In this document: one piece after another, positions 1 through 64,000 of the stretch | Position numbering within the stretch: the stretch's first letter is position 1 | How the letters are laid out: every line of letters starts with the position of its first letter | Notes under the pieces: generated by a model | Told to the model about the DNA's origin: nothing | What the model saw: the letters and a program-made list of their open reading frames with translations, nothing else | Database searches by the model: none | Program-made: the position numbers and the translations under genes | Assembly: GCA_016209015.1 (NCBI GenBank) | Contig: JACQWY010000012.1 | Span: forward strand, 16,462 to 80,461 | Direction of reading: 5' to 3' | Origin: Gammaproteobacteria bacterium | GTDB taxonomy: Bacteria > Pseudomonadota > Gammaproteobacteria > Ga0077536 | DNA: 64,000 nucleotides

Positions 1-344
1 CCGGCGATCGTCTTCACCGTGCCGCCGGCGTCCGTGAGCGCCGTGCCCTGCGCGAGCGGCGTGCCGTCGACGCGGTAGACCGCATACCCGAGGAGACGCC
101 CGTGGCCTTCGAGGCGCTGGCGCCGCAGCACCTCCGCGACGGGATCCGGCGCTTGCAGGGCGTCGCGGACCGGGAAGGCGACCTGGAAGGCGAGCGCGCG
201 GGCGCGGCGGGCGAGATCCTGCAGATCGAATTGCCGCTCGCGTTCCGACTGCTGCCAGGCGAGCAGCGCGATGGTGAGGCCGATGACGGTCGCGACCACC
301 GTGCTGAGCCGTAGCGGCGTCGACCCGCGGCGCAGACGGATCAC
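1..344 (-). CDS. Membrane-anchored N-terminus of a truncated protein, possibly an OtsA (trehalose-6-phosphate synthase) fusion
   Basis: The gene runs off the left edge; only the first 114 codons are present. It opens with GTG at 344-342, which overlaps the TGA of the upstream glycosidase gene as GTGA, so it is the third gene of the otsB-GH15 operon. The visible part has a short basic N-terminus (MIRLRRGS), one membrane segment at about residues 12-30 (LSTVVATVIGLTIALLAW), then an Arg/Leu-rich stretch that looks extracytoplasmic (about residues 35-114). No catalytic domain is visible. In related gene clusters the gene after GH15 and otsB encodes a trehalose-6-phosphate synthase with a membrane/sensor-like extension at its N-terminus, which would fit. 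That assignment is inference from context; a sensor protein is the alternative. Confidence 0.5.
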   Translation of the reverse strand, partial: MIRLRRGSTPLRLSTVVATVIGLTIALLAWQQSERERQFDLQDLARRARALAFQVAFPVRDALQAPDPVAEVLRRQRLEGHGRLLGYAVYRVDGTPLAQGTALTDAGGTVKTIA

Positions 345-2131
345 GCCGCCTGCTCCCAGCTCCGGCTCAGACGCAGTGCCGAATTGATGAGCCCGACCAT
401 GCTGTAAGTCTGCGGGAAGTTGCCCCAGTGCTCGCGCGTCACCGGGTCGATGTCCTCGGCGAGCAGTCCGAGCGGCGTGCGGCACGCGAGCAGCGTTTCG
501 AACAGCGCGCGCGCCTGCTCGTGGCGGCCGAGCGCGGCGAGCGCGTCGACGTACCAGAACGTGCAGACGAGGAACGCGGTCTCAGGCACGCCGAAATCGT
601 CGCGCTGGGTGTAGCGGAAGATGAAGTCGCCCTTCTTCAGATGCCGCTCGACGGCCGCGACGGTGCCCGCGAAGCGCGGATCGTCGGCGGCGAGGAAGCC
701 GAGATCGTGCAGCAGCAGCAGGCTCGCATCGAGCTCCGTGCCGCCGAAGCTCGCGACGAAGCTGTCCTCCGCGTCGTTCCAGGCGCGCTGGCTGATCACG
801 CGGTGCATGGCGTCGGCATGCGCGCGCCAGTAGGTCACGCGCTCGTCCAGACGCAGTTGCTGCGCGATCTTCGCGAGGCGATCGCAGGCCACCCAGCAGA
901 TGACGCTCGAGAACGTGTGCACGCGCGCCTCGGTGCGCAGCTCCCAGATCCCGGCATCGGGCTGATCGAAGATGCGCCGCGCGATCTCGCCGAGCGCCTC
1001 GAGCCGCGCGAGGAGCGCGGTGTTGCCCGGGCGGTTCAGCCGCAGGTCGAAGTAAATGTGCGTCGCGGCGAGCACGACCGCGCCGTAGACGTCGTTCTGC
1101 AACTGGCGGAACGCGTCGTTGCCGATCCTGACGGGACCCATGCCGCGATATCCGTCGAGACCCGGGACGATGCTCTCCTCGAGATCGGCCTTGCCGCTGA
1201 TGCGGTACACCGGGCGCAGGCGGCCGTCCAGGGCGTTCGCGGCGATGTTCACGATGTAGTGCAGATAGCGCTCCATCGTGCCGGTCACGTTCAGCCGGTT
1301 CAGGGCGCGCACCACGAACCAACTGTCGCGCAGCCAGCAGTAGCGGTAATCCCAGTTGCGCCCGCTGTGCGCGGCCTCGGGCAGCGAGGTCGTCATCGCC
1401 GCGACGATCGCGCCCGTGTCCTCGAAGGCCGAGAGCTTCAAGGTGATCGCGGCCCGGATCACCGCTTCCTGCCATTCGAAGGGAATGCCGAGATAGCGCA
1501 CCCACTCGTGCCAGTAGTTCAGCGTGTCGTCGAACCAGCGCTGGCCGAGCTCGCCGATGCCGGCCGGCATCGATTCGTCCGGGCCGAGGATGAGGGTCAG
1601 CGGTCGATCGAGGATGAACGGCAGCTCTTCCAGCACCGCCGTGACCGAGGCGTCCGTCGTCAGGCGCAGCACGAGCTGCGGCGCGACGTAGCGCACGTGA
1701 TTGCTGCCGACGGTGCGCGCCGGCGTGGCCGCGCCGTGGTCGTGGAGCGGCAGGAGGCGCACCGTCACCATCGGGCTGCCGGCGACCGGCCGCAGGCGGC
1801 GCACGAGCATCATCGGATGGTACATGCGCCCGAGGTGCCGGAAGCGCGGCGCGTAATCCGTCACCTCGACCGCGCCGCCGTGATCGTCGTGGAGCACGGT
1901 GACGAGGATCGCGGTGTTCGGCAGGTAGTACTGCTCGCTCCGCGCGAAATCGTGCAGCTCGATCGCGTAGCTGCCGGTGCGATCGTCGTGGTTCGATTTC
2001 AGCAGGCTGCAGAACACGGGGTCGCTGTCGAAGCGCGGCATGCACGACCAGACGATGCGCGCGTCCGCGTCGACGAGCGCGGAGACGGTGCTGTTGCCGA
2101 TCAGGGCGAGATTGAAATGTTCGGCGCTCAT
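341..2131 (-). CDS. Glycoside hydrolase family 15 protein (glucoamylase/trehalase-like)
   Basis: 596 aa, cytoplasmic, no signal peptide. The start MSAEHFNLALIG is chosen because its ATG overlaps the stop of otsB as ATGA and matches the usual GH15 N-terminus. An N-terminal beta-sandwich (about 1-230) is followed by the (alpha/alpha)6 barrel. Visible GH15 signatures are NWDYRYCWLRDSW (about residue 255), the segment with DGYRGMGPVRIGNDA, and near the C-terminus a conserved acidic patch LLAEDID followed by GNFPQTYSMVGL. GH15 enzymes of this bacterial type hydrolyse alpha-glucosides and in some cases trehalose. Here it sits between otsB and a possible otsA, so it probably acts in trehalose or glycogen turnover. 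The exact substrate cannot be read from the sequence. Confidence 0.9.
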   Translation of the reverse strand: MSAEHFNLALIGNSTVSALVDADARIVWSCMPRFDSDPVFCSLLKSNHDDRTGSYAIELHDFARSEQYYLPNTAILVTVLHDDHGGAVEVTDYAPRFRHLGRMYHPMMLVRRLRPVAGSPMVTVRLLPLHDHGAATPARTVGSNHVRYVAPQLVLRLTTDASVTAVLEELPFILDRPLTLILGPDESMPAGIGELGQRWFDDTLNYWHEWVRYLGIPFEWQEAVIRAAITLKLSAFEDTGAIVAAMTTSLPEAAHSGRNWDYRYCWLRDSWFVVRALNRLNVTGTMERYLHYIVNIAANALDGRLRPVYRISGKADLEESIVPGLDGYRGMGPVRIGNDAFRQLQNDVYGAVVLAATHIYFDLRLNRPGNTALLARLEALGEIARRIFDQPDAGIWELRTEARVHTFSSVICWVACDRLAKIAQQLRLDERVTYWRAHADAMHRVISQRAWNDAEDSFVASFGGTELDASLLLLHDLGFLAADDPRFAGTVAAVERHLKKGDFIFRYTQRDDFGVPETAFLVCTFWYVDALAALGRHEQARALFETLLACRTPLGLLAEDIDPVTREHWGNFPQTYSMVGLINSALRLSRSWEQAA

Positions 2132-2994
2132 GGACCCGGCTCTCCGCCGGCGTGCGCGCGGCGTCCGGCGCCGCCGCAGGCCGCGATCCATTGTTCGAGG
2201 AACTTGCGCACCTCCTGCGGCGGCCGCAGCCAGGCTTCCGCGGCGGTGCGCCGGCAGGCGTCGGAGACGAGCACGCCGAGGCCGCGGCCGTAGATCGCAC
2301 CGAGCGCGTCCTCGTCCGTCAGATCGTCGCCGAGGTAGGCGGAGATCGCGCCGCGGCCCGCTTCCGCGAGCAGCGTCTCCACCGCGGTCGCCTTCGAGCA
2401 GCCGCGCACGACGACCTCGATGCCGCCGTCGAACTGCCGCAGATCGAGGCCTTCGCGGCCGGGCAGAGCGTCCCAGCGGGCGAGGATGTGCGCGCGCAGG
2501 CGCTCGATGCGCGCGACCGGCAGCCCGCGCCAGTGGATCGCGAGACTCGCGGGCTTGCGCTCGACGCGCCCGCCGGCCTGACGCAGATCCGTCTCCCAGG
2601 CATCGGCCTTGAGCAGCGCGTGCATCGCTGGCGGCGGGATTTCCTCGAACTCGTAGCGTCCGTCCGGGCGCAGTCGCTCGCGGCCGTGCGAGCCCCAGAT
2701 CTCGGGCAGTCGTCCGAGGCCGAGCAGCGGGATCAGATCGCGCACCCAGCGCCCGCTGATGATCACGACCCGCGTCGTGCCGCTCGCCATGATCTCGGCG
2801 AGCAGCTCGCAGACACCCGGGTAGGGCCGGGCGCGATGCGGTTCCATGCGGAACGGCGCGAGCGTCCCGTCGTAGTCGAGCATCAGCAGACGCGTCGTCG
2901 CGCCCGACAGCGCCCCGAAGAACGCGTCGAGCTGCGGGGCGCGGAGGACGGCGGAGCGGCGCCCGTCTGCATCCGCCGCATCGGGCTCACGCAT
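2128..2994 (-). CDS. otsB: Trehalose-6-phosphate phosphatase
   Basis: 288 aa, close to the usual length. HAD-superfamily motifs are all present: motif I MLDYDGTLAPF, motif II VVIISGR, and motif III YLGDDLTDEDAL. The enzyme removes phosphate from trehalose 6-phosphate, the last step of the OtsA/OtsB route. The chosen start, MREPDAAD at 2994, has only a weak ribosome binding site; longer in-frame starts exist upstream but give low-complexity Arg/Pro/Gly extensions. A 16-codon reading frame with a better ribosome binding site ends across this start codon (see the entry at 2987-3037), so translation may be coupled. The gene overlaps GH15 by 4 bp (ATGA). Confidence 0.92.
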   Translation of the reverse strand: MREPDAADADGRRSAVLRAPQLDAFFGALSGATTRLLMLDYDGTLAPFRMEPHRARPYPGVCELLAEIMASGTTRVVIISGRWVRDLIPLLGLGRLPEIWGSHGRERLRPDGRYEFEEIPPPAMHALLKADAWETDLRQAGGRVERKPASLAIHWRGLPVARIERLRAHILARWDALPGREGLDLRQFDGGIEVVVRGCSKATAVETLLAEAGRGAISAYLGDDLTDEDALGAIYGRGLGVLVSDACRRTAAEAWLRPPQEVRKFLEQWIAACGGAGRRAHAGGEPGP

Positions 2995-3037
2995 CCGCGG
3001 CGGGGCGCCGGGCCCCGCGCTCGTGGAAGTCGGACAT
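2987..3037 (-). CDS. Possible 16-aa leader peptide ahead of otsB
   Basis: A short frame (MSDFHERGARRPAADA) starts at ATG 3037-3035 behind CGGAG spaced about 8 bp. Its TGA lies inside ATGCGTGA, so it terminates 5 bases past the otsB start. This is the arrangement expected for translational coupling. There is no evidence that the peptide is made; a chance short frame or a frameshifted otsB N-terminus are alternatives. Confidence 0.3.
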   Translation of the reverse strand: MSDFHERGARRPAADA

Positions 3038-3410
3038 GCATCGATCTCCGTTGCCGCGCATCCCGTGCGCGCTACGCCCGCCGGCGGCGGGCACGATCCG
3101 GCCCCGGGCATCGCCCGAGGCCGGCCCTGCATCATAGCCCCGCGGCGGCGGCCCCTGTGTAGGCCAGCGGGACGAATCGGGGCGCGATGAGGCATCGCCC
3201 GCAAAACGGACACGCGCCCGGTCGGCAGGACCCGACAATCCCCGACGGGACCCGGCTGAGGTCGGCGCCCTTCACACTCCTTCATAGTTCGACATACCGG
3301 CGTGACACGCGCCGCCTAGAGTGGCGCTCCGTCCGGAAGCCCCGGACGCCGAACTTCACGCGGGGCAGGCATCTAATGCTCCTGCCCTGCATAGCGGAAC
3401 AGGAGTGACC
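3038..3410. promoter_or_regulatory. Divergent intergenic region between otsB and the response regulator
   Basis: 373 bp separating two divergent operons, so it must hold a promoter for each. The right end carries AGGAG at 3401-3405, six bases before the response-regulator ATG. No strong -35/-10 pair or clear operator stands out. The stretches near 3280-3330 and 3365-3400 are less GC-rich than their surroundings. Confidence 0.5.
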
Positions 3411-4133
3411 ATGCCGACGCGACCCCGTGCGCTCTTGATCGACGACGATGCGCGCCTCGGTGCGCTCGCGAGCGAATATCTCGCCCGGAACGATATCGAC
3501 GTGACGGTCGTCGGCGATCCGCTCGACGGCCTGCTCGCGCTGCGGCGCGGCGACTTCGACGTCGTGCTGCTCGACATCATGATGCCGGGGGTGGACGGGC
3601 TCGAGATCTGCCGTCGCATCCGCGCCACGCCCGAGCTCGCGCGCCTGCCGGTCATGATGCTGACGGCGAAAGGCGAGGACATCGACAAGATCGTCGGCCT
3701 CGAGCTCGGTGCTGACGATTACGTCGCGAAGCCGTTCAATCCCCGTGAGCTGCTCGCCCGCATCCGCGCCCTCCTGCGCCGCACCGCCGGCCGCACCGCG
3801 CCGCCGAGTCGCGACGTGCTCAGGCACGGCGAGCTCGTGATCGATCTCGAGGCCCGCGAGGTCGAGCTCGCGGGACGCCGGCTCGTCTTCACGCACTTCG
3901 AGTTCGAGCTGCTCGCGGTGCTCGCGCGCTCCGCCGGCCACGTGCTGTCGCGCGATCGCCTGCTCGACGCGCTGAAGGGCGGCAACTGCGACGTGTTCGA
4001 TCGGACGATCGACGTCCACATCGCCCGGCTGCGCGCGAAGATCGAGACGAATCCGCGCGAGCCGCGCTACATCAAGACGGTGCGCGGTGTCGGCTACGTC
4101 TTCATGCGCCAGGAGCAGCGGCGCTACCAGTGA
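3411..4133 (+). CDS. OmpR/CpxR-family response regulator
   Basis: 240 aa. Receiver domain residues 1-120 with acidic pocket DDD (11-13), phospho-acceptor Asp55 in VVLLDIMMPG, and the conserved Lys in DDYVAKPFNP. A winged-helix Trans_reg_C domain follows (about 145-238) with FTHFEFELLAVLAR and a C-terminal RTIDVHIARLRAKIE...YIKTVRGVGYVF segment. The start is fixed by AGGAG six bases upstream of ATG. It overlaps the sensor kinase by 4 bp (GTGA) and precedes an RND efflux operon, so it most likely controls that pump in response to envelope stress or a toxic compound. The specific signal is unknown. Confidence 0.95.
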   Translation: MPTRPRALLIDDDARLGALASEYLARNDIDVTVVGDPLDGLLALRRGDFDVVLLDIMMPGVDGLEICRRIRATPELARLPVMMLTAKGEDIDKIVGLELGADDYVAKPFNPRELLARIRALLRRTAGRTAPPSRDVLRHGELVIDLEAREVELAGRRLVFTHFEFELLAVLARSAGHVLSRDRLLDALKGGNCDVFDRTIDVHIARLRAKIETNPREPRYIKTVRGVGYVFMRQEQRRYQ

Positions 4134-5548
4134 GCACGACGCGGCGACCCATGCCCCTCCACACCCAGATCTATCTCTACTTCATCGGCCTCGTGGTCGT
4201 GGTCTCGGTGACCTCCGGTGCGCTGTTCAGCTTCAGCGCGCGGAGCACGTTCCAGACCGAGGTCTCCGAGCGTCTGTGGCCGCATCTCGCCTCGCTGGTC
4301 GGCGAGGATTTCGACGAGCACGACGCACTCGTGCGGCGCGTCCGCCAGCTCCACGACGATCTCGACGTCGATCTCACGGTGCGCGATCTGCACGGCGGCG
4401 TGCTCGCGGTCGCGGGTGGCGAGCTGCCGCCGATCACGCCCGCGGAAGTCGCGGCGGTGGGTGCGGGGGAGATCATCCGGCTCTCGCGTCCGGTGCTGCT
4501 CGTGAAGCTCCTGATCCGCGATCCCCGCAACGGCGAGCGGCTCGGCATCCTGGAAGTGTCCGCGCACCAGCGCTCGCGCTTCTTCGGTCTGCCCCAGCCC
4601 GTGCTCACCTGGACGGTGGCGTGGTTCGTCGTCGCGCTCGCGACGCGTCCGCTCGCGCGCAACATCGCTGCGCCGCTCGAGCACCTCACCGAGGCCGCGC
4701 GTCGCCTCGGGGCCGGCGATTTGCAGTGCCGCGTCGTGGTGGCGGCGCCCCGGCCCGCGCGCTGGTGGCGTCCCGCCGCGGGGCCGGCGCTCGAGCTGCG
4801 CGCGCTCGCGCAGGCTTTCGATCAGATGGCGGAACGTCTCGGTGCGCTGCTCCGCGGTCAGCGCCAGTTGCTCGCGAACGTCTCGCACGAGCTGCGCTCG
4901 CCGCTCGCCCGCATCCGCGTCGCACTCGAGCTGCTGCCGGGGCGCGCGCAGGCCGAAGACCGGCTTCGCGCCGTCGAGACGGATCTGCAGGAGCTCGACC
5001 GGCTCATCGACGACGTCCTGACCACGACCCGGCTCGATGCGGCGAACCTGCCCGCGGACCTCGATGCGATCGACGCGCGAGAGCTGCTCTCGCAGGTCGC
5101 CGCACATGCCGCGCACGACCCACTGGTCGCGCCGCAGCGCGTGAGCGTCGCGCGCGGCGATCGGGTCACGATCACCGCGGACCGCAGCCTGCTCAAGCGG
5201 GCGCTGTGGAATCTCGTCGAGAACGCCGCGAAATACGGTGCCTCGCCGATCGTGCTCGCAGCCGCCGACGAAGGCGCGGGCATCGCGCTCAGCGTCTCCG
5301 ATGCGGGCCCCGGCATCCCGCTGGCGGAGCGCGAGCGCGTGCTCATCCCGTTCTACCGCATCGACTCGGCGCTCCGCCCCGGCCCGGTGAGCGGGCAGCG
5401 CGCCGGCGCCGGCCTCGGACTGACGCTCGTCTCGCTCGTCGCCCGCGTCCACGGCGGCACGCTGACGATCGCGCCGGCCGAGATCGCGCACGGCTGCGAG
5501 GCGGGCTGCCGGGTCACGATCACGATACCGAAGGGTATCTGCGATTGA
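4130..5548 (+). CDS. Membrane sensor histidine kinase of the efflux operon
   Basis: 472 aa, GTG start overlapping the regulator stop. Two membrane segments (about 15-35 and 158-173) flank a periplasmic domain of about 120 residues. A HAMP-like stretch (PLEHLTEAARRLGAGDL) follows, then the H-box LLANVSHELRSPLAR with His253, N-box LWNLVENAAKYG, G1 box SVSDAGPGIP and G2 box GAGLGLTLV. This is the CpxA-like layout. It should autophosphorylate on His253 and pass phosphate to Asp55 of the upstream regulator. The gap to the adaptor gene is 35 bp, compatible with one transcript. Confidence 0.93.
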   Translation: MSTTRRPMPLHTQIYLYFIGLVVVVSVTSGALFSFSARSTFQTEVSERLWPHLASLVGEDFDEHDALVRRVRQLHDDLDVDLTVRDLHGGVLAVAGGELPPITPAEVAAVGAGEIIRLSRPVLLVKLLIRDPRNGERLGILEVSAHQRSRFFGLPQPVLTWTVAWFVVALATRPLARNIAAPLEHLTEAARRLGAGDLQCRVVVAAPRPARWWRPAAGPALELRALAQAFDQMAERLGALLRGQRQLLANVSHELRSPLARIRVALELLPGRAQAEDRLRAVETDLQELDRLIDDVLTTTRLDAANLPADLDAIDARELLSQVAAHAAHDPLVAPQRVSVARGDRVTITADRSLLKRALWNLVENAAKYGASPIVLAAADEGAGIALSVSDAGPGIPLAERERVLIPFYRIDSALRPGPVSGQRAGAGLGLTLVSLVARVHGGTLTIAPAEIAHGCEAGCRVTITIPKGICD

Positions 5549-5583
5549 ATTCAATCCACGCGCCGCACGATGAGGAGAATTCC

Positions 5584-6798
5584 ATGACCGGATCCGAACC
5601 GGCGCCGCCCAGGCGCCGCGCGAAACTGCTGCACTGGAAGACGCTGCTCGGACTCGCCACCGTCTCGGGCATCGCGGCCGCACGCATCCACGGCGAAGTC
5701 GGGGCGCCCCCGCCCGCGCCGCCGGCCGCGGCGCCGCAGTCCGTGCTCGTCGCGCCGGTCGAGCGCCGCGATCTCGTGAAGCGCTTCGACATCGCCGCGG
5801 AATTCGCGCCGTTCCACGAAGTCGCGCTGCACGCGAAGGTGACGGGCTACGTCCAGCAGCTCGCGGTCGACATAGGCGATCGCGTGAAAGCCGGCGAAGT
5901 GCTCGCGACGCTCGACGTGCCGGAGCTCGGCGAGGATCTGCGCAAGGCCCGTGCGGCGGCGGAGCGGAGCCGCCAGGAGGCCGCACGCGCCGAGGCCGCC
6001 TACGAGGACGCGCACCTCTCGTTCACGCGCATCGCGGCCGTGATGAAGCAGCACGAGAACCTGGTCGCCCAGCAGGATGTAGATGCCGCCCGGGCCCGCG
6101 ACGCGACGACCCATGCCGCCTACGTCGCCGCACAATCCGCGATCGCCGAAGCCGAGGCGAATGTCACGCGCATCCGCGATCTCCTCGCCTACTCACGCAT
6201 CACGGCGCCTTTCGACGGCGTCGTCACCGAACGCTACGCCGACCCGGGCGCGCTGCTCGGGGCGGGCACGAGCGCCGCGGCGGGCGCGCTCGTGCGCGTC
6301 TCGCAGATGGACCCGCTGCGCCTCGTGCTGCCCCTGCCGGAGGCCGTCGTGCCCCGCGTGCACGTGGGCGACACGGTCGAGGTGCACATCGAGGCGCTGA
6401 ACCGCATGCTCGCGGCGCACATCGCCCGCGTCAGCGATCGCATCGACACCGACACGCGCACGATGCACGTCGAAGTCGACGTCCCGAATGCCGATCTCTC
6501 GCTCACCCCCGGCATGTACGCGACGGTCTCGCTCACGCTCGACGCGCGGACGCGGGCGCTGTCGATTCCCGTCGAATCGGTGGGGAACCGCAAGCGCGGC
6601 GAGGGCGAGGTGCTCGTCGTCGGACCCGATCACAGGCTCGCCGAGCGCGAGGTGAAGCTCGGCCTCGAGACGCCGCGTCGCATCGAAGTTCTGGCCGGGC
6701 TCGGCGAGCACGACTACGTCGTCACCGGTAACCGCAGCGCGCATGCGCCGGGGGAGACCGTCGCGCCGCAGCTCGCCGACGGCGGGGCGACGCCGTGA
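5584..6798 (+). CDS. RND efflux periplasmic adaptor (membrane fusion protein)
   Basis: 404 aa. The start is ATG 5584 behind GAGGAG at 5571-5576. An N-terminal hydrophobic anchor (LLGLATVSGIAAA, about residues 21-33) is followed by a Pro/Ala linker. A lipoyl half-motif (VQQLAVDIGDRVKAGEVLATLDVPEL), a coiled-coil hairpin rich in Ala/Glu/Arg (about 120-185), the second lipoyl half (YSRITAPFDGVVTERYADPG) and beta-barrel/membrane-proximal domains follow. The adaptor links the inner-membrane pump to the TolC-like channel encoded downstream. It overlaps the next gene by 4 bp (GTGA). Confidence 0.93.
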   Translation: MTGSEPAPPRRRAKLLHWKTLLGLATVSGIAAARIHGEVGAPPPAPPAAAPQSVLVAPVERRDLVKRFDIAAEFAPFHEVALHAKVTGYVQQLAVDIGDRVKAGEVLATLDVPELGEDLRKARAAAERSRQEAARAEAAYEDAHLSFTRIAAVMKQHENLVAQQDVDAARARDATTHAAYVAAQSAIAEAEANVTRIRDLLAYSRITAPFDGVVTERYADPGALLGAGTSAAAGALVRVSQMDPLRLVLPLPEAVVPRVHVGDTVEVHIEALNRMLAAHIARVSDRIDTDTRTMHVEVDVPNADLSLTPGMYATVSLTLDARTRALSIPVESVGNRKRGEGEVLVVGPDHRLAEREVKLGLETPRRIEVLAGLGEHDYVVTGNRSAHAPGETVAPQLADGGATP

Positions 6799-7505
6799 CC
6801 GGGACCCCGCTTCCGCCTGCGACGCTCGCCGCGCTCGCCGCGCTCGACACCTGCACGGTGGCGAACGCCGTGGAGAGCACCGGCGTGCGCCTTCGCAACG
6901 AGGGCTTCATCGACGCGAGTGTCGTCTGCCAGTTCCCGGAGCTCGGGCCGCTCGTCGGCTACGCGCTGCCGTTGCGCATCCGCACCGCGGACCCGCCGGT
7001 GCGCGACGCGCTGAAGTCGCGAACCGAGGGGGTGCGCTGCGATTGGTGGGACGAAATGGTGGAGCTCCCGGCGCCGCGCGTGCTCGTCGTCGAGGACGTC
7101 GATCTGCAACCGGGCCTCGGTGCGTTCTTCGGCGAAGTGCACGCGAACGTCTTCAAGGCGCTCGGCTGCGTCGGGCTCGTGACGAACGGCGCGGTGCGCG
7201 ATCTCGAGGCCGTGCGCGAGCTTCGCTTCCATTGCTTCGCCGCGCATGCCGCGGTCTCGCACGCCTATGCGCACGTCGTCGAGGTCGGCATGCCCGTACG
7301 CATCGGGGGACTGCACGTCCGGGCCGGCGACCTGCTGCACGGCGACCGCCACGGCGTGTTGTCCGTCCCGCGCGACATCGCCGCGCGCCTTCCCGGCCTC
7401 GCGGCGGGCATGCGGCGCGAGGAGCTCGCGTTGATCGAATACTGCCAGTCGCCCGGGTTCTCCCTGTCCGGTCTGCGCGAGCTGCTGCGCGCGGATCGGG
7501 ATTGA
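6795..7505 (+). CDS. RraA-like / HMG-aldolase-fold protein inside the efflux operon
   Basis: 236 aa, GTG start overlapping the adaptor stop. It belongs to the RraA/4-hydroxy-4-methyl-2-oxoglutarate aldolase fold family. The signatures are GEVHANVFKALGCVGLVTNG followed by AVRD, with the substrate-binding Arg-Asp pair, and HGDRHGVLSVP near the C-terminus. Members act either as metal-dependent aldolases/decarboxylases on 2-oxo acids or as RNase E regulators; the RD pair fits the aldolase type better. The position between adaptor and pump genes is unusual. Its function there is unknown; it might process the exported compound or a precursor. The gap to the pump gene is 18 bp. Confidence 0.82.
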   Translation: MTGTPLPPATLAALAALDTCTVANAVESTGVRLRNEGFIDASVVCQFPELGPLVGYALPLRIRTADPPVRDALKSRTEGVRCDWWDEMVELPAPRVLVVEDVDLQPGLGAFFGEVHANVFKALGCVGLVTNGAVRDLEAVRELRFHCFAAHAAVSHAYAHVVEVGMPVRIGGLHVRAGDLLHGDRHGVLSVPRDIAARLPGLAAGMRREELALIEYCQSPGFSLSGLRELLRADRD

Positions 7506-7523
7506 CGGCCCGAGGGCTCATCC

Positions 7524-10500
7524 ATGTCCCGTTTCTCGATCCGTTATCCCTATTTCGTCATCGTCGCCTGCCTGCTCGTGCTCGTGCTCGGCGCGACGAG
7601 CCTCGTGCGCATGCCGGTCGATCTGTTCCCGAAGATCGACATCCCGGTCGTGGTCGTCGCGACGTTCTTCAACGGCATGCCGCCGGAGCAGATCGAGAAC
7701 GACATCACCGGCCGTTTCGAGCGCTTCTTCACGCTCGGCAGCGGCATCGATCACATCGAATCGCGCTCGCTGCCTGGCGTGAGCCTCATCAAGGTCTACT
7801 TCCAGCCCGGCACGAACGCGGATTCCGCGGTGACGACGATTTCGAACCTCGCGATGGCGAACCTGCGCAAGCTCCCGCCCGGCACGCTGCCGCCGGTCGT
7901 GCTGAAGTTCGACGCCTCGAGCCTGCCCGTCTGCCTCATCACGCTCAAGGGTGAGGGCATGAACGAAACGAAGCTCCGCGATACCGGGCAGTACGACCTG
8001 CGCAATCAGATCGCGAACGTGCCCGGCGCCTCGGTGCCGCAGCCCTTCGGCGGGCGCTATCGCCAGATCATGGTCTACGTCGATCCGTTGAAGCTGGAGG
8101 CGCATCAGCTCTCCGTGATGGACGTCGTGCGCGCGGTGAACGACTCCAATCTCATCCTGCCGGCCGGCGACGTCGTGGTCGGCCCTTACGATTACAACCT
8201 CTACACGAACAGCCAGCTCCGCGACATCGCGGACATCAACCGCCTGCCCCTGAAGACCGTCGGCAACGCCTCGGTGATGGTGGCCGACGTCGGCGAGGCC
8301 CGCGACGACGCCCAGCGCCAGACGAGCGTCGTGCGCGTCGACGGTCAGCGCTCCGTGTATCTGCCGGTGCTGAAGCAGGGCGGCGACGCGAACACGATCG
8401 CCGTCGTCGACGGCATCCGGAACGCGCTCGCGAAGCTCGTCGACGTGCCGCGCGAGCTCGTCGCGAAAGTCGTGTTCGATCAGTCGCAGTTCGTGAAGAC
8501 GGCGATCGAGAATCTGCTGCACGAGGGCGCGATCGGTCTCGTGCTGACCGGGCTCATGATCCTGCTCTTCCTCGGCAGCCTGCGCGCGACAGCGGCGGTG
8601 TTCCTGTCGATTCCCTTGTCGGCGCTCGCGACGTTCTTCGCGCTCTCGCTCGGGGACGGCACCGTGAACTCGATGGTGCTCGGCGGCCTCGCGCTCGCGT
8701 TCTCGCGCCTGATCGACAACTCCGTGGTCGTGCTCGAGAACATTTTCCGCCACATCGAGCTCGGCGAGACGCCGGCCGTCGCGGCGGAGAAGGGCGGGCG
8801 CGAGGTCGCGCTGCCGGTGCTCGCCGCGACGCTGACGACGGCCGTCGTGTTCTTCCCCGTGACGCTGCTCTACGGCGTGAGCCGCTTCCTGTTCGTCGCG
8901 CTGGCGCTCGCCGTCGTGCTCTCGCTCTTCGCGTCGTATGTCATTGCGCTTTCCGTCGTGCCGCTCTATTGCGCGAAGCTCGTCACGAACGAAGCCGTGC
9001 ATGGCGCCGGCTCGCGTTTCAACCGCTGGTTCAACGGCCGCTTCGAGGCTTTTCTCGGCCGTTACGACGGCGCGGTGCGCTGGACGATCGCGCGGCCGCT
9101 CGCGACGCTCTCGGCGCTGCTCGGCGCGGCGCTGCTGTGCGGCGGGTTCCTGCCGCAGCTCGGCGTCGCCTATTTTCCGCGCACCGATCCCGGCCAGTTC
9201 GTCATCAACCTGAAAGCGCCGACGGGGTCGAGCCTCGCCGGGACCGAGGCGCTCGTCGCGCGCGTCGAACGCATCGTGCGCGAGGTCGTGCAGCCCGCGG
9301 ACCTCGACGTCGTCGTCTCGAATATCGGATCGACGCCGGGCTTCTCCTCGATCTACACGAGCAACTCGGCCTCGCACAGTGCGTTCGTGCAGGCGAGCCT
9401 GAAGCACGAGCACGCGATCGGCAGCTACGAATACATGGACCGCGTCCGCGCGCGCCTGCGGCGGGAGCTGCCGCAGCTCGCGATCTATTTCCAGTCGGGC
9501 GGGCTCGTCGATGCCGTGCTGAATCTCGGGCTCCCGACCCCGATCGACGTCCAGCTCTCGGGATCGAACGTGAAGTCCGTGCATGCCGCGGCCGCGGCGC
9601 TCGCCGCGAAGTTCAAGGCGATTCCAGGCGTGAGTGACGTGCTGATCCCGCAGGACGTCGATGCGCCGGCACTGCGGCTCGAGATCGATCGCGTGCGCGC
9701 GGCCGAGCTCGGCCTCTCGCAGAAGGAAGTCGTCAGCAACGTCATCACGGCCCTGACCTCGAACGCCATGATCGCGCCGAGCTACTGGGTCGACGAGCGG
9801 AGCGGCAACGACTATCTGCTCACCGTGCAGTACCCGGACGATCTCGTGAAGGATCTGCCTGATCTCGAGGCCATCCCGATCCGCTCGCACGATCGCCGGC
9901 AGTCGGCCCGCCTCGGGGCGGTCGCGAAGCTGACCCGCATCGAGGCTCCGACCGAGGTGGACCACTATCAACTGCGGCGGGTCATCGACGTCTACCTCGC
10001 GCCGGCCGGCGAGGACGTCGGGCGCATTGCCGCGGCGGTCGACGACATCGTCGCGAAGACCGCGCTGCCCGCCGGCGTGCGCGTCGCGCTGCGCGGCTCG
10101 GTGCAGAACATGCGCGCCTCGTTCGCGAGCTTCGGCTTCGGCCTCCTGCTCTCGGTCGTGCTCGTCTACCTCATCCTCGTCGCCCAGTTCGCGTCCTTCC
10201 TCGACCCGCTGATCATCCTGCTCGCGATCCCGACCGGGCTCGCCGGCGTGCTCGTCACGCTCGTCGCGACCGGCACGACCCTGAACGTGATGTCGCTCAT
10301 GGGCGTCGTGATGATGGTCGGCATCGTGGTCTCGAACAGCATCCTCATCGTCGAGTTCACGCGGCGGCTGCGCGCGGACGGCGTGCCGCTCGTGGAAGCC
10401 GTCGCCGTCGCCTGCCGCGTGCGCCTGCGGCCCGTGCTCATGACCTCGCTCGCGACGCTCTTCGGGCTCATCCCCATGGCCGCGAAGCTCGGCACGGGCT

Positions 10501-10670
10501 CGGAGGCCTACGCACCGCTCGCCCGCGCCATCATCGGCGGCCTCGGCGTGTCCGTCGTGACCACGATCTTCATCGTGCCGGTCGCCTATTACCTCTGCTA
10601 CCGGGGGCGCGCGGAACGCGCTGCGCCGCTGCCGGGCCCACTTGCCGAATCCACGGAATCCCCTGCCTGA
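7524..10670 (+). CDS. RND efflux pump inner-membrane permease (HAE1/AcrB-type)
   Basis: 1048 aa, the usual length. It starts with a typical RND N-terminus (MSRFSIRYPYFVIVACLLVLVLG) and has two repeats of large periplasmic porter loops and membrane bundles. Segments such as LFLGSLRATAAVFLSIPLSA, VLVYLILVAQFASFLDPLII and FGLIPMAAKLGTGSE are diagnostic. In the TM4 proton-relay site the AcrB Asp-Asp pair reads Asp398-Asn399 (LIDNSVVVLEN), and the TM10 Lys position reads Ser937 (VVSNSILIVEF). The coupling chemistry may therefore differ from AcrB. The substrate is unknown. It is translated with the downstream channel gene, which it overlaps by one base. Confidence 0.93.
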   Translation: MSRFSIRYPYFVIVACLLVLVLGATSLVRMPVDLFPKIDIPVVVVATFFNGMPPEQIENDITGRFERFFTLGSGIDHIESRSLPGVSLIKVYFQPGTNADSAVTTISNLAMANLRKLPPGTLPPVVLKFDASSLPVCLITLKGEGMNETKLRDTGQYDLRNQIANVPGASVPQPFGGRYRQIMVYVDPLKLEAHQLSVMDVVRAVNDSNLILPAGDVVVGPYDYNLYTNSQLRDIADINRLPLKTVGNASVMVADVGEARDDAQRQTSVVRVDGQRSVYLPVLKQGGDANTIAVVDGIRNALAKLVDVPRELVAKVVFDQSQFVKTAIENLLHEGAIGLVLTGLMILLFLGSLRATAAVFLSIPLSALATFFALSLGDGTVNSMVLGGLALAFSRLIDNSVVVLENIFRHIELGETPAVAAEKGGREVALPVLAATLTTAVVFFPVTLLYGVSRFLFVALALAVVLSLFASYVIALSVVPLYCAKLVTNEAVHGAGSRFNRWFNGRFEAFLGRYDGAVRWTIARPLATLSALLGAALLCGGFLPQLGVAYFPRTDPGQFVINLKAPTGSSLAGTEALVARVERIVREVVQPADLDVVVSNIGSTPGFSSIYTSNSASHSAFVQASLKHEHAIGSYEYMDRVRARLRRELPQLAIYFQSGGLVDAVLNLGLPTPIDVQLSGSNVKSVHAAAAALAAKFKAIPGVSDVLIPQDVDAPALRLEIDRVRAAELGLSQKEVVSNVITALTSNAMIAPSYWVDERSGNDYLLTVQYPDDLVKDLPDLEAIPIRSHDRRQSARLGAVAKLTRIEAPTEVDHYQLRRVIDVYLAPAGEDVGRIAAAVDDIVAKTALPAGVRVALRGSVQNMRASFASFGFGLLLSVVLVYLILVAQFASFLDPLIILLAIPTGLAGVLVTLVATGTTLNVMSLMGVVMMVGIVVSNSILIVEFTRRLRADGVPLVEAVAVACRVRLRPVLMTSLATLFGLIPMAAKLGTGSEAYAPLARAIIGGLGVSVVTTIFIVPVAYYLCYRGRAERAAPLPGPLAESTESPA

Positions 10671-11968
10671 TGCCCATGAAACTTCGCGCCGCGCTGCTCC
10701 TTGCGCTGGCCTGTGTCGCGCCGGTCGTCACTGCCGATGAACTGCCCGATCTCACGCTCGCCGGGGCCCGCGCCATGGCGCTCGACCAGCAGCCGCGGCT
10801 CGTCGCGGCCGAGCGCGCCGTGCAGGCGGCGGAGGCGGCGATGCGCGTCGCACGGGCCGATTACTTCCCGCAGATCCAGGGCAACGTCACGGCCGCCGGC
10901 ACCGACGCCGAGACGCTCGATGCGCGGATCGCCGCGGGCGGGCTGAACAATCCGACGGTGCTGCCGCGCGAATCGAACGGCGTGCTCATCGACCAGCTCG
11001 TCACGGATTTCGGACGCACGAACGCGCTCGTCGCGAGTGCCGGGGACACGCGGGTCTCGCGCGAGCGCCGGCTCGACGCGGCGCGGGCGACGGTGCTGCT
11101 CGACGTGACGCGGGCGTTCTACGGCGCGCTCGCCGCACAGGCCGTGCTGACGGTCGCGGAGCAGACGCTCGCGTCACGGGAATTGCTCCTCGAGCGCGTG
11201 ACGACGCTCGCGAAGAACAAGCTGAAATCCGACCTCGACGTGAGCTTCGCGGCCGTCGGCGCGGAGCAGGCGCGACTGCTCGCGCTGCGCGCACGCAACG
11301 CGCTCGACGGGGCGTTCGCGCAGCTCGCCGCGGCCATCGGGCAACGCGACGCGCGCCGCTACCGGCTCGTCGAGGCGGGGGAAGCCCCGGCACCCGAGCC
11401 CGACGTCGGTCCGCTGCTCGCCGCGGCGATCGACGCCCGCCCAGAGCTCGCGAGCCTGCGCGCGGACCACGCGGCGGCGCTGAAGCTCGTGGCGGCCGAG
11501 CACGATCGCAATTATCCGACCGTGAAGTTCCTCGCCGCGGCCGGCGTGACGCCGGTCGGCGACAAGCGCTTCGACGACACCTATGCGGCGGCAGGACTGA
11601 ACCTCAGCGTGCCGCTGTTCGCCGGGGGCCGCTACCGGGCGCTGGAAGACGAAGCGCGGGCGCGGGCCGAGGGCGTCGAGGCGACGCTCGGCGACGAGGA
11701 GAACCGCGTCGTGCGCGACGTCCGCCTCGCCTGGCTCAACGCGCGCACCGGCTACGAGGCGCTCGCCGTCACGGAGCGCCTCGCACGCCACGCGGCAAGG
11801 GCGCTCGAGCTCGCGCAGTCGAGCTACGGTATCGGCATGAGCTCGATCATCGAGCTCGCACAGGCCGAGCTCAATGCCACCGAAGGCGAGATCGCTCACG
11901 ACCGGGCGAAGTACGAATACGGCGTCGCGCTCGCCGCGCTGGATTTCGAGCTCGGGCGTCTGCGCTGA
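10670..11968 (+). CDS. TolC-family outer-membrane efflux channel
   Basis: 432 aa. An N-terminal signal peptide (MPMKLRAALLLALACVAPVVTA) is followed by two OEP repeats with the usual helical pattern, for example LTLAGARAMALDQQPRLVAA near the start and LNLSVPLFAGGRYRALEDEA about two thirds in. Its ATG overlaps the pump TGA (TGATG); a second ATG six bases later is an equally good start. It completes the tripartite efflux system. No terminator is obvious after it. Confidence 0.92.
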   Translation: MPMKLRAALLLALACVAPVVTADELPDLTLAGARAMALDQQPRLVAAERAVQAAEAAMRVARADYFPQIQGNVTAAGTDAETLDARIAAGGLNNPTVLPRESNGVLIDQLVTDFGRTNALVASAGDTRVSRERRLDAARATVLLDVTRAFYGALAAQAVLTVAEQTLASRELLLERVTTLAKNKLKSDLDVSFAAVGAEQARLLALRARNALDGAFAQLAAAIGQRDARRYRLVEAGEAPAPEPDVGPLLAAAIDARPELASLRADHAAALKLVAAEHDRNYPTVKFLAAAGVTPVGDKRFDDTYAAAGLNLSVPLFAGGRYRALEDEARARAEGVEATLGDEENRVVRDVRLAWLNARTGYEALAVTERLARHAARALELAQSSYGIGMSSIIELAQAELNATEGEIAHDRAKYEYGVALAALDFELGRLR

Positions 11969-12106
11969 CAGGGCTGACCGTCCGAAAGCGCGACCGACGC
12001 GCCTCCTGTGCCGGCACCGCCTGCGAGCGCCGGGTTTCAAGCTTCCCCGCTCGATGCCGCTAGACCGGCCCAGGAGTCCGGGCGCCGCCCGGCACGGGAG
12101 CCTGTC

Positions 12107-13000
12107 GTGGCGAATAACGAGGAGCCGTCCGCGCGGACGAACGAAGCCGACCCGGCCCGGACGCCGGCGCCGCGTCCTGCCCGCCGTTACGGCCACGCCT
12201 ACGAGGCCGCGAACATCTTCGGCGACGACGCCTACAGCGGCGAGCCCGATCCCGGCGCCGAATACTGGCCGGTGCCGTGGTCCGATCTCATGATGACGAT
12301 GTTCGTGCTGTTCGCGGTGCTGATCTCCGTGCGCGGTCTCCTGCCCCAGGAAGAAGTGCGCACCACGCCGCGCGCGGCCGCCCAGCACGAGGCGCCGGCG
12401 CGGACCGAGACGAAAGTGGAGAGGAAGGTCGAGCCGCAGCCCGTGCCGCAGCGTTACGAAGTGGAGCGGGAGAAGCTCCGTCCGCAGGAAACACCGCCCG
12501 CGCACTTCACGGAGGCGCCGCCGCTGCACATCGACGTCTACGGCCGCAGCCAGGACGCGGTGCGCGAAGCCGCGCTGAAGGACGTCGACATCCGTGTGCT
12601 CGCCGATCAGTCCGTGAAGGTGAGCGTCCAGGGCCCGATGCTGTTCGATCTCGGCAAGGCCGATCTCAAGAACGACATGCGCCAGTTCCTCGACCGCCTC
12701 GCGGGCATCATCGCGGACACGCCTTACGTCGTGCACATCGTCGGTCACACGGACGACCATCCCATCAACACGCAGCAGTACCCGAGCAACTGGGAGCTGT
12801 CTCTGGTGCGCGCGAGCCGCGTCGCACGCTATCTCATCGACGCCGGACACATCGATCCGGCGCGCTTCGTCGTCATCGGCCGCGGCCAGTACGCGCCGAC
12901 GGTGCCGAATGCCGACGACCAGGGGCGGGCGCTGAACCGCCGCGTCGAAATCATCATCACGCGCAATACGTCCACCGAAGCGCCCGGAGCCGTGTTATGA
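12107..13000 (+). CDS. MotB-like OmpA-domain stator protein
   Basis: 297 aa from a GTG at 12107 preceded by GGGAG with 6-bp spacing. A longer frame exists upstream but lacks this site. The cytoplasmic N-terminus (1-57) is followed by one membrane helix with an acidic residue at its start, PWSDLMMTMFVLFAVLIS. Asp60 sits where MotB proteins carry the proton-binding Asp. A Pro/Glu-rich linker (75-125) leads to a C-terminal OmpA/MotB peptidoglycan-binding domain (about 170-290) with GHTDDHPINTQQYPSNWELS and NRRVEIIITR. It should anchor a proton-driven stator to the cell wall. It overlaps the MotA-like gene as ATGA, and the order B then A is the reverse of motAB. Confidence 0.85.
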   Translation: MANNEEPSARTNEADPARTPAPRPARRYGHAYEAANIFGDDAYSGEPDPGAEYWPVPWSDLMMTMFVLFAVLISVRGLLPQEEVRTTPRAAAQHEAPARTETKVERKVEPQPVPQRYEVEREKLRPQETPPAHFTEAPPLHIDVYGRSQDAVREAALKDVDIRVLADQSVKVSVQGPMLFDLGKADLKNDMRQFLDRLAGIIADTPYVVHIVGHTDDHPINTQQYPSNWELSLVRASRVARYLIDAGHIDPARFVVIGRGQYAPTVPNADDQGRALNRRVEIIITRNTSTEAPGAVL

Positions 13001-13815
13001 CCGCAAACAACTGGATCGGCGTCGCGCTGTGCGTGTGCGTCTACCTCGCGACCTTCGTGCTCGCCGGCAACTCCGGCATGATGATCAACGGCCTCGGACT
13101 CGCGACCGTGATCTCGGGGACGCTCGGCGCGATGTTCCTGAGTTATCCGTCCCCGCAGCTCGTGGCGGCGCTGCGCGTGGCGCGCAACACCTACACGGGA
13201 AGCGCGCTGACCCCGGAGCGCATCGTCGAAATCCTGCAGCAGCTCGCGATCCGTACCCGCAGCAAGGGCGTCATCGCGCTCGAGGACTTCCGTGAGCGCA
13301 CGACGGTGATGTTCCTGAAGCGCGCGCTGCAGCTCCTCGCCGACGGCTTCAAGGACGACGAGATCAGCGAGATGCTGCACTCGGAGATGTTCCACTTCCG
13401 CCATCGCCGTCTCGCCCACGAGCGTCTGTTCCGCCACGCCGCGAAGCTCGCGCCGGCGTTCGGCGTGGCCGGCAGCGTCATCGGGCTCATCGCGATGCTC
13501 TCGGGCATCAACGATCCGCGCGTCATCATCGCCACCGTGCCGATATCGCTCACTGCGACGCTCTACGGCATCGTCCTCGCGAACTTCTTCCTGAGCCCGA
13601 TCGCCGAGAGCATCCACGCGCGCACCGATCGCGAGCTCCTGATGCAGAAGCTCATCACGGACGGCGTGATCAACATCCGCAATGAATCGAATCCGCTGCG
13701 CCTCGCCATGAAGCTCGAATCCCTGCTGACGCCGTCGGCGCGGGCGAACGAGAACGCGAGCATCGAGGAGTTGCGCGAGCGCATCCGCAATCTGCATGCG
13801 GAGCAGAGCATGTGA
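12997..13815 (+). CDS. MotA-like proton channel subunit
   Basis: 272 aa, start fixed by the ATGA overlap. Four membrane segments: about 5-24, 29-48, 152-172 and 183-203. A cytoplasmic loop lies between segments 2 and 3, and a cytoplasmic tail (RTDRELLMQKLITDGVINIRNESNP) resembles MotA/PomA. The helix-3 region reads AFGVAGSVIGLIAMLSGINDP, typical of the family. Together with the upstream protein it should form a proton-conducting stator. No flagellar genes are in the window, so it could drive a flagellum encoded elsewhere or another machine. It is too short to be a ZorA protein. Confidence 0.87.
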   Translation: MTANNWIGVALCVCVYLATFVLAGNSGMMINGLGLATVISGTLGAMFLSYPSPQLVAALRVARNTYTGSALTPERIVEILQQLAIRTRSKGVIALEDFRERTTVMFLKRALQLLADGFKDDEISEMLHSEMFHFRHRRLAHERLFRHAAKLAPAFGVAGSVIGLIAMLSGINDPRVIIATVPISLTATLYGIVLANFFLSPIAESIHARTDRELLMQKLITDGVINIRNESNPLRLAMKLESLLTPSARANENASIEELRERIRNLHAEQSM

Positions 13816-13892
13816 CGGCGCGCGCGCCGATGCCGTCAAGGCGGCCGTCACCCGGCCGCTAAAGTTCCGCGTACCTCGAGTGACAATGGAAC

Positions 13893-14717
13893 ATGTCAGA
13901 ACCCGCTCTCCAGCTCTCTGAACCTCCGGTCTCGGTCCTGACCTTCGTGGTCGGACACTCGCAGTGCGCGCTCGACGTGCGCCGCGTGCTGTTCCTCGCC
14001 GAGTACCGTAACGAAGCGCGACAAGTGCCTGTCACCGCGCCGGGGATGGTCGGTCTGATTTCGGCGCGGGGCCAGTACGTGCCGCTCTACGACCTCGCCG
14101 GTATCCTGGGCGTCCTGTCGCTCGGCGCGGAAAAGCGCGAGCTCATCGCCCTGATGATCGCGCGCGAGCAGGATCACGTGGCCTGGCTCGATGCCCTGCG
14201 CGACGCGCTCCATTCCGGCAAGACGTTCGAGAAGACGACCGACCCCCACGCCTGCGCTTTCGGGCGCTGGTACGACAGCTTCCACACCGACGACGAGGAA
14301 TTGAGCGAAACCCTGAAAGCGTTCGACGAGCCGCACCGCGCGATTCACGCGCTCGGCCGGCGCCTGCTCGACCTCGCGCAAGACGGGCATCGCGACCGTG
14401 CGCTCGATTCCCTGCGGGTCGACGGGATCACGATCCTCGATCGCCTGCGGGCTTTGTTCGGCGTCGCGCGTGACCGGCTCGAGTCGAGCATCCGCCCGGT
14501 CACGATCCTCGTCGCCGACGCGGCGGGCCGGCCGCAGTTCGCCTGGCTCGTCGACCGCATCCACCAGGTACGCGAGTTCCCGCCCGAGGCGATCCACGGC
14601 CCTGAAGCCGTCGGCGTGGTGCTCCCGGCCGAGAGTCTCATGCGCGGCATGTTGCGCGACGGCACAGGCGATTTCCTGTGGCTCGATCCGCCGCTCGCGG
14701 GCGCAACCCGGCTCTGA
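13893..14717 (+). CDS. CheW-like protein with an inserted CZB zinc-binding domain
   Basis: 274 aa. Residues 10-93 and about 200-268 look like the two halves of a CheW domain (FVVGHSQCALDVRRVLFLAE, GLISARGQYVPLYDLAG, and the C-terminal half with FAWLVDRIHQVREFPPEAI). Between them lies a helical insert of about 105 residues with the CZB pattern: His95 in HVAWLDALRDAL, Cys121 in CAFGRWYDSF, then His148 and His152 in EPHRAIHAL. CZB domains bind zinc and sense zinc or hypochlorite in chemoreceptors and cyclases. The protein could let a metal or oxidant signal modulate a CheA array. It follows the MotB/MotA pair by 78 bp. Confidence 0.83.
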   Translation: MSEPALQLSEPPVSVLTFVVGHSQCALDVRRVLFLAEYRNEARQVPVTAPGMVGLISARGQYVPLYDLAGILGVLSLGAEKRELIALMIAREQDHVAWLDALRDALHSGKTFEKTTDPHACAFGRWYDSFHTDDEELSETLKAFDEPHRAIHALGRRLLDLAQDGHRDRALDSLRVDGITILDRLRALFGVARDRLESSIRPVTILVADAAGRPQFAWLVDRIHQVREFPPEAIHGPEAVGVVLPAESLMRGMLRDGTGDFLWLDPPLAGATRL

Positions 14718-14789
14718 GCCCCCACCGTCGATCGCGGTGACGCGACGGACGACGCCGCCACGGCGGCGCGCGCCGCGTCCCCCGTCTCG

Positions 14790-14820
14790 AGGAAGCTCCG
14801 GAAGAGTTCAGAGCGTCCTC
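14790..14820. repeat. Modular hairpin repeat, short copy (copy a)
   Basis: A 31-bp degenerate copy of the first hairpin of the dispersed repeat family: AGGAAGCTC...AGAGCGTCCT with mismatches near the loop. It lies between the convergent cheW-like and porin genes and touches the porin stop codon (14819-14821). It may act as a bidirectional 3' end structure. Confidence 0.6.
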
Positions 14821-16381
14821 AATACTTGAACTCGAGATTCAGGAACCACGCGTGGATGTCGTCCGGCACGGCATTCGCGACCGCGATCGGCGTGACGCCC
14901 GGCGTCGCCGGAAACGTGAACTGGTCCTGCGAATAGACGAGGTGCTGGGTGTCGAGCGCGAAGCGCAGGTACTTGCTGTAGTCGTAGGCGACGCCGCCGA
15001 CGAAGCGCTCGAAGTCGAAGGGATCCACGGCGACGTGCGTGTTCGGCAGGAAGCGCTGATAGGTGCCGAACAGCGTGAACGGCGTCGCGCCGATCCGGTA
15101 CCTGCCGAAGAAGTCGTAGCCTTCCTGCCGGCTCGAGCCGGTGTTCAGCACGCCGTTCGCGAGTGCCGCGAGGCCCGCGTAGCCTGTCGCCACGCCGAAC
15201 ACGTCGCCCGGGCCGCTGCCCGAGAACAGATTACCCGGCGTGAACGCATTGCGGCCCCAGTCGTATTCGCCGGCGAGCGCCCAGGCCTCGCTCGCGTAGT
15301 GCACGAGGAACGCGCCGCGCTCGAGGTCCGAATCCGGACCGCGGAACGGCGTAGTGATGGTCGTGTCGGGTGTCGCGTTACCGTGCCCGCGATCGTAGAA
15401 CGCGGTGACGCCCAGTCCATTGAAGCGCCCGGTGTAGCCGAAGGGATAATACGAGAGCCGCACCATCGCCTGCTTCTCCGCACTCTGCTCGAACGCGCGG
15501 AACGAGGCGTTGTCGTAGATGCCCACGTCGTAGTCGAGATACTTCGTGCCACCGAACGCGATCGGCCCCTGCGCCGAGAGCCCGGCCTGCGTCGAGGACA
15601 GGCCCGTGTAGTTCCAGGGCACGAGGTTCACGAAGCGGAAGCCGTACAAGGCTTCCTGCCAGTCGATGAACGGATTCATCTGCTGGCCGAGCGTGAGGGT
15701 GTCGCCCCGCAGCGCGGGAATGTCCTGGAACGCTTTGTTGTACTGCAGATAGGCGTATTTCAGGCGGAAGTTCAGGTTGCCGTCGAGATTGCTGCCGATG
15801 GCGGCGCTGCGTCCCGATTTGTCGGCGCCGCTCGCGCCGACGGCACGATAGATGTTCGGCGTCAGTCGGATCAGCCAGTCGTCGTCCGGCGTGAACAGGA
15901 AGTTCAGGTACGCGCGAGTGACGTCGAAGGCATTGAAACCGTCGTTGCCCGGACCCGGCGGGTTCACCTGCGTGAGGAACTGTGGACCGAAGCCCGTGTT
16001 CTGGTACATGCCCCAGTCGGCATAGACGAGCGTCGAGAGCTTGACGTGGTTCACCCACGACGCCGGCCCGGCATCCGCCGCGACGGGTGCGGGCGCAGGC
16101 GCGGGCGCGTCGGCGGCGACACTCGCGACAGCGCCCGACACTGCGGGCGCTGCGGCTGCCGGCGCCGCGGGCGCGGCGATCGCGCCGGCGAGCGCTGCGG
16201 CATCGTAAGTCGCACCGCCGAGCTTCAAGGGCACACGGCCTGGCCCCGGCTGCAGGAAGACCTGCGCGGTCTGGCGATCGACCCACAGGACGAGCTCCTG
16301 CTGGGCGGCATGGGCGATTTGCGAGGCGAGCGTGCCGAGCAACGCGGCGACGATGGGTGCGCGGCGCGTGACGAAGAACAT
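14819..16381 (-). CDS. Outer-membrane porin (OprO/OprP-like)
   Basis: 520 aa. The start is MFFVTRRAPIVAALLG with a GGGGG run upstream; a signal peptide ends near AHA|AQQ. An Ala/Pro-rich linker (about residues 70-110) precedes a beta-barrel made of alternating strands with aromatic girdles, for example LNFRLKYAYLQYNKAF and PFIDWQEALYGFRFVNLVPW, and ends in the outer-membrane signature Phe-Lys-Tyr. Phosphate-selective-type porins have this layout; the substrate cannot be predicted. The low-complexity linker after a short N-terminal segment is somewhat unusual. Confidence 0.85.
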   Translation of the reverse strand: MFFVTRRAPIVAALLGTLASQIAHAAQQELVLWVDRQTAQVFLQPGPGRVPLKLGGATYDAAALAGAIAAPAAPAAAAPAVSGAVASVAADAPAPAPAPVAADAGPASWVNHVKLSTLVYADWGMYQNTGFGPQFLTQVNPPGPGNDGFNAFDVTRAYLNFLFTPDDDWLIRLTPNIYRAVGASGADKSGRSAAIGSNLDGNLNFRLKYAYLQYNKAFQDIPALRGDTLTLGQQMNPFIDWQEALYGFRFVNLVPWNYTGLSSTQAGLSAQGPIAFGGTKYLDYDVGIYDNASFRAFEQSAEKQAMVRLSYYPFGYTGRFNGLGVTAFYDRGHGNATPDTTITTPFRGPDSDLERGAFLVHYASEAWALAGEYDWGRNAFTPGNLFSGSGPGDVFGVATGYAGLAALANGVLNTGSSRQEGYDFFGRYRIGATPFTLFGTYQRFLPNTHVAVDPFDFERFVGGVAYDYSKYLRFALDTQHLVYSQDQFTFPATPGVTPIAVANAVPDDIHAWFLNLEFKY

Positions 16382-16520
16382 GAGAACCCCCTGGGTGGTA
16401 GTGACGACGTGCTGGTGTGAGAAGCGGGTGCGCGGCGGGGTTCCGCCGCGGCACGAAACCGTCATATATACGCAGCGGACAACGCCGCCGCGCCGACACG
16501 GATTGCGCCGATCAGCCGGT

Positions 16521-17003
16521 TCAATTCGCGGCGAGCTTCTGCAGGTACACGGCGTAGGTGTAGTGCGTGCCGCTGTCGAGGCCATTCGACCACTCGACGG
16601 GCTCGATCTTGTAAGCGAGGCGATAGGCTGGTGAGGCGTGATGCGTCCACAGCCATTCGCCGTGGCGCTCGACGACCTCGCTGCCCCATTTCACCTCGAG
16701 CGTCGCCGGATCGAACGTCAGCCCCGGGAAGACGTAGTCGAGCGTCGTGCAGTCGTCGTCGGAGCCCCAGCGCGGCTTGCACGCCTGCAACTGCGCGCCG
16801 ACCTTGCGGCCGGTGCGGCCGTGATCGCTGCCGACGACGAAGTGCAGGTTCTCGACGTTGTCGCGGCCCGGCAGCGTGTTGTCGGCGAGCGGCGTGGCCT
16901 CGAGCGTTGCCGCGGCCCCGGCGACGGCCGGCAGCGCGTCGGTCGTCGAGGCGGCACCCGCTGCGGCGGAGAAGAGGAGCAGGGCGAGGGGGGGCATGTG
17001 CAT
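16521..17003 (-). CDS. Secreted protein of unknown function
   Basis: 160 aa. An N-terminal signal peptide (MHMPPLALLLFSAAAGAAST) starts at ATG 17003, with GGAG 8 bp upstream. The mature part has two Cys (CKPRWGSDDDC) that could form a disulphide and several Trp/Tyr-rich segments (HGEWLWTHHASPAYRLAY). I do not recognise a family. It lies 139 bp upstream of the porin gene on the same strand and may share its promoter, so a periplasmic partner role is possible but unproven. Confidence 0.7.
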   Translation of the reverse strand: MHMPPLALLLFSAAAGAASTTDALPAVAGAAATLEATPLADNTLPGRDNVENLHFVVGSDHGRTGRKVGAQLQACKPRWGSDDDCTTLDYVFPGLTFDPATLEVKWGSEVVERHGEWLWTHHASPAYRLAYKIEPVEWSNGLDSGTHYTYAVYLQKLAAN

Positions 17004-17386
17004 GTCGTGGGCTCCAGGTATCGCGGTGGATTGGAATGCGCGGCAAGGCTACGCGCGGCCCGTCAAGGCGATATGTAGAAACGTGAAGGAATGTGAAGCC
17101 GCGACGCCGCCCGACTCGCGGCCGGGCCGCTCGGAGGAAGGATGGACGGGGACGCGCAGGAGCCGACCCGAGGAAGCTCTGAATGAGTTCAGAGCATCCT
17201 GCGGCACATGGACATGCAGTGGCGTAAGCCGTGGTTCACGTAAGGTCGGTAAGAACCGCGCTTCTTGCCGACCGTGCTCCGGAAGATCCCCGGCGGACTC
17301 GTTCGCGGCTTCCCTAAATCATGTCGGGGTTCGGCCGATAAGACGCGTAGCTAGATTCCGAAGTCCATCACTGAGGACGTAAGACC
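17004..17386. promoter_or_regulatory. Divergent intergenic region upstream of the CRP-like gene
   Basis: 383 bp between two divergent genes. It contains the hairpin repeat at 17171-17284. The region just before the CRP gene (17310-17386) is less GC-rich and probably carries its promoter; GAGGA is present shortly before ATG. No perfect CRP site (TGTGA-N6-TCACA) was seen. Confidence 0.5.
17171..17284. repeat. Modular hairpin repeat, long copy (copy b)
   Basis: About 114 bp. It begins with an imperfect palindrome AGGAAGCTCTGAA...TTCAGAGCATCCT, then a shortened second hairpin (about 10 bp missing relative to the copy at 60509), then TGGCGTAAGCC with flanks, then TCGGTAAGAA...TTCTTGCCGA. The module order is the same as in the copies at 58291 and 60509. 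Confidence 0.8.
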
Positions 17387-18046
17387 ATGGTGCTTGCCCG
17401 CAAGCAATTCAGTCTCGAACCCTGGGAGACGGCGCTGCTGATGCACTGTCAACGTCGGCGCTATCCTCCGAAGGCGGCGATCCTCCGCCAGGGCGAGCCG
17501 GCCGACGAGTTGTTCTACATCGTGAAGGGCTCGGTGACGGTGCTGCTGGAAGACGAGTCCGGCCAGGAAATCGTGCTCGCCTATCTCTATGCACGCGAAA
17601 TCTTCGGCGAGCTCGGCATGTTCACGGCCGAGTCGAATCGCTGCGCGCTCGTCCGCGCGCGCGCCGACTGCGAAGTCGCGCACATGAGCTACGACCGGTT
17701 GCGCAGCATCCCCGATCTCTATCCGCGCGTGCTCGAGACCATGACCATTCAGCTCGCGAACCGGCTGCGCCGCACGAACCGCCGCCTCGGCGATCTCGCG
17801 TTCATGGACGTCTATGGCCGCGTCGCGCGCACGTTGCTCGAATTGAGCGAGAAGCCCGACGCCATGACGCATCCGGACGGCATGCAGGTCCGCGTCACGC
17901 GCCAGGAGCTCGCCCGTCTCGTCGCCTGCTCGCGCGAGATGGTCGGCAAAGTCCTCAAGGAGATGGAGGACCACCGTCAGGTGCAGGTGTTCGGCCGCAA
18001 CATCGTCGTGCCCAACCGCCCGCGCCTCGTCCCGCAGCCGCACTGA
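17387..18046 (+). CDS. CRP/FNR-family transcription regulator (Vfr/Clp-like)
   Basis: 219 aa. A cyclic-nucleotide-binding beta-roll (about 12-120) is followed by the long dimer helix and a winged helix (about 145-210). Its DNA-recognition region, VTRQELARLVACSREMVGKV, and the preceding RVARTLLELSEKPDAMTHPDG are strongly Vfr-like. In the effector pocket Gly74-Glu75 are kept and Arg85 aligns with the cAMP phosphate-binding Arg, but the following Ser of E. coli CRP is Cys86. Members regulate virulence, type IV pili and c-di-GMP or cAMP responses. The adjacent minor-pilin operon is a natural target. No Cys cluster for Fe-S is present. Confidence 0.92.
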   Translation: MVLARKQFSLEPWETALLMHCQRRRYPPKAAILRQGEPADELFYIVKGSVTVLLEDESGQEIVLAYLYAREIFGELGMFTAESNRCALVRARADCEVAHMSYDRLRSIPDLYPRVLETMTIQLANRLRRTNRRLGDLAFMDVYGRVARTLLELSEKPDAMTHPDGMQVRVTRQELARLVACSREMVGKVLKEMEDHRQVQVFGRNIVVPNRPRLVPQPH

Positions 18047-18090
18047 TCTCCCGGCCGGTCCGGCCGCGCGCCGGTCCGGATCCTCTGGAC

Positions 18091-18132
18091 GAAGCGCTGA
18101 ACAAGTCCATCCTGGACTTTTCGGAGCTTCCT
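18091..18132. repeat. Modular hairpin repeat, single-hairpin form (copy c)
   Basis: 42 bp, 45 bp after the CRP-like stop codon. It folds as GAAGCGCTGAACAAGTCC / ATCCT / GGACTTTTCGGAGCTTC. This equals the reverse complement of the right-hand module of the long copy at 58291. Confidence 0.75.
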
Positions 18133-18287
18133 CGAGCTCCCTTCGTCGCTTCGAGCCTGCCGCTCGTCGGCGCCACGATGCCGGTCGGCCCACCGCTGCG
18201 CGCGCGCCGCTGCCGCTCGTGGCGGAACCGCTACCGCTCGTTGAGCCGCGGCCGCGCGGCGGGCCGCATCGCCGCATACTCGGCGTC

Positions 18288-18899
18288 ATGCAAAGCTCGG
18301 GCGGCTTCACGATCTTCGAACTGCTGATCACCGTGGCGGTGCTCGGCATCGCACTCTCGATCGGCGTGCCGTCGCTGCAGCAGTTCATCATGGACAACCG
18401 TCTCGTCTCGCAGCTCAATCAGCTCTCGAGCGCGCTCGCGCTCGCACGGAGCGAGGCCGTCAAGCAGAACGTGCCCGTCATCGTCTGTGTCAGCTCCGAC
18501 GGCAAGAACTGCGATACCTCGGGCGTGAACTGGGATCGCGGCTGGATCGTCTTCGTCGATCGCAATGCGAACAGGAGCATCGACGGCAGCGGTGACGGCT
18601 GTGCCCAGGGCGCGACGGCGGACTGCGTGCTCGCCGTGCAGAGCGCGTTCCCGGCCGGCGTGACGACGCTCGTGCCCGCAACGGGCGTCGCGAAGCTGAT
18701 CGGCTACGACGGCACGGGCGCCGCACGCTGCGACAAGGATGCGGACGGCACGTTCGAGGACTGCGCGAGCGCGGCGAGCTATTTCACGCTGTGCGACAGC
18801 CGCGGCGCGGCCCATGCCCGCGCGCTCGCGGTCAGCCGCACCGGGCGCAGCACGATCGCCGCGACGGATCCGCTGGGTGCTGCGCTGACATGTCCGTGA
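18288..18899 (+). CDS. fimT: GspH/FimT-type minor pseudopilin
   Basis: 203 aa. A five-residue leader and prepilin peptidase site (MQSSG|FTIFELLITV) with Glu at +5 are followed by one N-terminal hydrophobic helix and a GspH-type C-terminal domain. It is the first gene of a five-gene operon (fimT-pilV-pilW-pilX-pilY1) encoding the minor pilins that prime type IV pilus assembly. The mature part has several Cys that could form disulphides. The gene could equally be named fimU. Confidence 0.88.
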   Translation: MQSSGGFTIFELLITVAVLGIALSIGVPSLQQFIMDNRLVSQLNQLSSALALARSEAVKQNVPVIVCVSSDGKNCDTSGVNWDRGWIVFVDRNANRSIDGSGDGCAQGATADCVLAVQSAFPAGVTTLVPATGVAKLIGYDGTGAARCDKDADGTFEDCASAASYFTLCDSRGAAHARALAVSRTGRSTIAATDPLGAALTCP

Positions 18900-19471
18900 C
18901 GCGCTGTGCCGCCGCGCGCGGCTTCACGCTGCTCGAAGTGATGATCGCCGTGGTGGTGTTCTCGATAGGCCTGCTCGGTATCGCGGGCCTGCAGGTCGCG
19001 GGCATGCGCTTCACGCACGACGCGCACCTGCGCTCGATCGCGACCGCCCAGGCCGAGAACATGGCCGACCGGATGCGGACGAACGCGGCGGGCATGGCCG
19101 CCGGCAACTACGACGTCAGCGGCGCGATGCCGACGTCCTATCCGAAGGACTGCGATGCCAGGCAGTGCACGCCGGCAGAGCTCGCCACCTTCGACCTCGT
19201 CTCCTGGAACACCGCGGTCGCGAACAAGGCGGTGGAAAGCAATGCCGGGCTCCTGCCGGGCGGCGACGGCGTCGTCTGTCTGGATTCGACCCCCGACGAC
19301 GGCGACACCGGCAACTGGCAGTGCGACGACAAGGGATCGGTCTACGCCGTGAAGCTGCGTTGGGTCGAGCGCACGAGCGGCGCGAACGACACCGGACAGA
19401 AGACCACGGGCACCACGACGCTGTCGGCCGACACCGAGCGCCAGCGGCTCGTGCTGAGAGTGCTGCCGTGA
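18890..19471 (+). CDS. pilV: Minor pilin PilV
   Basis: 193 aa. The leader ends at RG|FTLLEVMIAVVVFSIGLLG with Glu +5, followed by a typical PilV segment (AQAENMADRMRTN). The chosen ATG overlaps fimT by 10 bp; a GTG two codons later gives a GTGA overlap and is also possible. It is a minor pilin of the priming complex. The Cys pair in CDARQC may stabilise the head domain. Confidence 0.9.
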   Translation: MSVTRCAAARGFTLLEVMIAVVVFSIGLLGIAGLQVAGMRFTHDAHLRSIATAQAENMADRMRTNAAGMAAGNYDVSGAMPTSYPKDCDARQCTPAELATFDLVSWNTAVANKAVESNAGLLPGGDGVVCLDSTPDDGDTGNWQCDDKGSVYAVKLRWVERTSGANDTGQKTTGTTTLSADTERQRLVLRVLP

Positions 19472-20493
19472 GGCGCGTCGGCGAGCGCGGCATCACGCTG
19501 ATCGAGATGATGGTCGCGATCACGGTCGGTCTGATTCTCATCGCCGGTGTCGTGCAGCTCTTCGTCAGCAACAAGAAGGCCTATCGCGTGCAGGAGGCGG
19601 CGAACGTGCTCGACGAGAACGCGCGCTACGCCGCGAACCAGCTCGAGTATCACCTGCGCATGGCGGATCACTGGGGCGGCGTGAAGGCGAGCGACGTCAC
19701 CGTCGACGGCGGTGTGGCGGCGCTCGCCGCGGACTGCAAGCCGGCGAGCCCGACAATCAGCGCGACCGGCGTGCAGGGCTTCGACGGCGCCGGTGCGAAC
19801 CCGCCGCTCGCCTGCATCCCGAAAGCCGATTACGCCGCGGACACGGACGTGGTGGCGCTGCATTTCGCGGGCCCGCTGCGCATCGATTCGGCAACGGTGC
19901 AGAAGGACGCGACCGGGCTCTACGTGCGTGCGGGCGTCGGTCGCCGCGCGATGATCTTCGACGGCGAGGACATCGCGAAGCTGCCGGGCGATCTCTACGA
20001 TCCGGCGAAGCCCGACCCGGACCCGATCGCGAACTACGGCTACAACGCCGTCGTCTACTTCATCCGCGGATGTGCGAATCAGGATCTCACGCTCGCCACG
20101 CCGGTCTGCGACGCGAAATCGGACACCACGCCGACGCTCACGCGCCTCGTGCTGAGCGGCAATCAGCTCGTGCAGGAGGATCTCGTCGCGGGCGTGGAGC
20201 AGATGCAGGTGAGTTACGGCGTCGACACGAACGGCGACCGCTCGGTCGATCGGTATGAGAACGCGACGGAGGTCACCGGCGCGAACGACTGGCCGAACGT
20301 CGTCGCCGTCCGCCTGAGCCTGCTCGTGCGCAATCCGGAGCTCGATCCGGTGTTCACCGACACCGCGACGTATCAGCTGCTCGGCGGCGCCGGCGGCACG
20401 ACCGTGGCCGTCACGCCGGCGGCGGCCGTGCAGCACTACCACCGCAAGCTCTTCAATTTCACCGTCCAGATCCGCAACACGACGCGAGGCTGA
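19468..20493 (+). CDS. pilW: Minor pilin PilW
   Basis: 341 aa from a GTG overlapping the pilV stop (GTGA). The prepilin site ERG|ITLIEMMVAITVGLILI has Glu +5. The family signature YRVQEAANVLDENARYAANQLEYHLR follows the N-terminal helix as two adjacent short blocks. The large C-terminal domain has Cys residues and DTNGDRSVDRYE, which resembles a calcium-binding loop. It acts with PilV, PilX and FimT in the priming complex and adhesin display. Confidence 0.9.
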   Translation: MRRVGERGITLIEMMVAITVGLILIAGVVQLFVSNKKAYRVQEAANVLDENARYAANQLEYHLRMADHWGGVKASDVTVDGGVAALAADCKPASPTISATGVQGFDGAGANPPLACIPKADYAADTDVVALHFAGPLRIDSATVQKDATGLYVRAGVGRRAMIFDGEDIAKLPGDLYDPAKPDPDPIANYGYNAVVYFIRGCANQDLTLATPVCDAKSDTTPTLTRLVLSGNQLVQEDLVAGVEQMQVSYGVDTNGDRSVDRYENATEVTGANDWPNVVAVRLSLLVRNPELDPVFTDTATYQLLGGAGGTTVAVTPAAAVQHYHRKLFNFTVQIRNTTRG

Positions 20494-20495
20494 GC

Positions 20496-21125
20496 ATGTA
20501 TCGGAAGCACCTCACGCGCCAGCGCGGCCTCGCTCTCGTCGTCGCGCTCGTACTGCTGCTCATCATGACCATGGTCGCGGTCGTCGCGATGCGCACGACC
20601 GCGCTCGATCTCAGGATGGCCTCGAACACGACCGTCACGCGGCGCGCGTTCCAGAATTCGGACGGCGCGCGCGTCTCGCTCGGACCGATGCTCGACGCGC
20701 ACGTGTTCTACCGCGGCTGGCCGGGGGCGATCGGCGGCAGCCTGCCGGCGAACGTCGTCTTCCCCGTGCCCGTCGAAGTGAAGATCGCCGACGCGACGAA
20801 GATGTACTACATGGGTGACAACGGCACGCTCGCCGAGGCGATCAAGAGCGCGCCGCGCGCCGTCGACGTGCGCTTCCGCGCCGACGTGAATAACGACGGC
20901 AGCGTCGATGCGGCGGACATGTTCGCGGATCTCTGGGTGAGCCGCCTCGGCGCGCTGCCGGCGCCGGGCTCGGGCGCGGCGCAGGGTGCCGGCTATCTCG
21001 GGCCCGGCGTCGGTGCGGCGGGCTCGGACGCCTATGTCTTCTTCGATCTCCGCTCGAAGGGCGAGTCCGTCGGCAATGCCGCGTCGACCACGAGCGCCGA
21101 TTACCGCGCGCTCATTCGCAACTGA
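20496..21125 (+). CDS. pilX: Minor pilin PilX
   Basis: 209 aa, starting 2 bp after the pilW stop. The leader region RQRG|LALVVALVLLLIMTMVAVVAM is a prepilin-type helix, but the +5 residue is Val, not Glu, as in tip pseudopilins of the GspK type. A PilX-like stretch (TTALDLRMASN) follows. Near residue 130 there is a Dx[DN]xDGS loop (DVNNDGSVDAADM) suggestive of calcium binding. PilX would connect PilY1 to the minor-pilin complex. Confidence 0.87.
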   Translation: MYRKHLTRQRGLALVVALVLLLIMTMVAVVAMRTTALDLRMASNTTVTRRAFQNSDGARVSLGPMLDAHVFYRGWPGAIGGSLPANVVFPVPVEVKIADATKMYYMGDNGTLAEAIKSAPRAVDVRFRADVNNDGSVDAADMFADLWVSRLGALPAPGSGAAQGAGYLGPGVGAAGSDAYVFFDLRSKGESVGNAASTTSADYRALIRN

Positions 21126-21149
21126 TTCCGGCACGGAGGAGACTCGACC

Positions 21150-24100
21150 ATGAACGTACGCTGTCAGGAGCTCCGGGCGCTGGTGCACGGAATCGCGTTG
21201 AGCCTGCTGTGCGCGCCGGCGATCTGGTCGGCGCCCGCGCGCGCGAACTGGACGGGTGCGGTCAACGCGACCTACGCCGCGAATCCGATCACGACCGTCC
21301 AGGCCGCGACACCGCTCGTCATGCTCGCGGTGAACCGCGACCAGCAGCTCTTCTTCAAGGCCTACAACGATTTCACGGATCTCGAGGGCGACGGCACGAT
21401 AGAGCGCAGCTACGACGACACGTTCCAGTACTACGGCTACTTCCATTCGCAGCGCTGTTACACCTACGACGACACGGGCAGGGTGTTCGGCGTGTCGGCC
21501 GTCGCCACCGGCGCGAACGGCCACTACTGCACGAACGCCTGGAGCGGCAATTTCCTGAACTGGGCGACGATGACGCGCATCGACATCGTGCGCAAGATTC
21601 TCTACGGCGGCCAGCGCTCGACGGATACCGCGACCGCGACCGTGCTCGAGCGCGCGAACCTGCCGACGGACGGCCACAGCTTCGCGAAGTATTACGACGG
21701 CGCCGACCTCCCGCAGCTCACGCCGTACACCGCGCTGAAGACCGACACCACGAACGGCGGCAACAAGGACGGCGTCGACAACTTCGACGAGGGCATCACG
21801 ATCTGCAACACGACGCCGGCGTTCGCGCCGGCGAGCCAGAACTCGCAGACCACGGTCGCCGCGCCCGTGTTGCGCGCGGTGAAGGGCAATTACCAGCTCT
21901 GGGCCGCGAACGAGCGCTGGCAGTGCACGTGGCAGGCCGAGGAGCCGTCCGTGAACCGCGACTACGGCACGGCGAACCAGCCGAGCCTCTCCTCGATCGA
22001 CACGGCGAACAGCGGCGGCACGAAGGTCGCCGAGCCCCTGTCCGCGAGCTCGCCCTCGAAGGACAGGAACGGCGTCGTGGTCGGCGACCCGCCCGCGGCC
22101 TCCCAGCTCAAGACGCCCGGCGGCACCGCGGATCACGTGGTACGCGTCAAAGTCTGCGAGGGGACGTATTTCGACCCGGCGAAAAATCTCGAGAACTGCA
22201 CGGCGTACGGAGGGAACATGAAGCCCGAGGGCCTGTTGCAGCGCTACGGGCTGAAGAATCAGATCGCCTTCGGCCTCGTCACGAGCAGCTATCAGAAGAA
22301 CATCTCCGGCGGCGTGCTCCGCAAGAACGCCGGCGGCATGACCGACGAGGTCGACACCGCGACCGGCGTATTGCTCAATCCTTCGCCCGCGACGCCGTCC
22401 ATCATCAGGACGCTCGGTCTGCTGCGCGTCTACGGCTATGGCTACGCCCAGGGCACGTATCGCGGCAGCCTCGGCAGCGACAGCGGTGTCGATACCTGCG
22501 ACTGGCAGCTCACGACGATCACCGAAGGCAAGTGCAACAGCTGGGGCAATCCGGTCTCCGAGGTCTTCCTCGAGGCCATCCGCTATTTCGCCGTACCCGC
22601 GCCGCGCGCGCCGACGGCCGGGTTCGACGCGACGGATTCGGGCTTCCTCGCCGGCCTCATGAACGACAGATGGACGACGGACCCGCTCTCGGCGAACAAC
22701 GCCTGCGCCTCGCTGAACATCGTCGCCTTCGACGCGAGCCGCTCGTCCTACGACATGAACCAGACGAACGCCTATTCGCCGCCGATCGATCCGATCGCGA
22801 CGACGGATGCCGTGGCCGCGGGCGAGGGCATCCTCGGCAATCAGTACTTCATCGGCGAAACCGCGAGCGCGACGGACCGGATGTGCACGCCGAAAGCGAT
22901 CTCCTCGCTCGGCACGTCCTACGGCCAGTGTCCGGAAGCGCCGAACCTGCGCGGCTCCTACCAGATGGCGGGCATGGCCTACTACGCCCATACCCACGAC
23001 ATCCGCCCCGATCTCACCGGCACGCAGACGATCAACACGTTCACCGTCGCGCTCGCGACGAACACCCCGACGATCGTCGTGCCGATCGGTCCGGCGGGGC
23101 AGGGCAAGCCGACGATCAGCATCCTGCCGGCGTATCGCTACAGGCCTGTCGCTGCGGATCCCGCGCAGGACGGCGCCGGTCAGTTCATGGACTTCAAGAT
23201 CGTCCAGCCGCACGTCGAGGTCACGAGCAAGACGGACATGACGCCGAAGGCCGGCACGGGCATCTTCTACGGCAAGTTCTACATCAACTACGACGACAGC
23301 CAGCAGGGCGGAGATTTCGATCAGGACGTGTGGGGCACGCTGTCCTACGTGCTCGACACGACAGTCGGCCCCGCGAAGATCACGATCACGACGACGGCGG
23401 TCTCGGAATCGACGGCATGCCCGACCTCGACCTGCGCCGGCCATCTCTTCGGCTTCATCACGAGCGGCACGACCCAGGACGGCTTCCACGCCTATTCCGG
23501 TGTCATCAACGCGAGGTACACCGATCCGACCGGCGTCACCGGCTGCACGCACTGCCGCGCGCTGCCGGGCAGCACGTTCGCGGACAGTCCGGGCCCGGGC
23601 GAGACGCCGCAGCGCGGCCCGCAGTCCTATACGTTCACGATCTCGGGCAAGGGCTCCGCGAATCAGTTGCAGTCGCCGCTCTGGTATGCGGCGAAGTGGG
23701 GCGGCTTCACGGATTCGAACGGCAACAACCTGCCCGATCTGCAGCCGGAATGGGACGTCAAGGACACGAGCGGCAACGACAAGCCCGGCGGCGACGGCGT
23801 GCCCGACAACTATTTCTACGTGACGAATCCGAGTGCGCTCGAGAACGCGCTCATGACGGTCTTCAACCGCATCATCGAGCGCGTGTCCTCGGGCACCGCC
23901 GCGGCGGTCGTCGCGAACGATCAGGAAGGGACGGGCGCGGTCTATCAGGCGCTCTACAATCCGCTGTTCAAGGACGACACGGCGGCGAAGAACCAGGTGC
24001 AGTGGTTCGGCACGTTGCACGCGCTGTGGGTCGACAAGTTCGGTTACATCCGCGAGGACAATGCGACGAAGGGCACGCAGGGCAAGCTCGACGGCTACGA

Positions 24101-26360
24101 TGTCGATCAGGTGATCGACGTTTTCTACGACACCGTCGATCGCCGCTCGAAAGTGCGGCGCTGGACGAGCAGCGACGCGACGACGTTCAAGCCCACCGGC
24201 TCGACCATCGTCGAGCTCTCCGCGCTGCGCCCGATCTGGGACGCCCAGCAGCGCCTGACGAATCTCGTCGACACGAACATTCCGACCCAGCGCAGCTACG
24301 GCCAGACCGCCGATAACGGGCGCTACATATTCACCTGGTTCGACAACGACGGGAACGGCATCGTCGATGCCGCGACCGAAGTCGCCGACTTCACCGCGGC
24401 GAGCATCATGGCCTCGAACTACCGCTGGCTCGACGTGCACGTCAATGCGACGGACACGGTCGCGACCGACGTCGCGAACGCACAGGCGCTCGTGAACTGG
24501 GTGCGCGGCGAGGATACGGGCCTCACGCAGTTCCGCAATCGCACCGTCGACTACGACGGCGACGGCTCGGCGGCGCTCGCGAACGGCGCGCCCGAGGTGA
24601 TGCGGCTCGGCGACATCGTGAACTCGACGCCGGTGCCGGTCGGCACACCGGCGGACGCCTACGACCTGCTCTCGCTCGACAAGTCCTACGGGCTCTTCCG
24701 GCAGAAGTATCTCAATCGCCGGCAAGTGGTCTACGTCGGCGCGAACGACGGCATGCTGCACGCGTTCAACGCGGGCTTCTACGATGCCGTGAACCGGCAG
24801 TTCCAGTTGCAGTTGAACGGCGAGACCCGGCATCCGCTCGGCAGCGAGCTGTGGGCCTACGTGCCGAAGAATCTGCTGCCGCATCTGCAGTGGCTCGCGA
24901 GCAAGAACTACGCGCACGCCTATTACGTCGACGAAACGGTGCGGACTTTCGACGCGAAGATCTTCGACGCCTCGGATCCCGACCATCCCGGCGGCTGGGG
25001 CACGGTGCTGGTCGCCGGCATGCGCTTCGGCGGCGGCTCCGACGACACGGCGCTCGCGATCGACGTGAAGGGCGACGGCAGGACGATCGTGAAGACGAAG
25101 TCCGCCTATGTCGTCATGGATGTCACGAATCCCGAGAAGCCGCCGGTGCTGCTCGCCGAGCTCACGCCGCCGAATCTGCAGTTCTCGACCTCGTTCCCGC
25201 AGGTCGCCGTGTTCTCCGATCCGGTGACCGGCACGCCGAACACGTGGGATCTCGTCTTCGGCAGCGGGCCCTCGGATCTCGGCACGGCGAGCTACACCTC
25301 GGGCAGCGCGCCCGTGCGCCACGCGCAGCTCTTCGTCTACAACCTCGCGAACCTCTCGAACACCGCGGCGGGATCGCTCGCCGGGCTGACGAAGACGTTC
25401 ACGCTCGGCGACGCCGACGTCTTCATCGGCGATCCGGTCGTTTCGGACTTCAATCTGAACGAGAAGGCCGAGGCGATCTATTTCGGCACCGTCGGCAAGC
25501 CCTCGGACACCGCGACGAACCAGGGTGCGCTCTACCGGCTCTCGGTCGGCGAGAACGACGATCCCTCGACCTGGGTCGGTCCGTTCAAGCTGCTCGCGAA
25601 CGTCGACAAGCCGTTCGCCTCGCAGCCGACGCTGTCGATCGACGAGAAGTTCAACCCGTGGGTGTTCGCGGGCAGCGGGCGCCTCTACGTCAACCAGGAC
25701 AAGAACACGGACAACACGCAGACGCTCTATGGCTTCATGGATCCGAACCCGCCGGTGAACGGTACCGGCACGGGTCCTTCGACGACGCCGATCACGGCGG
25801 ATGCGAGCAAGTTCGTCGACGTCTCGAAGGCCGCGGTGCTGAGCAACGGGGATGTCTACATGAACGGCACGGTGTCGGGTGCGGCGACGACGACGTTCGC
25901 CGGGCTGCAGACGCAGGTCGCGACCGCGGGCGGCTGGCTCTTCAACTACCAGAATCCGAGCTCGGTGCAGGCCGAGCGCAGCATCACGCGCGCGACGCTG
26001 CTCGATCAGATCCTGTTCTCGACGGCCTATACGCCGAGCCTCGATCTGTGCGCGCAGGAAGGGACGAGCCGGCTCCTCGGCCTGTACTACAAGACCGGAA
26101 CGCCGGTGCCCGGGGGCGTGTTCGGCACCCAGGCCTGTGCGGGTTGTCCCTCGGGCGTGACGCAGTCCATCGGCAGCGTCACGCTCGGCGTCGGCATCGC
26201 GTCCTCCCCGAGCATCCACATCGGCCACCAGGACGTGCCGGGTAAAGTCACCGTCATCACGCAGGGTTCGACGGGTGCGATCGCGACCACGCAGGGGCAA
26301 ACGCTCGGCGGCATCAGGAACGGCGAAATCTCGTGGCGCCATCAGCGCGGCGCGGACTGA
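21150..26360 (+). CDS. pilY1: Type IV pilus tip adhesin PilY1
   Basis: 1736 aa, longer than the roughly 1160 residues of P. aeruginosa PilY1. GGAGGAG lies upstream of ATG. A signal peptide (about 1-33, ending PARA|NW) is followed by a large variable N-terminal region. The conserved C-terminal seven-bladed propeller (PilC/PilY1 domain) starts near residue 1150; its hallmark segments include YVGANDGMLHAFNAGFYD and VLVAGMRFGGG. Calcium-loop-like motifs occur at FDNDGNGIVDAAT (about 1064) and in LEGDGTIERS near the N-terminus. It is exported to the pilus tip, where it promotes assembly, adhesion and mechanosensing. No pilE follows it. Confidence 0.93.
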   Translation: MNVRCQELRALVHGIALSLLCAPAIWSAPARANWTGAVNATYAANPITTVQAATPLVMLAVNRDQQLFFKAYNDFTDLEGDGTIERSYDDTFQYYGYFHSQRCYTYDDTGRVFGVSAVATGANGHYCTNAWSGNFLNWATMTRIDIVRKILYGGQRSTDTATATVLERANLPTDGHSFAKYYDGADLPQLTPYTALKTDTTNGGNKDGVDNFDEGITICNTTPAFAPASQNSQTTVAAPVLRAVKGNYQLWAANERWQCTWQAEEPSVNRDYGTANQPSLSSIDTANSGGTKVAEPLSASSPSKDRNGVVVGDPPAASQLKTPGGTADHVVRVKVCEGTYFDPAKNLENCTAYGGNMKPEGLLQRYGLKNQIAFGLVTSSYQKNISGGVLRKNAGGMTDEVDTATGVLLNPSPATPSIIRTLGLLRVYGYGYAQGTYRGSLGSDSGVDTCDWQLTTITEGKCNSWGNPVSEVFLEAIRYFAVPAPRAPTAGFDATDSGFLAGLMNDRWTTDPLSANNACASLNIVAFDASRSSYDMNQTNAYSPPIDPIATTDAVAAGEGILGNQYFIGETASATDRMCTPKAISSLGTSYGQCPEAPNLRGSYQMAGMAYYAHTHDIRPDLTGTQTINTFTVALATNTPTIVVPIGPAGQGKPTISILPAYRYRPVAADPAQDGAGQFMDFKIVQPHVEVTSKTDMTPKAGTGIFYGKFYINYDDSQQGGDFDQDVWGTLSYVLDTTVGPAKITITTTAVSESTACPTSTCAGHLFGFITSGTTQDGFHAYSGVINARYTDPTGVTGCTHCRALPGSTFADSPGPGETPQRGPQSYTFTISGKGSANQLQSPLWYAAKWGGFTDSNGNNLPDLQPEWDVKDTSGNDKPGGDGVPDNYFYVTNPSALENALMTVFNRIIERVSSGTAAAVVANDQEGTGAVYQALYNPLFKDDTAAKNQVQWFGTLHALWVDKFGYIREDNATKGTQGKLDGYDVDQVIDVFYDTVDRRSKVRRWTSSDATTFKPTGSTIVELSALRPIWDAQQRLTNLVDTNIPTQRSYGQTADNGRYIFTWFDNDGNGIVDAATEVADFTAASIMASNYRWLDVHVNATDTVATDVANAQALVNWVRGEDTGLTQFRNRTVDYDGDGSAALANGAPEVMRLGDIVNSTPVPVGTPADAYDLLSLDKSYGLFRQKYLNRRQVVYVGANDGMLHAFNAGFYDAVNRQFQLQLNGETRHPLGSELWAYVPKNLLPHLQWLASKNYAHAYYVDETVRTFDAKIFDASDPDHPGGWGTVLVAGMRFGGGSDDTALAIDVKGDGRTIVKTKSAYVVMDVTNPEKPPVLLAELTPPNLQFSTSFPQVAVFSDPVTGTPNTWDLVFGSGPSDLGTASYTSGSAPVRHAQLFVYNLANLSNTAAGSLAGLTKTFTLGDADVFIGDPVVSDFNLNEKAEAIYFGTVGKPSDTATNQGALYRLSVGENDDPSTWVGPFKLLANVDKPFASQPTLSIDEKFNPWVFAGSGRLYVNQDKNTDNTQTLYGFMDPNPPVNGTGTGPSTTPITADASKFVDVSKAAVLSNGDVYMNGTVSGAATTTFAGLQTQVATAGGWLFNYQNPSSVQAERSITRATLLDQILFSTAYTPSLDLCAQEGTSRLLGLYYKTGTPVPGGVFGTQACAGCPSGVTQSIGSVTLGVGIASSPSIHIGHQDVPGKVTVITQGSTGAIATTQGQTLGGIRNGEISWRHQRGAD

Positions 26361-26496
26361 GCCGGGCCCACATTGGCGCATGTGACGCGCCCACCGCGGC
26401 GCTGTCGGCTGTCCCGTGGCTCGTGTAGCATTCCTCGCGGGGGACGGCCGAGCACCCTCGAAAGGATGCGCCGTTGGATTTCCGGGTGAGGTCTGC

Positions 26497-27372
26497 ATGA
26501 GCACGAGTGCCGCGTGGTTCAGGCGGTGGACCGAATCGACATCGGGCCCGGGCTTCATTGCGGGCGCGTTCCTCGCGGTCGCCGCGATCGGCGGTCTGCA
26601 ATATCTCGTCGGTTACGAAATCCCCGTCTGGATCTTCTCGCTCTTCCCCATCGGCCTCGCCGCCTGGCACGGCGAACGCACCACGGTCTATCTCCTCGCG
26701 ACGAGTGCTGCGGGCGCGTGGTTCGCCGCGGATTTCACCAGCGGCCATCAGTATTCGGCGGCCGCGATCCCGGTCGGCAACGCCCTGCTGTACGGCGGCT
26801 GCTTCGCGATCTTCGGCCGCCTCGTGCAGGCGCTGCGCGCGAGCCTCGGTCGCGAGCGCCATCTCGCGCGCACCGATGCGCTGACCGGCCTGTCGGGCCG
26901 TCGCGCCTTCGAAGAGCAGCTCGAGCGCGATCTCGCGCACGCGCGGCGCTACGGGCGGCCGATCACGCTCGCCTACATGGATCTCGACGACTTCAAGGCA
27001 CTCAACGATTCGAACGGTCACGCCGAGGGCGATGCGCTGTTGCGCGAGGTCGGCCGCACGCTGAAGAACGTCACGCGCGGCACGGACATGGTCGCGCGCA
27101 TCGGCGGCGACGAATTCGCGTTGATCCTCCCGGAAACGGATCAGCAGGCCGCCGTCGAAATCCTCAATCGCCTGAAGCCCGCGCTGCGCCGTTCCTTCGA
27201 CGCGCGCAGCACGGGCGTCGGCTGCAGCATCGGTGCGGTCACGTTCCACGACGTGCCGCGCGGCGCGAGCGCCGCGCTCGATGCCGCGGACAAGCTCATG
27301 TACCGCGCGAAGCGCGAAGGCAAGAACAACACCGTCTTCAAGCTCGTCGAGCGCGAAGAGAGCGAAGCGTAA
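26497..27372 (+). CDS. Membrane diguanylate cyclase
   Basis: 291 aa. The start at ATG 26497 (MSTSAAWF) is chosen for GAGG upstream; an earlier in-frame start gives a poor N-terminus. About three or four membrane segments (20-38, 42-57, 62-80, 88-110) are followed by a GGDEF domain (125-290). The active-site motif GGDEF is intact at 203-207, and an inhibitory I-site RGTD (194-197) lies five residues before it. It should make c-di-GMP with product feedback inhibition. Placement right after pilY1 suggests a link between c-di-GMP and pilus-mediated surface behaviour. Confidence 0.92.
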   Translation: MSTSAAWFRRWTESTSGPGFIAGAFLAVAAIGGLQYLVGYEIPVWIFSLFPIGLAAWHGERTTVYLLATSAAGAWFAADFTSGHQYSAAAIPVGNALLYGGCFAIFGRLVQALRASLGRERHLARTDALTGLSGRRAFEEQLERDLAHARRYGRPITLAYMDLDDFKALNDSNGHAEGDALLREVGRTLKNVTRGTDMVARIGGDEFALILPETDQQAAVEILNRLKPALRRSFDARSTGVGCSIGAVTFHDVPRGASAALDAADKLMYRAKREGKNNTVFKLVEREESEA

Positions 27373-27383
27373 GGCCTGCCCGC

Positions 27384-27401
27384 GCTTGACCTCGGTCAAG
27401 C
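27384..27401. promoter_or_regulatory. FNR/ANR-type palindrome upstream of a small membrane protein
   Basis: GCTTGACCTCGGTCAAGC is a perfect 18-bp palindrome matching the FNR/ANR/DNR pattern TTGAY-N4-RTCAA. A reasonable -10 (TATGCT, 27431-27436) lies downstream, placing the box centre near -50 from the predicted start. The site could also be a short terminator for the cyclase gene, but no T-run follows it. Confidence 0.5.
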
Positions 27402-27470
27402 ACGGATTCGTGCCCGCGCCGCGCCGCGCGTATGCTCCCCGTGCAGTCGCTACGCTGTCGAGGTGCACCC

Positions 27471-27923
27471 ATGAACGTTCACGCCACCGCGACCGGGCCG
27501 GGCCCGGCCGATCCCGCGCTCTCCCTGCCGCGCTGGCTGTGGGAAGAGACGAAATTCCATCTCCTGCCCTGGGGCCCGCACGTCTGGCGCGCGAGCGCGG
27601 CGCGCGGTCTCGGCCTCGGCTTCGCCGTGCTCGTGACGCTCGCCTGGCTGCTCTCCGGCACGGGACATCTGGGACCGGCGGTCGTCACCGCGTGGTGGTG
27701 CGGCTGGAGCGTCTACGAGCTCGCCTGCCGCCGCGTGAATCTGCCGTGGATCAAGGAGGGCCCGTGGTGGCGGCGCGATTTCCGCCGCGCTTCGCTCGCC
27801 GACCTCGCGGCGTATGTCGCGACGAAGAATCTGCTCGTCGGCGTCGTGTTGTTCTCCGCGCTGAGCTCGCTCGGCGTGCTGAAGTGGCTCGGCGAGCAGC
27901 CGACGCTCGCCTGGCTGCACTGA
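27471..27923 (+). CDS. Small membrane protein of unknown function
   Basis: 150 aa, ATG preceded by GAGG. A polar N-terminus rich in Trp/Pro (RWLWEETKFHLLPWGPHVW) leads to hydrophobic segments at about 48-63, 68-83 and 120-138. A conserved-looking motif (RRVNLPWIKEGPWWRRDF) lies between segments 2 and 3. I do not recognise a family. The FNR-like palindrome upstream suggests induction at low oxygen, which would be a useful lead to function. Confidence 0.65.
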   Translation: MNVHATATGPGPADPALSLPRWLWEETKFHLLPWGPHVWRASAARGLGLGFAVLVTLAWLLSGTGHLGPAVVTAWWCGWSVYELACRRVNLPWIKEGPWWRRDFRRASLADLAAYVATKNLLVGVVLFSALSSLGVLKWLGEQPTLAWLH

Positions 27924-27999
27924 GCGGGAGGCAGCGCCGCGCATCCTCGACGTAGAATGGCGTCTTTCGTCATTCCGCAACCAACGAGGGGGATTGCCA

Positions 28000-28791
28000 G
28001 TGAGCTTGATTCGGTTCGAGGTCGTGGACGGCGTCGCGACGCTGACGCTCGATTATCCGCAGCGCAAGAATGCGCTCAGCACCGAGATGCGCGTGGGGAT
28101 CGTCGCCGCGATCGAGCGCATCAGGGCCGACCCTGACATCGGTGCCGTGGTGCTCACCGGCGCCGGTGGCGATTTTTCGGCAGGCGGCGACATCTCGGCG
28201 ATGCACGAGCTGACGCCGAGCTCCGTGCGTCAGCGCCTGCTCGACGCGCATCGCTGGCTCGAGCAGCTCATGAACCTCGATCGCCCGGTGATCGCCGCGG
28301 TCGACGGCGCGGCGTTCGGCGCCGGCTTCGGCCTCGCGCTCGCCGCGGACTTCGTGCTCGCCTCCGATCGCGCGCGCTTCTGCATGGCGTTCGCCCGCAT
28401 CGGGCTCGCGCCGGATTTCGGCGTCTTCTACACCCTGCCGCGCGTCGTCGGTCTGCAGCGCGCGAAGGAGATCATCTACTCGGCGCGCGAGATCACGGCG
28501 AACGAGGCGAAAGCGCTCGGCCTCGTGCTCGAAGTCGTGCCGGTCGAACGCCTGCTGCCGCGCGCCCGGGAAATCGCGCGCGGCCTCGCGCAGGGCTCGC
28601 AGGTCGCGTTCGGACTGACGAAGCGCATCCTGAACCGCGCGTTCGAGACGGATCCCTCGACGCTCTTCGAGCTCGAGGCGGACGCGCAGGGCGTCGCGAT
28701 GTCGACGGATTATTTTCGCGAGGCGATTGCGCGCTTCGGACGCAAGGAGCCGCCGCTGCTGCACTGGCCCGCGGCGCCCACGGAGGACTGA
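28000..28791 (+). CDS. PaaG-like enoyl-CoA hydratase/isomerase
   Basis: 263 aa from a GTG at 28000 with GAGGGGG 7 bp upstream. Crotonase fold with the oxyanion-hole segment GGDFSAGGDISAM. The two catalytic glutamates of enoyl-CoA hydratase are replaced (Gly111 in GAGFGLALAADF and Ala132 in AFARIGLAPDFG), while Asp139 in LAPD matches the catalytic Asp of PaaG-type isomerases. It is therefore more likely an isomerase, such as a delta-3/delta-2-enoyl-CoA or ring-epoxide isomerase, than a simple hydratase. The FCD regulator gene converges on it 6 bp away. Confidence 0.85.
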   Translation: MSLIRFEVVDGVATLTLDYPQRKNALSTEMRVGIVAAIERIRADPDIGAVVLTGAGGDFSAGGDISAMHELTPSSVRQRLLDAHRWLEQLMNLDRPVIAAVDGAAFGAGFGLALAADFVLASDRARFCMAFARIGLAPDFGVFYTLPRVVGLQRAKEIIYSAREITANEAKALGLVLEVVPVERLLPRAREIARGLAQGSQVAFGLTKRILNRAFETDPSTLFELEADAQGVAMSTDYFREAIARFGRKEPPLLHWPAAPTED

Positions 28792-28797
28792 GCGCGC

Positions 28798-29502
28798 TCA
28801 GGCGGCGAAGAGATTCGCCTGCACGTCGCGCAGGTGCGCCTCGATCGCCGTGCGTGCGCCCGCGGCGTCGCGCTCGCGGAGCCTGGCCACGATCTCGCGG
28901 TGCTGCTGCTCGTAAGCGGCACGGCGCTCCGGCGTCAGCGCCTGGTGCTTCAGGCGTCCCCATTCGCCGTTGTCACGGACCTCGGTCATGAGCTTCAAGG
29001 TCGCGGCGATGAACGCGTTGTGCGTGGCGTTCGACAGCGCCTCGTGCAGCGCGCCGTCCCAGTATTCGAATTCCTCGAAGCTCTCCGCGCGCTCGGCTTC
29101 CGCGAGACAGTGCTGCAGGCGCTCGAAGTCCGCGAGCGTCGCGTGGCGGACGATCAATGACGGCAGTTGCGGCTCGATGAGGAGGCGCGCGGCCATGAGC
29201 TCCGCCGGGCTCACGTGCGTGACCGCGGCGCGGCGCTGCTGCTCGGCGCGGCTCGACGGCGGCAGCGCCGCGACGTAGGTGCCGCTGCCCGGTGCCCGCC
29301 GCAGCACGCCGGCCGCGATGAAGCGCTCGATCACGCGACGTACCGTGCCACGGGAGACCGCGAACGTCACGCTCAGCTCGCGCTCTGACGGCAGTTTCGC
29401 GCCGGGGCCCCAGCGGCCGTCGTCGAGGTTCTGCATGAGATGGCGCGACAGCGCTTCGCCGTGCGCGCTGCGCGGGGTCTTCACGACGAGGGGTTCGTTC
29501 AT
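28798..29502 (-). CDS. GntR-family (FCD/FadR-type) transcription regulator
   Basis: 234 aa. The start at 29502 (MNEPLVVK) has AGGAG five bases upstream. An N-terminal GntR winged helix (about 15-80; GAKLPSERELSVTFAVSRGTVRR) is followed by an all-helical FCD domain with the usual metal-binding pattern of acidic/His residues (YWDGALHEALSN, EQQHREIV, IEAHLRDV). Such regulators repress genes for sugar-acid or aromatic catabolism and release DNA on binding the substrate. It is divergent from the Rieske remnant and FAH operon, its most likely target, with palindromes in between. Confidence 0.9.
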   Translation of the reverse strand: MNEPLVVKTPRSAHGEALSRHLMQNLDDGRWGPGAKLPSERELSVTFAVSRGTVRRVIERFIAAGVLRRAPGSGTYVAALPPSSRAEQQRRAAVTHVSPAELMAARLLIEPQLPSLIVRHATLADFERLQHCLAEAERAESFEEFEYWDGALHEALSNATHNAFIAATLKLMTEVRDNGEWGRLKHQALTPERRAAYEQQHREIVARLRERDAAGARTAIEAHLRDVQANLFAA

Positions 29503-29561
29503 TCGGGCTCCTTGCGCGGGCGGGAACCGCGCTGGTCGCACCGCGCGAGGCCCGAGGCGTG

Positions 29562-29606
29562 ACCAATTGGTTCCGTTATCATGCGGAAGTGGTCTTGTCC
29601 GGTCAA
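29562..29606. promoter_or_regulatory. Candidate operators for the FCD regulator and a -10 element
   Basis: Two inverted repeats lie in the divergent gap: ACCAATTGGT (29562-29571, perfect) and TTGTCCGGTCAA (29595-29606, 10 of 12 symmetric). A -10-like TATCAT (29577-29582) lies between them, so a bound repressor would block it. The first palindrome is loosely reminiscent of VanR-type operators built on ATTGG/CCAAT halves. The assignment is inference. Confidence 0.45.
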
Positions 29607-29639
29607 CCGCTTCGTCTCTAGAATCAGCGCCGCCGCCCC

Positions 29640-29945
29640 GTGGCCCGTTCAGGAGCGCCCAATGTCCGCCTCTTCGGGCCGCGCTCGCATCACGACGGGT
29701 GGATCATCGCGCGCGACCACGGGCTCGATACGGCGGCCGAGGTCTGGATGCGCGCAGTCATCGCCGCCGGCTTTGCCGAGGACGAGATGATCCTCGAAGC
29801 AATCCAGCGCCGGCGCGACGCAGCGGGTCCGGACGACTCGCAGATCGAAATCAGCGTCGCGGCGGATCGCGCCGGACGGCAGGCCCGGCGTCCGGCCCGG
29901 GCGCTCATCGAGCGTGAACGCGCGCGGCGCGCACCAGGAGCAGAC
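29640..29945 (+). pseudogene. Remnant of a Rieske aromatic-ring oxygenase (C-terminal piece)
   Basis: The frame running into the FAH gene translates as the C-terminal end of a VanA-like Rieske oxygenase: IIARDHGLDTA, then FAEDEMILEAIQRRRD, then ADRAGRQARRPARALIERE. The Rieske cluster and most of the iron-binding domain are absent. A well-placed AGGAG and ATG (29662) open a different frame that soon ends, as if the gene start had been joined to its C-terminus by a large internal deletion with a frame change. The remnant has no stop of its own before the FAH start. Its place downstream of candidate operators suggests that the regulator once controlled this oxygenase. Confidence 0.65.
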
Positions 29946-30821
29946 ATGAAGCTCGCCTGTTTCGAGCACGGCAACCGCATCCGCGTCGGTCTCGTCGCCG
30001 CGGACGGTGCCTCCATCCAGCCGATCGCGACGGCGGAGAACGGCGGCGATCCGATGATCGCCGTCATCGCGGCACAGCTCGCGGGCGGCGCGCCGCAACC
30101 CGAGGGCGCGGCCCTCGCGATGACCGAGGTGCGCCTGCGCGCCCCGATCACCCGCCCGAGCAAGAACGTGCTCTGCGTCGGCAAGAACTATCGCGCGCAT
30201 GCCGCGGAGTTCACGAAGAGCGGCTACGATTCCTCCGCGCGCGATGCGTGCGACGCCGTGCCCGAAGTGCCGATCGTCTTCACGAAGGCGCCGTGCACGA
30301 TGACGGGCGCGCACGACGCCGTCGTCGTGCCCTGGGAGCTCACGCGCGAAATCGACTACGAGGGCGAGCTCGGCGTCGTCATCGGCCGTCCGGGCCGCGC
30401 GATCCGCCGCGGGGACGCCTACGATCACGTCTTCGGCTACACGGTGATCAACGACGTCACCGCGCGCGATCTGCAGGCCCGCCACAAGCAGTGGCTGCTC
30501 GGCAAGTCGATCGACACGTTCTGCCCGATCGGCCCCTGGATCGTCAGCGCCGAGGAGCTCGATCCCGCGAATCTCGAGCTCTCCTGCTGGGTCAATGGCG
30601 AGCTGCGCCAGCAGGCGAACACGCGCGATCTGATCTTCGACATCCCGACGCTCGTCGCGACGCTCTCGGCGAGCATGACGCTCGAGACGGGCGACATCAT
30701 CGCGACCGGCACGCCGGCCGGCGTCGGCATCGGTTTCGACCCGCCGCGCTTCCTCACGCGCGGCGACGTCGTGCGCGTCGCGATCTCGCACGTCGGCGCG
30801 ATCTGCAACACCATCACCTGA
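29946..30821 (+). CDS. Fumarylacetoacetate hydrolase (FAH) family protein
   Basis: 291 aa; ATG 29946 has AGGAG six bases upstream. Small N-terminal domain (1-70), then the FAH fold: NVLCVGKNYRAHAAEF, the metal-binding Glu residues in DYEGELGVVIGR, the Asp in NDVTARDLQ, and SIDTFCPIGPW and TGTPAGVGIG segments. Members hydrolyse or isomerise 2,4-dioxo and 2-hydroxymuconate-type products of aromatic ring cleavage, or act as ureidoglycolate lyase-like enzymes. With the Rieske remnant upstream and an enol-lactonase-like hydrolase downstream, a late step of aromatic catabolism is likely. Confidence 0.9.
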   Translation: MKLACFEHGNRIRVGLVAADGASIQPIATAENGGDPMIAVIAAQLAGGAPQPEGAALAMTEVRLRAPITRPSKNVLCVGKNYRAHAAEFTKSGYDSSARDACDAVPEVPIVFTKAPCTMTGAHDAVVVPWELTREIDYEGELGVVIGRPGRAIRRGDAYDHVFGYTVINDVTARDLQARHKQWLLGKSIDTFCPIGPWIVSAEELDPANLELSCWVNGELRQQANTRDLIFDIPTLVATLSASMTLETGDIIATGTPAGVGIGFDPPRFLTRGDVVRVAISHVGAICNTIT

Positions 30822-30837
30822 AGGCGGGACCCTCGAC

Positions 30838-31611
30838 ATGCAATGTGAAGTGAACGGTGAGACCTGGGCCTGCGACGTCGCCGGTGAAGGCGAGGCGTTG
30901 CTCCTCGTGCACGGCCTCGGCGGCACGGCGAACTCCTGGGCGCCGGTGAGCGCCGCGTTCGCGAACCGCTTCCGGATCGTGACGCCCGATCTCCCCGGTG
31001 CCGGCCGCACCGCGCACGGCGTGGCGCTGTCCGTGCCCGGGCTCGCGGCCGATCTCCTCGCGTTGCTCGACGCGCTCGGTATCGGCCGGGCGCGCGTCGC
31101 CGGCCATTCCATGGGCAGCCTCGTCGCGCTCCATCTCGCGATGCTCGCGCCGGACCGGGTTCGGGATCTCGTCCTGCTCGGCCCGATAGCCGAACCGCCG
31201 GACGCCGCGCGCACCGCGCTCACGGCGCGTGCCGGGCTCGCGCGCAGCGCCGGCATGGCGCCGATCGCCGAGACGATCTGCGAGCGCGGCCTGTCGCGCG
31301 AGACGCGTGCGGAGCGCCCGCTCGTCACGGGCTTCGTGCGCGAGCTGCTCCAGCGCCAGGACGCGGAAGGCTATGCGCTGAACTGCCTCGCGCTCGCGAC
31401 GGCGCCGGGCGCGGAGCCGGCGCGCGTGACGTGCCCCGTGCTGCTCGTGAGCGGCGACGACGACGGGACGTCGCCGCCGGCGGGCGTCGCGGCGCTCGCA
31501 GCCGCCCTGCCGGCGGCGCGCCGCGTGAGCCTGCCGGGCTGCGGCCATTGGACGGCGCTCGAGAAGCCGGCCGAGACCGTCGCCGCGATGCGCGCGTTCT
31601 ACGGCGCATGA
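30838..31611 (+). CDS. Alpha/beta hydrolase (3-oxoadipate enol-lactonase-like)
   Basis: 257 aa. Oxyanion region LLLVHGLGGTANSW, nucleophile elbow GHSMG, acidic residue in LLVSGDDDGTSP and catalytic His in LPGCGHWTALEKP: the full triad is present. The overall length and the pattern TPDLPGAGRT resemble PcaD-type enol-lactonases and other small carboxylesterases. It lies 16 bp after the FAH gene and overlaps the next gene as ATGA, so it is part of the same catabolic operon. Confidence 0.88.
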   Translation: MQCEVNGETWACDVAGEGEALLLVHGLGGTANSWAPVSAAFANRFRIVTPDLPGAGRTAHGVALSVPGLAADLLALLDALGIGRARVAGHSMGSLVALHLAMLAPDRVRDLVLLGPIAEPPDAARTALTARAGLARSAGMAPIAETICERGLSRETRAERPLVTGFVRELLQRQDAEGYALNCLALATAPGAEPARVTCPVLLVSGDDDGTSPPAGVAALAAALPAARRVSLPGCGHWTALEKPAETVAAMRAFYGA

Positions 31612-31988
31612 ACGAGGCCCCGCCGCGGCTCTTCGTCTGCGGCAGTTGCGGGCTCGCGCCGCGGGAGCGCGGCGGCGCGATGCGCTCGCCGTTCACCGCG
31701 GCGGTGGCCGCGGCGATCGCCGGCACGGGACTCGAGCTCAGGGAAGTCGCGTGTCTGAACGGCTGCCTGCATCCCTGCAACGCGGCGCTGCGCGCCCCGG
31801 CGCGCGCGACGTTGCGCTTCAGCGCGCTCGGGCCGGACGACGTCGCGGCTCTGCTCGCGTTCGCGCAGGACTACTGGCGGGCGGCGCCCGGCACGGAGGC
31901 GGCGCTTGCGCTGCCGGCAGAGCTCGCCGCACGACGCGCGATGACGACGCCGCCGCTCGGGGCGGCGCGTCCGGTGAGGAGGCGATGA
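31608..31988 (+). CDS. DUF1636-like Cys-rich metal-binding protein
   Basis: 126 aa, start fixed by the ATGA overlap. Cys11 and Cys14 (VCGSCG) and Cys49, Cys53 and Cys57 (ACLNGCLHPCN) form a pattern like thioredoxin-fold [2Fe-2S] ferredoxins and DUF1636 proteins. It could carry electrons for an oxygenase, which would fit the Rieske remnant upstream, but this is inference. The Arg-rich C-terminus is short and probably disordered. Confidence 0.75.
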   Translation: MNEAPPRLFVCGSCGLAPRERGGAMRSPFTAAVAAAIAGTGLELREVACLNGCLHPCNAALRAPARATLRFSALGPDDVAALLAFAQDYWRAAPGTEAALALPAELAARRAMTTPPLGAARPVRRR

Positions 31989-32016
31989 ACGGCGCGGGAT
32001 CGCGCCGGCGAAATAC

Positions 32017-32060
32017 AGGAAGCTCTGAATAAGCCCATCCGGGACTTTTCGGAGCGTCCT
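32017..32060. repeat. Modular hairpin repeat, single-hairpin form (copy d)
   Basis: 44 bp, 29 bp after the DUF1636 stop. It reads AGGAAGCTCTGAATAAGCCC / ATCC / GGGACTTTTCGGAGCGTCCT, the same orientation and form as the copy at 18091. It separates this operon from the amidohydrolase gene and may act as a 3' end hairpin. Confidence 0.75.
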
Positions 32061-32098
32061 GCAACGACCACGGGGGCCGCGCGGCCCGGGAGGATGGC

Positions 32099-33397
32099 AT
32101 GGGCACGACTCTGTTCACGAACGTCAGGATCTTCGAAGGCACGAAGCCGAAGCTCGAAGCGGGCGAGGTGCTGATCGAGGGCAACCGCATCAGGAAGGTC
32201 GCGACGGGCCAGGGCGGCCGGATCTCGCCGGACGGCGTGGGCGAGGTGATCGACGCCGGCGGCGCGACGCTCATGCCGGGACTCGTCAACACGCACTGTC
32301 ACTTCACCTACAACAACGCGACGAGCCTCGCCGACATCACCTCGCTGCCGGTCGAGGAGAACCTGCTCTGCGCGATCAAGAACGTCGAGAAATACCTCGA
32401 CTACGGCTTCACGGCCGCCGTCGGCATGGCGTCCGCGAAACCGCGGCTCGAGGTGGTCGTGCGCAATGCCGTCGAGCGCGGGGACTTCCCGGGGCCGCGC
32501 CTGCGCGCCTGCACGCCGGAATATACGGTGAGCGGCGGCGTCGGCGACGATTCGCGCCTCGATCTCTACATCCCGTCCATCGGCATCGTGCTCGACGGCC
32601 CGGATGCGTTCCGCAAGTCGATCCGCGAGCTCGTCCGCGAAGGCGTGGACATCGTGAAGTTCAACAACTCGGGCGACAGCTTCACGTTCGGGCGCCTGCC
32701 CGCGCACGTCAACCCGATGACCGAGGAGGAGGTGCGCGCGATCTGCGAGACGACGCTGAACCTCGGCAAGCGCATCGGCGCGCACGCCCATGCCGATTCC
32801 GGCGTCCGGCAATGCATGAAGTACGGCGTGGAGTTCATCAACCACGCGACTTACGCGAGCGATGCGACGATAGCCATGCTCGCGAAGCGCGCCGACAGGC
32901 ACTGGGTCGTGCCGGCGATCGCCGCACGCTACAACACGACTTACGAGGCGGGGGACTGGGGCATCACCGAAGAGGTGGCGACGAATATCGGCAACAAGCG
33001 CGAGCTCGAGGAAGGCGCGAAGACGATGGCGAAGATGCACGCCGCCGGCATCAAGGTGCTGCCGTTCGGCGATTACGGCTTCGCGTGGCTGCCGATCGGT
33101 CAGGACTGCCGCGATCTCGAGCACTGCGTGAATCTCTTCGGGATGAAGCCCTGGGAAGCGCTGCGCGCGGCGACCGCATACGGCGGCGAGGCCTGGGCGG
33201 GGCAGGGCGGCGAACTGCTCGGCCGGATCAAGACGGGTTATCTCGCGGATCTCCTCATCGTCGACGGCGATCCGCTCGCGGATCTGACGATCCTGCAGGA
33301 CCGCCGGCGCATCACCGCGGTGATGAAGGACGGCCGTTTCCATCGCCGCCCGGAACGTTTCGCGGCGGCGGCGAAGCGCGGCAAGGCCGCGGCCTGA
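32099..33397 (+). CDS. Amidohydrolase-family metal hydrolase
   Basis: 432 aa, GGGAGG before ATG. Composite fold: N-terminal beta strands (LFTNVRIFEGTKPK), metal motif NTHCHF with the HxH pair, a Lys in DIVKFNNSG, His residues in GAHAHADSG and INHATYASD, and an Asp in LPFGDYGFAW. The C-terminal strand TGYLADLLIVDGDPLADLT is typical of imidazolonepropionase/prolidase-like amidohydrolases. It probably hydrolyses a cyclic amide or peptide-like bond; the substrate is unknown. It follows the hairpin repeat and may have its own promoter. Confidence 0.88.
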   Translation: MGTTLFTNVRIFEGTKPKLEAGEVLIEGNRIRKVATGQGGRISPDGVGEVIDAGGATLMPGLVNTHCHFTYNNATSLADITSLPVEENLLCAIKNVEKYLDYGFTAAVGMASAKPRLEVVVRNAVERGDFPGPRLRACTPEYTVSGGVGDDSRLDLYIPSIGIVLDGPDAFRKSIRELVREGVDIVKFNNSGDSFTFGRLPAHVNPMTEEEVRAICETTLNLGKRIGAHAHADSGVRQCMKYGVEFINHATYASDATIAMLAKRADRHWVVPAIAARYNTTYEAGDWGITEEVATNIGNKRELEEGAKTMAKMHAAGIKVLPFGDYGFAWLPIGQDCRDLEHCVNLFGMKPWEALRAATAYGGEAWAGQGGELLGRIKTGYLADLLIVDGDPLADLTILQDRRRITAVMKDGRFHRRPERFAAAAKRGKAAA

Positions 33398-33406
33398 AGC
33401 CTGATC

Positions 33407-34054
33407 TCAGCCCGGTTTCGCGGGGCCGCCGGCTTTCGAGCGCTTGTCGACGAAGCGGTTCGCGGCGGCCAGCAGGTCGAGCGAGCCCGAGGCGTCGATG
33501 ATCTGCTCGGCGGCGGCTTCGAGCGTGATGCGGCGGCTGCGCGCGAAATAGCGCAGCAGCCGGCCCGCGTCGGTGTCGGTGAGGTGGAAGCGCTCCATGA
33601 TCATGCCCGTCGCGACGTGGACGCCGCGCTTCTCCTCGGGATTCGCGGCCAGACGGGCGACCGCGCCGGCCAGCCGCTTCATTTCGGTGGCGCGGGCGAT
33701 CGCGGTCTCTATCGTGGGCAGGATGCCTTCGGCGAGCGCAGGCTTCAGCACGAAGCCCACGGCGCCCGCGGCGACGGCGGCTTGCACGACCGGCGCGGAG
33801 GTATCGGCGGTCAACAGCGCGAACGGAATGCCGTGGCTCTGCAGGAGTCGCCCCCCGAGCTCGGTCCCGTAGCCATCGGGCAGCCGATAATCGATGAGCG
33901 CGAGATCGCAGGGGCGGACGCAGTCGACGGCCGCCGTCCTGGCCTCGGCCACGGAATGCGCGAGCGTCACCGTCACGTCGCGATCTTCCAATTGCTCTTT
34001 CAGGCTGGCAGCCGCCACGTGGTCGTCCTCGACCAGCAGTATCGAACGCGTCAT
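33407..34054 (-). CDS. ANTAR-domain response regulator
   Basis: 215 aa from ATG 34054, preceded by AAGGTGAG; an earlier in-frame ATG at 34075 is possible. The receiver domain has VEDD and phospho-acceptor Asp55 in LALIDYRLPDG, plus a Lys in FVLKPA. A coiled linker leads to an ANTAR RNA-binding domain (about 135-205; IMERFHLTDTDAGRLLRYFARS). ANTAR proteins bind paired hexaloop hairpins in leader RNAs and prevent termination. No partner kinase is adjacent. It is divergent from the GGDEF/EAL gene and converges on the amidohydrolase gene. Confidence 0.88.
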   Translation of the reverse strand: MTRSILLVEDDHVAAASLKEQLEDRDVTVTLAHSVAEARTAAVDCVRPCDLALIDYRLPDGYGTELGGRLLQSHGIPFALLTADTSAPVVQAAVAAGAVGFVLKPALAEGILPTIETAIARATEMKRLAGAVARLAANPEEKRGVHVATGMIMERFHLTDTDAGRLLRYFARSRRITLEAAAEQIIDASGSLDLLAAANRFVDKRSKAGGPAKPG

Positions 34055-34432
34055 TCGAGTCTCACCTTTTTCCATTGTCGAATCGGGAACCGCCCGGGCA
34101 CGCGGCAGCCTCCCCGAGTACGCCTCCGTTCGCGGCCGAGCCGCATACTACCCCGACGATACGCCGCCGGTGGGAAGCGGTCATGACCGTTGGCGAGCAG
34201 GCAGGGTGCGGGCGACTGCCGCAGCCTGCGCCTGCTCCGGTCTCAAGATTCCCGCCCCGTCGAACGCTAAACCTTACCCGCTTGGCCTCTTCCCGCAGCG
34301 GGACCCGGGGCCCCCACGAGTGCCCCGCCCATGAATCGCCCGGCGCGTTGCCCACCTCAGGCGCCGGCGCGGCCGATCTCCGGGATCAGGATAAACCCTA
34401 CGGACGAAAGTTCCGAGGGACGAGGGGTGCGC
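34055..34432. promoter_or_regulatory. Divergent intergenic region, ANTAR regulator / GGDEF-EAL gene
   Basis: 378 bp. It holds a perfect 12-bp palindrome CGGTCATGACCG at 34178-34189 that could be an operator. GAGGGG before ATG 34433 supports that start. No tandem hexaloop hairpins typical of ANTAR targets were recognised by eye. Confidence 0.4.
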
Positions 34433-36502
34433 ATGTCCATCGCCCAGCTCCACGCGGACTTCGACCGCGACTTCGGCAGCCTCAATCACCACATCGTAGA
34501 CGCCATTCCCGACGCCATCCTGCTCGTCGACGGTGACGGTGACATCGCGCTCGCGAACCGCGCGGCCGTGAGCCTGTTCGGGGACGTGGACGGGGTGCTC
34601 GTCGGCACGAACATCCTCGCGCTCATGCCGGACCGTTTCCGCGCCCAGCACGATCGGCATCTGCGGCAGTATTTCCGGCAGCCGGGGGTGCGGCCCATGG
34701 GCATGCGGGCGACGCTGTGGGCGCTGCGCAACGACGGGGTCGAATTCCCGGTCGACATCCTGCTCGCCCCGGCGCGTGTCGCCGGCGCGCCGCAGGTTCT
34801 CGTCGCGCTGCGCGATGTCACCGAGCGCCACCGCGTCGCGGAAGAGCTGCGCGGGCAGGAGGAGCGGCTGCGCGCCCTGTTCGAGGAGAACCCGGCGATC
34901 TTCTTCCTGCTCGACGCCGGCAGCCGGATCAGCGAGGCGAACCGCTATGCCGTCGATTTCTTCGGCCGGCCGCGCGCGGCGCTGCTGGGACTCGACTTCT
35001 TCGCGCTCGTGCACGAGGAGTCGCACGCCGCCGTGAACGCCCGTCTCGCCGAGGCGTTCGCGACACCCGGGACGGTAGTGCAGGCGACGGCGCGTCTCGA
35101 GTTGCCGGGTCACGCGGAATGCCGGCTCAAGCTCGCGCTGCGCGTCGTCGCGGCCCCGGACGCCGCGCCCTATGCGCTCGTGAGCGCCGAGGACGTGACG
35201 AAATCCGTGCTGCTCTCGCGCCGGCTGTCGCACCAGGCAACGCACGACCAGCTCACCGGGCTCGCGAACCGCCTCGGCTTCGAGCAGCGTCTCGAGGCGC
35301 TCGTGGCACGCGACGGCGACGAAGACGAAGACAAGGCGCACACGCTGTGCTTCGTCGATCTCGACCAGTTCAAGATCGTCAACGACACCTGCGGCCATCT
35401 CGCCGGCGATCTGCTGCTGCAGCAGGTGGCGCGCGTCTTCGAGGGCGCGACGCGGCCGCTGGACATCGTCGCGCGGCTCGGCGGCGACGAATTCGCGATC
35501 GTCTTCGTCGACTGCGTATTCCCGGTCGCCGAGCAGCGCGTCGACCGCATGCGCGAGACGCTCGATCGCCTGCGCTTCAATCAGGGCGAATACAGCTTCG
35601 GCGTCGGCATGAGCGTCGGCCTCGTGGAATTCGACGGCCGTGCGCGCGACTGGGTCGAGCTGCTGAAGAAGGCCGATACCGCGTGCTATTCGGCGAAGTT
35701 CAGCGGCCGCGGGCGCTCGCACGTCTATCTCGAGGACGATGCGATGCTGCAGACCCGCAGCGACATGCGCTGGGCGGCGCGGATCCAGCGCGCGCTCGAT
35801 TTCGACGAGTTCGTACTGTGGGCACAGCCGATCGTGCCGGTCGCGCCTGGCGCGGCGCCGGCGGAGATGATCGAAATCCTGATCCGCCTGCGCACCGACG
35901 ACCGCATGCTCGTCGCGCCGAACGTGTTCCTGCCGGCTGCCGAGCGCTACGGCTTCTCCTCGAAGATCGACGACTGGGTGGTGGCGCACACCGTGCGATG
36001 GCTGGAATCGCTGCCGGCCGAGCGCCGCCCGATCTGTCACATCAACCTCTCGGGGCTCTCGCTCGGCGATGCGCGTCTGCTCGATCGATTACAGGAGCTG
36101 CTCGCCGCCTCGCCGATCGACAAGCACCGCCTCGTCTTCGAGATCACGGAGACCGCGGCAGTCGCGAACCTGCCGGCCGCCGTCGAGGTCATGAACCGCC
36201 TGCGCGGTCTCGGCTGCCGCTTCGCGCTCGACGACTTCGGCAGCGGCATGTCCTCGTTCGCCTACCTCACGCAGATCCCGGTCGAAATCATCAAGATCGA
36301 CGGCGCGTTCATCCGCAACATCGCGACCGATCCGCTCGCCGCGATGATCGCCCGCTCGGTGAGCGAGATTGCGCATGCCGTCGGCATGGCGACGGTCGCG
36401 GAATTCGTGGAGAGCCCGGAAGTGCTCGCGCTGCTCGCCGGCATCGGCGTCGATTTCGCGCAGGGGTATGGGATTGCGCACCCGGCGCCGTTGAGCGCCT
36501 GA
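34433..36502 (+). CDS. PAS-PAS-GGDEF-EAL c-di-GMP signalling protein
   Basis: 689 aa, soluble. PAS 1 (about 18-130; IPDAILLVDGDGDIALANRAA), PAS 2 (about 145-255), GGDEF (265-430) with GGDEF intact at 350-354 and I-site RPLD at 341-344, and EAL (445-689). In the EAL domain the motif reads Glu-Ile-Leu. Key residues remain: Asn in INLSG, Glu in FEITET, Asp-Asp in ALDDFGSG, Lys in IIKIDG and Glu in VAEFVE. Both synthesis and hydrolysis of c-di-GMP are plausible. It was started at MSIAQL because of the ribosome binding site. Confidence 0.92.
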   Translation: MSIAQLHADFDRDFGSLNHHIVDAIPDAILLVDGDGDIALANRAAVSLFGDVDGVLVGTNILALMPDRFRAQHDRHLRQYFRQPGVRPMGMRATLWALRNDGVEFPVDILLAPARVAGAPQVLVALRDVTERHRVAEELRGQEERLRALFEENPAIFFLLDAGSRISEANRYAVDFFGRPRAALLGLDFFALVHEESHAAVNARLAEAFATPGTVVQATARLELPGHAECRLKLALRVVAAPDAAPYALVSAEDVTKSVLLSRRLSHQATHDQLTGLANRLGFEQRLEALVARDGDEDEDKAHTLCFVDLDQFKIVNDTCGHLAGDLLLQQVARVFEGATRPLDIVARLGGDEFAIVFVDCVFPVAEQRVDRMRETLDRLRFNQGEYSFGVGMSVGLVEFDGRARDWVELLKKADTACYSAKFSGRGRSHVYLEDDAMLQTRSDMRWAARIQRALDFDEFVLWAQPIVPVAPGAAPAEMIEILIRLRTDDRMLVAPNVFLPAAERYGFSSKIDDWVVAHTVRWLESLPAERRPICHINLSGLSLGDARLLDRLQELLAASPIDKHRLVFEITETAAVANLPAAVEVMNRLRGLGCRFALDDFGSGMSSFAYLTQIPVEIIKIDGAFIRNIATDPLAAMIARSVSEIAHAVGMATVAEFVESPEVLALLAGIGVDFAQGYGIAHPAPLSA

Positions 36503-36522
36503 GGGGACCCACCGATCGTGTC

Positions 36523-37419
36523 TCACCCGAAGGCCCACGCCACGAGCTCCGTATCGAGGTATTCGACGACCTCGACGATGCGCCCGTCCCGCATCCGGTA
36601 CAGCAGGCAGTAGTCGTTGTCGTAACGCCGGCCGTTGCGGGCGCGGGCGAGGCCGCGCGCCTGCGCGACGACCCAGTCGCTCTCGCCGAAGACCCGGTCC
36701 GCGATGACCTGGATCCCGCCGTCGAGCAGAGCCATGAGCGGATCGAACAAGCGCGCGACGACGTCCGCTTTGCCGCGATAGACGCCGGAGAAGCGCGTCG
36801 TGCCCTGGATGCGATAGACGACGTCGTCCGCCATGAGCGCGAGATAGCGCGCGCCGTACCCGGCGGCGGGGCCGTCGAACAGCGCGCGGATCGCCGCCTT
36901 GTTCGCGACCGTCGCGGGGTCGTCGCTGACGAGCGCGCTGCTCGCATAGCTCGCAGGCGTGACCGCGGGATGGCGCTCCATCACCCCGGGCTGCAATGCG
37001 GGCCGGCCGCTGCCGAACGCGTGCGTGATGAGCGCGGTGTCGAGGTATTCCGCGAGCTCGACGATGCAGCCCGCGGCGAGACGGTAGACGAGGCAGTAGG
37101 CGTTGTCGTAGCGCCGGCCGTTGTTCACCCGGGCGCGGCCGCGCGCCCGCACGCAGGCCAGGTCGCCTTCGACGATGATCTGCTCCGGCACGATTTCGAA
37201 GCGACCGTCGAGCTCGCGGGGCAGCGCGAAGAAGACGTGCCGAGCCCAGTCGAACTTCGTGCGGAACGTGCCGGACCAGCAGGTCGTGCCGATGAGCCGG
37301 CAGTGTGCGAGATCGGCGATGTGATCGACGCAGCCGCGGCCGAACGCCTTCGGCGTGGCGAACATCGCCTCCAGCAGCGCGCGATTGCGTCCCGTCAGCG
37401 CCGCGAATTCCGCGCTCAT
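36523..37419 (-). CDS. Tandem SnoaL-like (NTF2-fold) protein
   Basis: 298 aa consisting of two similar halves (about 1-140 and 165-298). Each ends with the same pattern: NGRRYDNAYCLVYRL...EYLDTALITHAFG in the first and NGRRYDNDYCLLYRM...EYLDTELVAWAFG in the second. SnoaL/NTF2-like folds act as isomerases, cyclases or hydrolases on small hydrophobic or ketone substrates. Its ATG overlaps the previous gene (ATGA), making it the last gene of a four-gene operon. The internal duplication is the striking feature; no substrate is predictable. Confidence 0.85.
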   Translation of the reverse strand: MSAEFAALTGRNRALLEAMFATPKAFGRGCVDHIADLAHCRLIGTTCWSGTFRTKFDWARHVFFALPRELDGRFEIVPEQIIVEGDLACVRARGRARVNNGRRYDNAYCLVYRLAAGCIVELAEYLDTALITHAFGSGRPALQPGVMERHPAVTPASYASSALVSDDPATVANKAAIRALFDGPAAGYGARYLALMADDVVYRIQGTTRFSGVYRGKADVVARLFDPLMALLDGGIQVIADRVFGESDWVVAQARGLARARNGRRYDNDYCLLYRMRDGRIVEVVEYLDTELVAWAFG

Positions 37420-38318
37420 GTCGCGCCGCTCGCGTCTCCCTTCTCGAAGGCGGCGAGCGGCGCGAAACCCGAGCCGTAATCGTCGGGATAGAGCTTGAGC
37501 TCGAGCCATTTCCCGCCGCCCGGCACCTCGGTGATCGACAGTGCGTTGTAGCCCTCGCCCGTCGCGAGCTCGACGATGGGGATCGCGCGCGGATCCGGCA
37601 GACAGTAGACGCGCGTCGCGTCGCGCTTCGCGAAATAGGGCGCGGCGGCGACCGGCCGGCGCGTGTAGTGCATGTCCAGCAGCGGGCCGAGGCGCGACTG
37701 CACGGTCTTCGCTGCGGGCCGCGGCACGATCGCGGCGAGCAGCTTCTCGAGGCTGCGCGGCGCGCCGACGCTCAGCACGGTGCGATCCTCGCGGCGGTAG
37801 ACGAGCTGCGGATAGGCGACGGGCCCGCGCCCACCGGCCGCGCGCAGCCAGTTCATCACCCGCTTCGCCGCGAAGCGCTGGCAGCGGCGGGCGTTCTCGA
37901 TCACGAGCGGCGGCATGTCGAGCGCCTTCGGCGCGCCCTTCTTCCCGGCGTAGAGCGCGGCGAGCGTCGAGGGATCGCGCCCGAGCGCCGCTTCCGCGAC
38001 GAAGCGCAGCGAACGATCGTCCTCTTCGGCACCCGTCTCGAGCCAGCGCAACTGCACGCGCCCCGTCACCTTGCGCGTCTCGCGATAGACCGTCGCACAG
38101 TACGCGCACCACGGCGCGCCGATGACGTAGAGATGCCGCGCGTTGTCGGGACCGTCGGGGATCCACAGCGCGTCGTCGAGGACGGCGAGCGGATCGTCGG
38201 CGATTTCACCGGCCGCGCGGCTCGGCGCGGGCCAGCCGAACGTGCCGGCGGCGAGGGCGGCGGCGAGGAGTTTGAAGAAGGAGCGGCGCTGCACGGAGGT
38301 TCGACTGCCGGGACTCAC
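37416..38318 (-). CDS. Tat-exported thioredoxin-fold protein (DsbC/DsbG-like)
   Basis: 300 aa. The GTG at 38318 gives a GTGA overlap with the upstream stop; a second GTG eight codons later is possible. The N-terminus has a twin-arginine motif, QRRSFFKLLAAALAAG, with cleavage near PSRA|AG. A redox motif APWCAYC (Cys71, Cys74) sits in a thioredoxin-like fold similar to the catalytic domain of DsbG-type isomerases. The C-terminal 100 residues (DMHYTRRPVAAAPYFAKRD and beyond) are not recognised. A periplasmic thiol-redox role is likely, but why it is in a catabolic operon is unclear. Confidence 0.75.
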   Translation of the reverse strand: MSPGSRTSVQRRSFFKLLAAALAAGTFGWPAPSRAAGEIADDPLAVLDDALWIPDGPDNARHLYVIGAPWCAYCATVYRETRKVTGRVQLRWLETGAEEDDRSLRFVAEAALGRDPSTLAALYAGKKGAPKALDMPPLVIENARRCQRFAAKRVMNWLRAAGGRGPVAYPQLVYRREDRTVLSVGAPRSLEKLLAAIVPRPAAKTVQSRLGPLLDMHYTRRPVAAAPYFAKRDATRVYCLPDPRAIPIVELATGEGYNALSITEVPGGGKWLELKLYPDDYGSGFAPLAAFEKGDASGAT

Positions 38319-39070
38319 GCGTAGCGTTCCAGGATGCGGATCGTCTCGGGATAGAGATCGTCGAGCGTGCCGTAGAGCGCGGTCGTGATCTTGCGCGGAA
38401 CGAGCCGGGCGATCGGATCGTCGCCCGCCTCGGGGAAGCTCACGCTGCCCGTGCCGGCGTGGAAATCGAGGTTCGTGAACAGCGACGTCGAGCGCAGCAG
38501 ACAGGCCGTGTCGCGCGTCGTCCCGTCGAGGCTCGGGATTTCCTTGTAGAGCATGATGGGGAGGAATTCGAGCTCGGTGATCTTCTCGCCGCCGATCTCC
38601 GCCTCGGCGCGCACGAGCTCGCGGCCCCGGCGCGTGAGCCGCGCCCGCACGCGGCCGCCGTCCGCGACGATCCCGGTCTCGCCCATGACCGCCGGCCAGC
38701 CCTGCATTTCGCGATAGCAGGCGAGGCTCGCGTCCGTGCTCGTGTAGAGATAGGGCACGAACTGCCCGATCTCCTCGCCGTAGCGCACCGGCAGGCAGGG
38801 CATCGTGAAATCGTGCGGACCGATGCCGGTGACGTCCGGGCAGTGGAAGAAGCACATCGCGACGACGTTGCCGGGCAGCGGCTCGAGCTCGCGCGGCAGC
38901 ACTTCGAGCAGCGCCGCGCGATCCGTCTCGTAGACGACGATGAGCGTCGTGTCGTTCGTGTACTGATAGGGCGGCAGACCGTAGAGGGGTTTCAGGAACG
39001 GCAGGCCGCGCGGGCGCGCCGGCCGCAGATCGACGTCGCCGCCGATCGTGTGCTGCTGCGGATCGTTCAT
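38315..39070 (-). CDS. Acetoacetate-decarboxylase-superfamily protein lacking the Schiff-base Lys
   Basis: 251 aa; GAGGAG seven bases before ATG 39070. ADC-like fold recognised from ALLEVLPRELEPLPGNVVAM, YGEEIGQFVPYLYTS and the region YREMQGWPAVMGETG. In classical acetoacetate decarboxylases the last segment reads Arg-Glu-x-x-Gly-Phe-Pro-Lys-Lys; here the Lys pair is Ala-Val, so Schiff-base decarboxylation is unlikely. Relatives of this superfamily catalyse hydratase, cyclase or aldolase-dehydratase reactions. It is the second gene of the operon, 26 bp after the dehydrogenase gene. Confidence 0.78.
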   Translation of the reverse strand: MNDPQQHTIGGDVDLRPARPRGLPFLKPLYGLPPYQYTNDTTLIVVYETDRAALLEVLPRELEPLPGNVVAMCFFHCPDVTGIGPHDFTMPCLPVRYGEEIGQFVPYLYTSTDASLACYREMQGWPAVMGETGIVADGGRVRARLTRRGRELVRAEAEIGGEKITELEFLPIMLYKEIPSLDGTTRDTACLLRSTSLFTNLDFHAGTGSVSFPEAGDDPIARLVPRKITTALYGTLDDLYPETIRILERYA

Positions 39071-39096
39071 CGTCGTGCTCCTCGCTCGATGGCGCT

Positions 39097-40182
39097 TCAG
39101 GCGTGCCAGGGTTCGACCAGGATCTTCGCATGATTCCCGGGCTCGCCGAGCGCGGCGAACGCGTCCGCGACGCCTTCGATGCCGACGCGGCCCGTGACGA
39201 GCGGCGCGACCGGCAGGCGGCCGTCCGCGATGTGCCCGACGCTCGCGAAGAATTCCTCCTTCGTGTAGCCGAGCACGAACTGCAGGTTCAGCTCCTTGTT
39301 GATGCCGAACACGGGCTCGATGCGATCGTGCTCCATGCAGACGCCGACGATGACGATGCGCGCGCCGGGCGGCGCGCCCGCCATTACCTGCTGGATCATG
39401 CCGGGCACGCCGACGCATTCGAAGATGACGGCCGGCCGCAGCGCGGGCCCGGGCAACCACGGCGGCAGCGTCGGGGCGCGCGCGGGATCGGGCCACACCG
39501 CGGCTTCGCGCCAGCCCGCGTAGGGCGAGCCCGCGCCGGGATCGATCACGACGTCCGCGCCCATGCGCTCGGCGAGCGCGCGCCGGCCCGGCGCGAAGTC
39601 CGCGGCGACGACGGGCCCGATGCCGGCGAGCTTCAGCGCCGCGATGACCGCGAGACCGACCGGCCCGCAACCGACGACGAGCGGCACGTCGTGCTTCTCG
39701 AGGCGCGCTTTCGCGACCGCGTGCAGGCCGACCGCCATCGGTTCGGTGAGCGCGGCGTGCGCGGTCGCGAGATCGCCCGGCACCGGCACCATGAGGTCCT
39801 CCATCACGCGCATGTATTCGCCGTAGCCGCCGGGATGCTCGTTCGAGTAGCCGATCGTCTCGAGCAGCGTACCGCGGATGAGCACGGGCAGCGCGCAGAC
39901 GCGCGAGCCGACCGGCAGCGCGGCCTTGCACGCGGGACCGTAGTCCACGATCTCCGCGCAGAATTCATGACCCATCACGACGTCGCGCGCGAGATCCATC
40001 ACGAACGGTCCGCCCGAGCGGCGCGCGCCGTCGACGAGCTTCTCGCTGTGCGCGAGCGCGTGCAGATCCGAGCCGCAGATGCCGCAGGCGAGCGTCTTCA
40101 CGAGCACCTCGCCGGGCCCCGGCTCCGGCACGGGCAACTCGACGAGCTTCAATTCGCGGTTACGCATCACGGCTGCGCGCAT
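39097..40182 (-). CDS. Zinc-type alcohol dehydrogenase (MDR family)
   Basis: 361 aa; AGGAG before ATG 40182. GroES-like domain with catalytic Cys36 and Asp39-Leu-His (CGICGSDLH) and GHEFCAE (71-77); Rossmann domain with VVGCGPVGLAVIAALK. The four-Cys lobe that binds structural zinc is missing; the region reads CALPVLIRGTLLETIGYS instead. The enzyme should oxidise an alcohol with NAD(P)+. It is the first gene of the minus-strand operon ADH / ADC-like / thioredoxin-like / SnoaL. A -10 element lies about 40 bp upstream. Confidence 0.9.
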   Translation of the reverse strand: MRAAVMRNRELKLVELPVPEPGPGEVLVKTLACGICGSDLHALAHSEKLVDGARRSGGPFVMDLARDVVMGHEFCAEIVDYGPACKAALPVGSRVCALPVLIRGTLLETIGYSNEHPGGYGEYMRVMEDLMVPVPGDLATAHAALTEPMAVGLHAVAKARLEKHDVPLVVGCGPVGLAVIAALKLAGIGPVVAADFAPGRRALAERMGADVVIDPGAGSPYAGWREAAVWPDPARAPTLPPWLPGPALRPAVIFECVGVPGMIQQVMAGAPPGARIVIVGVCMEHDRIEPVFGINKELNLQFVLGYTKEEFFASVGHIADGRLPVAPLVTGRVGIEGVADAFAALGEPGNHAKILVEPWHA

Positions 40183-40222
40183 GGTCGATCTCCTGAAGGG
40201 ATGGGCTGGGAGCGGCGCGGAA

Positions 40223-40251
40223 ACTATACCGCGCAAGCCGCGGCGGGGTCA
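40223..40251 (-). promoter_or_regulatory. Candidate promoter of the alcohol dehydrogenase operon
   Basis: On the minus strand a -10 TATAGT (40228-40223) is preceded, with an 18-bp spacer, by CTGACC, a 4/6 match to the -35 consensus. That -35 lies inside the GGGGTCAG palindrome at 40245-40279, so the repeat may supply part of the promoter. This is prediction by eye only. Confidence 0.4.
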
Positions 40252-40323
40252 GGTTCCAATTCGATTGGACTCTGACCCCATTTGTATCGGGGTCAGGTTC
40301 CATTTCAATTGGACTCTGACCCC
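40245..40323. repeat. Two tandem GGGGTCAG palindromes
   Basis: Two 35-bp inverted repeats, 40245-40279 and 40289-40323, each beginning GGGGTCAGGTTCCA and ending TGGACTCTGACCCC, separated by ATTTGTATC. Both have an AT-rich centre (ATTCGAT or TTTCAAT). Such REP-like palindromes are common in proteobacteria and often associate with RAYT transposases, none of which is in this window. Confidence 0.8.
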
Positions 40324-40470
40324 ATTGCCGCCCATTGCCGCGGCGCAGCGCAGGGTCTGCACATTTCCTCGTATGGCTGCCGTACCGCGCCCTCAGTACA
40401 CTCTCGCCACTGCGCCCACGACGCGCAGCGCATCGAGGTGCAACCGATTCGCAGCAATCCGGAGAGAACG

Positions 40471-41172
40471 ATGGAGTATCAGGAACAGATCCCGCGCAAA
40501 CCCGTCAGCCGCAAGGACATGCTCAAGCGCGTCGCGCGCTTCTCGAAGCTCAAGGGCTCGGACGGCGGCCTGCCGGACAGTCACCATCCGAGCGCCGAGC
40601 GCATCCTCTACAACGTCATCGGTTTCCAGCCGCCGTCGACGGAGGAGGGCGGCATGGTCTCGCCCGTGGGCGACAAGGCCGCGCGCATGTCGGCGATCAA
40701 GATTTCGGAGGGTTTCAATCTCGGCTTCTGCCGCGCCCTGCCGGGCCGTGGACCGATGATGCACAACCACGACACGAACGAGACGTTCATCGGCATCACC
40801 GGGCGCTGGCGCGCGAGCTGGGAAGACGAGCGCGGCCGCGTGCAGCACGTCGATCTCGAACCGCTCGACGTGATCTCGTTCCCGCCGGGCGTGATCCGCC
40901 GCTTCGAGAACGTGACGCCGGGGCCGAAGAACCGCTACCAGACGCTCATGTTCGTCATCGCGGGCGACGGGCCGTCGGCGGAATTCACGACCGAGGCGAT
41001 GCGTGAGCTCGCGGTGGCCGGCCTGCTCGCCACCGATCCGCGCGGCAAAGGGCGCGTGCACGGCACGGCGGTCGGTGCGAAGCCCGCCACGCCCGGTCCG
41101 AAGCAGAAGCCCGCGGCGCGCAGCGCGAAGAAGAACGCCGCGACGCGCACGAAAGCCGCGACGCGATCCTGA
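40471..41172 (+). CDS. Cupin-domain protein with a basic C-terminal tail
   Basis: 233 aa, GGAGAG before ATG. A single cupin (about 75-165) with MMHNHDTNETFIGITGRW (metal His/Glu) and PLDVISFPPGVIRRFEN, in which the usual second-motif His is Arg. The last 30 residues are Lys/Arg/Ala/Thr-rich (KPAARSAKKNAATRTKAATR), resembling a nucleic-acid-binding or disordered tail. The function is unknown; it may bind a small molecule and regulate, or act as an oxygenase or isomerase. It lies 78 bp before the LLM oxidoreductase gene. Confidence 0.78.
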   Translation: MEYQEQIPRKPVSRKDMLKRVARFSKLKGSDGGLPDSHHPSAERILYNVIGFQPPSTEEGGMVSPVGDKAARMSAIKISEGFNLGFCRALPGRGPMMHNHDTNETFIGITGRWRASWEDERGRVQHVDLEPLDVISFPPGVIRRFENVTPGPKNRYQTLMFVIAGDGPSAEFTTEAMRELAVAGLLATDPRGKGRVHGTAVGAKPATPGPKQKPAARSAKKNAATRTKAATRS

Positions 41173-41250
41173 GCATGGCGCGGCGGGCGCTGTCCGCGCC
41201 GCCGGCCGCGCGTTATCCTGGCCCGACCACAAGCAGAGGATGATCACGCA

Positions 41251-42120
41251 ATGAAATTCGGCAAGTACGGTGTCTTCCAGTTCACGGACCCGATGAACGG
41301 CGAGCAGCTCGCGGAGCTCGCGAGCCGCGTCGAGAGCCTCGGTTATTCCACGCTGTGGTATCCGGAAGCGTTCAACTACGAGACGTTCGCCATCGGCGGC
41401 TATCTGCTGAGCCACAGCACGACGCTCGTCGTCGCGAGCGGCATCGCGAACATCTATGCACGCGACGCGTCGGCGTCCGTGATGGGCTGCAACAGTCTCA
41501 ACGCGCTCTACGGCGGACGCTTCGTGCTCGGCCTCGGCGTGTCGCACGCCCCGCTCGTCGCCGACATGCGCGGTCACGAGTACAAGGCACCGCTCGCGAC
41601 GATGCGCGACTATCTCGATGCGATGGACCGCGGCTGGGCCGCGCTCGGCGGCGCACCCGCCGTCAAGCAGCTCGTCCTCGCGGCGCTCGGCCCGCAGATG
41701 TCGAAGCTCTCGGCGGAGCGCACGCTCGGGTCCTTCCCGTACAACATCACGCCGGCCCAGGTCGCGCTGTCGCGTCAGGCGATGGGCGGCAAGGGCGCGG
41801 TGATCTGCGAGCAGAAAGTCTGCCTCTGCACGGATCCGACGCAGGCCCGCGCCGTCGCGCGCGCCGCGCTCGGCCCCTATCTGCCCTTGCCGAACTATTT
41901 CAAGAACTGGTTCCGCCTCGGATTCGACGAAAGCGATCTGCGGGACGGCGGCAGCGATCGTCTGATGGACGCGATGGTGTTGTGGGGCGATGCGAAGACG
42001 ATCAAGGCGGGTCTGCAGAAATACTTCGACGCGGGCGCGGATCAGGTCGTCATCCAAGCCCTGCGCACCGACGGTCAGCCGGGCCCGGACTGGAAGGCGC
42101 TCGAAATGCTCGTCGGGTGA
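41251..42120 (+). CDS. LLM-class flavin-dependent oxidoreductase (289 aa)
   Basis: Luciferase-like TIM barrel. Segments such as SLGYSTLWYPEAFNYE, VVASGIANIYARDA and LYGGRFVLGLGVSHAP are typical of the TIGR03620-like or F420-type branch of LLM proteins. It lacks obvious features that decide between FMN and F420 as cofactor. It probably oxidises or reduces a small organic compound. AGAGGA precedes ATG. With the cupin gene it may form a two-gene operon, opposite in direction to the dehydrogenase operon. Confidence 0.87.
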   Translation: MKFGKYGVFQFTDPMNGEQLAELASRVESLGYSTLWYPEAFNYETFAIGGYLLSHSTTLVVASGIANIYARDASASVMGCNSLNALYGGRFVLGLGVSHAPLVADMRGHEYKAPLATMRDYLDAMDRGWAALGGAPAVKQLVLAALGPQMSKLSAERTLGSFPYNITPAQVALSRQAMGGKGAVICEQKVCLCTDPTQARAVARAALGPYLPLPNYFKNWFRLGFDESDLRDGGSDRLMDAMVLWGDAKTIKAGLQKYFDAGADQVVIQALRTDGQPGPDWKALEMLVG

Positions 42121-42162
42121 TCGCGCCGGCCGGACGGCGCGTGGCGCCGTCCGGCCGGGGTC

Positions 42163-42711
42163 TCACGCTTCCACGCCCAGCCTGCAGTGCGCCGTCAGGC
42201 GCAGGATCTTCGCCGACGAGAACACGCCGCGCAGCCGCGGCAGTCGTCCGCCGGCGGTCTCGATGACGGGCAGGTGCGAGCGGCCCGTGTTCTGCAGCAT
42301 CTTCAGCACTTCGCCGACGCTCGCGCGTTTGATTTCGGCGTAGTCCGCGACGAGCCACGCCGACACCGGCTCCATCACGTTCTCGACGGTCACGTCGTGA
42401 TGGCCGATACCCGCGCCGAGCGCGTAGCGCAGCGGCTTCTCACCCATGATGTCATAGGCGGTGACGAGACCGGCGACTTCGCGTTCGCCCTCGTCGGTGA
42501 CGAAGCTCGCGCGCACGCCGGCGTGCTTCATGCTCTCCAGCGCGCGATCGATCTGGGCGTGACGGCCGACGCTCACCATGCGCCGTTCGTTGAAGTCCGT
42601 CATGACCGAGAGTGCGGGGTCGTCGAGCTCGACGTGCCAGGGGTCGTTGCCGGGCGCTTCGAGTTGCAGCGTTCCGGGTGATTTCAGATGAATGACGTTG
42701 GCTGGGGCCAC
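42163..42711 (-). CDS. CBS-domain-pair protein
   Basis: 182 aa from a GTG at 42711 that sits right behind AAGGAGG; an ATG at 42777 would add 22 residues. Two CBS motifs: first about 48-95 (DRALESMKHAGVRASFVTDE, VAGLVTAYDIMG), second about 105-170 (VGEVLKMLQNTGRSHLPVIE, RGVFSSAKILR). CBS pairs bind adenosine nucleotides and regulate partner proteins. No fused effector domain is present. It converges on the LLM gene and lies just downstream of the giant kinase on the same strand, 90 bp away. Confidence 0.85.
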   Translation of the reverse strand: MAPANVIHLKSPGTLQLEAPGNDPWHVELDDPALSVMTDFNERRMVSVGRHAQIDRALESMKHAGVRASFVTDEGEREVAGLVTAYDIMGEKPLRYALGAGIGHHDVTVENVMEPVSAWLVADYAEIKRASVGEVLKMLQNTGRSHLPVIETAGGRLPRLRGVFSSAKILRLTAHCRLGVEA

Positions 42712-42801
42712 GGCTCCTCCTTCGGTGACGGACGTTTCAGGGCAACGCGCGCCGGGGTTCGCTGGCGCGTCGATCAACAGTGGTCGATGGCCCGCCGCAA
42801 T

Positions 42802-49500
<6,699 letters not shown>

Positions 49501-49515
49501 GCGCACCTTAGTCAT

Positions 49516-49887
49516 TGGGGGGCGGCGCGTGACACCGTCGCATAGTCGAGGTGTGCGACGCGCCTGCTACCCGAGCCATGTCGGCCGGGTGGCTCGAAAT
49601 ATGAGCGCCGGGCTGGAATTCCACAAGGACACGCGGGGATTATTGCCCCGCAACGAAACGCGCGATCCGGGTTAAGATCACGCTGCTCCCCGGGGACCGG
49701 CCGTCGCGACGTCGTGTGCCGCGGGGCCGGGCCCGTGACAGACCCGACAGGCAGCCTGCGTGCACCCGAAGCGCGCGATGGCGCTGCGGCGTCCCGCCCC
49801 GTCGACAGCAGCCAACATGCGCCCCGACCGGGCGTTCGAGAACTCCCGCGCCGCGCGGCGGGCGGAAACGCGAGACCCTGATCGCCC
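49516..49887. promoter_or_regulatory. Divergent intergenic region, hybrid kinase / FAD-Fe-S oxidoreductase
   Basis: 372 bp between divergent genes. A small GGGG-ATTATTG-CCCC hairpin lies near 49636-49649 and a -10-like TAAGAT at 49673-49678, about 210 bp before the oxidoreductase ATG. No ribosome binding site of note precedes that ATG. No gene was found in it. Confidence 0.4.
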
Positions 49888-52800
49888 ATGAATGCGCCCT
49901 ACAGTCCGCCGCGCGCCGACCTGATCGGACCGGATCCCGAGTCTCCGGTCCGCCTGCGCGAGATCCCCTACAACTACACGTCGTTCTCGGATCGCGAGAT
50001 CGCCATCCGACTGCTCGGCCGCGAGGCCTGGGACGTGATGAACGTGCTGCGCGCGGAGCGGCGCACCGGCCGCAGCGCGCGCATGCTCTACGAGGTGCTC
50101 GGCGACATCTGGGTCGTGCAGCGCAATCCCTATCTCCAGGAGGATCTGCTCGACAACCCGAAGCGCCGCGCGCTGCTCATCGCCGCGCTCCACCACCGGC
50201 TCGGCGAGATCGAGAAGCGCCGCGACGGCGCGGACGTCGAGCGCGACGCGCGCGTCGGCCGCCTGCTCGAGGCGGCGCGCAACGCGGTCGCGGACTTCGC
50301 CGGCTCGTTCACGACGATGGCGGGGCTGCGCAAGCGGGCCCGTACGCTGCTCACCCGCCACACCCGCGCCGACAACGTCTGCTTCGACGCCTATGCGCGC
50401 GTCTGTCACGTCACGGACGCGACGGACTGGCGCGTCGAATATCCCTTCGTCGTGCTCGCGCCCGACGCCGAGGACGAAGTGCCGGGGCTCGTGCGGAGCT
50501 GCATCGAGCTCGGGCTCACGATCATTCCGCGCGGCGGCGGCACGGGCTACACGGGCTCGGCCGTGCCGCTCTCGCCGTTCACGGCCGTCATCAACACCGA
50601 GAAGCTCGAACGGCTGGGTGACGTGGAGCGCGTGATGCTCGCCGGTGTCGACGAGCCGCAGCCGACGGTCTTCACGGGCGCGGGCGTCGTCACGCGCCGC
50701 GTCTCCGAGCGCGCCGAGCAGGCGGGGCTCGTCTTCGCCGTCGATCCGACTTCGGCGGACGCGTCCTGCATCGGCGGCAACATCGCGATGAATGCCGGCG
50801 GCAAGAAAGCCGTGCTGTGGGGCACGACGGTCGACAATCTCGTGTGGTGGCGCATGGTCGACCCCGAGGGCAACTGGCTCGAGGTCACGCGTACGCATCA
50901 CAATCTCGGCAAAATCCACGACGCCGGGAGCGCGCGCTTCGAGCTCGTCTGGAAGGACGGCCGGCAGGTCGCGGACAGCGCCGCGGAGCTGAAACGCGAA
51001 GTCATCGAGATCCCGGGCCGGCGCTTCCGCAAGCTCGGCCTCGGCAAGGACGTGACGGACAAATTCCTCGGCGGCCTGCCCGGCGTGCAGAAGGAAGGCT
51101 GCGACGGCATCGTCACCGCCGCGCGCTTCCTGCTCTACCGCATGCCGGCGCACACCCGCACGGTGTGTCTCGAATTCTTCGGCCATGCGCGCGACGCCGT
51201 GCCGAGCATCGTCGAGATCACGCAGTTCCTCGACGCGAAGCCGGGCGGCGCGCAGCTCGCCGGCCTCGAGCACATGGACGATCGCTATCTGCGCGCGGTC
51301 GGTTATGCGACGAAGTCGAAGCGCGGCGGCCTGCCGAAGATGGTGCTCGTCGGCGACGTCGTCGGCGACGATCCGGACGCGGTGGCGCGTGCGGCAAGCG
51401 AGGTCGTGCGCCTGGCGAACGCGCGCAGCGGCGAAGGCTTCGTCGCGGTCTCGGCGGAGGCCCGCAAGAAATTCTGGCTCGACCGATCGAAGACCGCGGC
51501 GATCGCCCGTCACACGAACGCGTTCAAGATCAACGAGGACGTCGTCATCCCGCTGCCGCGGCTCGGCGAGTACACGGACGCGATCGAGCGCATCAACATC
51601 GAGCTGTCGATCCGCAACAAGCTCGATCTCGTCGCCGCGATCGGCGAGTACCTCGACGCCGGGGTCGTGCTCGGCAAGACCGGCGACGCGGAGTTCGATC
51701 GGCTCTCGCGCGAGGAGATCCTCGGCGACCGGCTGGAGCAGGCCCGCGAGCTGCTCGCGCTCGTCCGTCGCCGCTGGACCTGGCTGCTCGAGCACTTCGA
51801 CGCGCCGCTCGCCCCCGCCGGCCCCGAGCTCGAAGCACTCGGCGCGACCCTGCCCGCCGTGCCGGGCGCGCGGGTCATCGACAGCCTGCAGGATCACGGG
51901 ATCCGCGTGTCCTGGAAGAGCGAGCTGCGCGCGCCGCTCGAGCGCATCTGCTCGGGCGCCGCGTTCGCGCCGGTGCTCGCGCAATGCCAGGCGATCCACA
52001 AGCGCGTCCTGAGCGGGCGCGTCTTCGTCGCGCTGCACATGCACGCCGGCGACGGCAACGTGCATACGAACATCCCGGTCAACAGCGACAACTACCAGAT
52101 GCTCGCGCAGGCCCATCAGGCCGCGGCGCGCATCATGCACGTCGCACGCTCGCTCGACGGTGTCGTCTCCGGCGAACACGGCATCGGGCTGACGAAGCTC
52201 GAGTATCTCTCCGACGCCGAGACGCGGGAGTTCCGCGACTACAAGGCGCGCATCGATCCGGAAGGCCGCTTCAACAAGGGCAAGCTGCTGCCCGGGGCGA
52301 CGCTCGCGAACGCCTACACGCCGTCTTTCGGGCTGATGGGGCACGAGTCGATCATCATGCAGCAGAGCGACATCAAGGGCATTTCGGACGCCGTGAAGGA
52401 CTGCCTGCGCTGCGGCAAGTGCAAGCCCGTGTGCGCGACCCACGTGCCGCGCGCGAACCTGCTCTACTCACCGCGCAACAAGATCCTCGCGACCTCGCTG
52501 CTCGTCGAGGCCTTCCTCTACGAGCGTCAGACGCGGCGCGGGGTCTCGGTCCGCCACTGGGACGAATTCGGCGACGTCGCGGATCACTGCACGGTCTGCC
52601 ACAAGTGCGAGAACCCGTGCCCCGTCGACATCGATTTCGGCAACGTCTCGATGGCGATGCGCGATCTGCTCCGCCGCATGGGCAAGCAGCGCTTCAATCT
52701 CGGGAAGTGGGCGGCGATGTCGTTCCTGAACGCGACCGCACCGCGCGCCATCAAGCTCGCGCACCGCTACGCGCTCGGACTCGGCTACAAGGCGCAGCGT

Positions 52801-53814
52801 CTCGCGGTCGACCTCTTCCGCGTCGTCGGCCGTGCGCAGACGCGCCGGCCGCCGGCGACGACGGGCCGCGGCCCGCTCAAGGCGCAGGTCATCCACTTCG
52901 TGAACAAGAAGCTGCCGGGCAATCTGCCGACGCGCACGGCGCGCGCGCTGCTCGACATCGAGGATCCGCACTACGTGCCGATCATCCGCGATCCGAACCG
53001 CACCTCGGCCGAAGCGGAAGCGGTGTTCTACTTTCCGGGCTGCGGCTCGGAGCGCCTGTTCTCGCAGGTCGGGCTCGCGACGCAGGCGATGCTGTGGGAG
53101 ACGGGCGTGCAGACGGTGCTGCCGCCGGGCTATCTCTGCTGCGGCTATCCGCAGCGCGGTTCGGGCCAGTTCGCGCGCGCCGAGAAGATCGTCACCGACA
53201 ACCGCGTGCTCTTCCACCGCGTCGCGAACACGCTGAACTATCTCGACATCAAGACCGTCGTCGTGAGCTGCGGCACGTGCTACGACCAGTTGCAGGACTA
53301 CAAATTCGGCGAGATCTTCCCGGGCTGCCGCATCGTCGACATCCACGAGTTCCTGCTCGAGAAGGGCGTTGCGCTCGAAGGCGTGAGCGGCGTGCGCTAT
53401 CTCTACCACGATCCCTGCCACACGCCCTTGAAGCAGCAGGATCCGCTGAAGACCGTGAACGCGCTGATCAAGACCGCCGACGAGACGGTCATCGCGAAGA
53501 GCGAGCGCTGCTGCGGCGAGAGCGGCACGTTCGCCGTGGCGCGTCCCGACATCTCGACGCAGGTGCGCTTCCGCAAGGAGGAGGAGATCCGCAAGGGCGC
53601 CGCGGGCCTGCGCGAGGACGGATTCGCGGGCGAGGTGAAGATCCTCACGTCCTGCCCGAGCTGCCTGCAGGGTCTGTCGCGCTACGACGAGGATGCCGGC
53701 ACGCAGGCCGACTACATCGTCGTCGAAATCGCGAAGCATCAGCTCGGCGCGGACTGGCTCGAACGCTACGTCGAGAAGGCGAATGCCGGCGGGATCGAGC
53801 GGGTGCTGGTGTGA
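49888..53814 (+). CDS. Large FAD/Fe-S oxidoreductase (DUF3683-GlcD-like-GlpC-like fusion)
   Basis: 1308 aa. N-terminal DUF3683-like region (1-170); FAD_binding_4 domain with [14 protein letters not shown] and [17 protein letters not shown]-oxidase C domain with [12 protein letters not shown] and GEHGIGLTK. Two [4Fe-4S] motifs follow, [11 protein letters not shown] (about 838) and [12 protein letters not shown] (about 900), then two CCG domains ([19 protein letters not shown]). The layout fuses a D-lactate/glycolate dehydrogenase (GlcD-type) with its Fe-S subunit (GlpC/GlcF-type). It should oxidise a 2-hydroxy acid and pass electrons to quinone. No membrane segment is obvious. Confidence 0.92.
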
Positions 53815-53943
53815 GGAAGGCGGTGTACACCGGCCGGACCAGCCGCAGGCGCGATCCGGCTTTCATCCATTGTTCGAAGCTGCAGCGAACGGAGCCGATG
53901 AATTCGTACGATTACGCTGGCGTCCATATACGTACCTACGAAA

Positions 53944-54582
53944 TCAATCCCTGATCTCGACGAACTGCTTCGTGCCCGGGTCCAACGCATAGCGCAGGTG
54001 CTGCTTGCGCATGACGACGTCGTGCTTCGCCGCCATGCCGCCGGCGTTCGCGCGATCGTTCGCGAGGGCGAGATCGATCACCGTGCGCGGGCCCTGGCCG
54101 GCGGGTTCGGTCTGGAACGTCACCGCGTAGCGCCAGCGCGCCTCGCCACCGTAGTACTCGACGACCGGCGTCTCGAACAGCGGCTCGAACTTGCCGGGGC
54201 GCACCGCGAGCACGACGAGCTTGTCCTGGAGCGCGCCGGATTCCTGCTGCTGGCCGAGCACCATGACGATCTCTTCCATATGGTCGCCGTCGAAGTCCGT
54301 GAGGAACATGACGAAGCGTCCGGTCGCGCTGCGGAACTCCTCGCGCGCCTCGGCCGGGCCGGCGCCCGCGTTCAGCAGGAAGCACTGCCCGTTGCAGCCC
54401 TCCGTGCCGGACTCCTGCACCGAGGCCACGAAATCCGCAGGCCGCGCGCCCCATTTCGGCAGGGCGAGCGTGCCCGGCTGATCGAGGAAAAGCGGATGGA
54501 TGATCTGTGCCCCGCCGTCGGCGAGGACATCGCCGCCGAGCGTGAGGCCGAGCAGCAGCGCGGCGGTCGTCGTGTGTTTCAT
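53944..54582 (-). CDS. Secreted protein of unknown function
   Basis: 212 aa; AAAGGA seven bases before ATG 54582. Signal peptide MKHTTTAALLLGLTLGGDVLA|DG. The mature part has FLTDFDGDHMEEIVMVLGQQ, which resembles FG-GAP/VCBS beta-propeller calcium loops but occurs only once. Two Cys (GCNGQC) may form a disulphide. No family recognised. It stands alone, convergent with the FAD/Fe-S oxidoreductase gene. Confidence 0.7.
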   Translation of the reverse strand: MKHTTTAALLLGLTLGGDVLADGGAQIIHPLFLDQPGTLALPKWGARPADFVASVQESGTEGCNGQCFLLNAGAGPAEAREEFRSATGRFVMFLTDFDGDHMEEIVMVLGQQQESGALQDKLVVLAVRPGKFEPLFETPVVEYYGGEARWRYAVTFQTEPAGQGPRTVIDLALANDRANAGGMAAKHDVVMRKQHLRYALDPGTKQFVEIRD

Positions 54583-54749
54583 CGCGTCGTCCTTTCGGAA
54601 AGGCGTGGGCCGGAGAGCTGCCGCGGATCATAGCGGCTCGCGCCGCGAACGCGAACCGACGAGCCGCGGGCCCGAAGGGCGCGCGCCGCCCGGGGGAGAC
54701 CGTTTCGGTTCTTGAACGAGGCCCGGAAAGCGCAGGGTGCGGATGGGCG

Positions 54750-55373
54750 CTAGCGGTGTCGTGCGAAGAAGGCGACGCGCGGCATGCGCCGTCGCCGCGT
54801 CCCGAGCGCGACCAGCGCGCAGACGAGTGACCACACGGACGCGGGAACGGGCACCGGCGTTCCCGTCAGCACGCCGCCGACGATCGCCCGCGACGTGCCG
54901 CGCGGAGCATTGATGTGCTCGCCCGAGCTCAGGTAGCTGCCGTCGGCGACGAGCACGGCCGAGCCGCCGCCGCTGTCGAGCGCGAAATCGGTGGACAGCC
55001 GCAGATCGCGCAGCAGGGATTGCGAGCCGACGGTATAGGTGAAGCGCAGCGTCATCGCCGAGCCGGCGTTGCCCGGTATCTCGACGGCTGCGCTGCCGCT
55101 CGAATTCGGGCCCGGGCTCGGAAAGTAGTAGAAGGCCGTGAGATCGGCCGTCGCGCCCGAACCGGCGGTGACGCCGATCGAATAGTCGCCGACCGTGTGA
55201 CTGTCTGCGTCATAGACGAAGAAGCCGGACGCTGCGGCGCCGTCCGTGAACGTCACGGAAGACAGCGACCAGACGACCGGCGCCGCGCCCGCCGTTCCGC
55301 ACGCCGCGAGACCGGCCGCCAGCACGGCGGCCCGCGTCGCGCCGTGACGATCATGGATTGCCTCGTTCTTCAT
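54750..55373 (-). CDS. PEP-CTERM-like exported protein
   Basis: 207 aa; GGAGGTG seven bases before ATG 55373. Signal peptide about 1-30 (ending TAGA|AP). A Ser/Thr/Gly-rich beta domain follows (VTFTDGAAASGFFVYDADS), typical of small exported PEP-CTERM proteins. The C-terminus is VPVPASVWSLVCALVALGTR followed by Arg residues: a VPxPA variant of the sorting motif, a helix and a basic cluster, but extended by about 11 residues. Such proteins are sorted by exosortase and linked to exopolysaccharide. No exosortase gene is in the window. Confidence 0.75.
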   Translation of the reverse strand: MKNEAIHDRHGATRAAVLAAGLAACGTAGAAPVVWSLSSVTFTDGAAASGFFVYDADSHTVGDYSIGVTAGSGATADLTAFYYFPSPGPNSSGSAAVEIPGNAGSAMTLRFTYTVGSQSLLRDLRLSTDFALDSGGGSAVLVADGSYLSSGEHINAPRGTSRAIVGGVLTGTPVPVPASVWSLVCALVALGTRRRRMPRVAFFARHR

Positions 55374-55471
55374 GTCGTCGCACCTCCGCTCGAGAAAAAC
55401 GCCTTCCGAACGATTGGGGTGGACTCGAGCCGCTCGGCGCGGCGTCTTTCCGGAGCTCTCGACCCGGGTCC

Positions 55472-56440
55472 TCATTCCACCTGCAACAAGTGCACGCTGA
55501 ACATCGTCTGCGCATCCGTCCACACCTCGCGCGTCGCGAAGCCGGCACCGCGGGCGAGCTGCGCGAACTCCTCGATGCCGTACTTGTAGGAGTTCTCGGT
55601 GTGGATCGTCTCGCCTTCCCCGAACGCGTAAGTGCGGCCGGCGACGCGTACGGTCTGCGCGCACGTCGAGACGAGGTGCATCTCGATGCGTCCGGCGTGC
55701 TCGTTGTAGAACGCGCGATGACGGAAACGCGCGAGGGCGAAATCGGCGTCGAGCTCGCGGTTCATGCGGCGCAGCAGGTTCGAGTTGAACGCGGCGGTCA
55801 CGCCCGCGGCATCGTCGTAAGCCGCGTCGAGAATCGCGCGATCCTTCTTGAGATCGACGCCGATGAGCAGCCAGCCGCCGGGGCCGACGAGACCGGCGAT
55901 GCGGTGCAGGAAGCGCCGTGCAGCGAGCGGTTCCAGATTGCCGATCGTCGAGCCGGGGAAGAACGCGGTGACGGCGAGACCCGGCGGATGATGCGGCAGA
56001 TGCCGGAGCTCACCGTAGTCCGCGCAGACGGCGTGCACGGCGATGTTCGGGAAGTCGCGCGCGATCTGCCGGGCGGCCTGTTTCAGATGCGCTTTCGAGA
56101 TGTCGATCGGCATGTAGACGCGCGGTGCGAGCGCCGGCAGCAGGAGGCGGATCTTGCGATCGCTGCCGCTGCCGAATTCGACGAGCAGCGTCTCGGTGCC
56201 GAGGCGCGCGGCGATGTCGCCGGCATGGCGCTCCAGGATCTCGACTTCGCAGCGCGTCGGGTAGTACTCGGGCAGCTCGCAGATGCGCTCGAACAGCGCC
56301 GAGCCCGCGGCGTCGTAGAAGAACTGCGGCGGGATGCGCTTGGGGCAGTGCGCGAGACCCGCATGCACTTCGGCGGCGAACTGCGCGAGCTCGGGCGCGA
56401 GATCGTGGAAAACGGGGGCGGTATTGGGTTTCGGGCTCAT
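55472..56440 (-). CDS. egtD: L-histidine N-alpha-methyltransferase EgtD
   Basis: 322 aa. SAM-dependent methyltransferase of the EgtD family: FFYDAAGSALFERICELPEYYPTR near the N-terminus, LLVEFGSGSDRKIRLLL (SAM-binding loop), FFPGSTIGNLEP and the C-terminal TENSYKYGIEEF region with the histidine-binding signature. It makes hercynine (trimethylhistidine), the first committed intermediate of ergothioneine. It starts 3 bp after the egtB stop, so the two genes are co-transcribed. Confidence 0.93.
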   Translation of the reverse strand: MSPKPNTAPVFHDLAPELAQFAAEVHAGLAHCPKRIPPQFFYDAAGSALFERICELPEYYPTRCEVEILERHAGDIAARLGTETLLVEFGSGSDRKIRLLLPALAPRVYMPIDISKAHLKQAARQIARDFPNIAVHAVCADYGELRHLPHHPPGLAVTAFFPGSTIGNLEPLAARRFLHRIAGLVGPGGWLLIGVDLKKDRAILDAAYDDAAGVTAAFNSNLLRRMNRELDADFALARFRHRAFYNEHAGRIEMHLVSTCAQTVRVAGRTYAFGEGETIHTENSYKYGIEEFAQLARGAGFATREVWTDAQTMFSVHLLQVE

Positions 56441-56443
56441 CGT

Positions 56444-57730
56444 TCAGTCCTCCGCGAGGCGGATGCCGGTGAACTGCCAGCGTTCGGCCGGATAGAAGAA
56501 ATTGCGGTACGTCGGCCGGATGTGATCCGCGGGCGTGGCGCAGGAGCCGCCGCGCAGCACGAACTGGCTCGCCATGAATTTGCCGTTGTATTCGCCGAGC
56601 GCGCCTTGCAGCGGCGCGAAGCCGGGGTAGGGCGAATACGCGCTCTGCGTCCATTCCCAGACGTCGCCGTAGAGCTGTGCGTAGCCGGCGCCGTCGCCGC
56701 GCGCGGCATGCGGGTGGAGATAACTCGATTCCACGAAGTTGCCGGTCATCGGCGCGCCTGAGGCCGCGGTCTCCCATTCCGCCTCGGTCGGCAGACGCCG
56801 GCCCGCCCAGCGCGCATAGGCGTCGGCTTCGTAATAGCTGACGTGCGTGACCGGTGCCTGCGGGTCGACGGGCTGCAGGCCGTGCAGCGTGAAGTAATGC
56901 CACGCGCCGTCGCGTTGCTGCCAGTACAGCGGCGCGTCCCAGCCCTCGCGTCGCACCGTCGCCCAGCCGTCCGAGAGCCAGAGCGGCGCGGCGCGATAGC
57001 CGCCGTCCGCGATGAACTCGAGATACTCGCCGTTCGTCACGGGCCGGCTCGCGAGCGCGTAGTCCTCGAGGAACACGCGATGGCGCGGGCGCTCGTTGTC
57101 GAACGCGAACGCCGCGCGGTCCCAGCCGATTTCGCGAATGCCGCCGGGCTCGCGCAGCCAGCGCAGGCTCGCGGGCTCGCCGCCGCGCGCATGCTCGCCG
57201 GCCGGCCGGTATTCGGGATGCAGGGGATTGAGACTGAAGTTGTATTTCAGATCCGTCAGCAGGAGCTCCTGGTGCTGCTGCTCGTGATGCGTGCCGATCT
57301 CGAGGCGCGCGCAGACTTCGGGCCACTGCGTATCCGGCGCCGCGGCGATGAGCGCATCGACGGCCGCGTCGACCGCCTCGCGATAGGCGAGCACCTCGGC
57401 GACCGTCGGGCGCGAGAGCAGGCCGCGCTGCGCCCGCGGGAAGAACGTGCCGACCGTCTCGTAGTAGGAGTTGAAGAGATACGCATAGGCCGGGTGGACT
57501 TCACGGTAGGCCTTCGCGTAGGGCACGAGCACGAGCTGCTCGAAGAACCACGTCGTGTGCGCGAGGTGCCAGCGCGGGGGGCTCGCGAAGGGCGCGCCCT
57601 GCACGACGTAATCCTCGGTTTCGAGCGGCGCGCAGAGTGCGCGCGAAGCTGCGCGGACCTGCCGGTAGCGCGCGAGCAGGGCGTCGCGATCGCCGGGGTG
57701 GTGCGGGACGGGGTGGATGGGGCTCGTCAT
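56444..57730 (-). CDS. egtB: Ergothioneine sulfoxide synthase EgtB
   Basis: 428 aa; GAGGTG before ATG 57730. The N-terminal DinB-like helical domain carries an iron-binding His (RWHLAHTTWFFEQ, His58) and the HHEQQHQELL motif (His149, His153), the three-His site of the family. The C-terminal FGE/sulfatase-modifying fold contains RPVTNGEYLEF and VTHVSYYEADAYARWAGRRL. The enzyme couples hercynine to a thiol donor with O2 to give the sulfoxide. Genes for EgtC, EgtE or EgtA are not in the window, so a type using cysteine directly or a distant lyase is possible. Confidence 0.93.
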   Translation of the reverse strand: MTSPIHPVPHHPGDRDALLARYRQVRAASRALCAPLETEDYVVQGAPFASPPRWHLAHTTWFFEQLVLVPYAKAYREVHPAYAYLFNSYYETVGTFFPRAQRGLLSRPTVAEVLAYREAVDAAVDALIAAAPDTQWPEVCARLEIGTHHEQQHQELLLTDLKYNFSLNPLHPEYRPAGEHARGGEPASLRWLREPGGIREIGWDRAAFAFDNERPRHRVFLEDYALASRPVTNGEYLEFIADGGYRAAPLWLSDGWATVRREGWDAPLYWQQRDGAWHYFTLHGLQPVDPQAPVTHVSYYEADAYARWAGRRLPTEAEWETAASGAPMTGNFVESSYLHPHAARGDGAGYAQLYGDVWEWTQSAYSPYPGFAPLQGALGEYNGKFMASQFVLRGGSCATPADHIRPTYRNFFYPAERWQFTGIRLAED

Positions 57731-57800
57731 CGATCACCTCGGATGTTCTCGCGGGTTCAGCAAGCGCCGTGCCGCGCGACGAGGCGTCCGTGCGCCCGGC

Positions 57801-57806
57801 TATAAT
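57801..57806 (+). promoter_or_regulatory. Perfect -10 hexamer (TATAAT) upstream of the DUF427 gene
   Basis: TATAAT sits in the gap between divergent egtB and DUF427 genes, about 200 bp before the DUF427 start. The -35 region (around 57778) is GC-rich and weak, so the promoter call is tentative. The inverted repeat at 57866-57957 would lie in its 5' leader. Confidence 0.4.
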
Positions 57807-57865
57807 CGTCGCGACCCAACAGTCATGAAAATTGTGCAGCGCCCGCACTCATGAAAGACGCGTAG

Positions 57866-57957
57866 GGGAAATTGGGGTCAGGTTCGATTTCGCGGCCAAC
57901 GCGGTGGCTCGTGACCGGGCGATCGCCCGCGAATTCGAACCTGGCCCCATTTCCCGC
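57866..57957. repeat. GGGGTCAG-type inverted repeat element
   Basis: Arms of about 28 bp: the left runs GGGGAAATTGGGGTCAGGTT into CGATTTCGC; the right is its imperfect reverse complement (GCGAATTCGAACCTGGCCCC then ATTTCCC). The loop is about 35 bp. It belongs to the same broad family as 40245-40323, but its arms are far apart. Confidence 0.7.
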
Positions 57958-58006
57958 CGGCGCCGCCGCTCTTTCACGGCAACGATATCACAACGAGGTA
58001 TACCCC

Positions 58007-58291
58007 ATGCCGAAGGCCCTCTGGAACGGTGCGGTCCTCGCCGAGAGCGCGGATTGTGAACGCGTGGAAGGTAATTTTTACTTCCCTGCCGACTCCATCA
58101 ATCGTCAGTACTTCGAGCCGAGTACGACCCACACGGTCTGCGGCTGGAAGGGCACGGCGAGCTATTACGACGTCGTCGTCGACGGCCGGCGCAATCCCGA
58201 CGCGGCCTGGTATTACCCGACGCCGAAGGATGCCGCGCGCAACATCGCGGGCCATGTCGCGTTCTGGAAGGGCGTGACCGTCGAGCCCTAG
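58007..58291 (+). CDS. DUF427-family protein
   Basis: 94 aa; GAGG before ATG. Matches the short DUF427 pattern throughout: WNGAVLAESADCERVEGNFYF, CGWKGTASYYDVVVDG, DAAWYYPTPKDAARNIAGH, VAFWKGV. DUF427 proteins are small beta-rich proteins of unknown function, often annotated only as conserved. The stop TAG overlaps the first base of the hairpin repeat at 58291. Confidence 0.9.
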   Translation: MPKALWNGAVLAESADCERVEGNFYFPADSINRQYFEPSTTHTVCGWKGTASYYDVVVDGRRNPDAAWYYPTPKDAARNIAGHVAFWKGVTVEP

Positions 58292-58500
58292 GGAAGCTCT
58301 GAACAAGTTCAGAGCTTCCGGCGGCACAGGGATGTGCCGCCGTGAACAGTGGCGTAAGCCATTGTTCACGTAAGGTCGGCAAGAACCACGCTTCTTGCCG
58401 ACCGTGCTCTGAAAAGTCCAGGATGGAAAGGTCGGCAAGAACCACGCTTCTTGCCGACCGTGCTCTGAAAAGTCCAGGATGGACTTATTCAGAGCTTCCC
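58291..58500. repeat. Modular hairpin repeat, longest copy (copy e), with 56-bp tandem duplication
   Basis: 210 bp bounded by inverted ends GGGAAGCTCTGAACAAGT (58291-58308) and ACTTATTCAGAGCTTCCC (58483-58500). Inside, in order: hairpin GGAAGCTCTGAAC-AA-GTTCAGAGCTTCC; hairpin CGGCGGCACA-GGGA-TGTGCCGCCG; hairpin GTGAACAGTGGC-GTAA-GCCATTGTTCAC; hairpin GGTCGGCAAGAA-CCACGC-TTCTTGCCGACC; and an AAGTCC-AGGAT-GGACTT hairpin. The fourth hairpin plus following bases (58372-58427) is repeated exactly at 58428-58483. Confidence 0.92.
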
Positions 58501-58537
58501 TAGTCCCTGCGCCGGGCGGGGACCGGCGGATCAGCCG

Positions 58538-58568
58538 GCGGTTATTCGCGGCCTCCGCGAATAACCGC
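58538..58568. repeat. Perfect 14-bp inverted repeat (hairpin)
   Basis: GCGGTTATTCGCGG-CCT-CCGCGAATAACCGC. A strong hairpin with no T-run, about 80 bp before the SDR start. A related GCGGTTTTTCGC occurs at 58589-58600. It could be an operator, a terminator-like stem or a REP. Confidence 0.7.
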
Positions 58569-58648
58569 GGGCCGGCCCGGAGGAATTAGCGGTTTTTCGC
58601 GCCGGCGCTGGGCCCGGCAGGTGGCACACGCGTTGCTCTCCTCGCGGC

Positions 58649-59449
58649 ATGGGATGCAGGCCGACACGACCCGAAAGCGGGACACCGCGGCCGGTGGAGC
58701 AGCCGCGCGGTGTGCCGTCGCGTCCGCTCGCCGGGCGCTGTGCGCTCGTCATGGACGCCGGGACGGGTGTGCAGGCCGGCGTCGCCCGTGCGCTCGCCGC
58801 GGCCGGCGCCCGGCTCGCGCTCTGCGATACGCGCCGGGCGGACGCCGCGGCCGGACTCGCCCGCGACCTCGTGGCCGCCGGCGGCGAAGCGCTCGCGGTG
58901 CGTGCCGATCCCGGCGCTGACGACGAAGCCGGGGGGCTGTTCGCCCGCCTCCAGGACGTCTTCGGCGGCCTCGACATTCTCGTCGTCGGGAGCGGACCGC
59001 CGCCCGAGGGACCCGTCCTCGAGCTGCCGCTCGCGGACTGGCGGCGGGAGCTGGACGTCAATCTCACGGGGATATTCCTGCTGGTGCGCGCCGCGGCACG
59101 CTGCTTCGTACGGCGTGGCGGCGGCACGCTGCTCCTCGTCCGCGAGGCGCAGGGACCCGGGGCGGGTCACGGCGTCGCGCGGGCCGGGCTCGCGGCGCTC
59201 ATGGACGTGCTCGCGCGCGAGCTCGCGCCGCACCGGGTGCGGGTGAACACGCTCGCGGCCGGCGTGCTGCGCGCCCCGGCCGATCCGGCCGGGGCGGCCG
59301 AGCTCCTGGCGCGCATCCCCTCGGGCCGGACCGGTACGCCGGCCGACGTCGCGCGGGCGGCGGTGTGGCTGTGCTCCGACGAGGCTGCCTACGTCACCGG
59401 TGCGACGCTGCACGTCGACGGCGGGCTGTCCCTCGGGCGCAGGGATTAG
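58649..59449 (+). CDS. Degenerate short-chain dehydrogenase/reductase
   Basis: 266 aa; the start is uncertain (ATG 58649, or GTG 58712 nearer the domain start). SDR fold throughout: the nucleotide-binding strand reads VMDAGTGVQAGVARALAAAG instead of TGxxxGIG. NNAG is replaced by VGSG, and the catalytic YxxxK reads HGVAR with the preceding Ser region LLLVREAQGPG. VNTLAAG and the C-terminal VTGATLHVDGG are kept. It looks like a non-catalytic or re-purposed SDR. Its neighbour, 121 bp downstream on the same strand, is a LysR regulator. Confidence 0.8.
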   Translation: MGCRPTRPESGTPRPVEQPRGVPSRPLAGRCALVMDAGTGVQAGVARALAAAGARLALCDTRRADAAAGLARDLVAAGGEALAVRADPGADDEAGGLFARLQDVFGGLDILVVGSGPPPEGPVLELPLADWRRELDVNLTGIFLLVRAAARCFVRRGGGTLLLVREAQGPGAGHGVARAGLAALMDVLARELAPHRVRVNTLAAGVLRAPADPAGAAELLARIPSGRTGTPADVARAAVWLCSDEAAYVTGATLHVDGGLSLGRRD

Positions 59450-59570
59450 CCGCGCGGTCGACAGCCCCGCGCACGACTCATTACCATGCGTGCATGCCGA
59501 TCACCGCTCCCGCCCATTCCGCCGCTCGCGGACCCTGGCGCGGCCGGCCCGCGGCCGCCGGGGACGAGTC

Positions 59571-60479
59571 GTGAATCTGAAACACCTGCGCTATTTCGTC
59601 GAAATCATCGAACAGGGCTCGCTGATGCGCGCCGCCGAAACGCTGTTCGTCGCCCAACCCTCGCTGAGTCAGCACATCCGCAATCTCGAGCAGGAGCTCG
59701 GGGTGAAGCTCTTCGACCGCTCCGTGAAAGGCATGGTGCCGACGGAAGCGGGCCAGGAGCTGCTCGAGCACGCGCGCGTCATCCTCGCGCACGTCGACAG
59801 CGCGGAGGAGGCCGTGCGTGCGCGCAGCGTCGAGCCGCAGGGCAGCGTGGTGCTCGGCCTGCCGCCGAGCGTGAGCGCGATCCTCACCGTGCCGTTCGTC
59901 GTCGAGATGCAGCGTGTGCTGCCGAACGTCTCGCTGCGCATCGCCGAGGGCTACAGCGGTTACGTGCTGAACTGGCTGCAGGCGGGGCAGGTCGATCTCG
60001 GCGTGCTCTACGGCATCCAGCGCGCGCCCGGCATCGTCGCGCGCGAGCTCTTCCAGGAACAGCTCTATCTCATCTGCCCGCCGGGGTTCGCCGCGGATCG
60101 CACGAGCGTGCCGTTCCACGACCTCGGCGCGGTGGGCCTCGTCCTGCCGGGCCGCCATCACGGCCTGCGTGACACGCTCGAACGATTCGCACGCGATCAC
60201 GACGTGCCGCTGGACGTGAAAGTCGAGGTCGACGCCTTCACACAGATGAAAGCGCTCATCGCGCACGGCGTCGGCTGCACGGTGCTGCCCTACGGCGCGG
60301 TGAAGGACGAGGTCGCCCGCGGCGAGCTCGGCGCGATGCGCATCGTCGAACCGACGGTCGAACGTACGATGTATCTCGCACAGGCGAGCGGCCGCCCGGC
60401 GACGCGCGCGCAACGCGCGACGGAGGAACTGCTGGAGCGTTGTGTGCGGGAGTGTGGCGGAACCGTTGGCGGAAATTGA
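59571..60479 (+). CDS. LysR-family transcription regulator
   Basis: 302 aa from a GTG at 59571. N-terminal winged helix (1-60; LRYFVEIIEQGSLMRAAETL, AQPSLSQHIRNLEQELGVKL) is of the Nac/Cbl-like type. A linker helix and a two-lobed effector domain follow. The GTG overlaps the TGA of a 26-codon upstream frame (59493-59574), so translation may be coupled to a short leader. Targets are unknown; the SDR gene upstream and the gap after it are candidates. Confidence 0.9.
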   Translation: MNLKHLRYFVEIIEQGSLMRAAETLFVAQPSLSQHIRNLEQELGVKLFDRSVKGMVPTEAGQELLEHARVILAHVDSAEEAVRARSVEPQGSVVLGLPPSVSAILTVPFVVEMQRVLPNVSLRIAEGYSGYVLNWLQAGQVDLGVLYGIQRAPGIVARELFQEQLYLICPPGFAADRTSVPFHDLGAVGLVLPGRHHGLRDTLERFARDHDVPLDVKVEVDAFTQMKALIAHGVGCTVLPYGAVKDEVARGELGAMRIVEPTVERTMYLAQASGRPATRAQRATEELLERCVRECGGTVGGN

Positions 60480-60508
60480 GGGCGATAATTAAGGGGACAC
60501 GAAACTTA

Positions 60509-60647
60509 AGGAAGCTCTGAACAAGTTCAGAGCTTTCTGCGGCACATGGACGTGCCGCCGTGAACAGTGGCGTAAGCCATTGTTCACGTAAGGTCGGTTA
60601 GAACCACGCTTCTTGCCGACCGTGCTCTGAAAAGTCCAGGATGGACT
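60509..60647. repeat. Modular hairpin repeat, long copy (copy f)
   Basis: About 139 bp starting 30 bp after the LysR stop. It has the same module order as the copy at 58291 but with one copy of the 56-bp unit: AGGAAGCTCTGAACAAGTTC..., the CGGCACATGGACGTGCCG hairpin, GTGAACAGTGGCGTAAGCCA..., and TCGGTTAGAACCACGCTTCT.... It stops at AGTCCAGGATGGACT without the right terminal arm. Confidence 0.88.
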
Positions 60648-60673
60648 GACGCATTCCGCCTCGCCTGATCTTG

Positions 60674-60840
60674 GTCGCCCTCGCGCAGGCGAGGGTCCAG
60701 TCGGTGACCCATGGCACGCGCAGTGAACCCCGGACTTTCGAGAGCGCCGTTCCGCCCCGCGCTCGTCTTCTGCGCTGGCCCCGCGGTTCGACCTCGGCGC
60801 CGAGGCTGAACGACTGGGCCCTCGCCTGCGCGAGGGCGAC
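60674..60840. repeat. 167-bp element with 30-bp terminal inverted repeats
   Basis: The left arm (60674-60703) and right arm (60811-60840) are reverse complements with one mismatch in 30. Each arm contains its own palindrome, CCCTCGCGCAGGCGAGGG. The 107-bp centre codes for nothing recognisable. It resembles a MITE or paired REP (BIME-like) element. It lies 26 bp after the modular hairpin repeat. Confidence 0.85.
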
Positions 60841-60960
60841 ACGTGGGAAATACGCGCTGCGGTGTGCCGAGGAGCAGTCCCGCAGTTCGGAGGCAAACGA
60901 AGTATCAGCCCGGTCGTCGACCTCGACGATCGTCAGCGTCCTCATCCGGCCCCACCCGTG

Positions 60961-60990
60961 AAAAAAGACCCCGGCATTTCCGCCGGGGTC
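60961..60990 (-). terminator. Rho-independent terminator on the minus strand
   Basis: On the minus strand GACCCCGGC-GGAAAT-GCCGGGGTC is followed by TTTTTT (60966-60961): a 9-bp GC-rich stem and a U-run. No minus-strand gene precedes it, so it probably ends a short RNA (see 60961-61037). Confidence 0.75.
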
Positions 60991-61037
60991 GACGACCGAG
61001 CTGAAGTGGCCGCGACATCCTGGGGGATATCGCGACG
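60961..61037 (-). ncRNA. Candidate small RNA with 5' hairpin and intrinsic terminator
   Basis: A minus-strand -10 element TATCAT (61049-61044) would start a transcript near 61037. The first structure is a 10-bp stem with one mismatch (61034-61011; CGCGATATCC pairing with GGATGTCGCG). A roughly 20-nt linker and the intrinsic terminator with six U residues follow. This is the layout of many Hfq-type sRNAs. The -35 is weak (TTGGCG with 19-bp spacing), so the call is tentative. No known family recognised. Confidence 0.4.
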
Positions 61038-61269
61038 CCGCGGATGATAGGGGATGACCGCAAGCGCCCGCCAATAGGAAAGCTTGCTGACTGGCATCGC
61101 AAAATCCTATGGGCGCCGCGCCCGCCTTTGCTGTTATCGTCTCGCGCCAATCGAGGGGGCACGACCCCCGATTGCCGGCGACCGCCGCGCCGACGCCGGC
61201 AGTCGGGCAATCGGGTCTCGTGTTCCCGTCATCCCGCCCGCTCCAATCGAATACGAGAGGTCCTCCAGC
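61038..61269. promoter_or_regulatory. 5' region of the second LLM oxidoreductase gene
   Basis: 232 bp before the LLM start. It includes a long hairpin with arms CCCGATTGCC (61167-61176) and GGCAATCGGG (61206-61215) and a GC-rich internal stem, probably in the leader RNA. GAGAGG lies about nine bases before ATG 61270. The minus-strand sRNA promoter is at its left end. Confidence 0.4.
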
Positions 61270-62337
61270 ATGGATTACGGTTTCGTCTTTCCCGCCGGCA
61301 TTCGCATCTACGAGGATGTGGCGTACGCCGAGCAGCACGGCTTCACGCACGCCTGGCTCTACGACTCGCAGATGCTGTTCAGCGACCCCTACGCCAGCCT
61401 CTGCATGTGCGCGGTCAACACCAGGACGATCAAGCTGGGCACGGGTGTGACGAATCCCGAGTCGCGCATCGCGCCGGTGACCGCGAACTCGATCGCCACC
61501 GTCAACGAGCTCGCGCCCGGCCGTGCGATCCTCGGCATCGGCACCGGCAACACCGCGCGCCGCACCCTCGGCATGCCGGCCTCGAAGCTCGAGGTCATGC
61601 GCGATCACATCCGCATCTGTCAGGACCTCTTCGAAGGCAAGACCACGGACTACACCGAGGGCAATCGCCATCGCAGGATCAAGTTCCTCAATCCGGACGC
61701 CGACTGGTACAACATCAAGACGAAGATTCCGATCTACATCGCGGCAAGCGGCCCGAAGAGCCTCGAGATGGCGGGCGAGATCGCGGACGGCGTCATCCTC
61801 TTCGGCGCGGTGAGCCCGTCGCTCATCAACTTCGTCATGGATCACGTGAGAGCAGGCGCCGAGCGCGTCGGCCGCAATCCCGACGACGTCTACGCACTCT
61901 GCATGACCGCGTTCCACCTGACGGCGAAAGGCGAGAAGCTCGAGACCTCGAAGGTGCGCCGGGCCGTCGGCCCGTTCGTCTCCTCGTGCACGAACATCTT
62001 CGCGCTGTCGAATCCGGATCCGACGACGCTGCCGGCGGATCTCCGCGACGACATCGTGAAGTTCCGCGACATCTACAAGGTTCCGGAAGGCCCGATCGAG
62101 ACGCGTCACCTGAAGATGTACTCGGACTATCTGCTCGGCTTCAAGGCGGAGCACGAGGCCGTCGTCTCCGAGAAGATCATCCGTGCGACCACGCTCACCG
62201 GCACCGCAGACGAAATCGTGGACGCCGTGCAGAACATGAAGGAGGCCGGCATCCATCAGGTCGCGATCCAGCCGATCATCGACAACCGGAAGACGGTCGA
62301 GGTGTTCGCGAAGGAGATCATGTCGCGCGTGAAGTGA
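61270..62337 (+). CDS. LLM-class flavin-dependent oxidoreductase (355 aa)
   Basis: Luciferase-like TIM barrel: DYGFVFPAGIRIYEDVAYAE, TIKLGTGVTNPESRIAPVTA, PGRAILGIGTGNTARRTLG, and KIPIYIAASGPKSLEMAGEI are typical. The pattern fits the F420-dependent methylene-H4MPT reductase-like or FMN-type branch of LLM proteins; the cofactor cannot be decided from sequence alone. It is longer than the LLM protein at 41251 and only distantly similar. It stands alone between two repeats. Confidence 0.87.
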   Translation: MDYGFVFPAGIRIYEDVAYAEQHGFTHAWLYDSQMLFSDPYASLCMCAVNTRTIKLGTGVTNPESRIAPVTANSIATVNELAPGRAILGIGTGNTARRTLGMPASKLEVMRDHIRICQDLFEGKTTDYTEGNRHRRIKFLNPDADWYNIKTKIPIYIAASGPKSLEMAGEIADGVILFGAVSPSLINFVMDHVRAGAERVGRNPDDVYALCMTAFHLTAKGEKLETSKVRRAVGPFVSSCTNIFALSNPDPTTLPADLRDDIVKFRDIYKVPEGPIETRHLKMYSDYLLGFKAEHEAVVSEKIIRATTLTGTADEIVDAVQNMKEAGIHQVAIQPIIDNRKTVEVFAKEIMSRVK

Positions 62338-62365
62338 AGGAAGCGCTGAACCCGTTCGGCGCTTG
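62338..62365. repeat. Modular hairpin repeat, decayed copy (copy g)
   Basis: Directly after the LLM stop: AGGAAGCGCTGAAC-CC-GTTCGGCGCTT, a shortened relative of the first hairpin module, with compensating changes (GCGC/GCGC) that keep the stem. Confidence 0.55.
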
Positions 62366-62439
62366 CTCGCGTCTGCCGGCGCACTCCGCTACAGCACTCC
62401 CGCACCGGTCGCTTCGAGTCCGGCCGGTGCGGGATTCCC

Positions 62440-62445
62440 TATAAT
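62440..62445 (+). promoter_or_regulatory. -10 hexamer (TATAAT) of the DNA glycosylase gene
   Basis: TATAAT 42 bp before the ATG at 62487. No good -35 at 17 bp (best TTCGAG at 62413-62418 with a 21-bp gap). The promoter call rests on the perfect -10 and position. Confidence 0.5.
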
Positions 62446-62486
62446 GCCCGTCGCCGCGACTTCCGCGGTTCGACCCCGGACCCGAC

Positions 62487-63038
62487 ATGCAGAAGCTCGA
62501 CCGCGCCTTCTACGACCGCGACACGGTCAGCGTGGCGCGCGAGCTCCTCGGCAAGCACCTCGTCCATGTCGTCGACGGCACGCCGCGCATCGGCCGCATC
62601 GTCGAGACCGAAGCCTATCTCGGCCCGCACGACCTCGCCGCGCATTCCGCGCGCGGGCTCACGCCGCGCACGCAGGTCATGTTCGGCCCGCCCGGCCACG
62701 CCTACGTCTATCTGATCTACGGCATGTACTCCTGCATGAACGTCGTCACCGAACGCGAGGGTCATGCCGCCGCCGTGCTCATCCGCGCGCTCGAGCCGGT
62801 CGCGAACCTCGCCGGCCGCAGCCAGGGGCCGGGCCTGCTCTGCAATGCGATGGCGATCGATCGCGCCGTGAACGGTGCGGACCTGCTCGGTGAGACGCTC
62901 TTCATCGTCGCGCCCGCGGTCGAATCGAGGATCCGCATCGCGCGCCGGCCGCGCGTCGGCGTCGATTACGCGAAGCACTGGGCGAAGCGGCTGCTGCGCT
63001 TCTACGTGAGCGGGAACGCGTTCGTGTCCAAGAAGTGA
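62487..63038 (+). CDS. 3-methyladenine DNA glycosylase (AAG/MPG type)
   Basis: 183 aa, complete. Family motifs: LARAFYDRDTV-like start (LDRAFYDRDTVSVARELLGK), catalytic Glu in GRIVETEAYLGPHDLAAHS, MFGPPGHAYVYLIYGMYSCMN, and a C-terminal GPGLLC. The enzyme excises alkylated purines, hypoxanthine and ethenoadenine by flipping the base and hydrolysing the glycosidic bond. It has its own promoter and is not in an operon. Confidence 0.93.
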   Translation: MQKLDRAFYDRDTVSVARELLGKHLVHVVDGTPRIGRIVETEAYLGPHDLAAHSARGLTPRTQVMFGPPGHAYVYLIYGMYSCMNVVTEREGHAAAVLIRALEPVANLAGRSQGPGLLCNAMAIDRAVNGADLLGETLFIVAPAVESRIRIARRPRVGVDYAKHWAKRLLRFYVSGNAFVSKK

Positions 63039-63047
63039 GGCGGTCTC

Positions 63048-63162
63048 CGTAAGCCGGGCTGACGACCGGAAGCCCGACATCCGGGCGCCGAACCCTGCCC
63101 GTCGTGCGTCGCGACCCGGATCAACGTCGCCCGTCGGGCTTCCTGCGTCAGCCCGATCTACG
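63048..63162. repeat. 115-bp inverted-repeat element overlapping the stop of the molybdenum enzyme gene
   Basis: The left arm (63048-63078) and right arm (63133-63162) are near-perfect reverse complements, each with GGGCTGACG and GGAAGCCCGAC. The TAG stop of the minus-strand gene (63160-63158) falls inside the right arm. Confidence 0.8.
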
Positions 63163-64000
63163 CGACGAAAGGCAACTTCCGCACCGCTTTCCCGGTCGCC
63201 GCGCGCAGCGCGTTCGCGACGGCCGGTGCAATCGGCGGGACGCCGGGTTCGCCGACGCCGCTCGGGGCTTCGGCGGACGGCACGATGTGCACTTCGACCT
63301 GCGGCATGTCCGCGATGCGCAGCGGCCGGTAGTCCGTGAAGTTCGATTCGACGACGCGGCCCGCGTCCAGCGTGATCGCTTCGCGCAGCGCCGCGCCGAG
63401 GCCGTAGCCGATGCCGCCTTCCATCTGCGCTTTCACGATGTCCGGATTGACGGCGATGCCGCAGTCGACGGCGCAGACGACGCGATCGACCCTGAAGCTG
63501 CCGTCGGCGGCGACCGTGACGTCCGCGATCTGCGCGACGTAGCTGCCGAACGAGGCATGGACCGCGACCCCGCGGCCGCGGCCCGCGCCGCTCGGCGCGG
63601 GACCGGCCTTCCCTGCGGCGAGCGTCAACACGCCGAGATGACGCGGCGCGTTCGCGAGCAGACGCTGGCGCAGCGCGATCGGGTCCTCGCCGGTCGCCGC
63701 CGCGACGTCGTCGAGGAAGACTTCGGTCGCGAACGCGGTGTGGGTGTGGCCGACCGAGCGCCACCACAGCGTCGGCACGCCGACCTCCGGGTAGTGCACG
63801 TCGACGTGCAGGTTCTCGATCGCGTAGGGCAGATCGCTCGCGCCCTCGACGGCCGTCGGATCGATGCCGTCCTTCATGATGCCTTCGACCGGCAAGCCCT
63901 TGATGAACGACTGGACGACGATGCGATGCGTCCAGCCGGTGAGGCGGCCGCGCGCATCGAGCGCCGCGGCGAGCGAGTGCACGCTCATCGGACGGTAGCG
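63158..64000 (-). CDS. Molybdopterin-dependent aldehyde/isoquinoline oxidoreductase, large subunit (C-terminal part)
   Basis: Only the last 280 or so codons are present; the gene continues past the right edge. Typical IorB/XdhA-type segments are visible: YRPMSVH at the edge, [43 protein letters not shown], and the active-site Glu region [20 protein letters not shown]. The enzyme hydroxylates N-heterocycles or oxidises aldehydes using Mo-cytosine dinucleotide and passes electrons to a [2Fe-2S] subunit. Its stop codon lies inside an inverted repeat element. Confidence 0.9.

Follow-up and report, generated by a model that had tools for sequence, protein, structure and literature searches.

The dispersed repeats in the intergenic gaps of this DNA are copies of a transposable element, as judged from their inverted ends, the 4-bp duplications beside them and an empty site in a sister species. 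We consider it probable that they represent a non-autonomous, IS5-moved element of about 152 bp with a five-hairpin RNA that carries conserved A(N)GGA loops for CsrA/RsmA, and thus likely a mobile CsrA-binding RNA.

Copies of the element in the window and in other genomes

The first-pass annotation had listed seven related repeats in the window, i.e. in the whole stretch of 64,000 nucleotides that was analysed. All seven exist, although they are of unequal quality. A covariance model was built from 17 copies, the copy at 17172 among them, and matched the three long copies 58292-58499, 60510-60647 and 17172-17313 with E values of 3e-39, 9e-40 and 8e-29, respectively. The features are as follows.

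58288..58291, unstranded, left copy of the duplicated target, CTAG, of which TAG forms the stop codon of the ORF 57872-58291
58292..58499, + strand, long copy of the element with a duplicated D-E stretch (model match)
58292..58319, + strand, hairpin A, includes the left inverted end
58320..58341, + strand, hairpin B, loop AGGGAT at 58328-58333 (A-N-GGA-N, closed by AC/GT; motif as in PMC7652899)
58342..58369, + strand, hairpin C, loop GTAA
58374..58403, + strand, hairpin D, copy 1
58406..58427, + strand, hairpin E, partial copy 1, loop AGGAT at 58420-58424
58430..58459, + strand, hairpin D, copy 2 (spacing 56)
58462..58499, + strand, hairpin E and right inverted end, loop AGGAT at 58476-58480 (CsrB-like CAGGATG)
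58500..58503, unstranded, right target duplication CTAG
60510..60647, + strand, long copy in which the end of the right hairpin (E) is missing; left flank TTAA at 60506-60509; loop B ATGGAC at 60546-60551
17172..17313, + strand, old diverged copy, hairpins B and E decayed; right flank CTAA at 17314-17317, left flank CCGA
18090..18131, - strand, solo hairpin E, 42 bp
32018..32059, - strand, solo hairpin E, 42 bp
14791..14818, unstranded, solo hairpin A-like palindrome, 28 bp, weak
62339..62366, unstranded, solo hairpin A-like palindrome, 28 bp, weak

The word GGAAGCTCTGAA occurs 16 times in the window at up to two mismatches (2.9 expected), a number reached by none of 100 shuffles. The short copies had been described as the reverse complement of the right end of the long ones, which is true for the two 42-bp copies; these are two of the three solo copies of hairpin E in the whole genome (up to three mismatches), where a reversed-pattern control gave none. 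The palindromes at 14791 and 62339, for which the best overlapping model matches have E values of 0.05 and 0.009, may be decayed ends or a coincidence. Solo hairpins and tandem arrays would likely result from recombination between the repeated words GCTCTGAA and TTCAGAGCTTCC inside the element.

The genome-wide search proposed at first pass revealed further copies: the genome of the window contains at least 41 long matches (40 of 133 candidates scored), several of them at contig ends. The element is present in many proteobacterial genomes. Of 369 genomes sampled from the class Gammaproteobacteria, 74 have a match to the model, as have 42 sampled outside the class, and in a few genomes the same core is flanked by other ends. 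Among the matches listed in a pattern scan, 22 loci were re-tested with the model and 18 of them matched; the other four, in two Streptomyces, Dokdonella and Eremiobacterota, gave no model match and were taken as chance. One cultured carrier of the element is Thioalkalivibrio thiocyanoxidans ARh2. A viral contig (L095) contains the hairpin-B word without a model match.

Evidence for transposition

The suggestion that the repeats are a non-coding mobile element is borne out by matching 4-bp flanks, by the empty site and by the IS5-family transposons of relatives, the ends of which are similar. Inverted ends, a short non-coding body and several long copies are the features of a MITE. Across 34 genomes 185 copies were compared, and 114 of them have the same 4 bp on both sides; shuffled flanks gave a mean of 20 and a maximum of 33 in 2000 shuffles. 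In the genome of the window the flanks are identical at 23 of 42 copies, and 17 of the remaining 19 have one end that is unrecognisable. The motif YTAR, the target of the IS5 group, is found at the left flank of 110 and at the right flank of 114 of the 185 copies. Losses of the right end and duplications cluster at the loop of hairpin E, where contigs of the draft assembly also break off, so that these changes may be either an assembly artefact or real breakage.

The empty site was identified from BLAST coordinates: the sequence at this place measures 173 bases in G116 and 18 in the sister species G343, and the difference of 155 equals 151 + 4. A genome of another genus (G240) is also devoid of the element at the G116 site, with a length difference of 186 and not 155. 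Two further empty-site candidates, from L177 and L342, were dropped as both loci belong to one genome, with contigs of equal length and identical sequence; a third candidate is L252 against L191.

The relatives G337, G116, G008, G295 and G360 harbour IS5-family transposons whose ends resemble those of the element and whose 4-bp flanks match each other, and all five transposases tested, all from relatives, pass the NCBIfam IS5 model NF033581. The flanks of three IS5 copies (ATAA, TAAG and TATA) are not YTAR. The draft genome of the window itself gave no match to PF01609 (IS5-type partner) or to PF13546 (IS701-type partner), and PF01609 was without match in 4 of 16 element genomes.

Intergenic palindromes of high copy number would also be expected if the repeats were of the REP/REPIN type and a RAYT tyrosine transposase moved them, and the genome does contain five Y1_Tnp genes. 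However, the check for RAYT-type transposases that had been recommended went against this origin: a significant match was found at only one of the five loci (L061), where 23 bp about 600 bp from the Y1_Tnp gene agree with the left palindrome of the element, and the other four loci showed none. Movement of REP sequences by RAYT is not expected to produce 4-bp duplications. Given the matching 4-bp flanks, the empty site and ends that are common to IS5-family transposons, we rejected this origin as highly improbable. REP/REPIN sequences resemble the element as high-copy, palindromic, mobile intergenic repeats but are RAYT-linked, according to PMC3116915, whereas the element has 4-bp duplications and IS5-like ends.

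Predicted RNA fold and conserved GGA loops

The RNA of the element is predicted to fold into five back-to-back hairpins (A-E). The compensating stem changes noticed in the window are real, and the covariance model that had been called for detected base-pair covariation between copies. In the alignment 97.3% of 2012 cells are paired and two-sided changes are seen in 46 of 56 pairs, and none of 500 shuffles reached any of these measures. In a second set from outside the training the values are 93.7% of cells and 54 of 56 pairs. The stems have diverged across many families, yet pairing was kept. G-U pairs outnumber A-C mismatches on the GGA strand (94 versus 52 events, and 60 versus 16 cells in the second set), which argues for selection on the RNA. 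Conservation extends to loops C and D as well. A pseudoknot of loop D with the next linker was considered by eye only and is not claimed.

The loops of hairpins B and E contain GGA, a feature that is absent from the first-pass annotation. Among 122 elements GGA is present in loop B of 113, in loop E of 118 and in both of 109, compared to 8 in loop C and none in loops A and D, and in a second set of 30 elements from outside the training in 28 (B), 28 (E), 26 (both), none (A) and one (D), both sets having been collected with a model in which GGA loops are already present. Loop B reads ANGGAN in 108 and loop E reads A(N)GGA in 105 of the 122 elements; 13 are without GGA in one of the two loops. 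PMC7652899 describes as CsrA motifs a SELEX consensus, the ANGGAN hexaloop and the CsrB repeat CAGGA(U/A/C)G, and loops B and E agree with these. Loop B fits the published CsrA/RsmE hexaloop with free N positions and closing pairs AC/GU or equivalent, and loop E, which in the genome of the window has five bases and is not a hexaloop, fits the CsrB repeat. According to the same source, a very stable structure may disfavour CsrA binding; the stems of the element are long and stable. A CsrA gene was found in 39 of 42 element genomes, including that of the window, and none was found in the other three; it was also found in 20 of 25 genomes that lack the element. From the loops we assume that the element likely scatters predicted CsrA sites through genomes.

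Gene context

The copy at 58292 starts right after the stop codon of the ORF 57872-58291, and nearness to stop codons, as had been remarked, is seen here. Its simpler cause is the preferred target YTAR, which holds TAA/TAG; a stop codon adjoins the element at 20 of 111 gene ends. The alternative proposal of an RNA 3'-end structure found no support: no terminator was called on the + strand of 58100-60700, and the direction of the upstream gene is into the element in only 47 of 78 cases at mid GC and 11 of 23 at high GC. A single terminator on the - strand of this stretch uses hairpin A of the 60510 copy (1.2 expected). Orientation to neighbouring genes shows only a weak bias. No promoter was called in the two window copies scanned (58100-60700), and the combination of own promoter and intrinsic terminator of a CsrB-type sRNA gene was likewise not called on their + strand.

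Known families and alternative explanations

No known RNA family reached its gathering score in the window, and none was found at E ≤ 0.01 in 20 other sources searched together. Sub-threshold Rfam matches were present at locus L015: the gyrA RNA (RF01740) model aligns over its full length with hairpins D-E (33.9 bits, E 3e-7; gathering score 45), and ivy-DE (RF02999) aligns with hairpins A-B including ACAGGGA (22.3 bits; gathering score 41.4). Both are alike in these hairpins and unlike in score, which is below gathering. BOX of Streptococcus and bcr1 of Bacillus are modular or multi-hairpin mobile intergenic repeats of Firmicutes. Bacterial MITEs with IS5-type partners and the QMITE1 and QMITE2 elements of Coxiella, of which some copies give sRNAs (PMC5896051; reviewed in PMC10969869), are similarly short, non-coding and multi-copy, with inverted ends, target duplications and a stable predicted RNA. 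The present element differs by an interior conserved with covariation across many families and by two CsrA-type loops; the word CsrA is absent from the text of both articles. The CsrA-sequestering RNAs of the CsrB/RsmZ type share GGA in hairpin loops with the element, which has the CsrB repeat CAGGA(U/A/C)G in loop E and ANGGAN in loop B (PMC7652899). Unlike these, the element is a two-site unit repeated genome-wide by transposition and not one sRNA gene with many sites, and no own promoter or terminator was seen in the window copies.

The element could be an ordinary IS5-driven MITE that depends on its ends alone. Its inner hairpins would then be inherited baggage, or would play a part at the level of DNA, e.g. 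as cruciforms or host DNA-protein sites. Ends, duplications and IS5 partners would suffice for its spread, orientation is nearly random and both strands fold well. We nevertheless consider this unlikely, as the stems are widely diverged yet paired, GGA is kept in the same two of five loops, and an excess of G-U over A-C is not required of DNA hairpins. Less likely still is a MITE-carried structured RNA that is selected for a role other than CsrA binding, e.g. protection of mRNA 3' ends or binding of another loop-binding protein. Covariation and RNA-strand bias are independent of the ligand, the conservation of loops C and D agrees with such a role, and so does the sub-threshold gyrA RNA match to hairpins D-E; the fit of loop B to the CsrA/RsmE hexaloop and of loop E to the CsrB repeat speaks against it, as does the lack of a + strand terminator in the scanned stretch 58100-60700.

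Proposed mechanism and meaning

For a mobile CsrA-binding RNA the following course can be envisaged. An IS5 transposase would recognise the ends of the element and move it in trans; insertion at YTAR, with TAA/TAG inside, would often leave genes intact. Read-through transcription would then make the hairpin array, in which a CsrA dimer could bind loops B and E, whose GGA motifs lie about 92 nt apart. Many copies together might compete for CsrA and act as a sponge, and single copies might act in cis on their own transcript. Our most far-reaching proposal, to which we give slightly less than even odds, is that the element is a transposable CsrA sponge. In this reading an old mobile RNA module would travel on several unrelated sets of transposon ends, in more than one proteobacterial group, and its dozens of copies per genome would sequester or redirect the global regulator CsrA/RsmA, so that copy number sets the activity of a switch for central carbon metabolism, motility and biofilm.

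No such element was found in the open-access literature searched. Should the proposal be true, no earlier mobile element with conserved hairpins for a global post-transcriptional regulator would be known from that literature, and the element would account for a kind of intergenic repeat that is abundant in environmental Proteobacteria. It would also suggest a route for rewiring of the CsrA regulon through sites that insert at stop codons and in UTRs, and would offer a case, open to test, in which an RNA domain moves from one type of transposon to another.

Copies of the element and their transposition

The repeat of the window is a transposable element. At least seven related elements had been claimed in the first-pass annotation, of which the three long copies and the two right-end hairpins stand, whereas the two 28-bp palindromes are weak:

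58292-58499: long element copy
60510-60647: long element copy
17172-17313: long element copy
18090-18131, strand opposite to the long copies: 42-bp copy of the element's right-end hairpin
32018-32059, strand opposite to the long copies: 42-bp copy of the right-end hairpin
14791: weak 28-bp palindrome
62339: weak 28-bp palindrome

The core word occurs 16 times in the window (2.9 expected; not reached in 100 shuffles). Further copies, for which a genome-wide search had been proposed, are present in the 5.7-Mb draft genome: a long copy as query gave at least 41 long matches (40 of 133 candidates scored), several of them at contig ends, and the right-end half-hairpin gave 72 matches with up to three mismatches, compared to none for the reversed-pattern control.

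Once aligned by their ends, copies show the same four bases on either side. Identical 4-bp flanks were present in 114 of 185 copies from 34 genomes (2000 shuffles: mean 20, maximum 33), most commonly TTAA (36), CTAA (23), TTAG (18) and CTAG (8), the remainder being other words. In the own genome 23 of 42 copies have such flanks; one end is unrecognisable in 17 of the remaining 19. An unoccupied site was also found. The copy at locus L166 of genome G116 lies 14 bases past the upstream ORF and directly before another reading frame, which, judged from its letters, presumably encodes a seryl-tRNA synthetase-like protein. The matching site comprises 18 bases in G343, a member of the same genus, versus 173 in G116; the 155-base difference is accounted for by the element (151 bp) and a single 4-bp target. 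The element is also absent here from G240, of another genus, where the difference (186) is less exact. The earlier suggestion of a mobile element is thus borne out by the matching flanks and the site in G343.

A conserved RNA fold

The interior of the element is a conserved folded RNA. Its predicted single-strand fold is a series of five consecutive hairpins, designated A to E (-100.8 kcal/mol, z = -14.2; opposite strand -91 kcal/mol, z = -10.8). A covariance model built from 17 sequences gave matches in 74 of the 369 Gammaproteobacteria genomes sampled and in 45 of the 398 genomes of a phylum-wide sample. Of the latter, 42 do not belong to the class, and family f207, which includes two complete genomes (2.30 and 2.54 Mb), accounts for 35 of these. 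Thioalkalivibrio thiocyanoxidans ARh2 is a named carrier according to the model; confirmed MAG carriers are labelled Thioalkalivibrio, Halothiobacillus, Immundisolibacter, Chromatiales, Thiotrichales, Granulosicoccaceae and Gammaproteobacteria. One confirmed carrier MAG is labelled Nitrospirae (L269 7217-7376, L286 1615-1776), reflecting either transfer or mis-binning.

The base-pair covariation that a covariance model had been expected to reveal was found in 36 copies, in which 97.3% of cells pair and two-sided changes are seen at 46 of 56 pairs; none of 500 shuffles reached any of five measures. The corresponding values were 93.7% and 54 of 56 pairs in a second set, made up of 30 copies of which 28 come from outside the class. 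Both alignments were fitted to the model and are biased towards the structure; sliding the partners as a control lowered pairing to 35-51% in the first set and 39-45% in the second.

For a hairpin of double-stranded DNA, G-T and A-C mismatches are expected equally; RNA tolerates G-U. We counted 94 G-U versus 52 A-C (genome, pair) events (p = 6e-4), not fully independent of each other, after exclusion of three pairs in which G-U is common or fixed, and 140 versus 58 with all pairs included. The second set gave 60 G-U versus 16 A-C cells, four pairs excluded. The excess in both sets points to selection acting on the GGA-bearing RNA strand.

GGA loops and the CsrA signature

Loops were counted in 122 elements (32 genomes) out of the 145 rows in alignments A3 and A4; repeated places, identical sequences, rows starting with anything other than GGA, GGG or GAA, and those containing over eight unpaired cells were left out. 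GGA is found in loop B of 113 elements, in E of 118, in both of 109, in C of 8 and never in A or D. Loop B reads A-N-GGA-N in 108 of the 122, all four bases occurring at the first N, and loop E reads A(N)GGA in 105, most commonly CAGGATG, with CTGGATG (9) as the commonest exception. In 13 elements one of the two loops is without GGA, including two G033 copies (B = ATGGCT). In the second set, which comprised 30 elements from 28 genomes, none of them used in training, GGA was present in 28 B loops and 28 E loops (in both loops of 26 elements), in no A loop and in one D loop, and 27 B loops read ANGGAN; its E loops are often unlike those of the model, e.g. CATGGACG and CACGGACG. A point against these counts is that the model used to find both sets itself contains GGA loops. 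The motifs of B and E are 91-93 nt apart in 90 of 105 copies measured.

These two loops carry the known signature of the global regulator CsrA/RsmA and are predicted sites. The excerpted text of PMC7652899 gives RUACARGGAUGU as the CsrA SELEX consensus, ANGGAN with free N and AC/GU closing pairs as the RsmE loop, and CAGGA(U/A/C)G as the CsrB loop repeat, and states that very stable stems may disfavour CsrA. Measured against this excerpt, hairpin B of the 58292 copy (ACAGGGATGT) fits the last ten letters of the SELEX consensus, and loop E of that copy agrees with the CsrB repeat. Of 42 element genomes tested for CsrA, 39 encode it, the own genome among them (not found in the drafts G043, G127 and G157), as do 20 of 25 genomes without an element match; its presence alone therefore does not discriminate. 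The viral contig L095 contains a hairpin-B word, GCGGCACAGGGANGTGCCGC, at 6316-6335 and gave no match to the covariance model.

Candidate movers, modules and neighbouring repeats

IS5 transposases are the likely movers, and would act on the element in trans. PF01609 matches occur in 12 of 16 element-bearing genomes searched; among 30 loci examined, copies bounded by element-like inverted ends, spaced 1.16-1.22 kb, were found in G337, G116, G008, G295 and G360. All five transposases tested passed the NCBIfam IS5 model. IS copies have identical 4-bp flanks, TTAG, CTAG and CTAA in L130, L139 and L150, and ATAA, TAAG and TATA, which are not the target word YTAR, in L126, L127 and L134. The IS ends in G295 are GGAAACGCTGA; element copies of G295 and G184 tend to CGCTGA, also seen in some genomes outside the class, and most others to CTCTGA. 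In G159 a PF01609 copy adjoins the element with CTAA at each junction; CRISPR-like repeats lie beside a PF01609 copy at locus L149 of this genome (around 2380-2500). Searches of the own draft genome for PF01609 and PF13546 gave no match to either, so the mover is absent from the draft assembly, has been lost or belongs to a different family.

Judged from the repeated words, a solo 42-bp E would be the product of deletion between the element's two GCTCTGAA words, and a solo A that of deletion between its two TTCAGAGCTTCC words. In tandem arrays of G054 (period ~123 bases; L246 1526-2157, L247 1529-1923) one E seems to double as the A of the next unit. In the own genome, losses of the right end (e.g. 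L002, L004, L008, L009, L014, L018, L019) and duplications (e.g. L001, L007, L010, L013, L020) pile up at the E loop, where contigs also end; this may be an assembly artefact or hairpin-induced breakage.

Several truncated element copies are abutted by members of another dispersed repeat family, whose inverted ends are ~30 bp long (GTCGCCCTCGCGCAGGCGAGGG...); members of this family were seen at:

window 60648-60857
L026 546-1257
L043 1283-1466
L049 1179-1355
L006 149-213
L002 1637-1734
L062 2857-2898

The short L062 match lies ~1 kb from a RAYT-like Y1_Tnp gene, so that this family may be the REP/REPIN of this genome.

In a few genomes, the same core is bounded by different palindromes:

CAGGCTGYTGAAA: L381, L380; CTAA or TTAG on both sides, duplications read by eye
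GAGCCTGTCGCAG: L385, L377
TGATGRYTTYG: L382 (twice), L388, L372

Confirmation of these ends would mean transfer of the core among transposon types.

Gene context and proposed mode of action

Crude ORF calls were made at 167 loci, of which 101 were retained; 46 had been excluded for overlap with an ORF, and the rest because neighbours were absent or too distant. Among mid-GC loci the upstream gene is oriented into the 5' end of the element in 47 of 78, and among high-GC loci in 11 of 23, which is more in keeping with a scattered element than with a dedicated 3'-UTR device. At 20 of 111 gene ends no base separates the stop codon from the element, as YTAR itself contains TAA or TAG.

We rate the element as a MITE, a known kind, with a cargo, a conserved RNA predicted to bind a regulator, that we have not seen described; no mobile element with CsrA sites was found in the largely open-access literature searched. 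Element RNA would be produced by read-through transcription, and a CsrA dimer would bind loops B and E. Many copies together would constitute a CsrA sponge, and single copies would act in cis.
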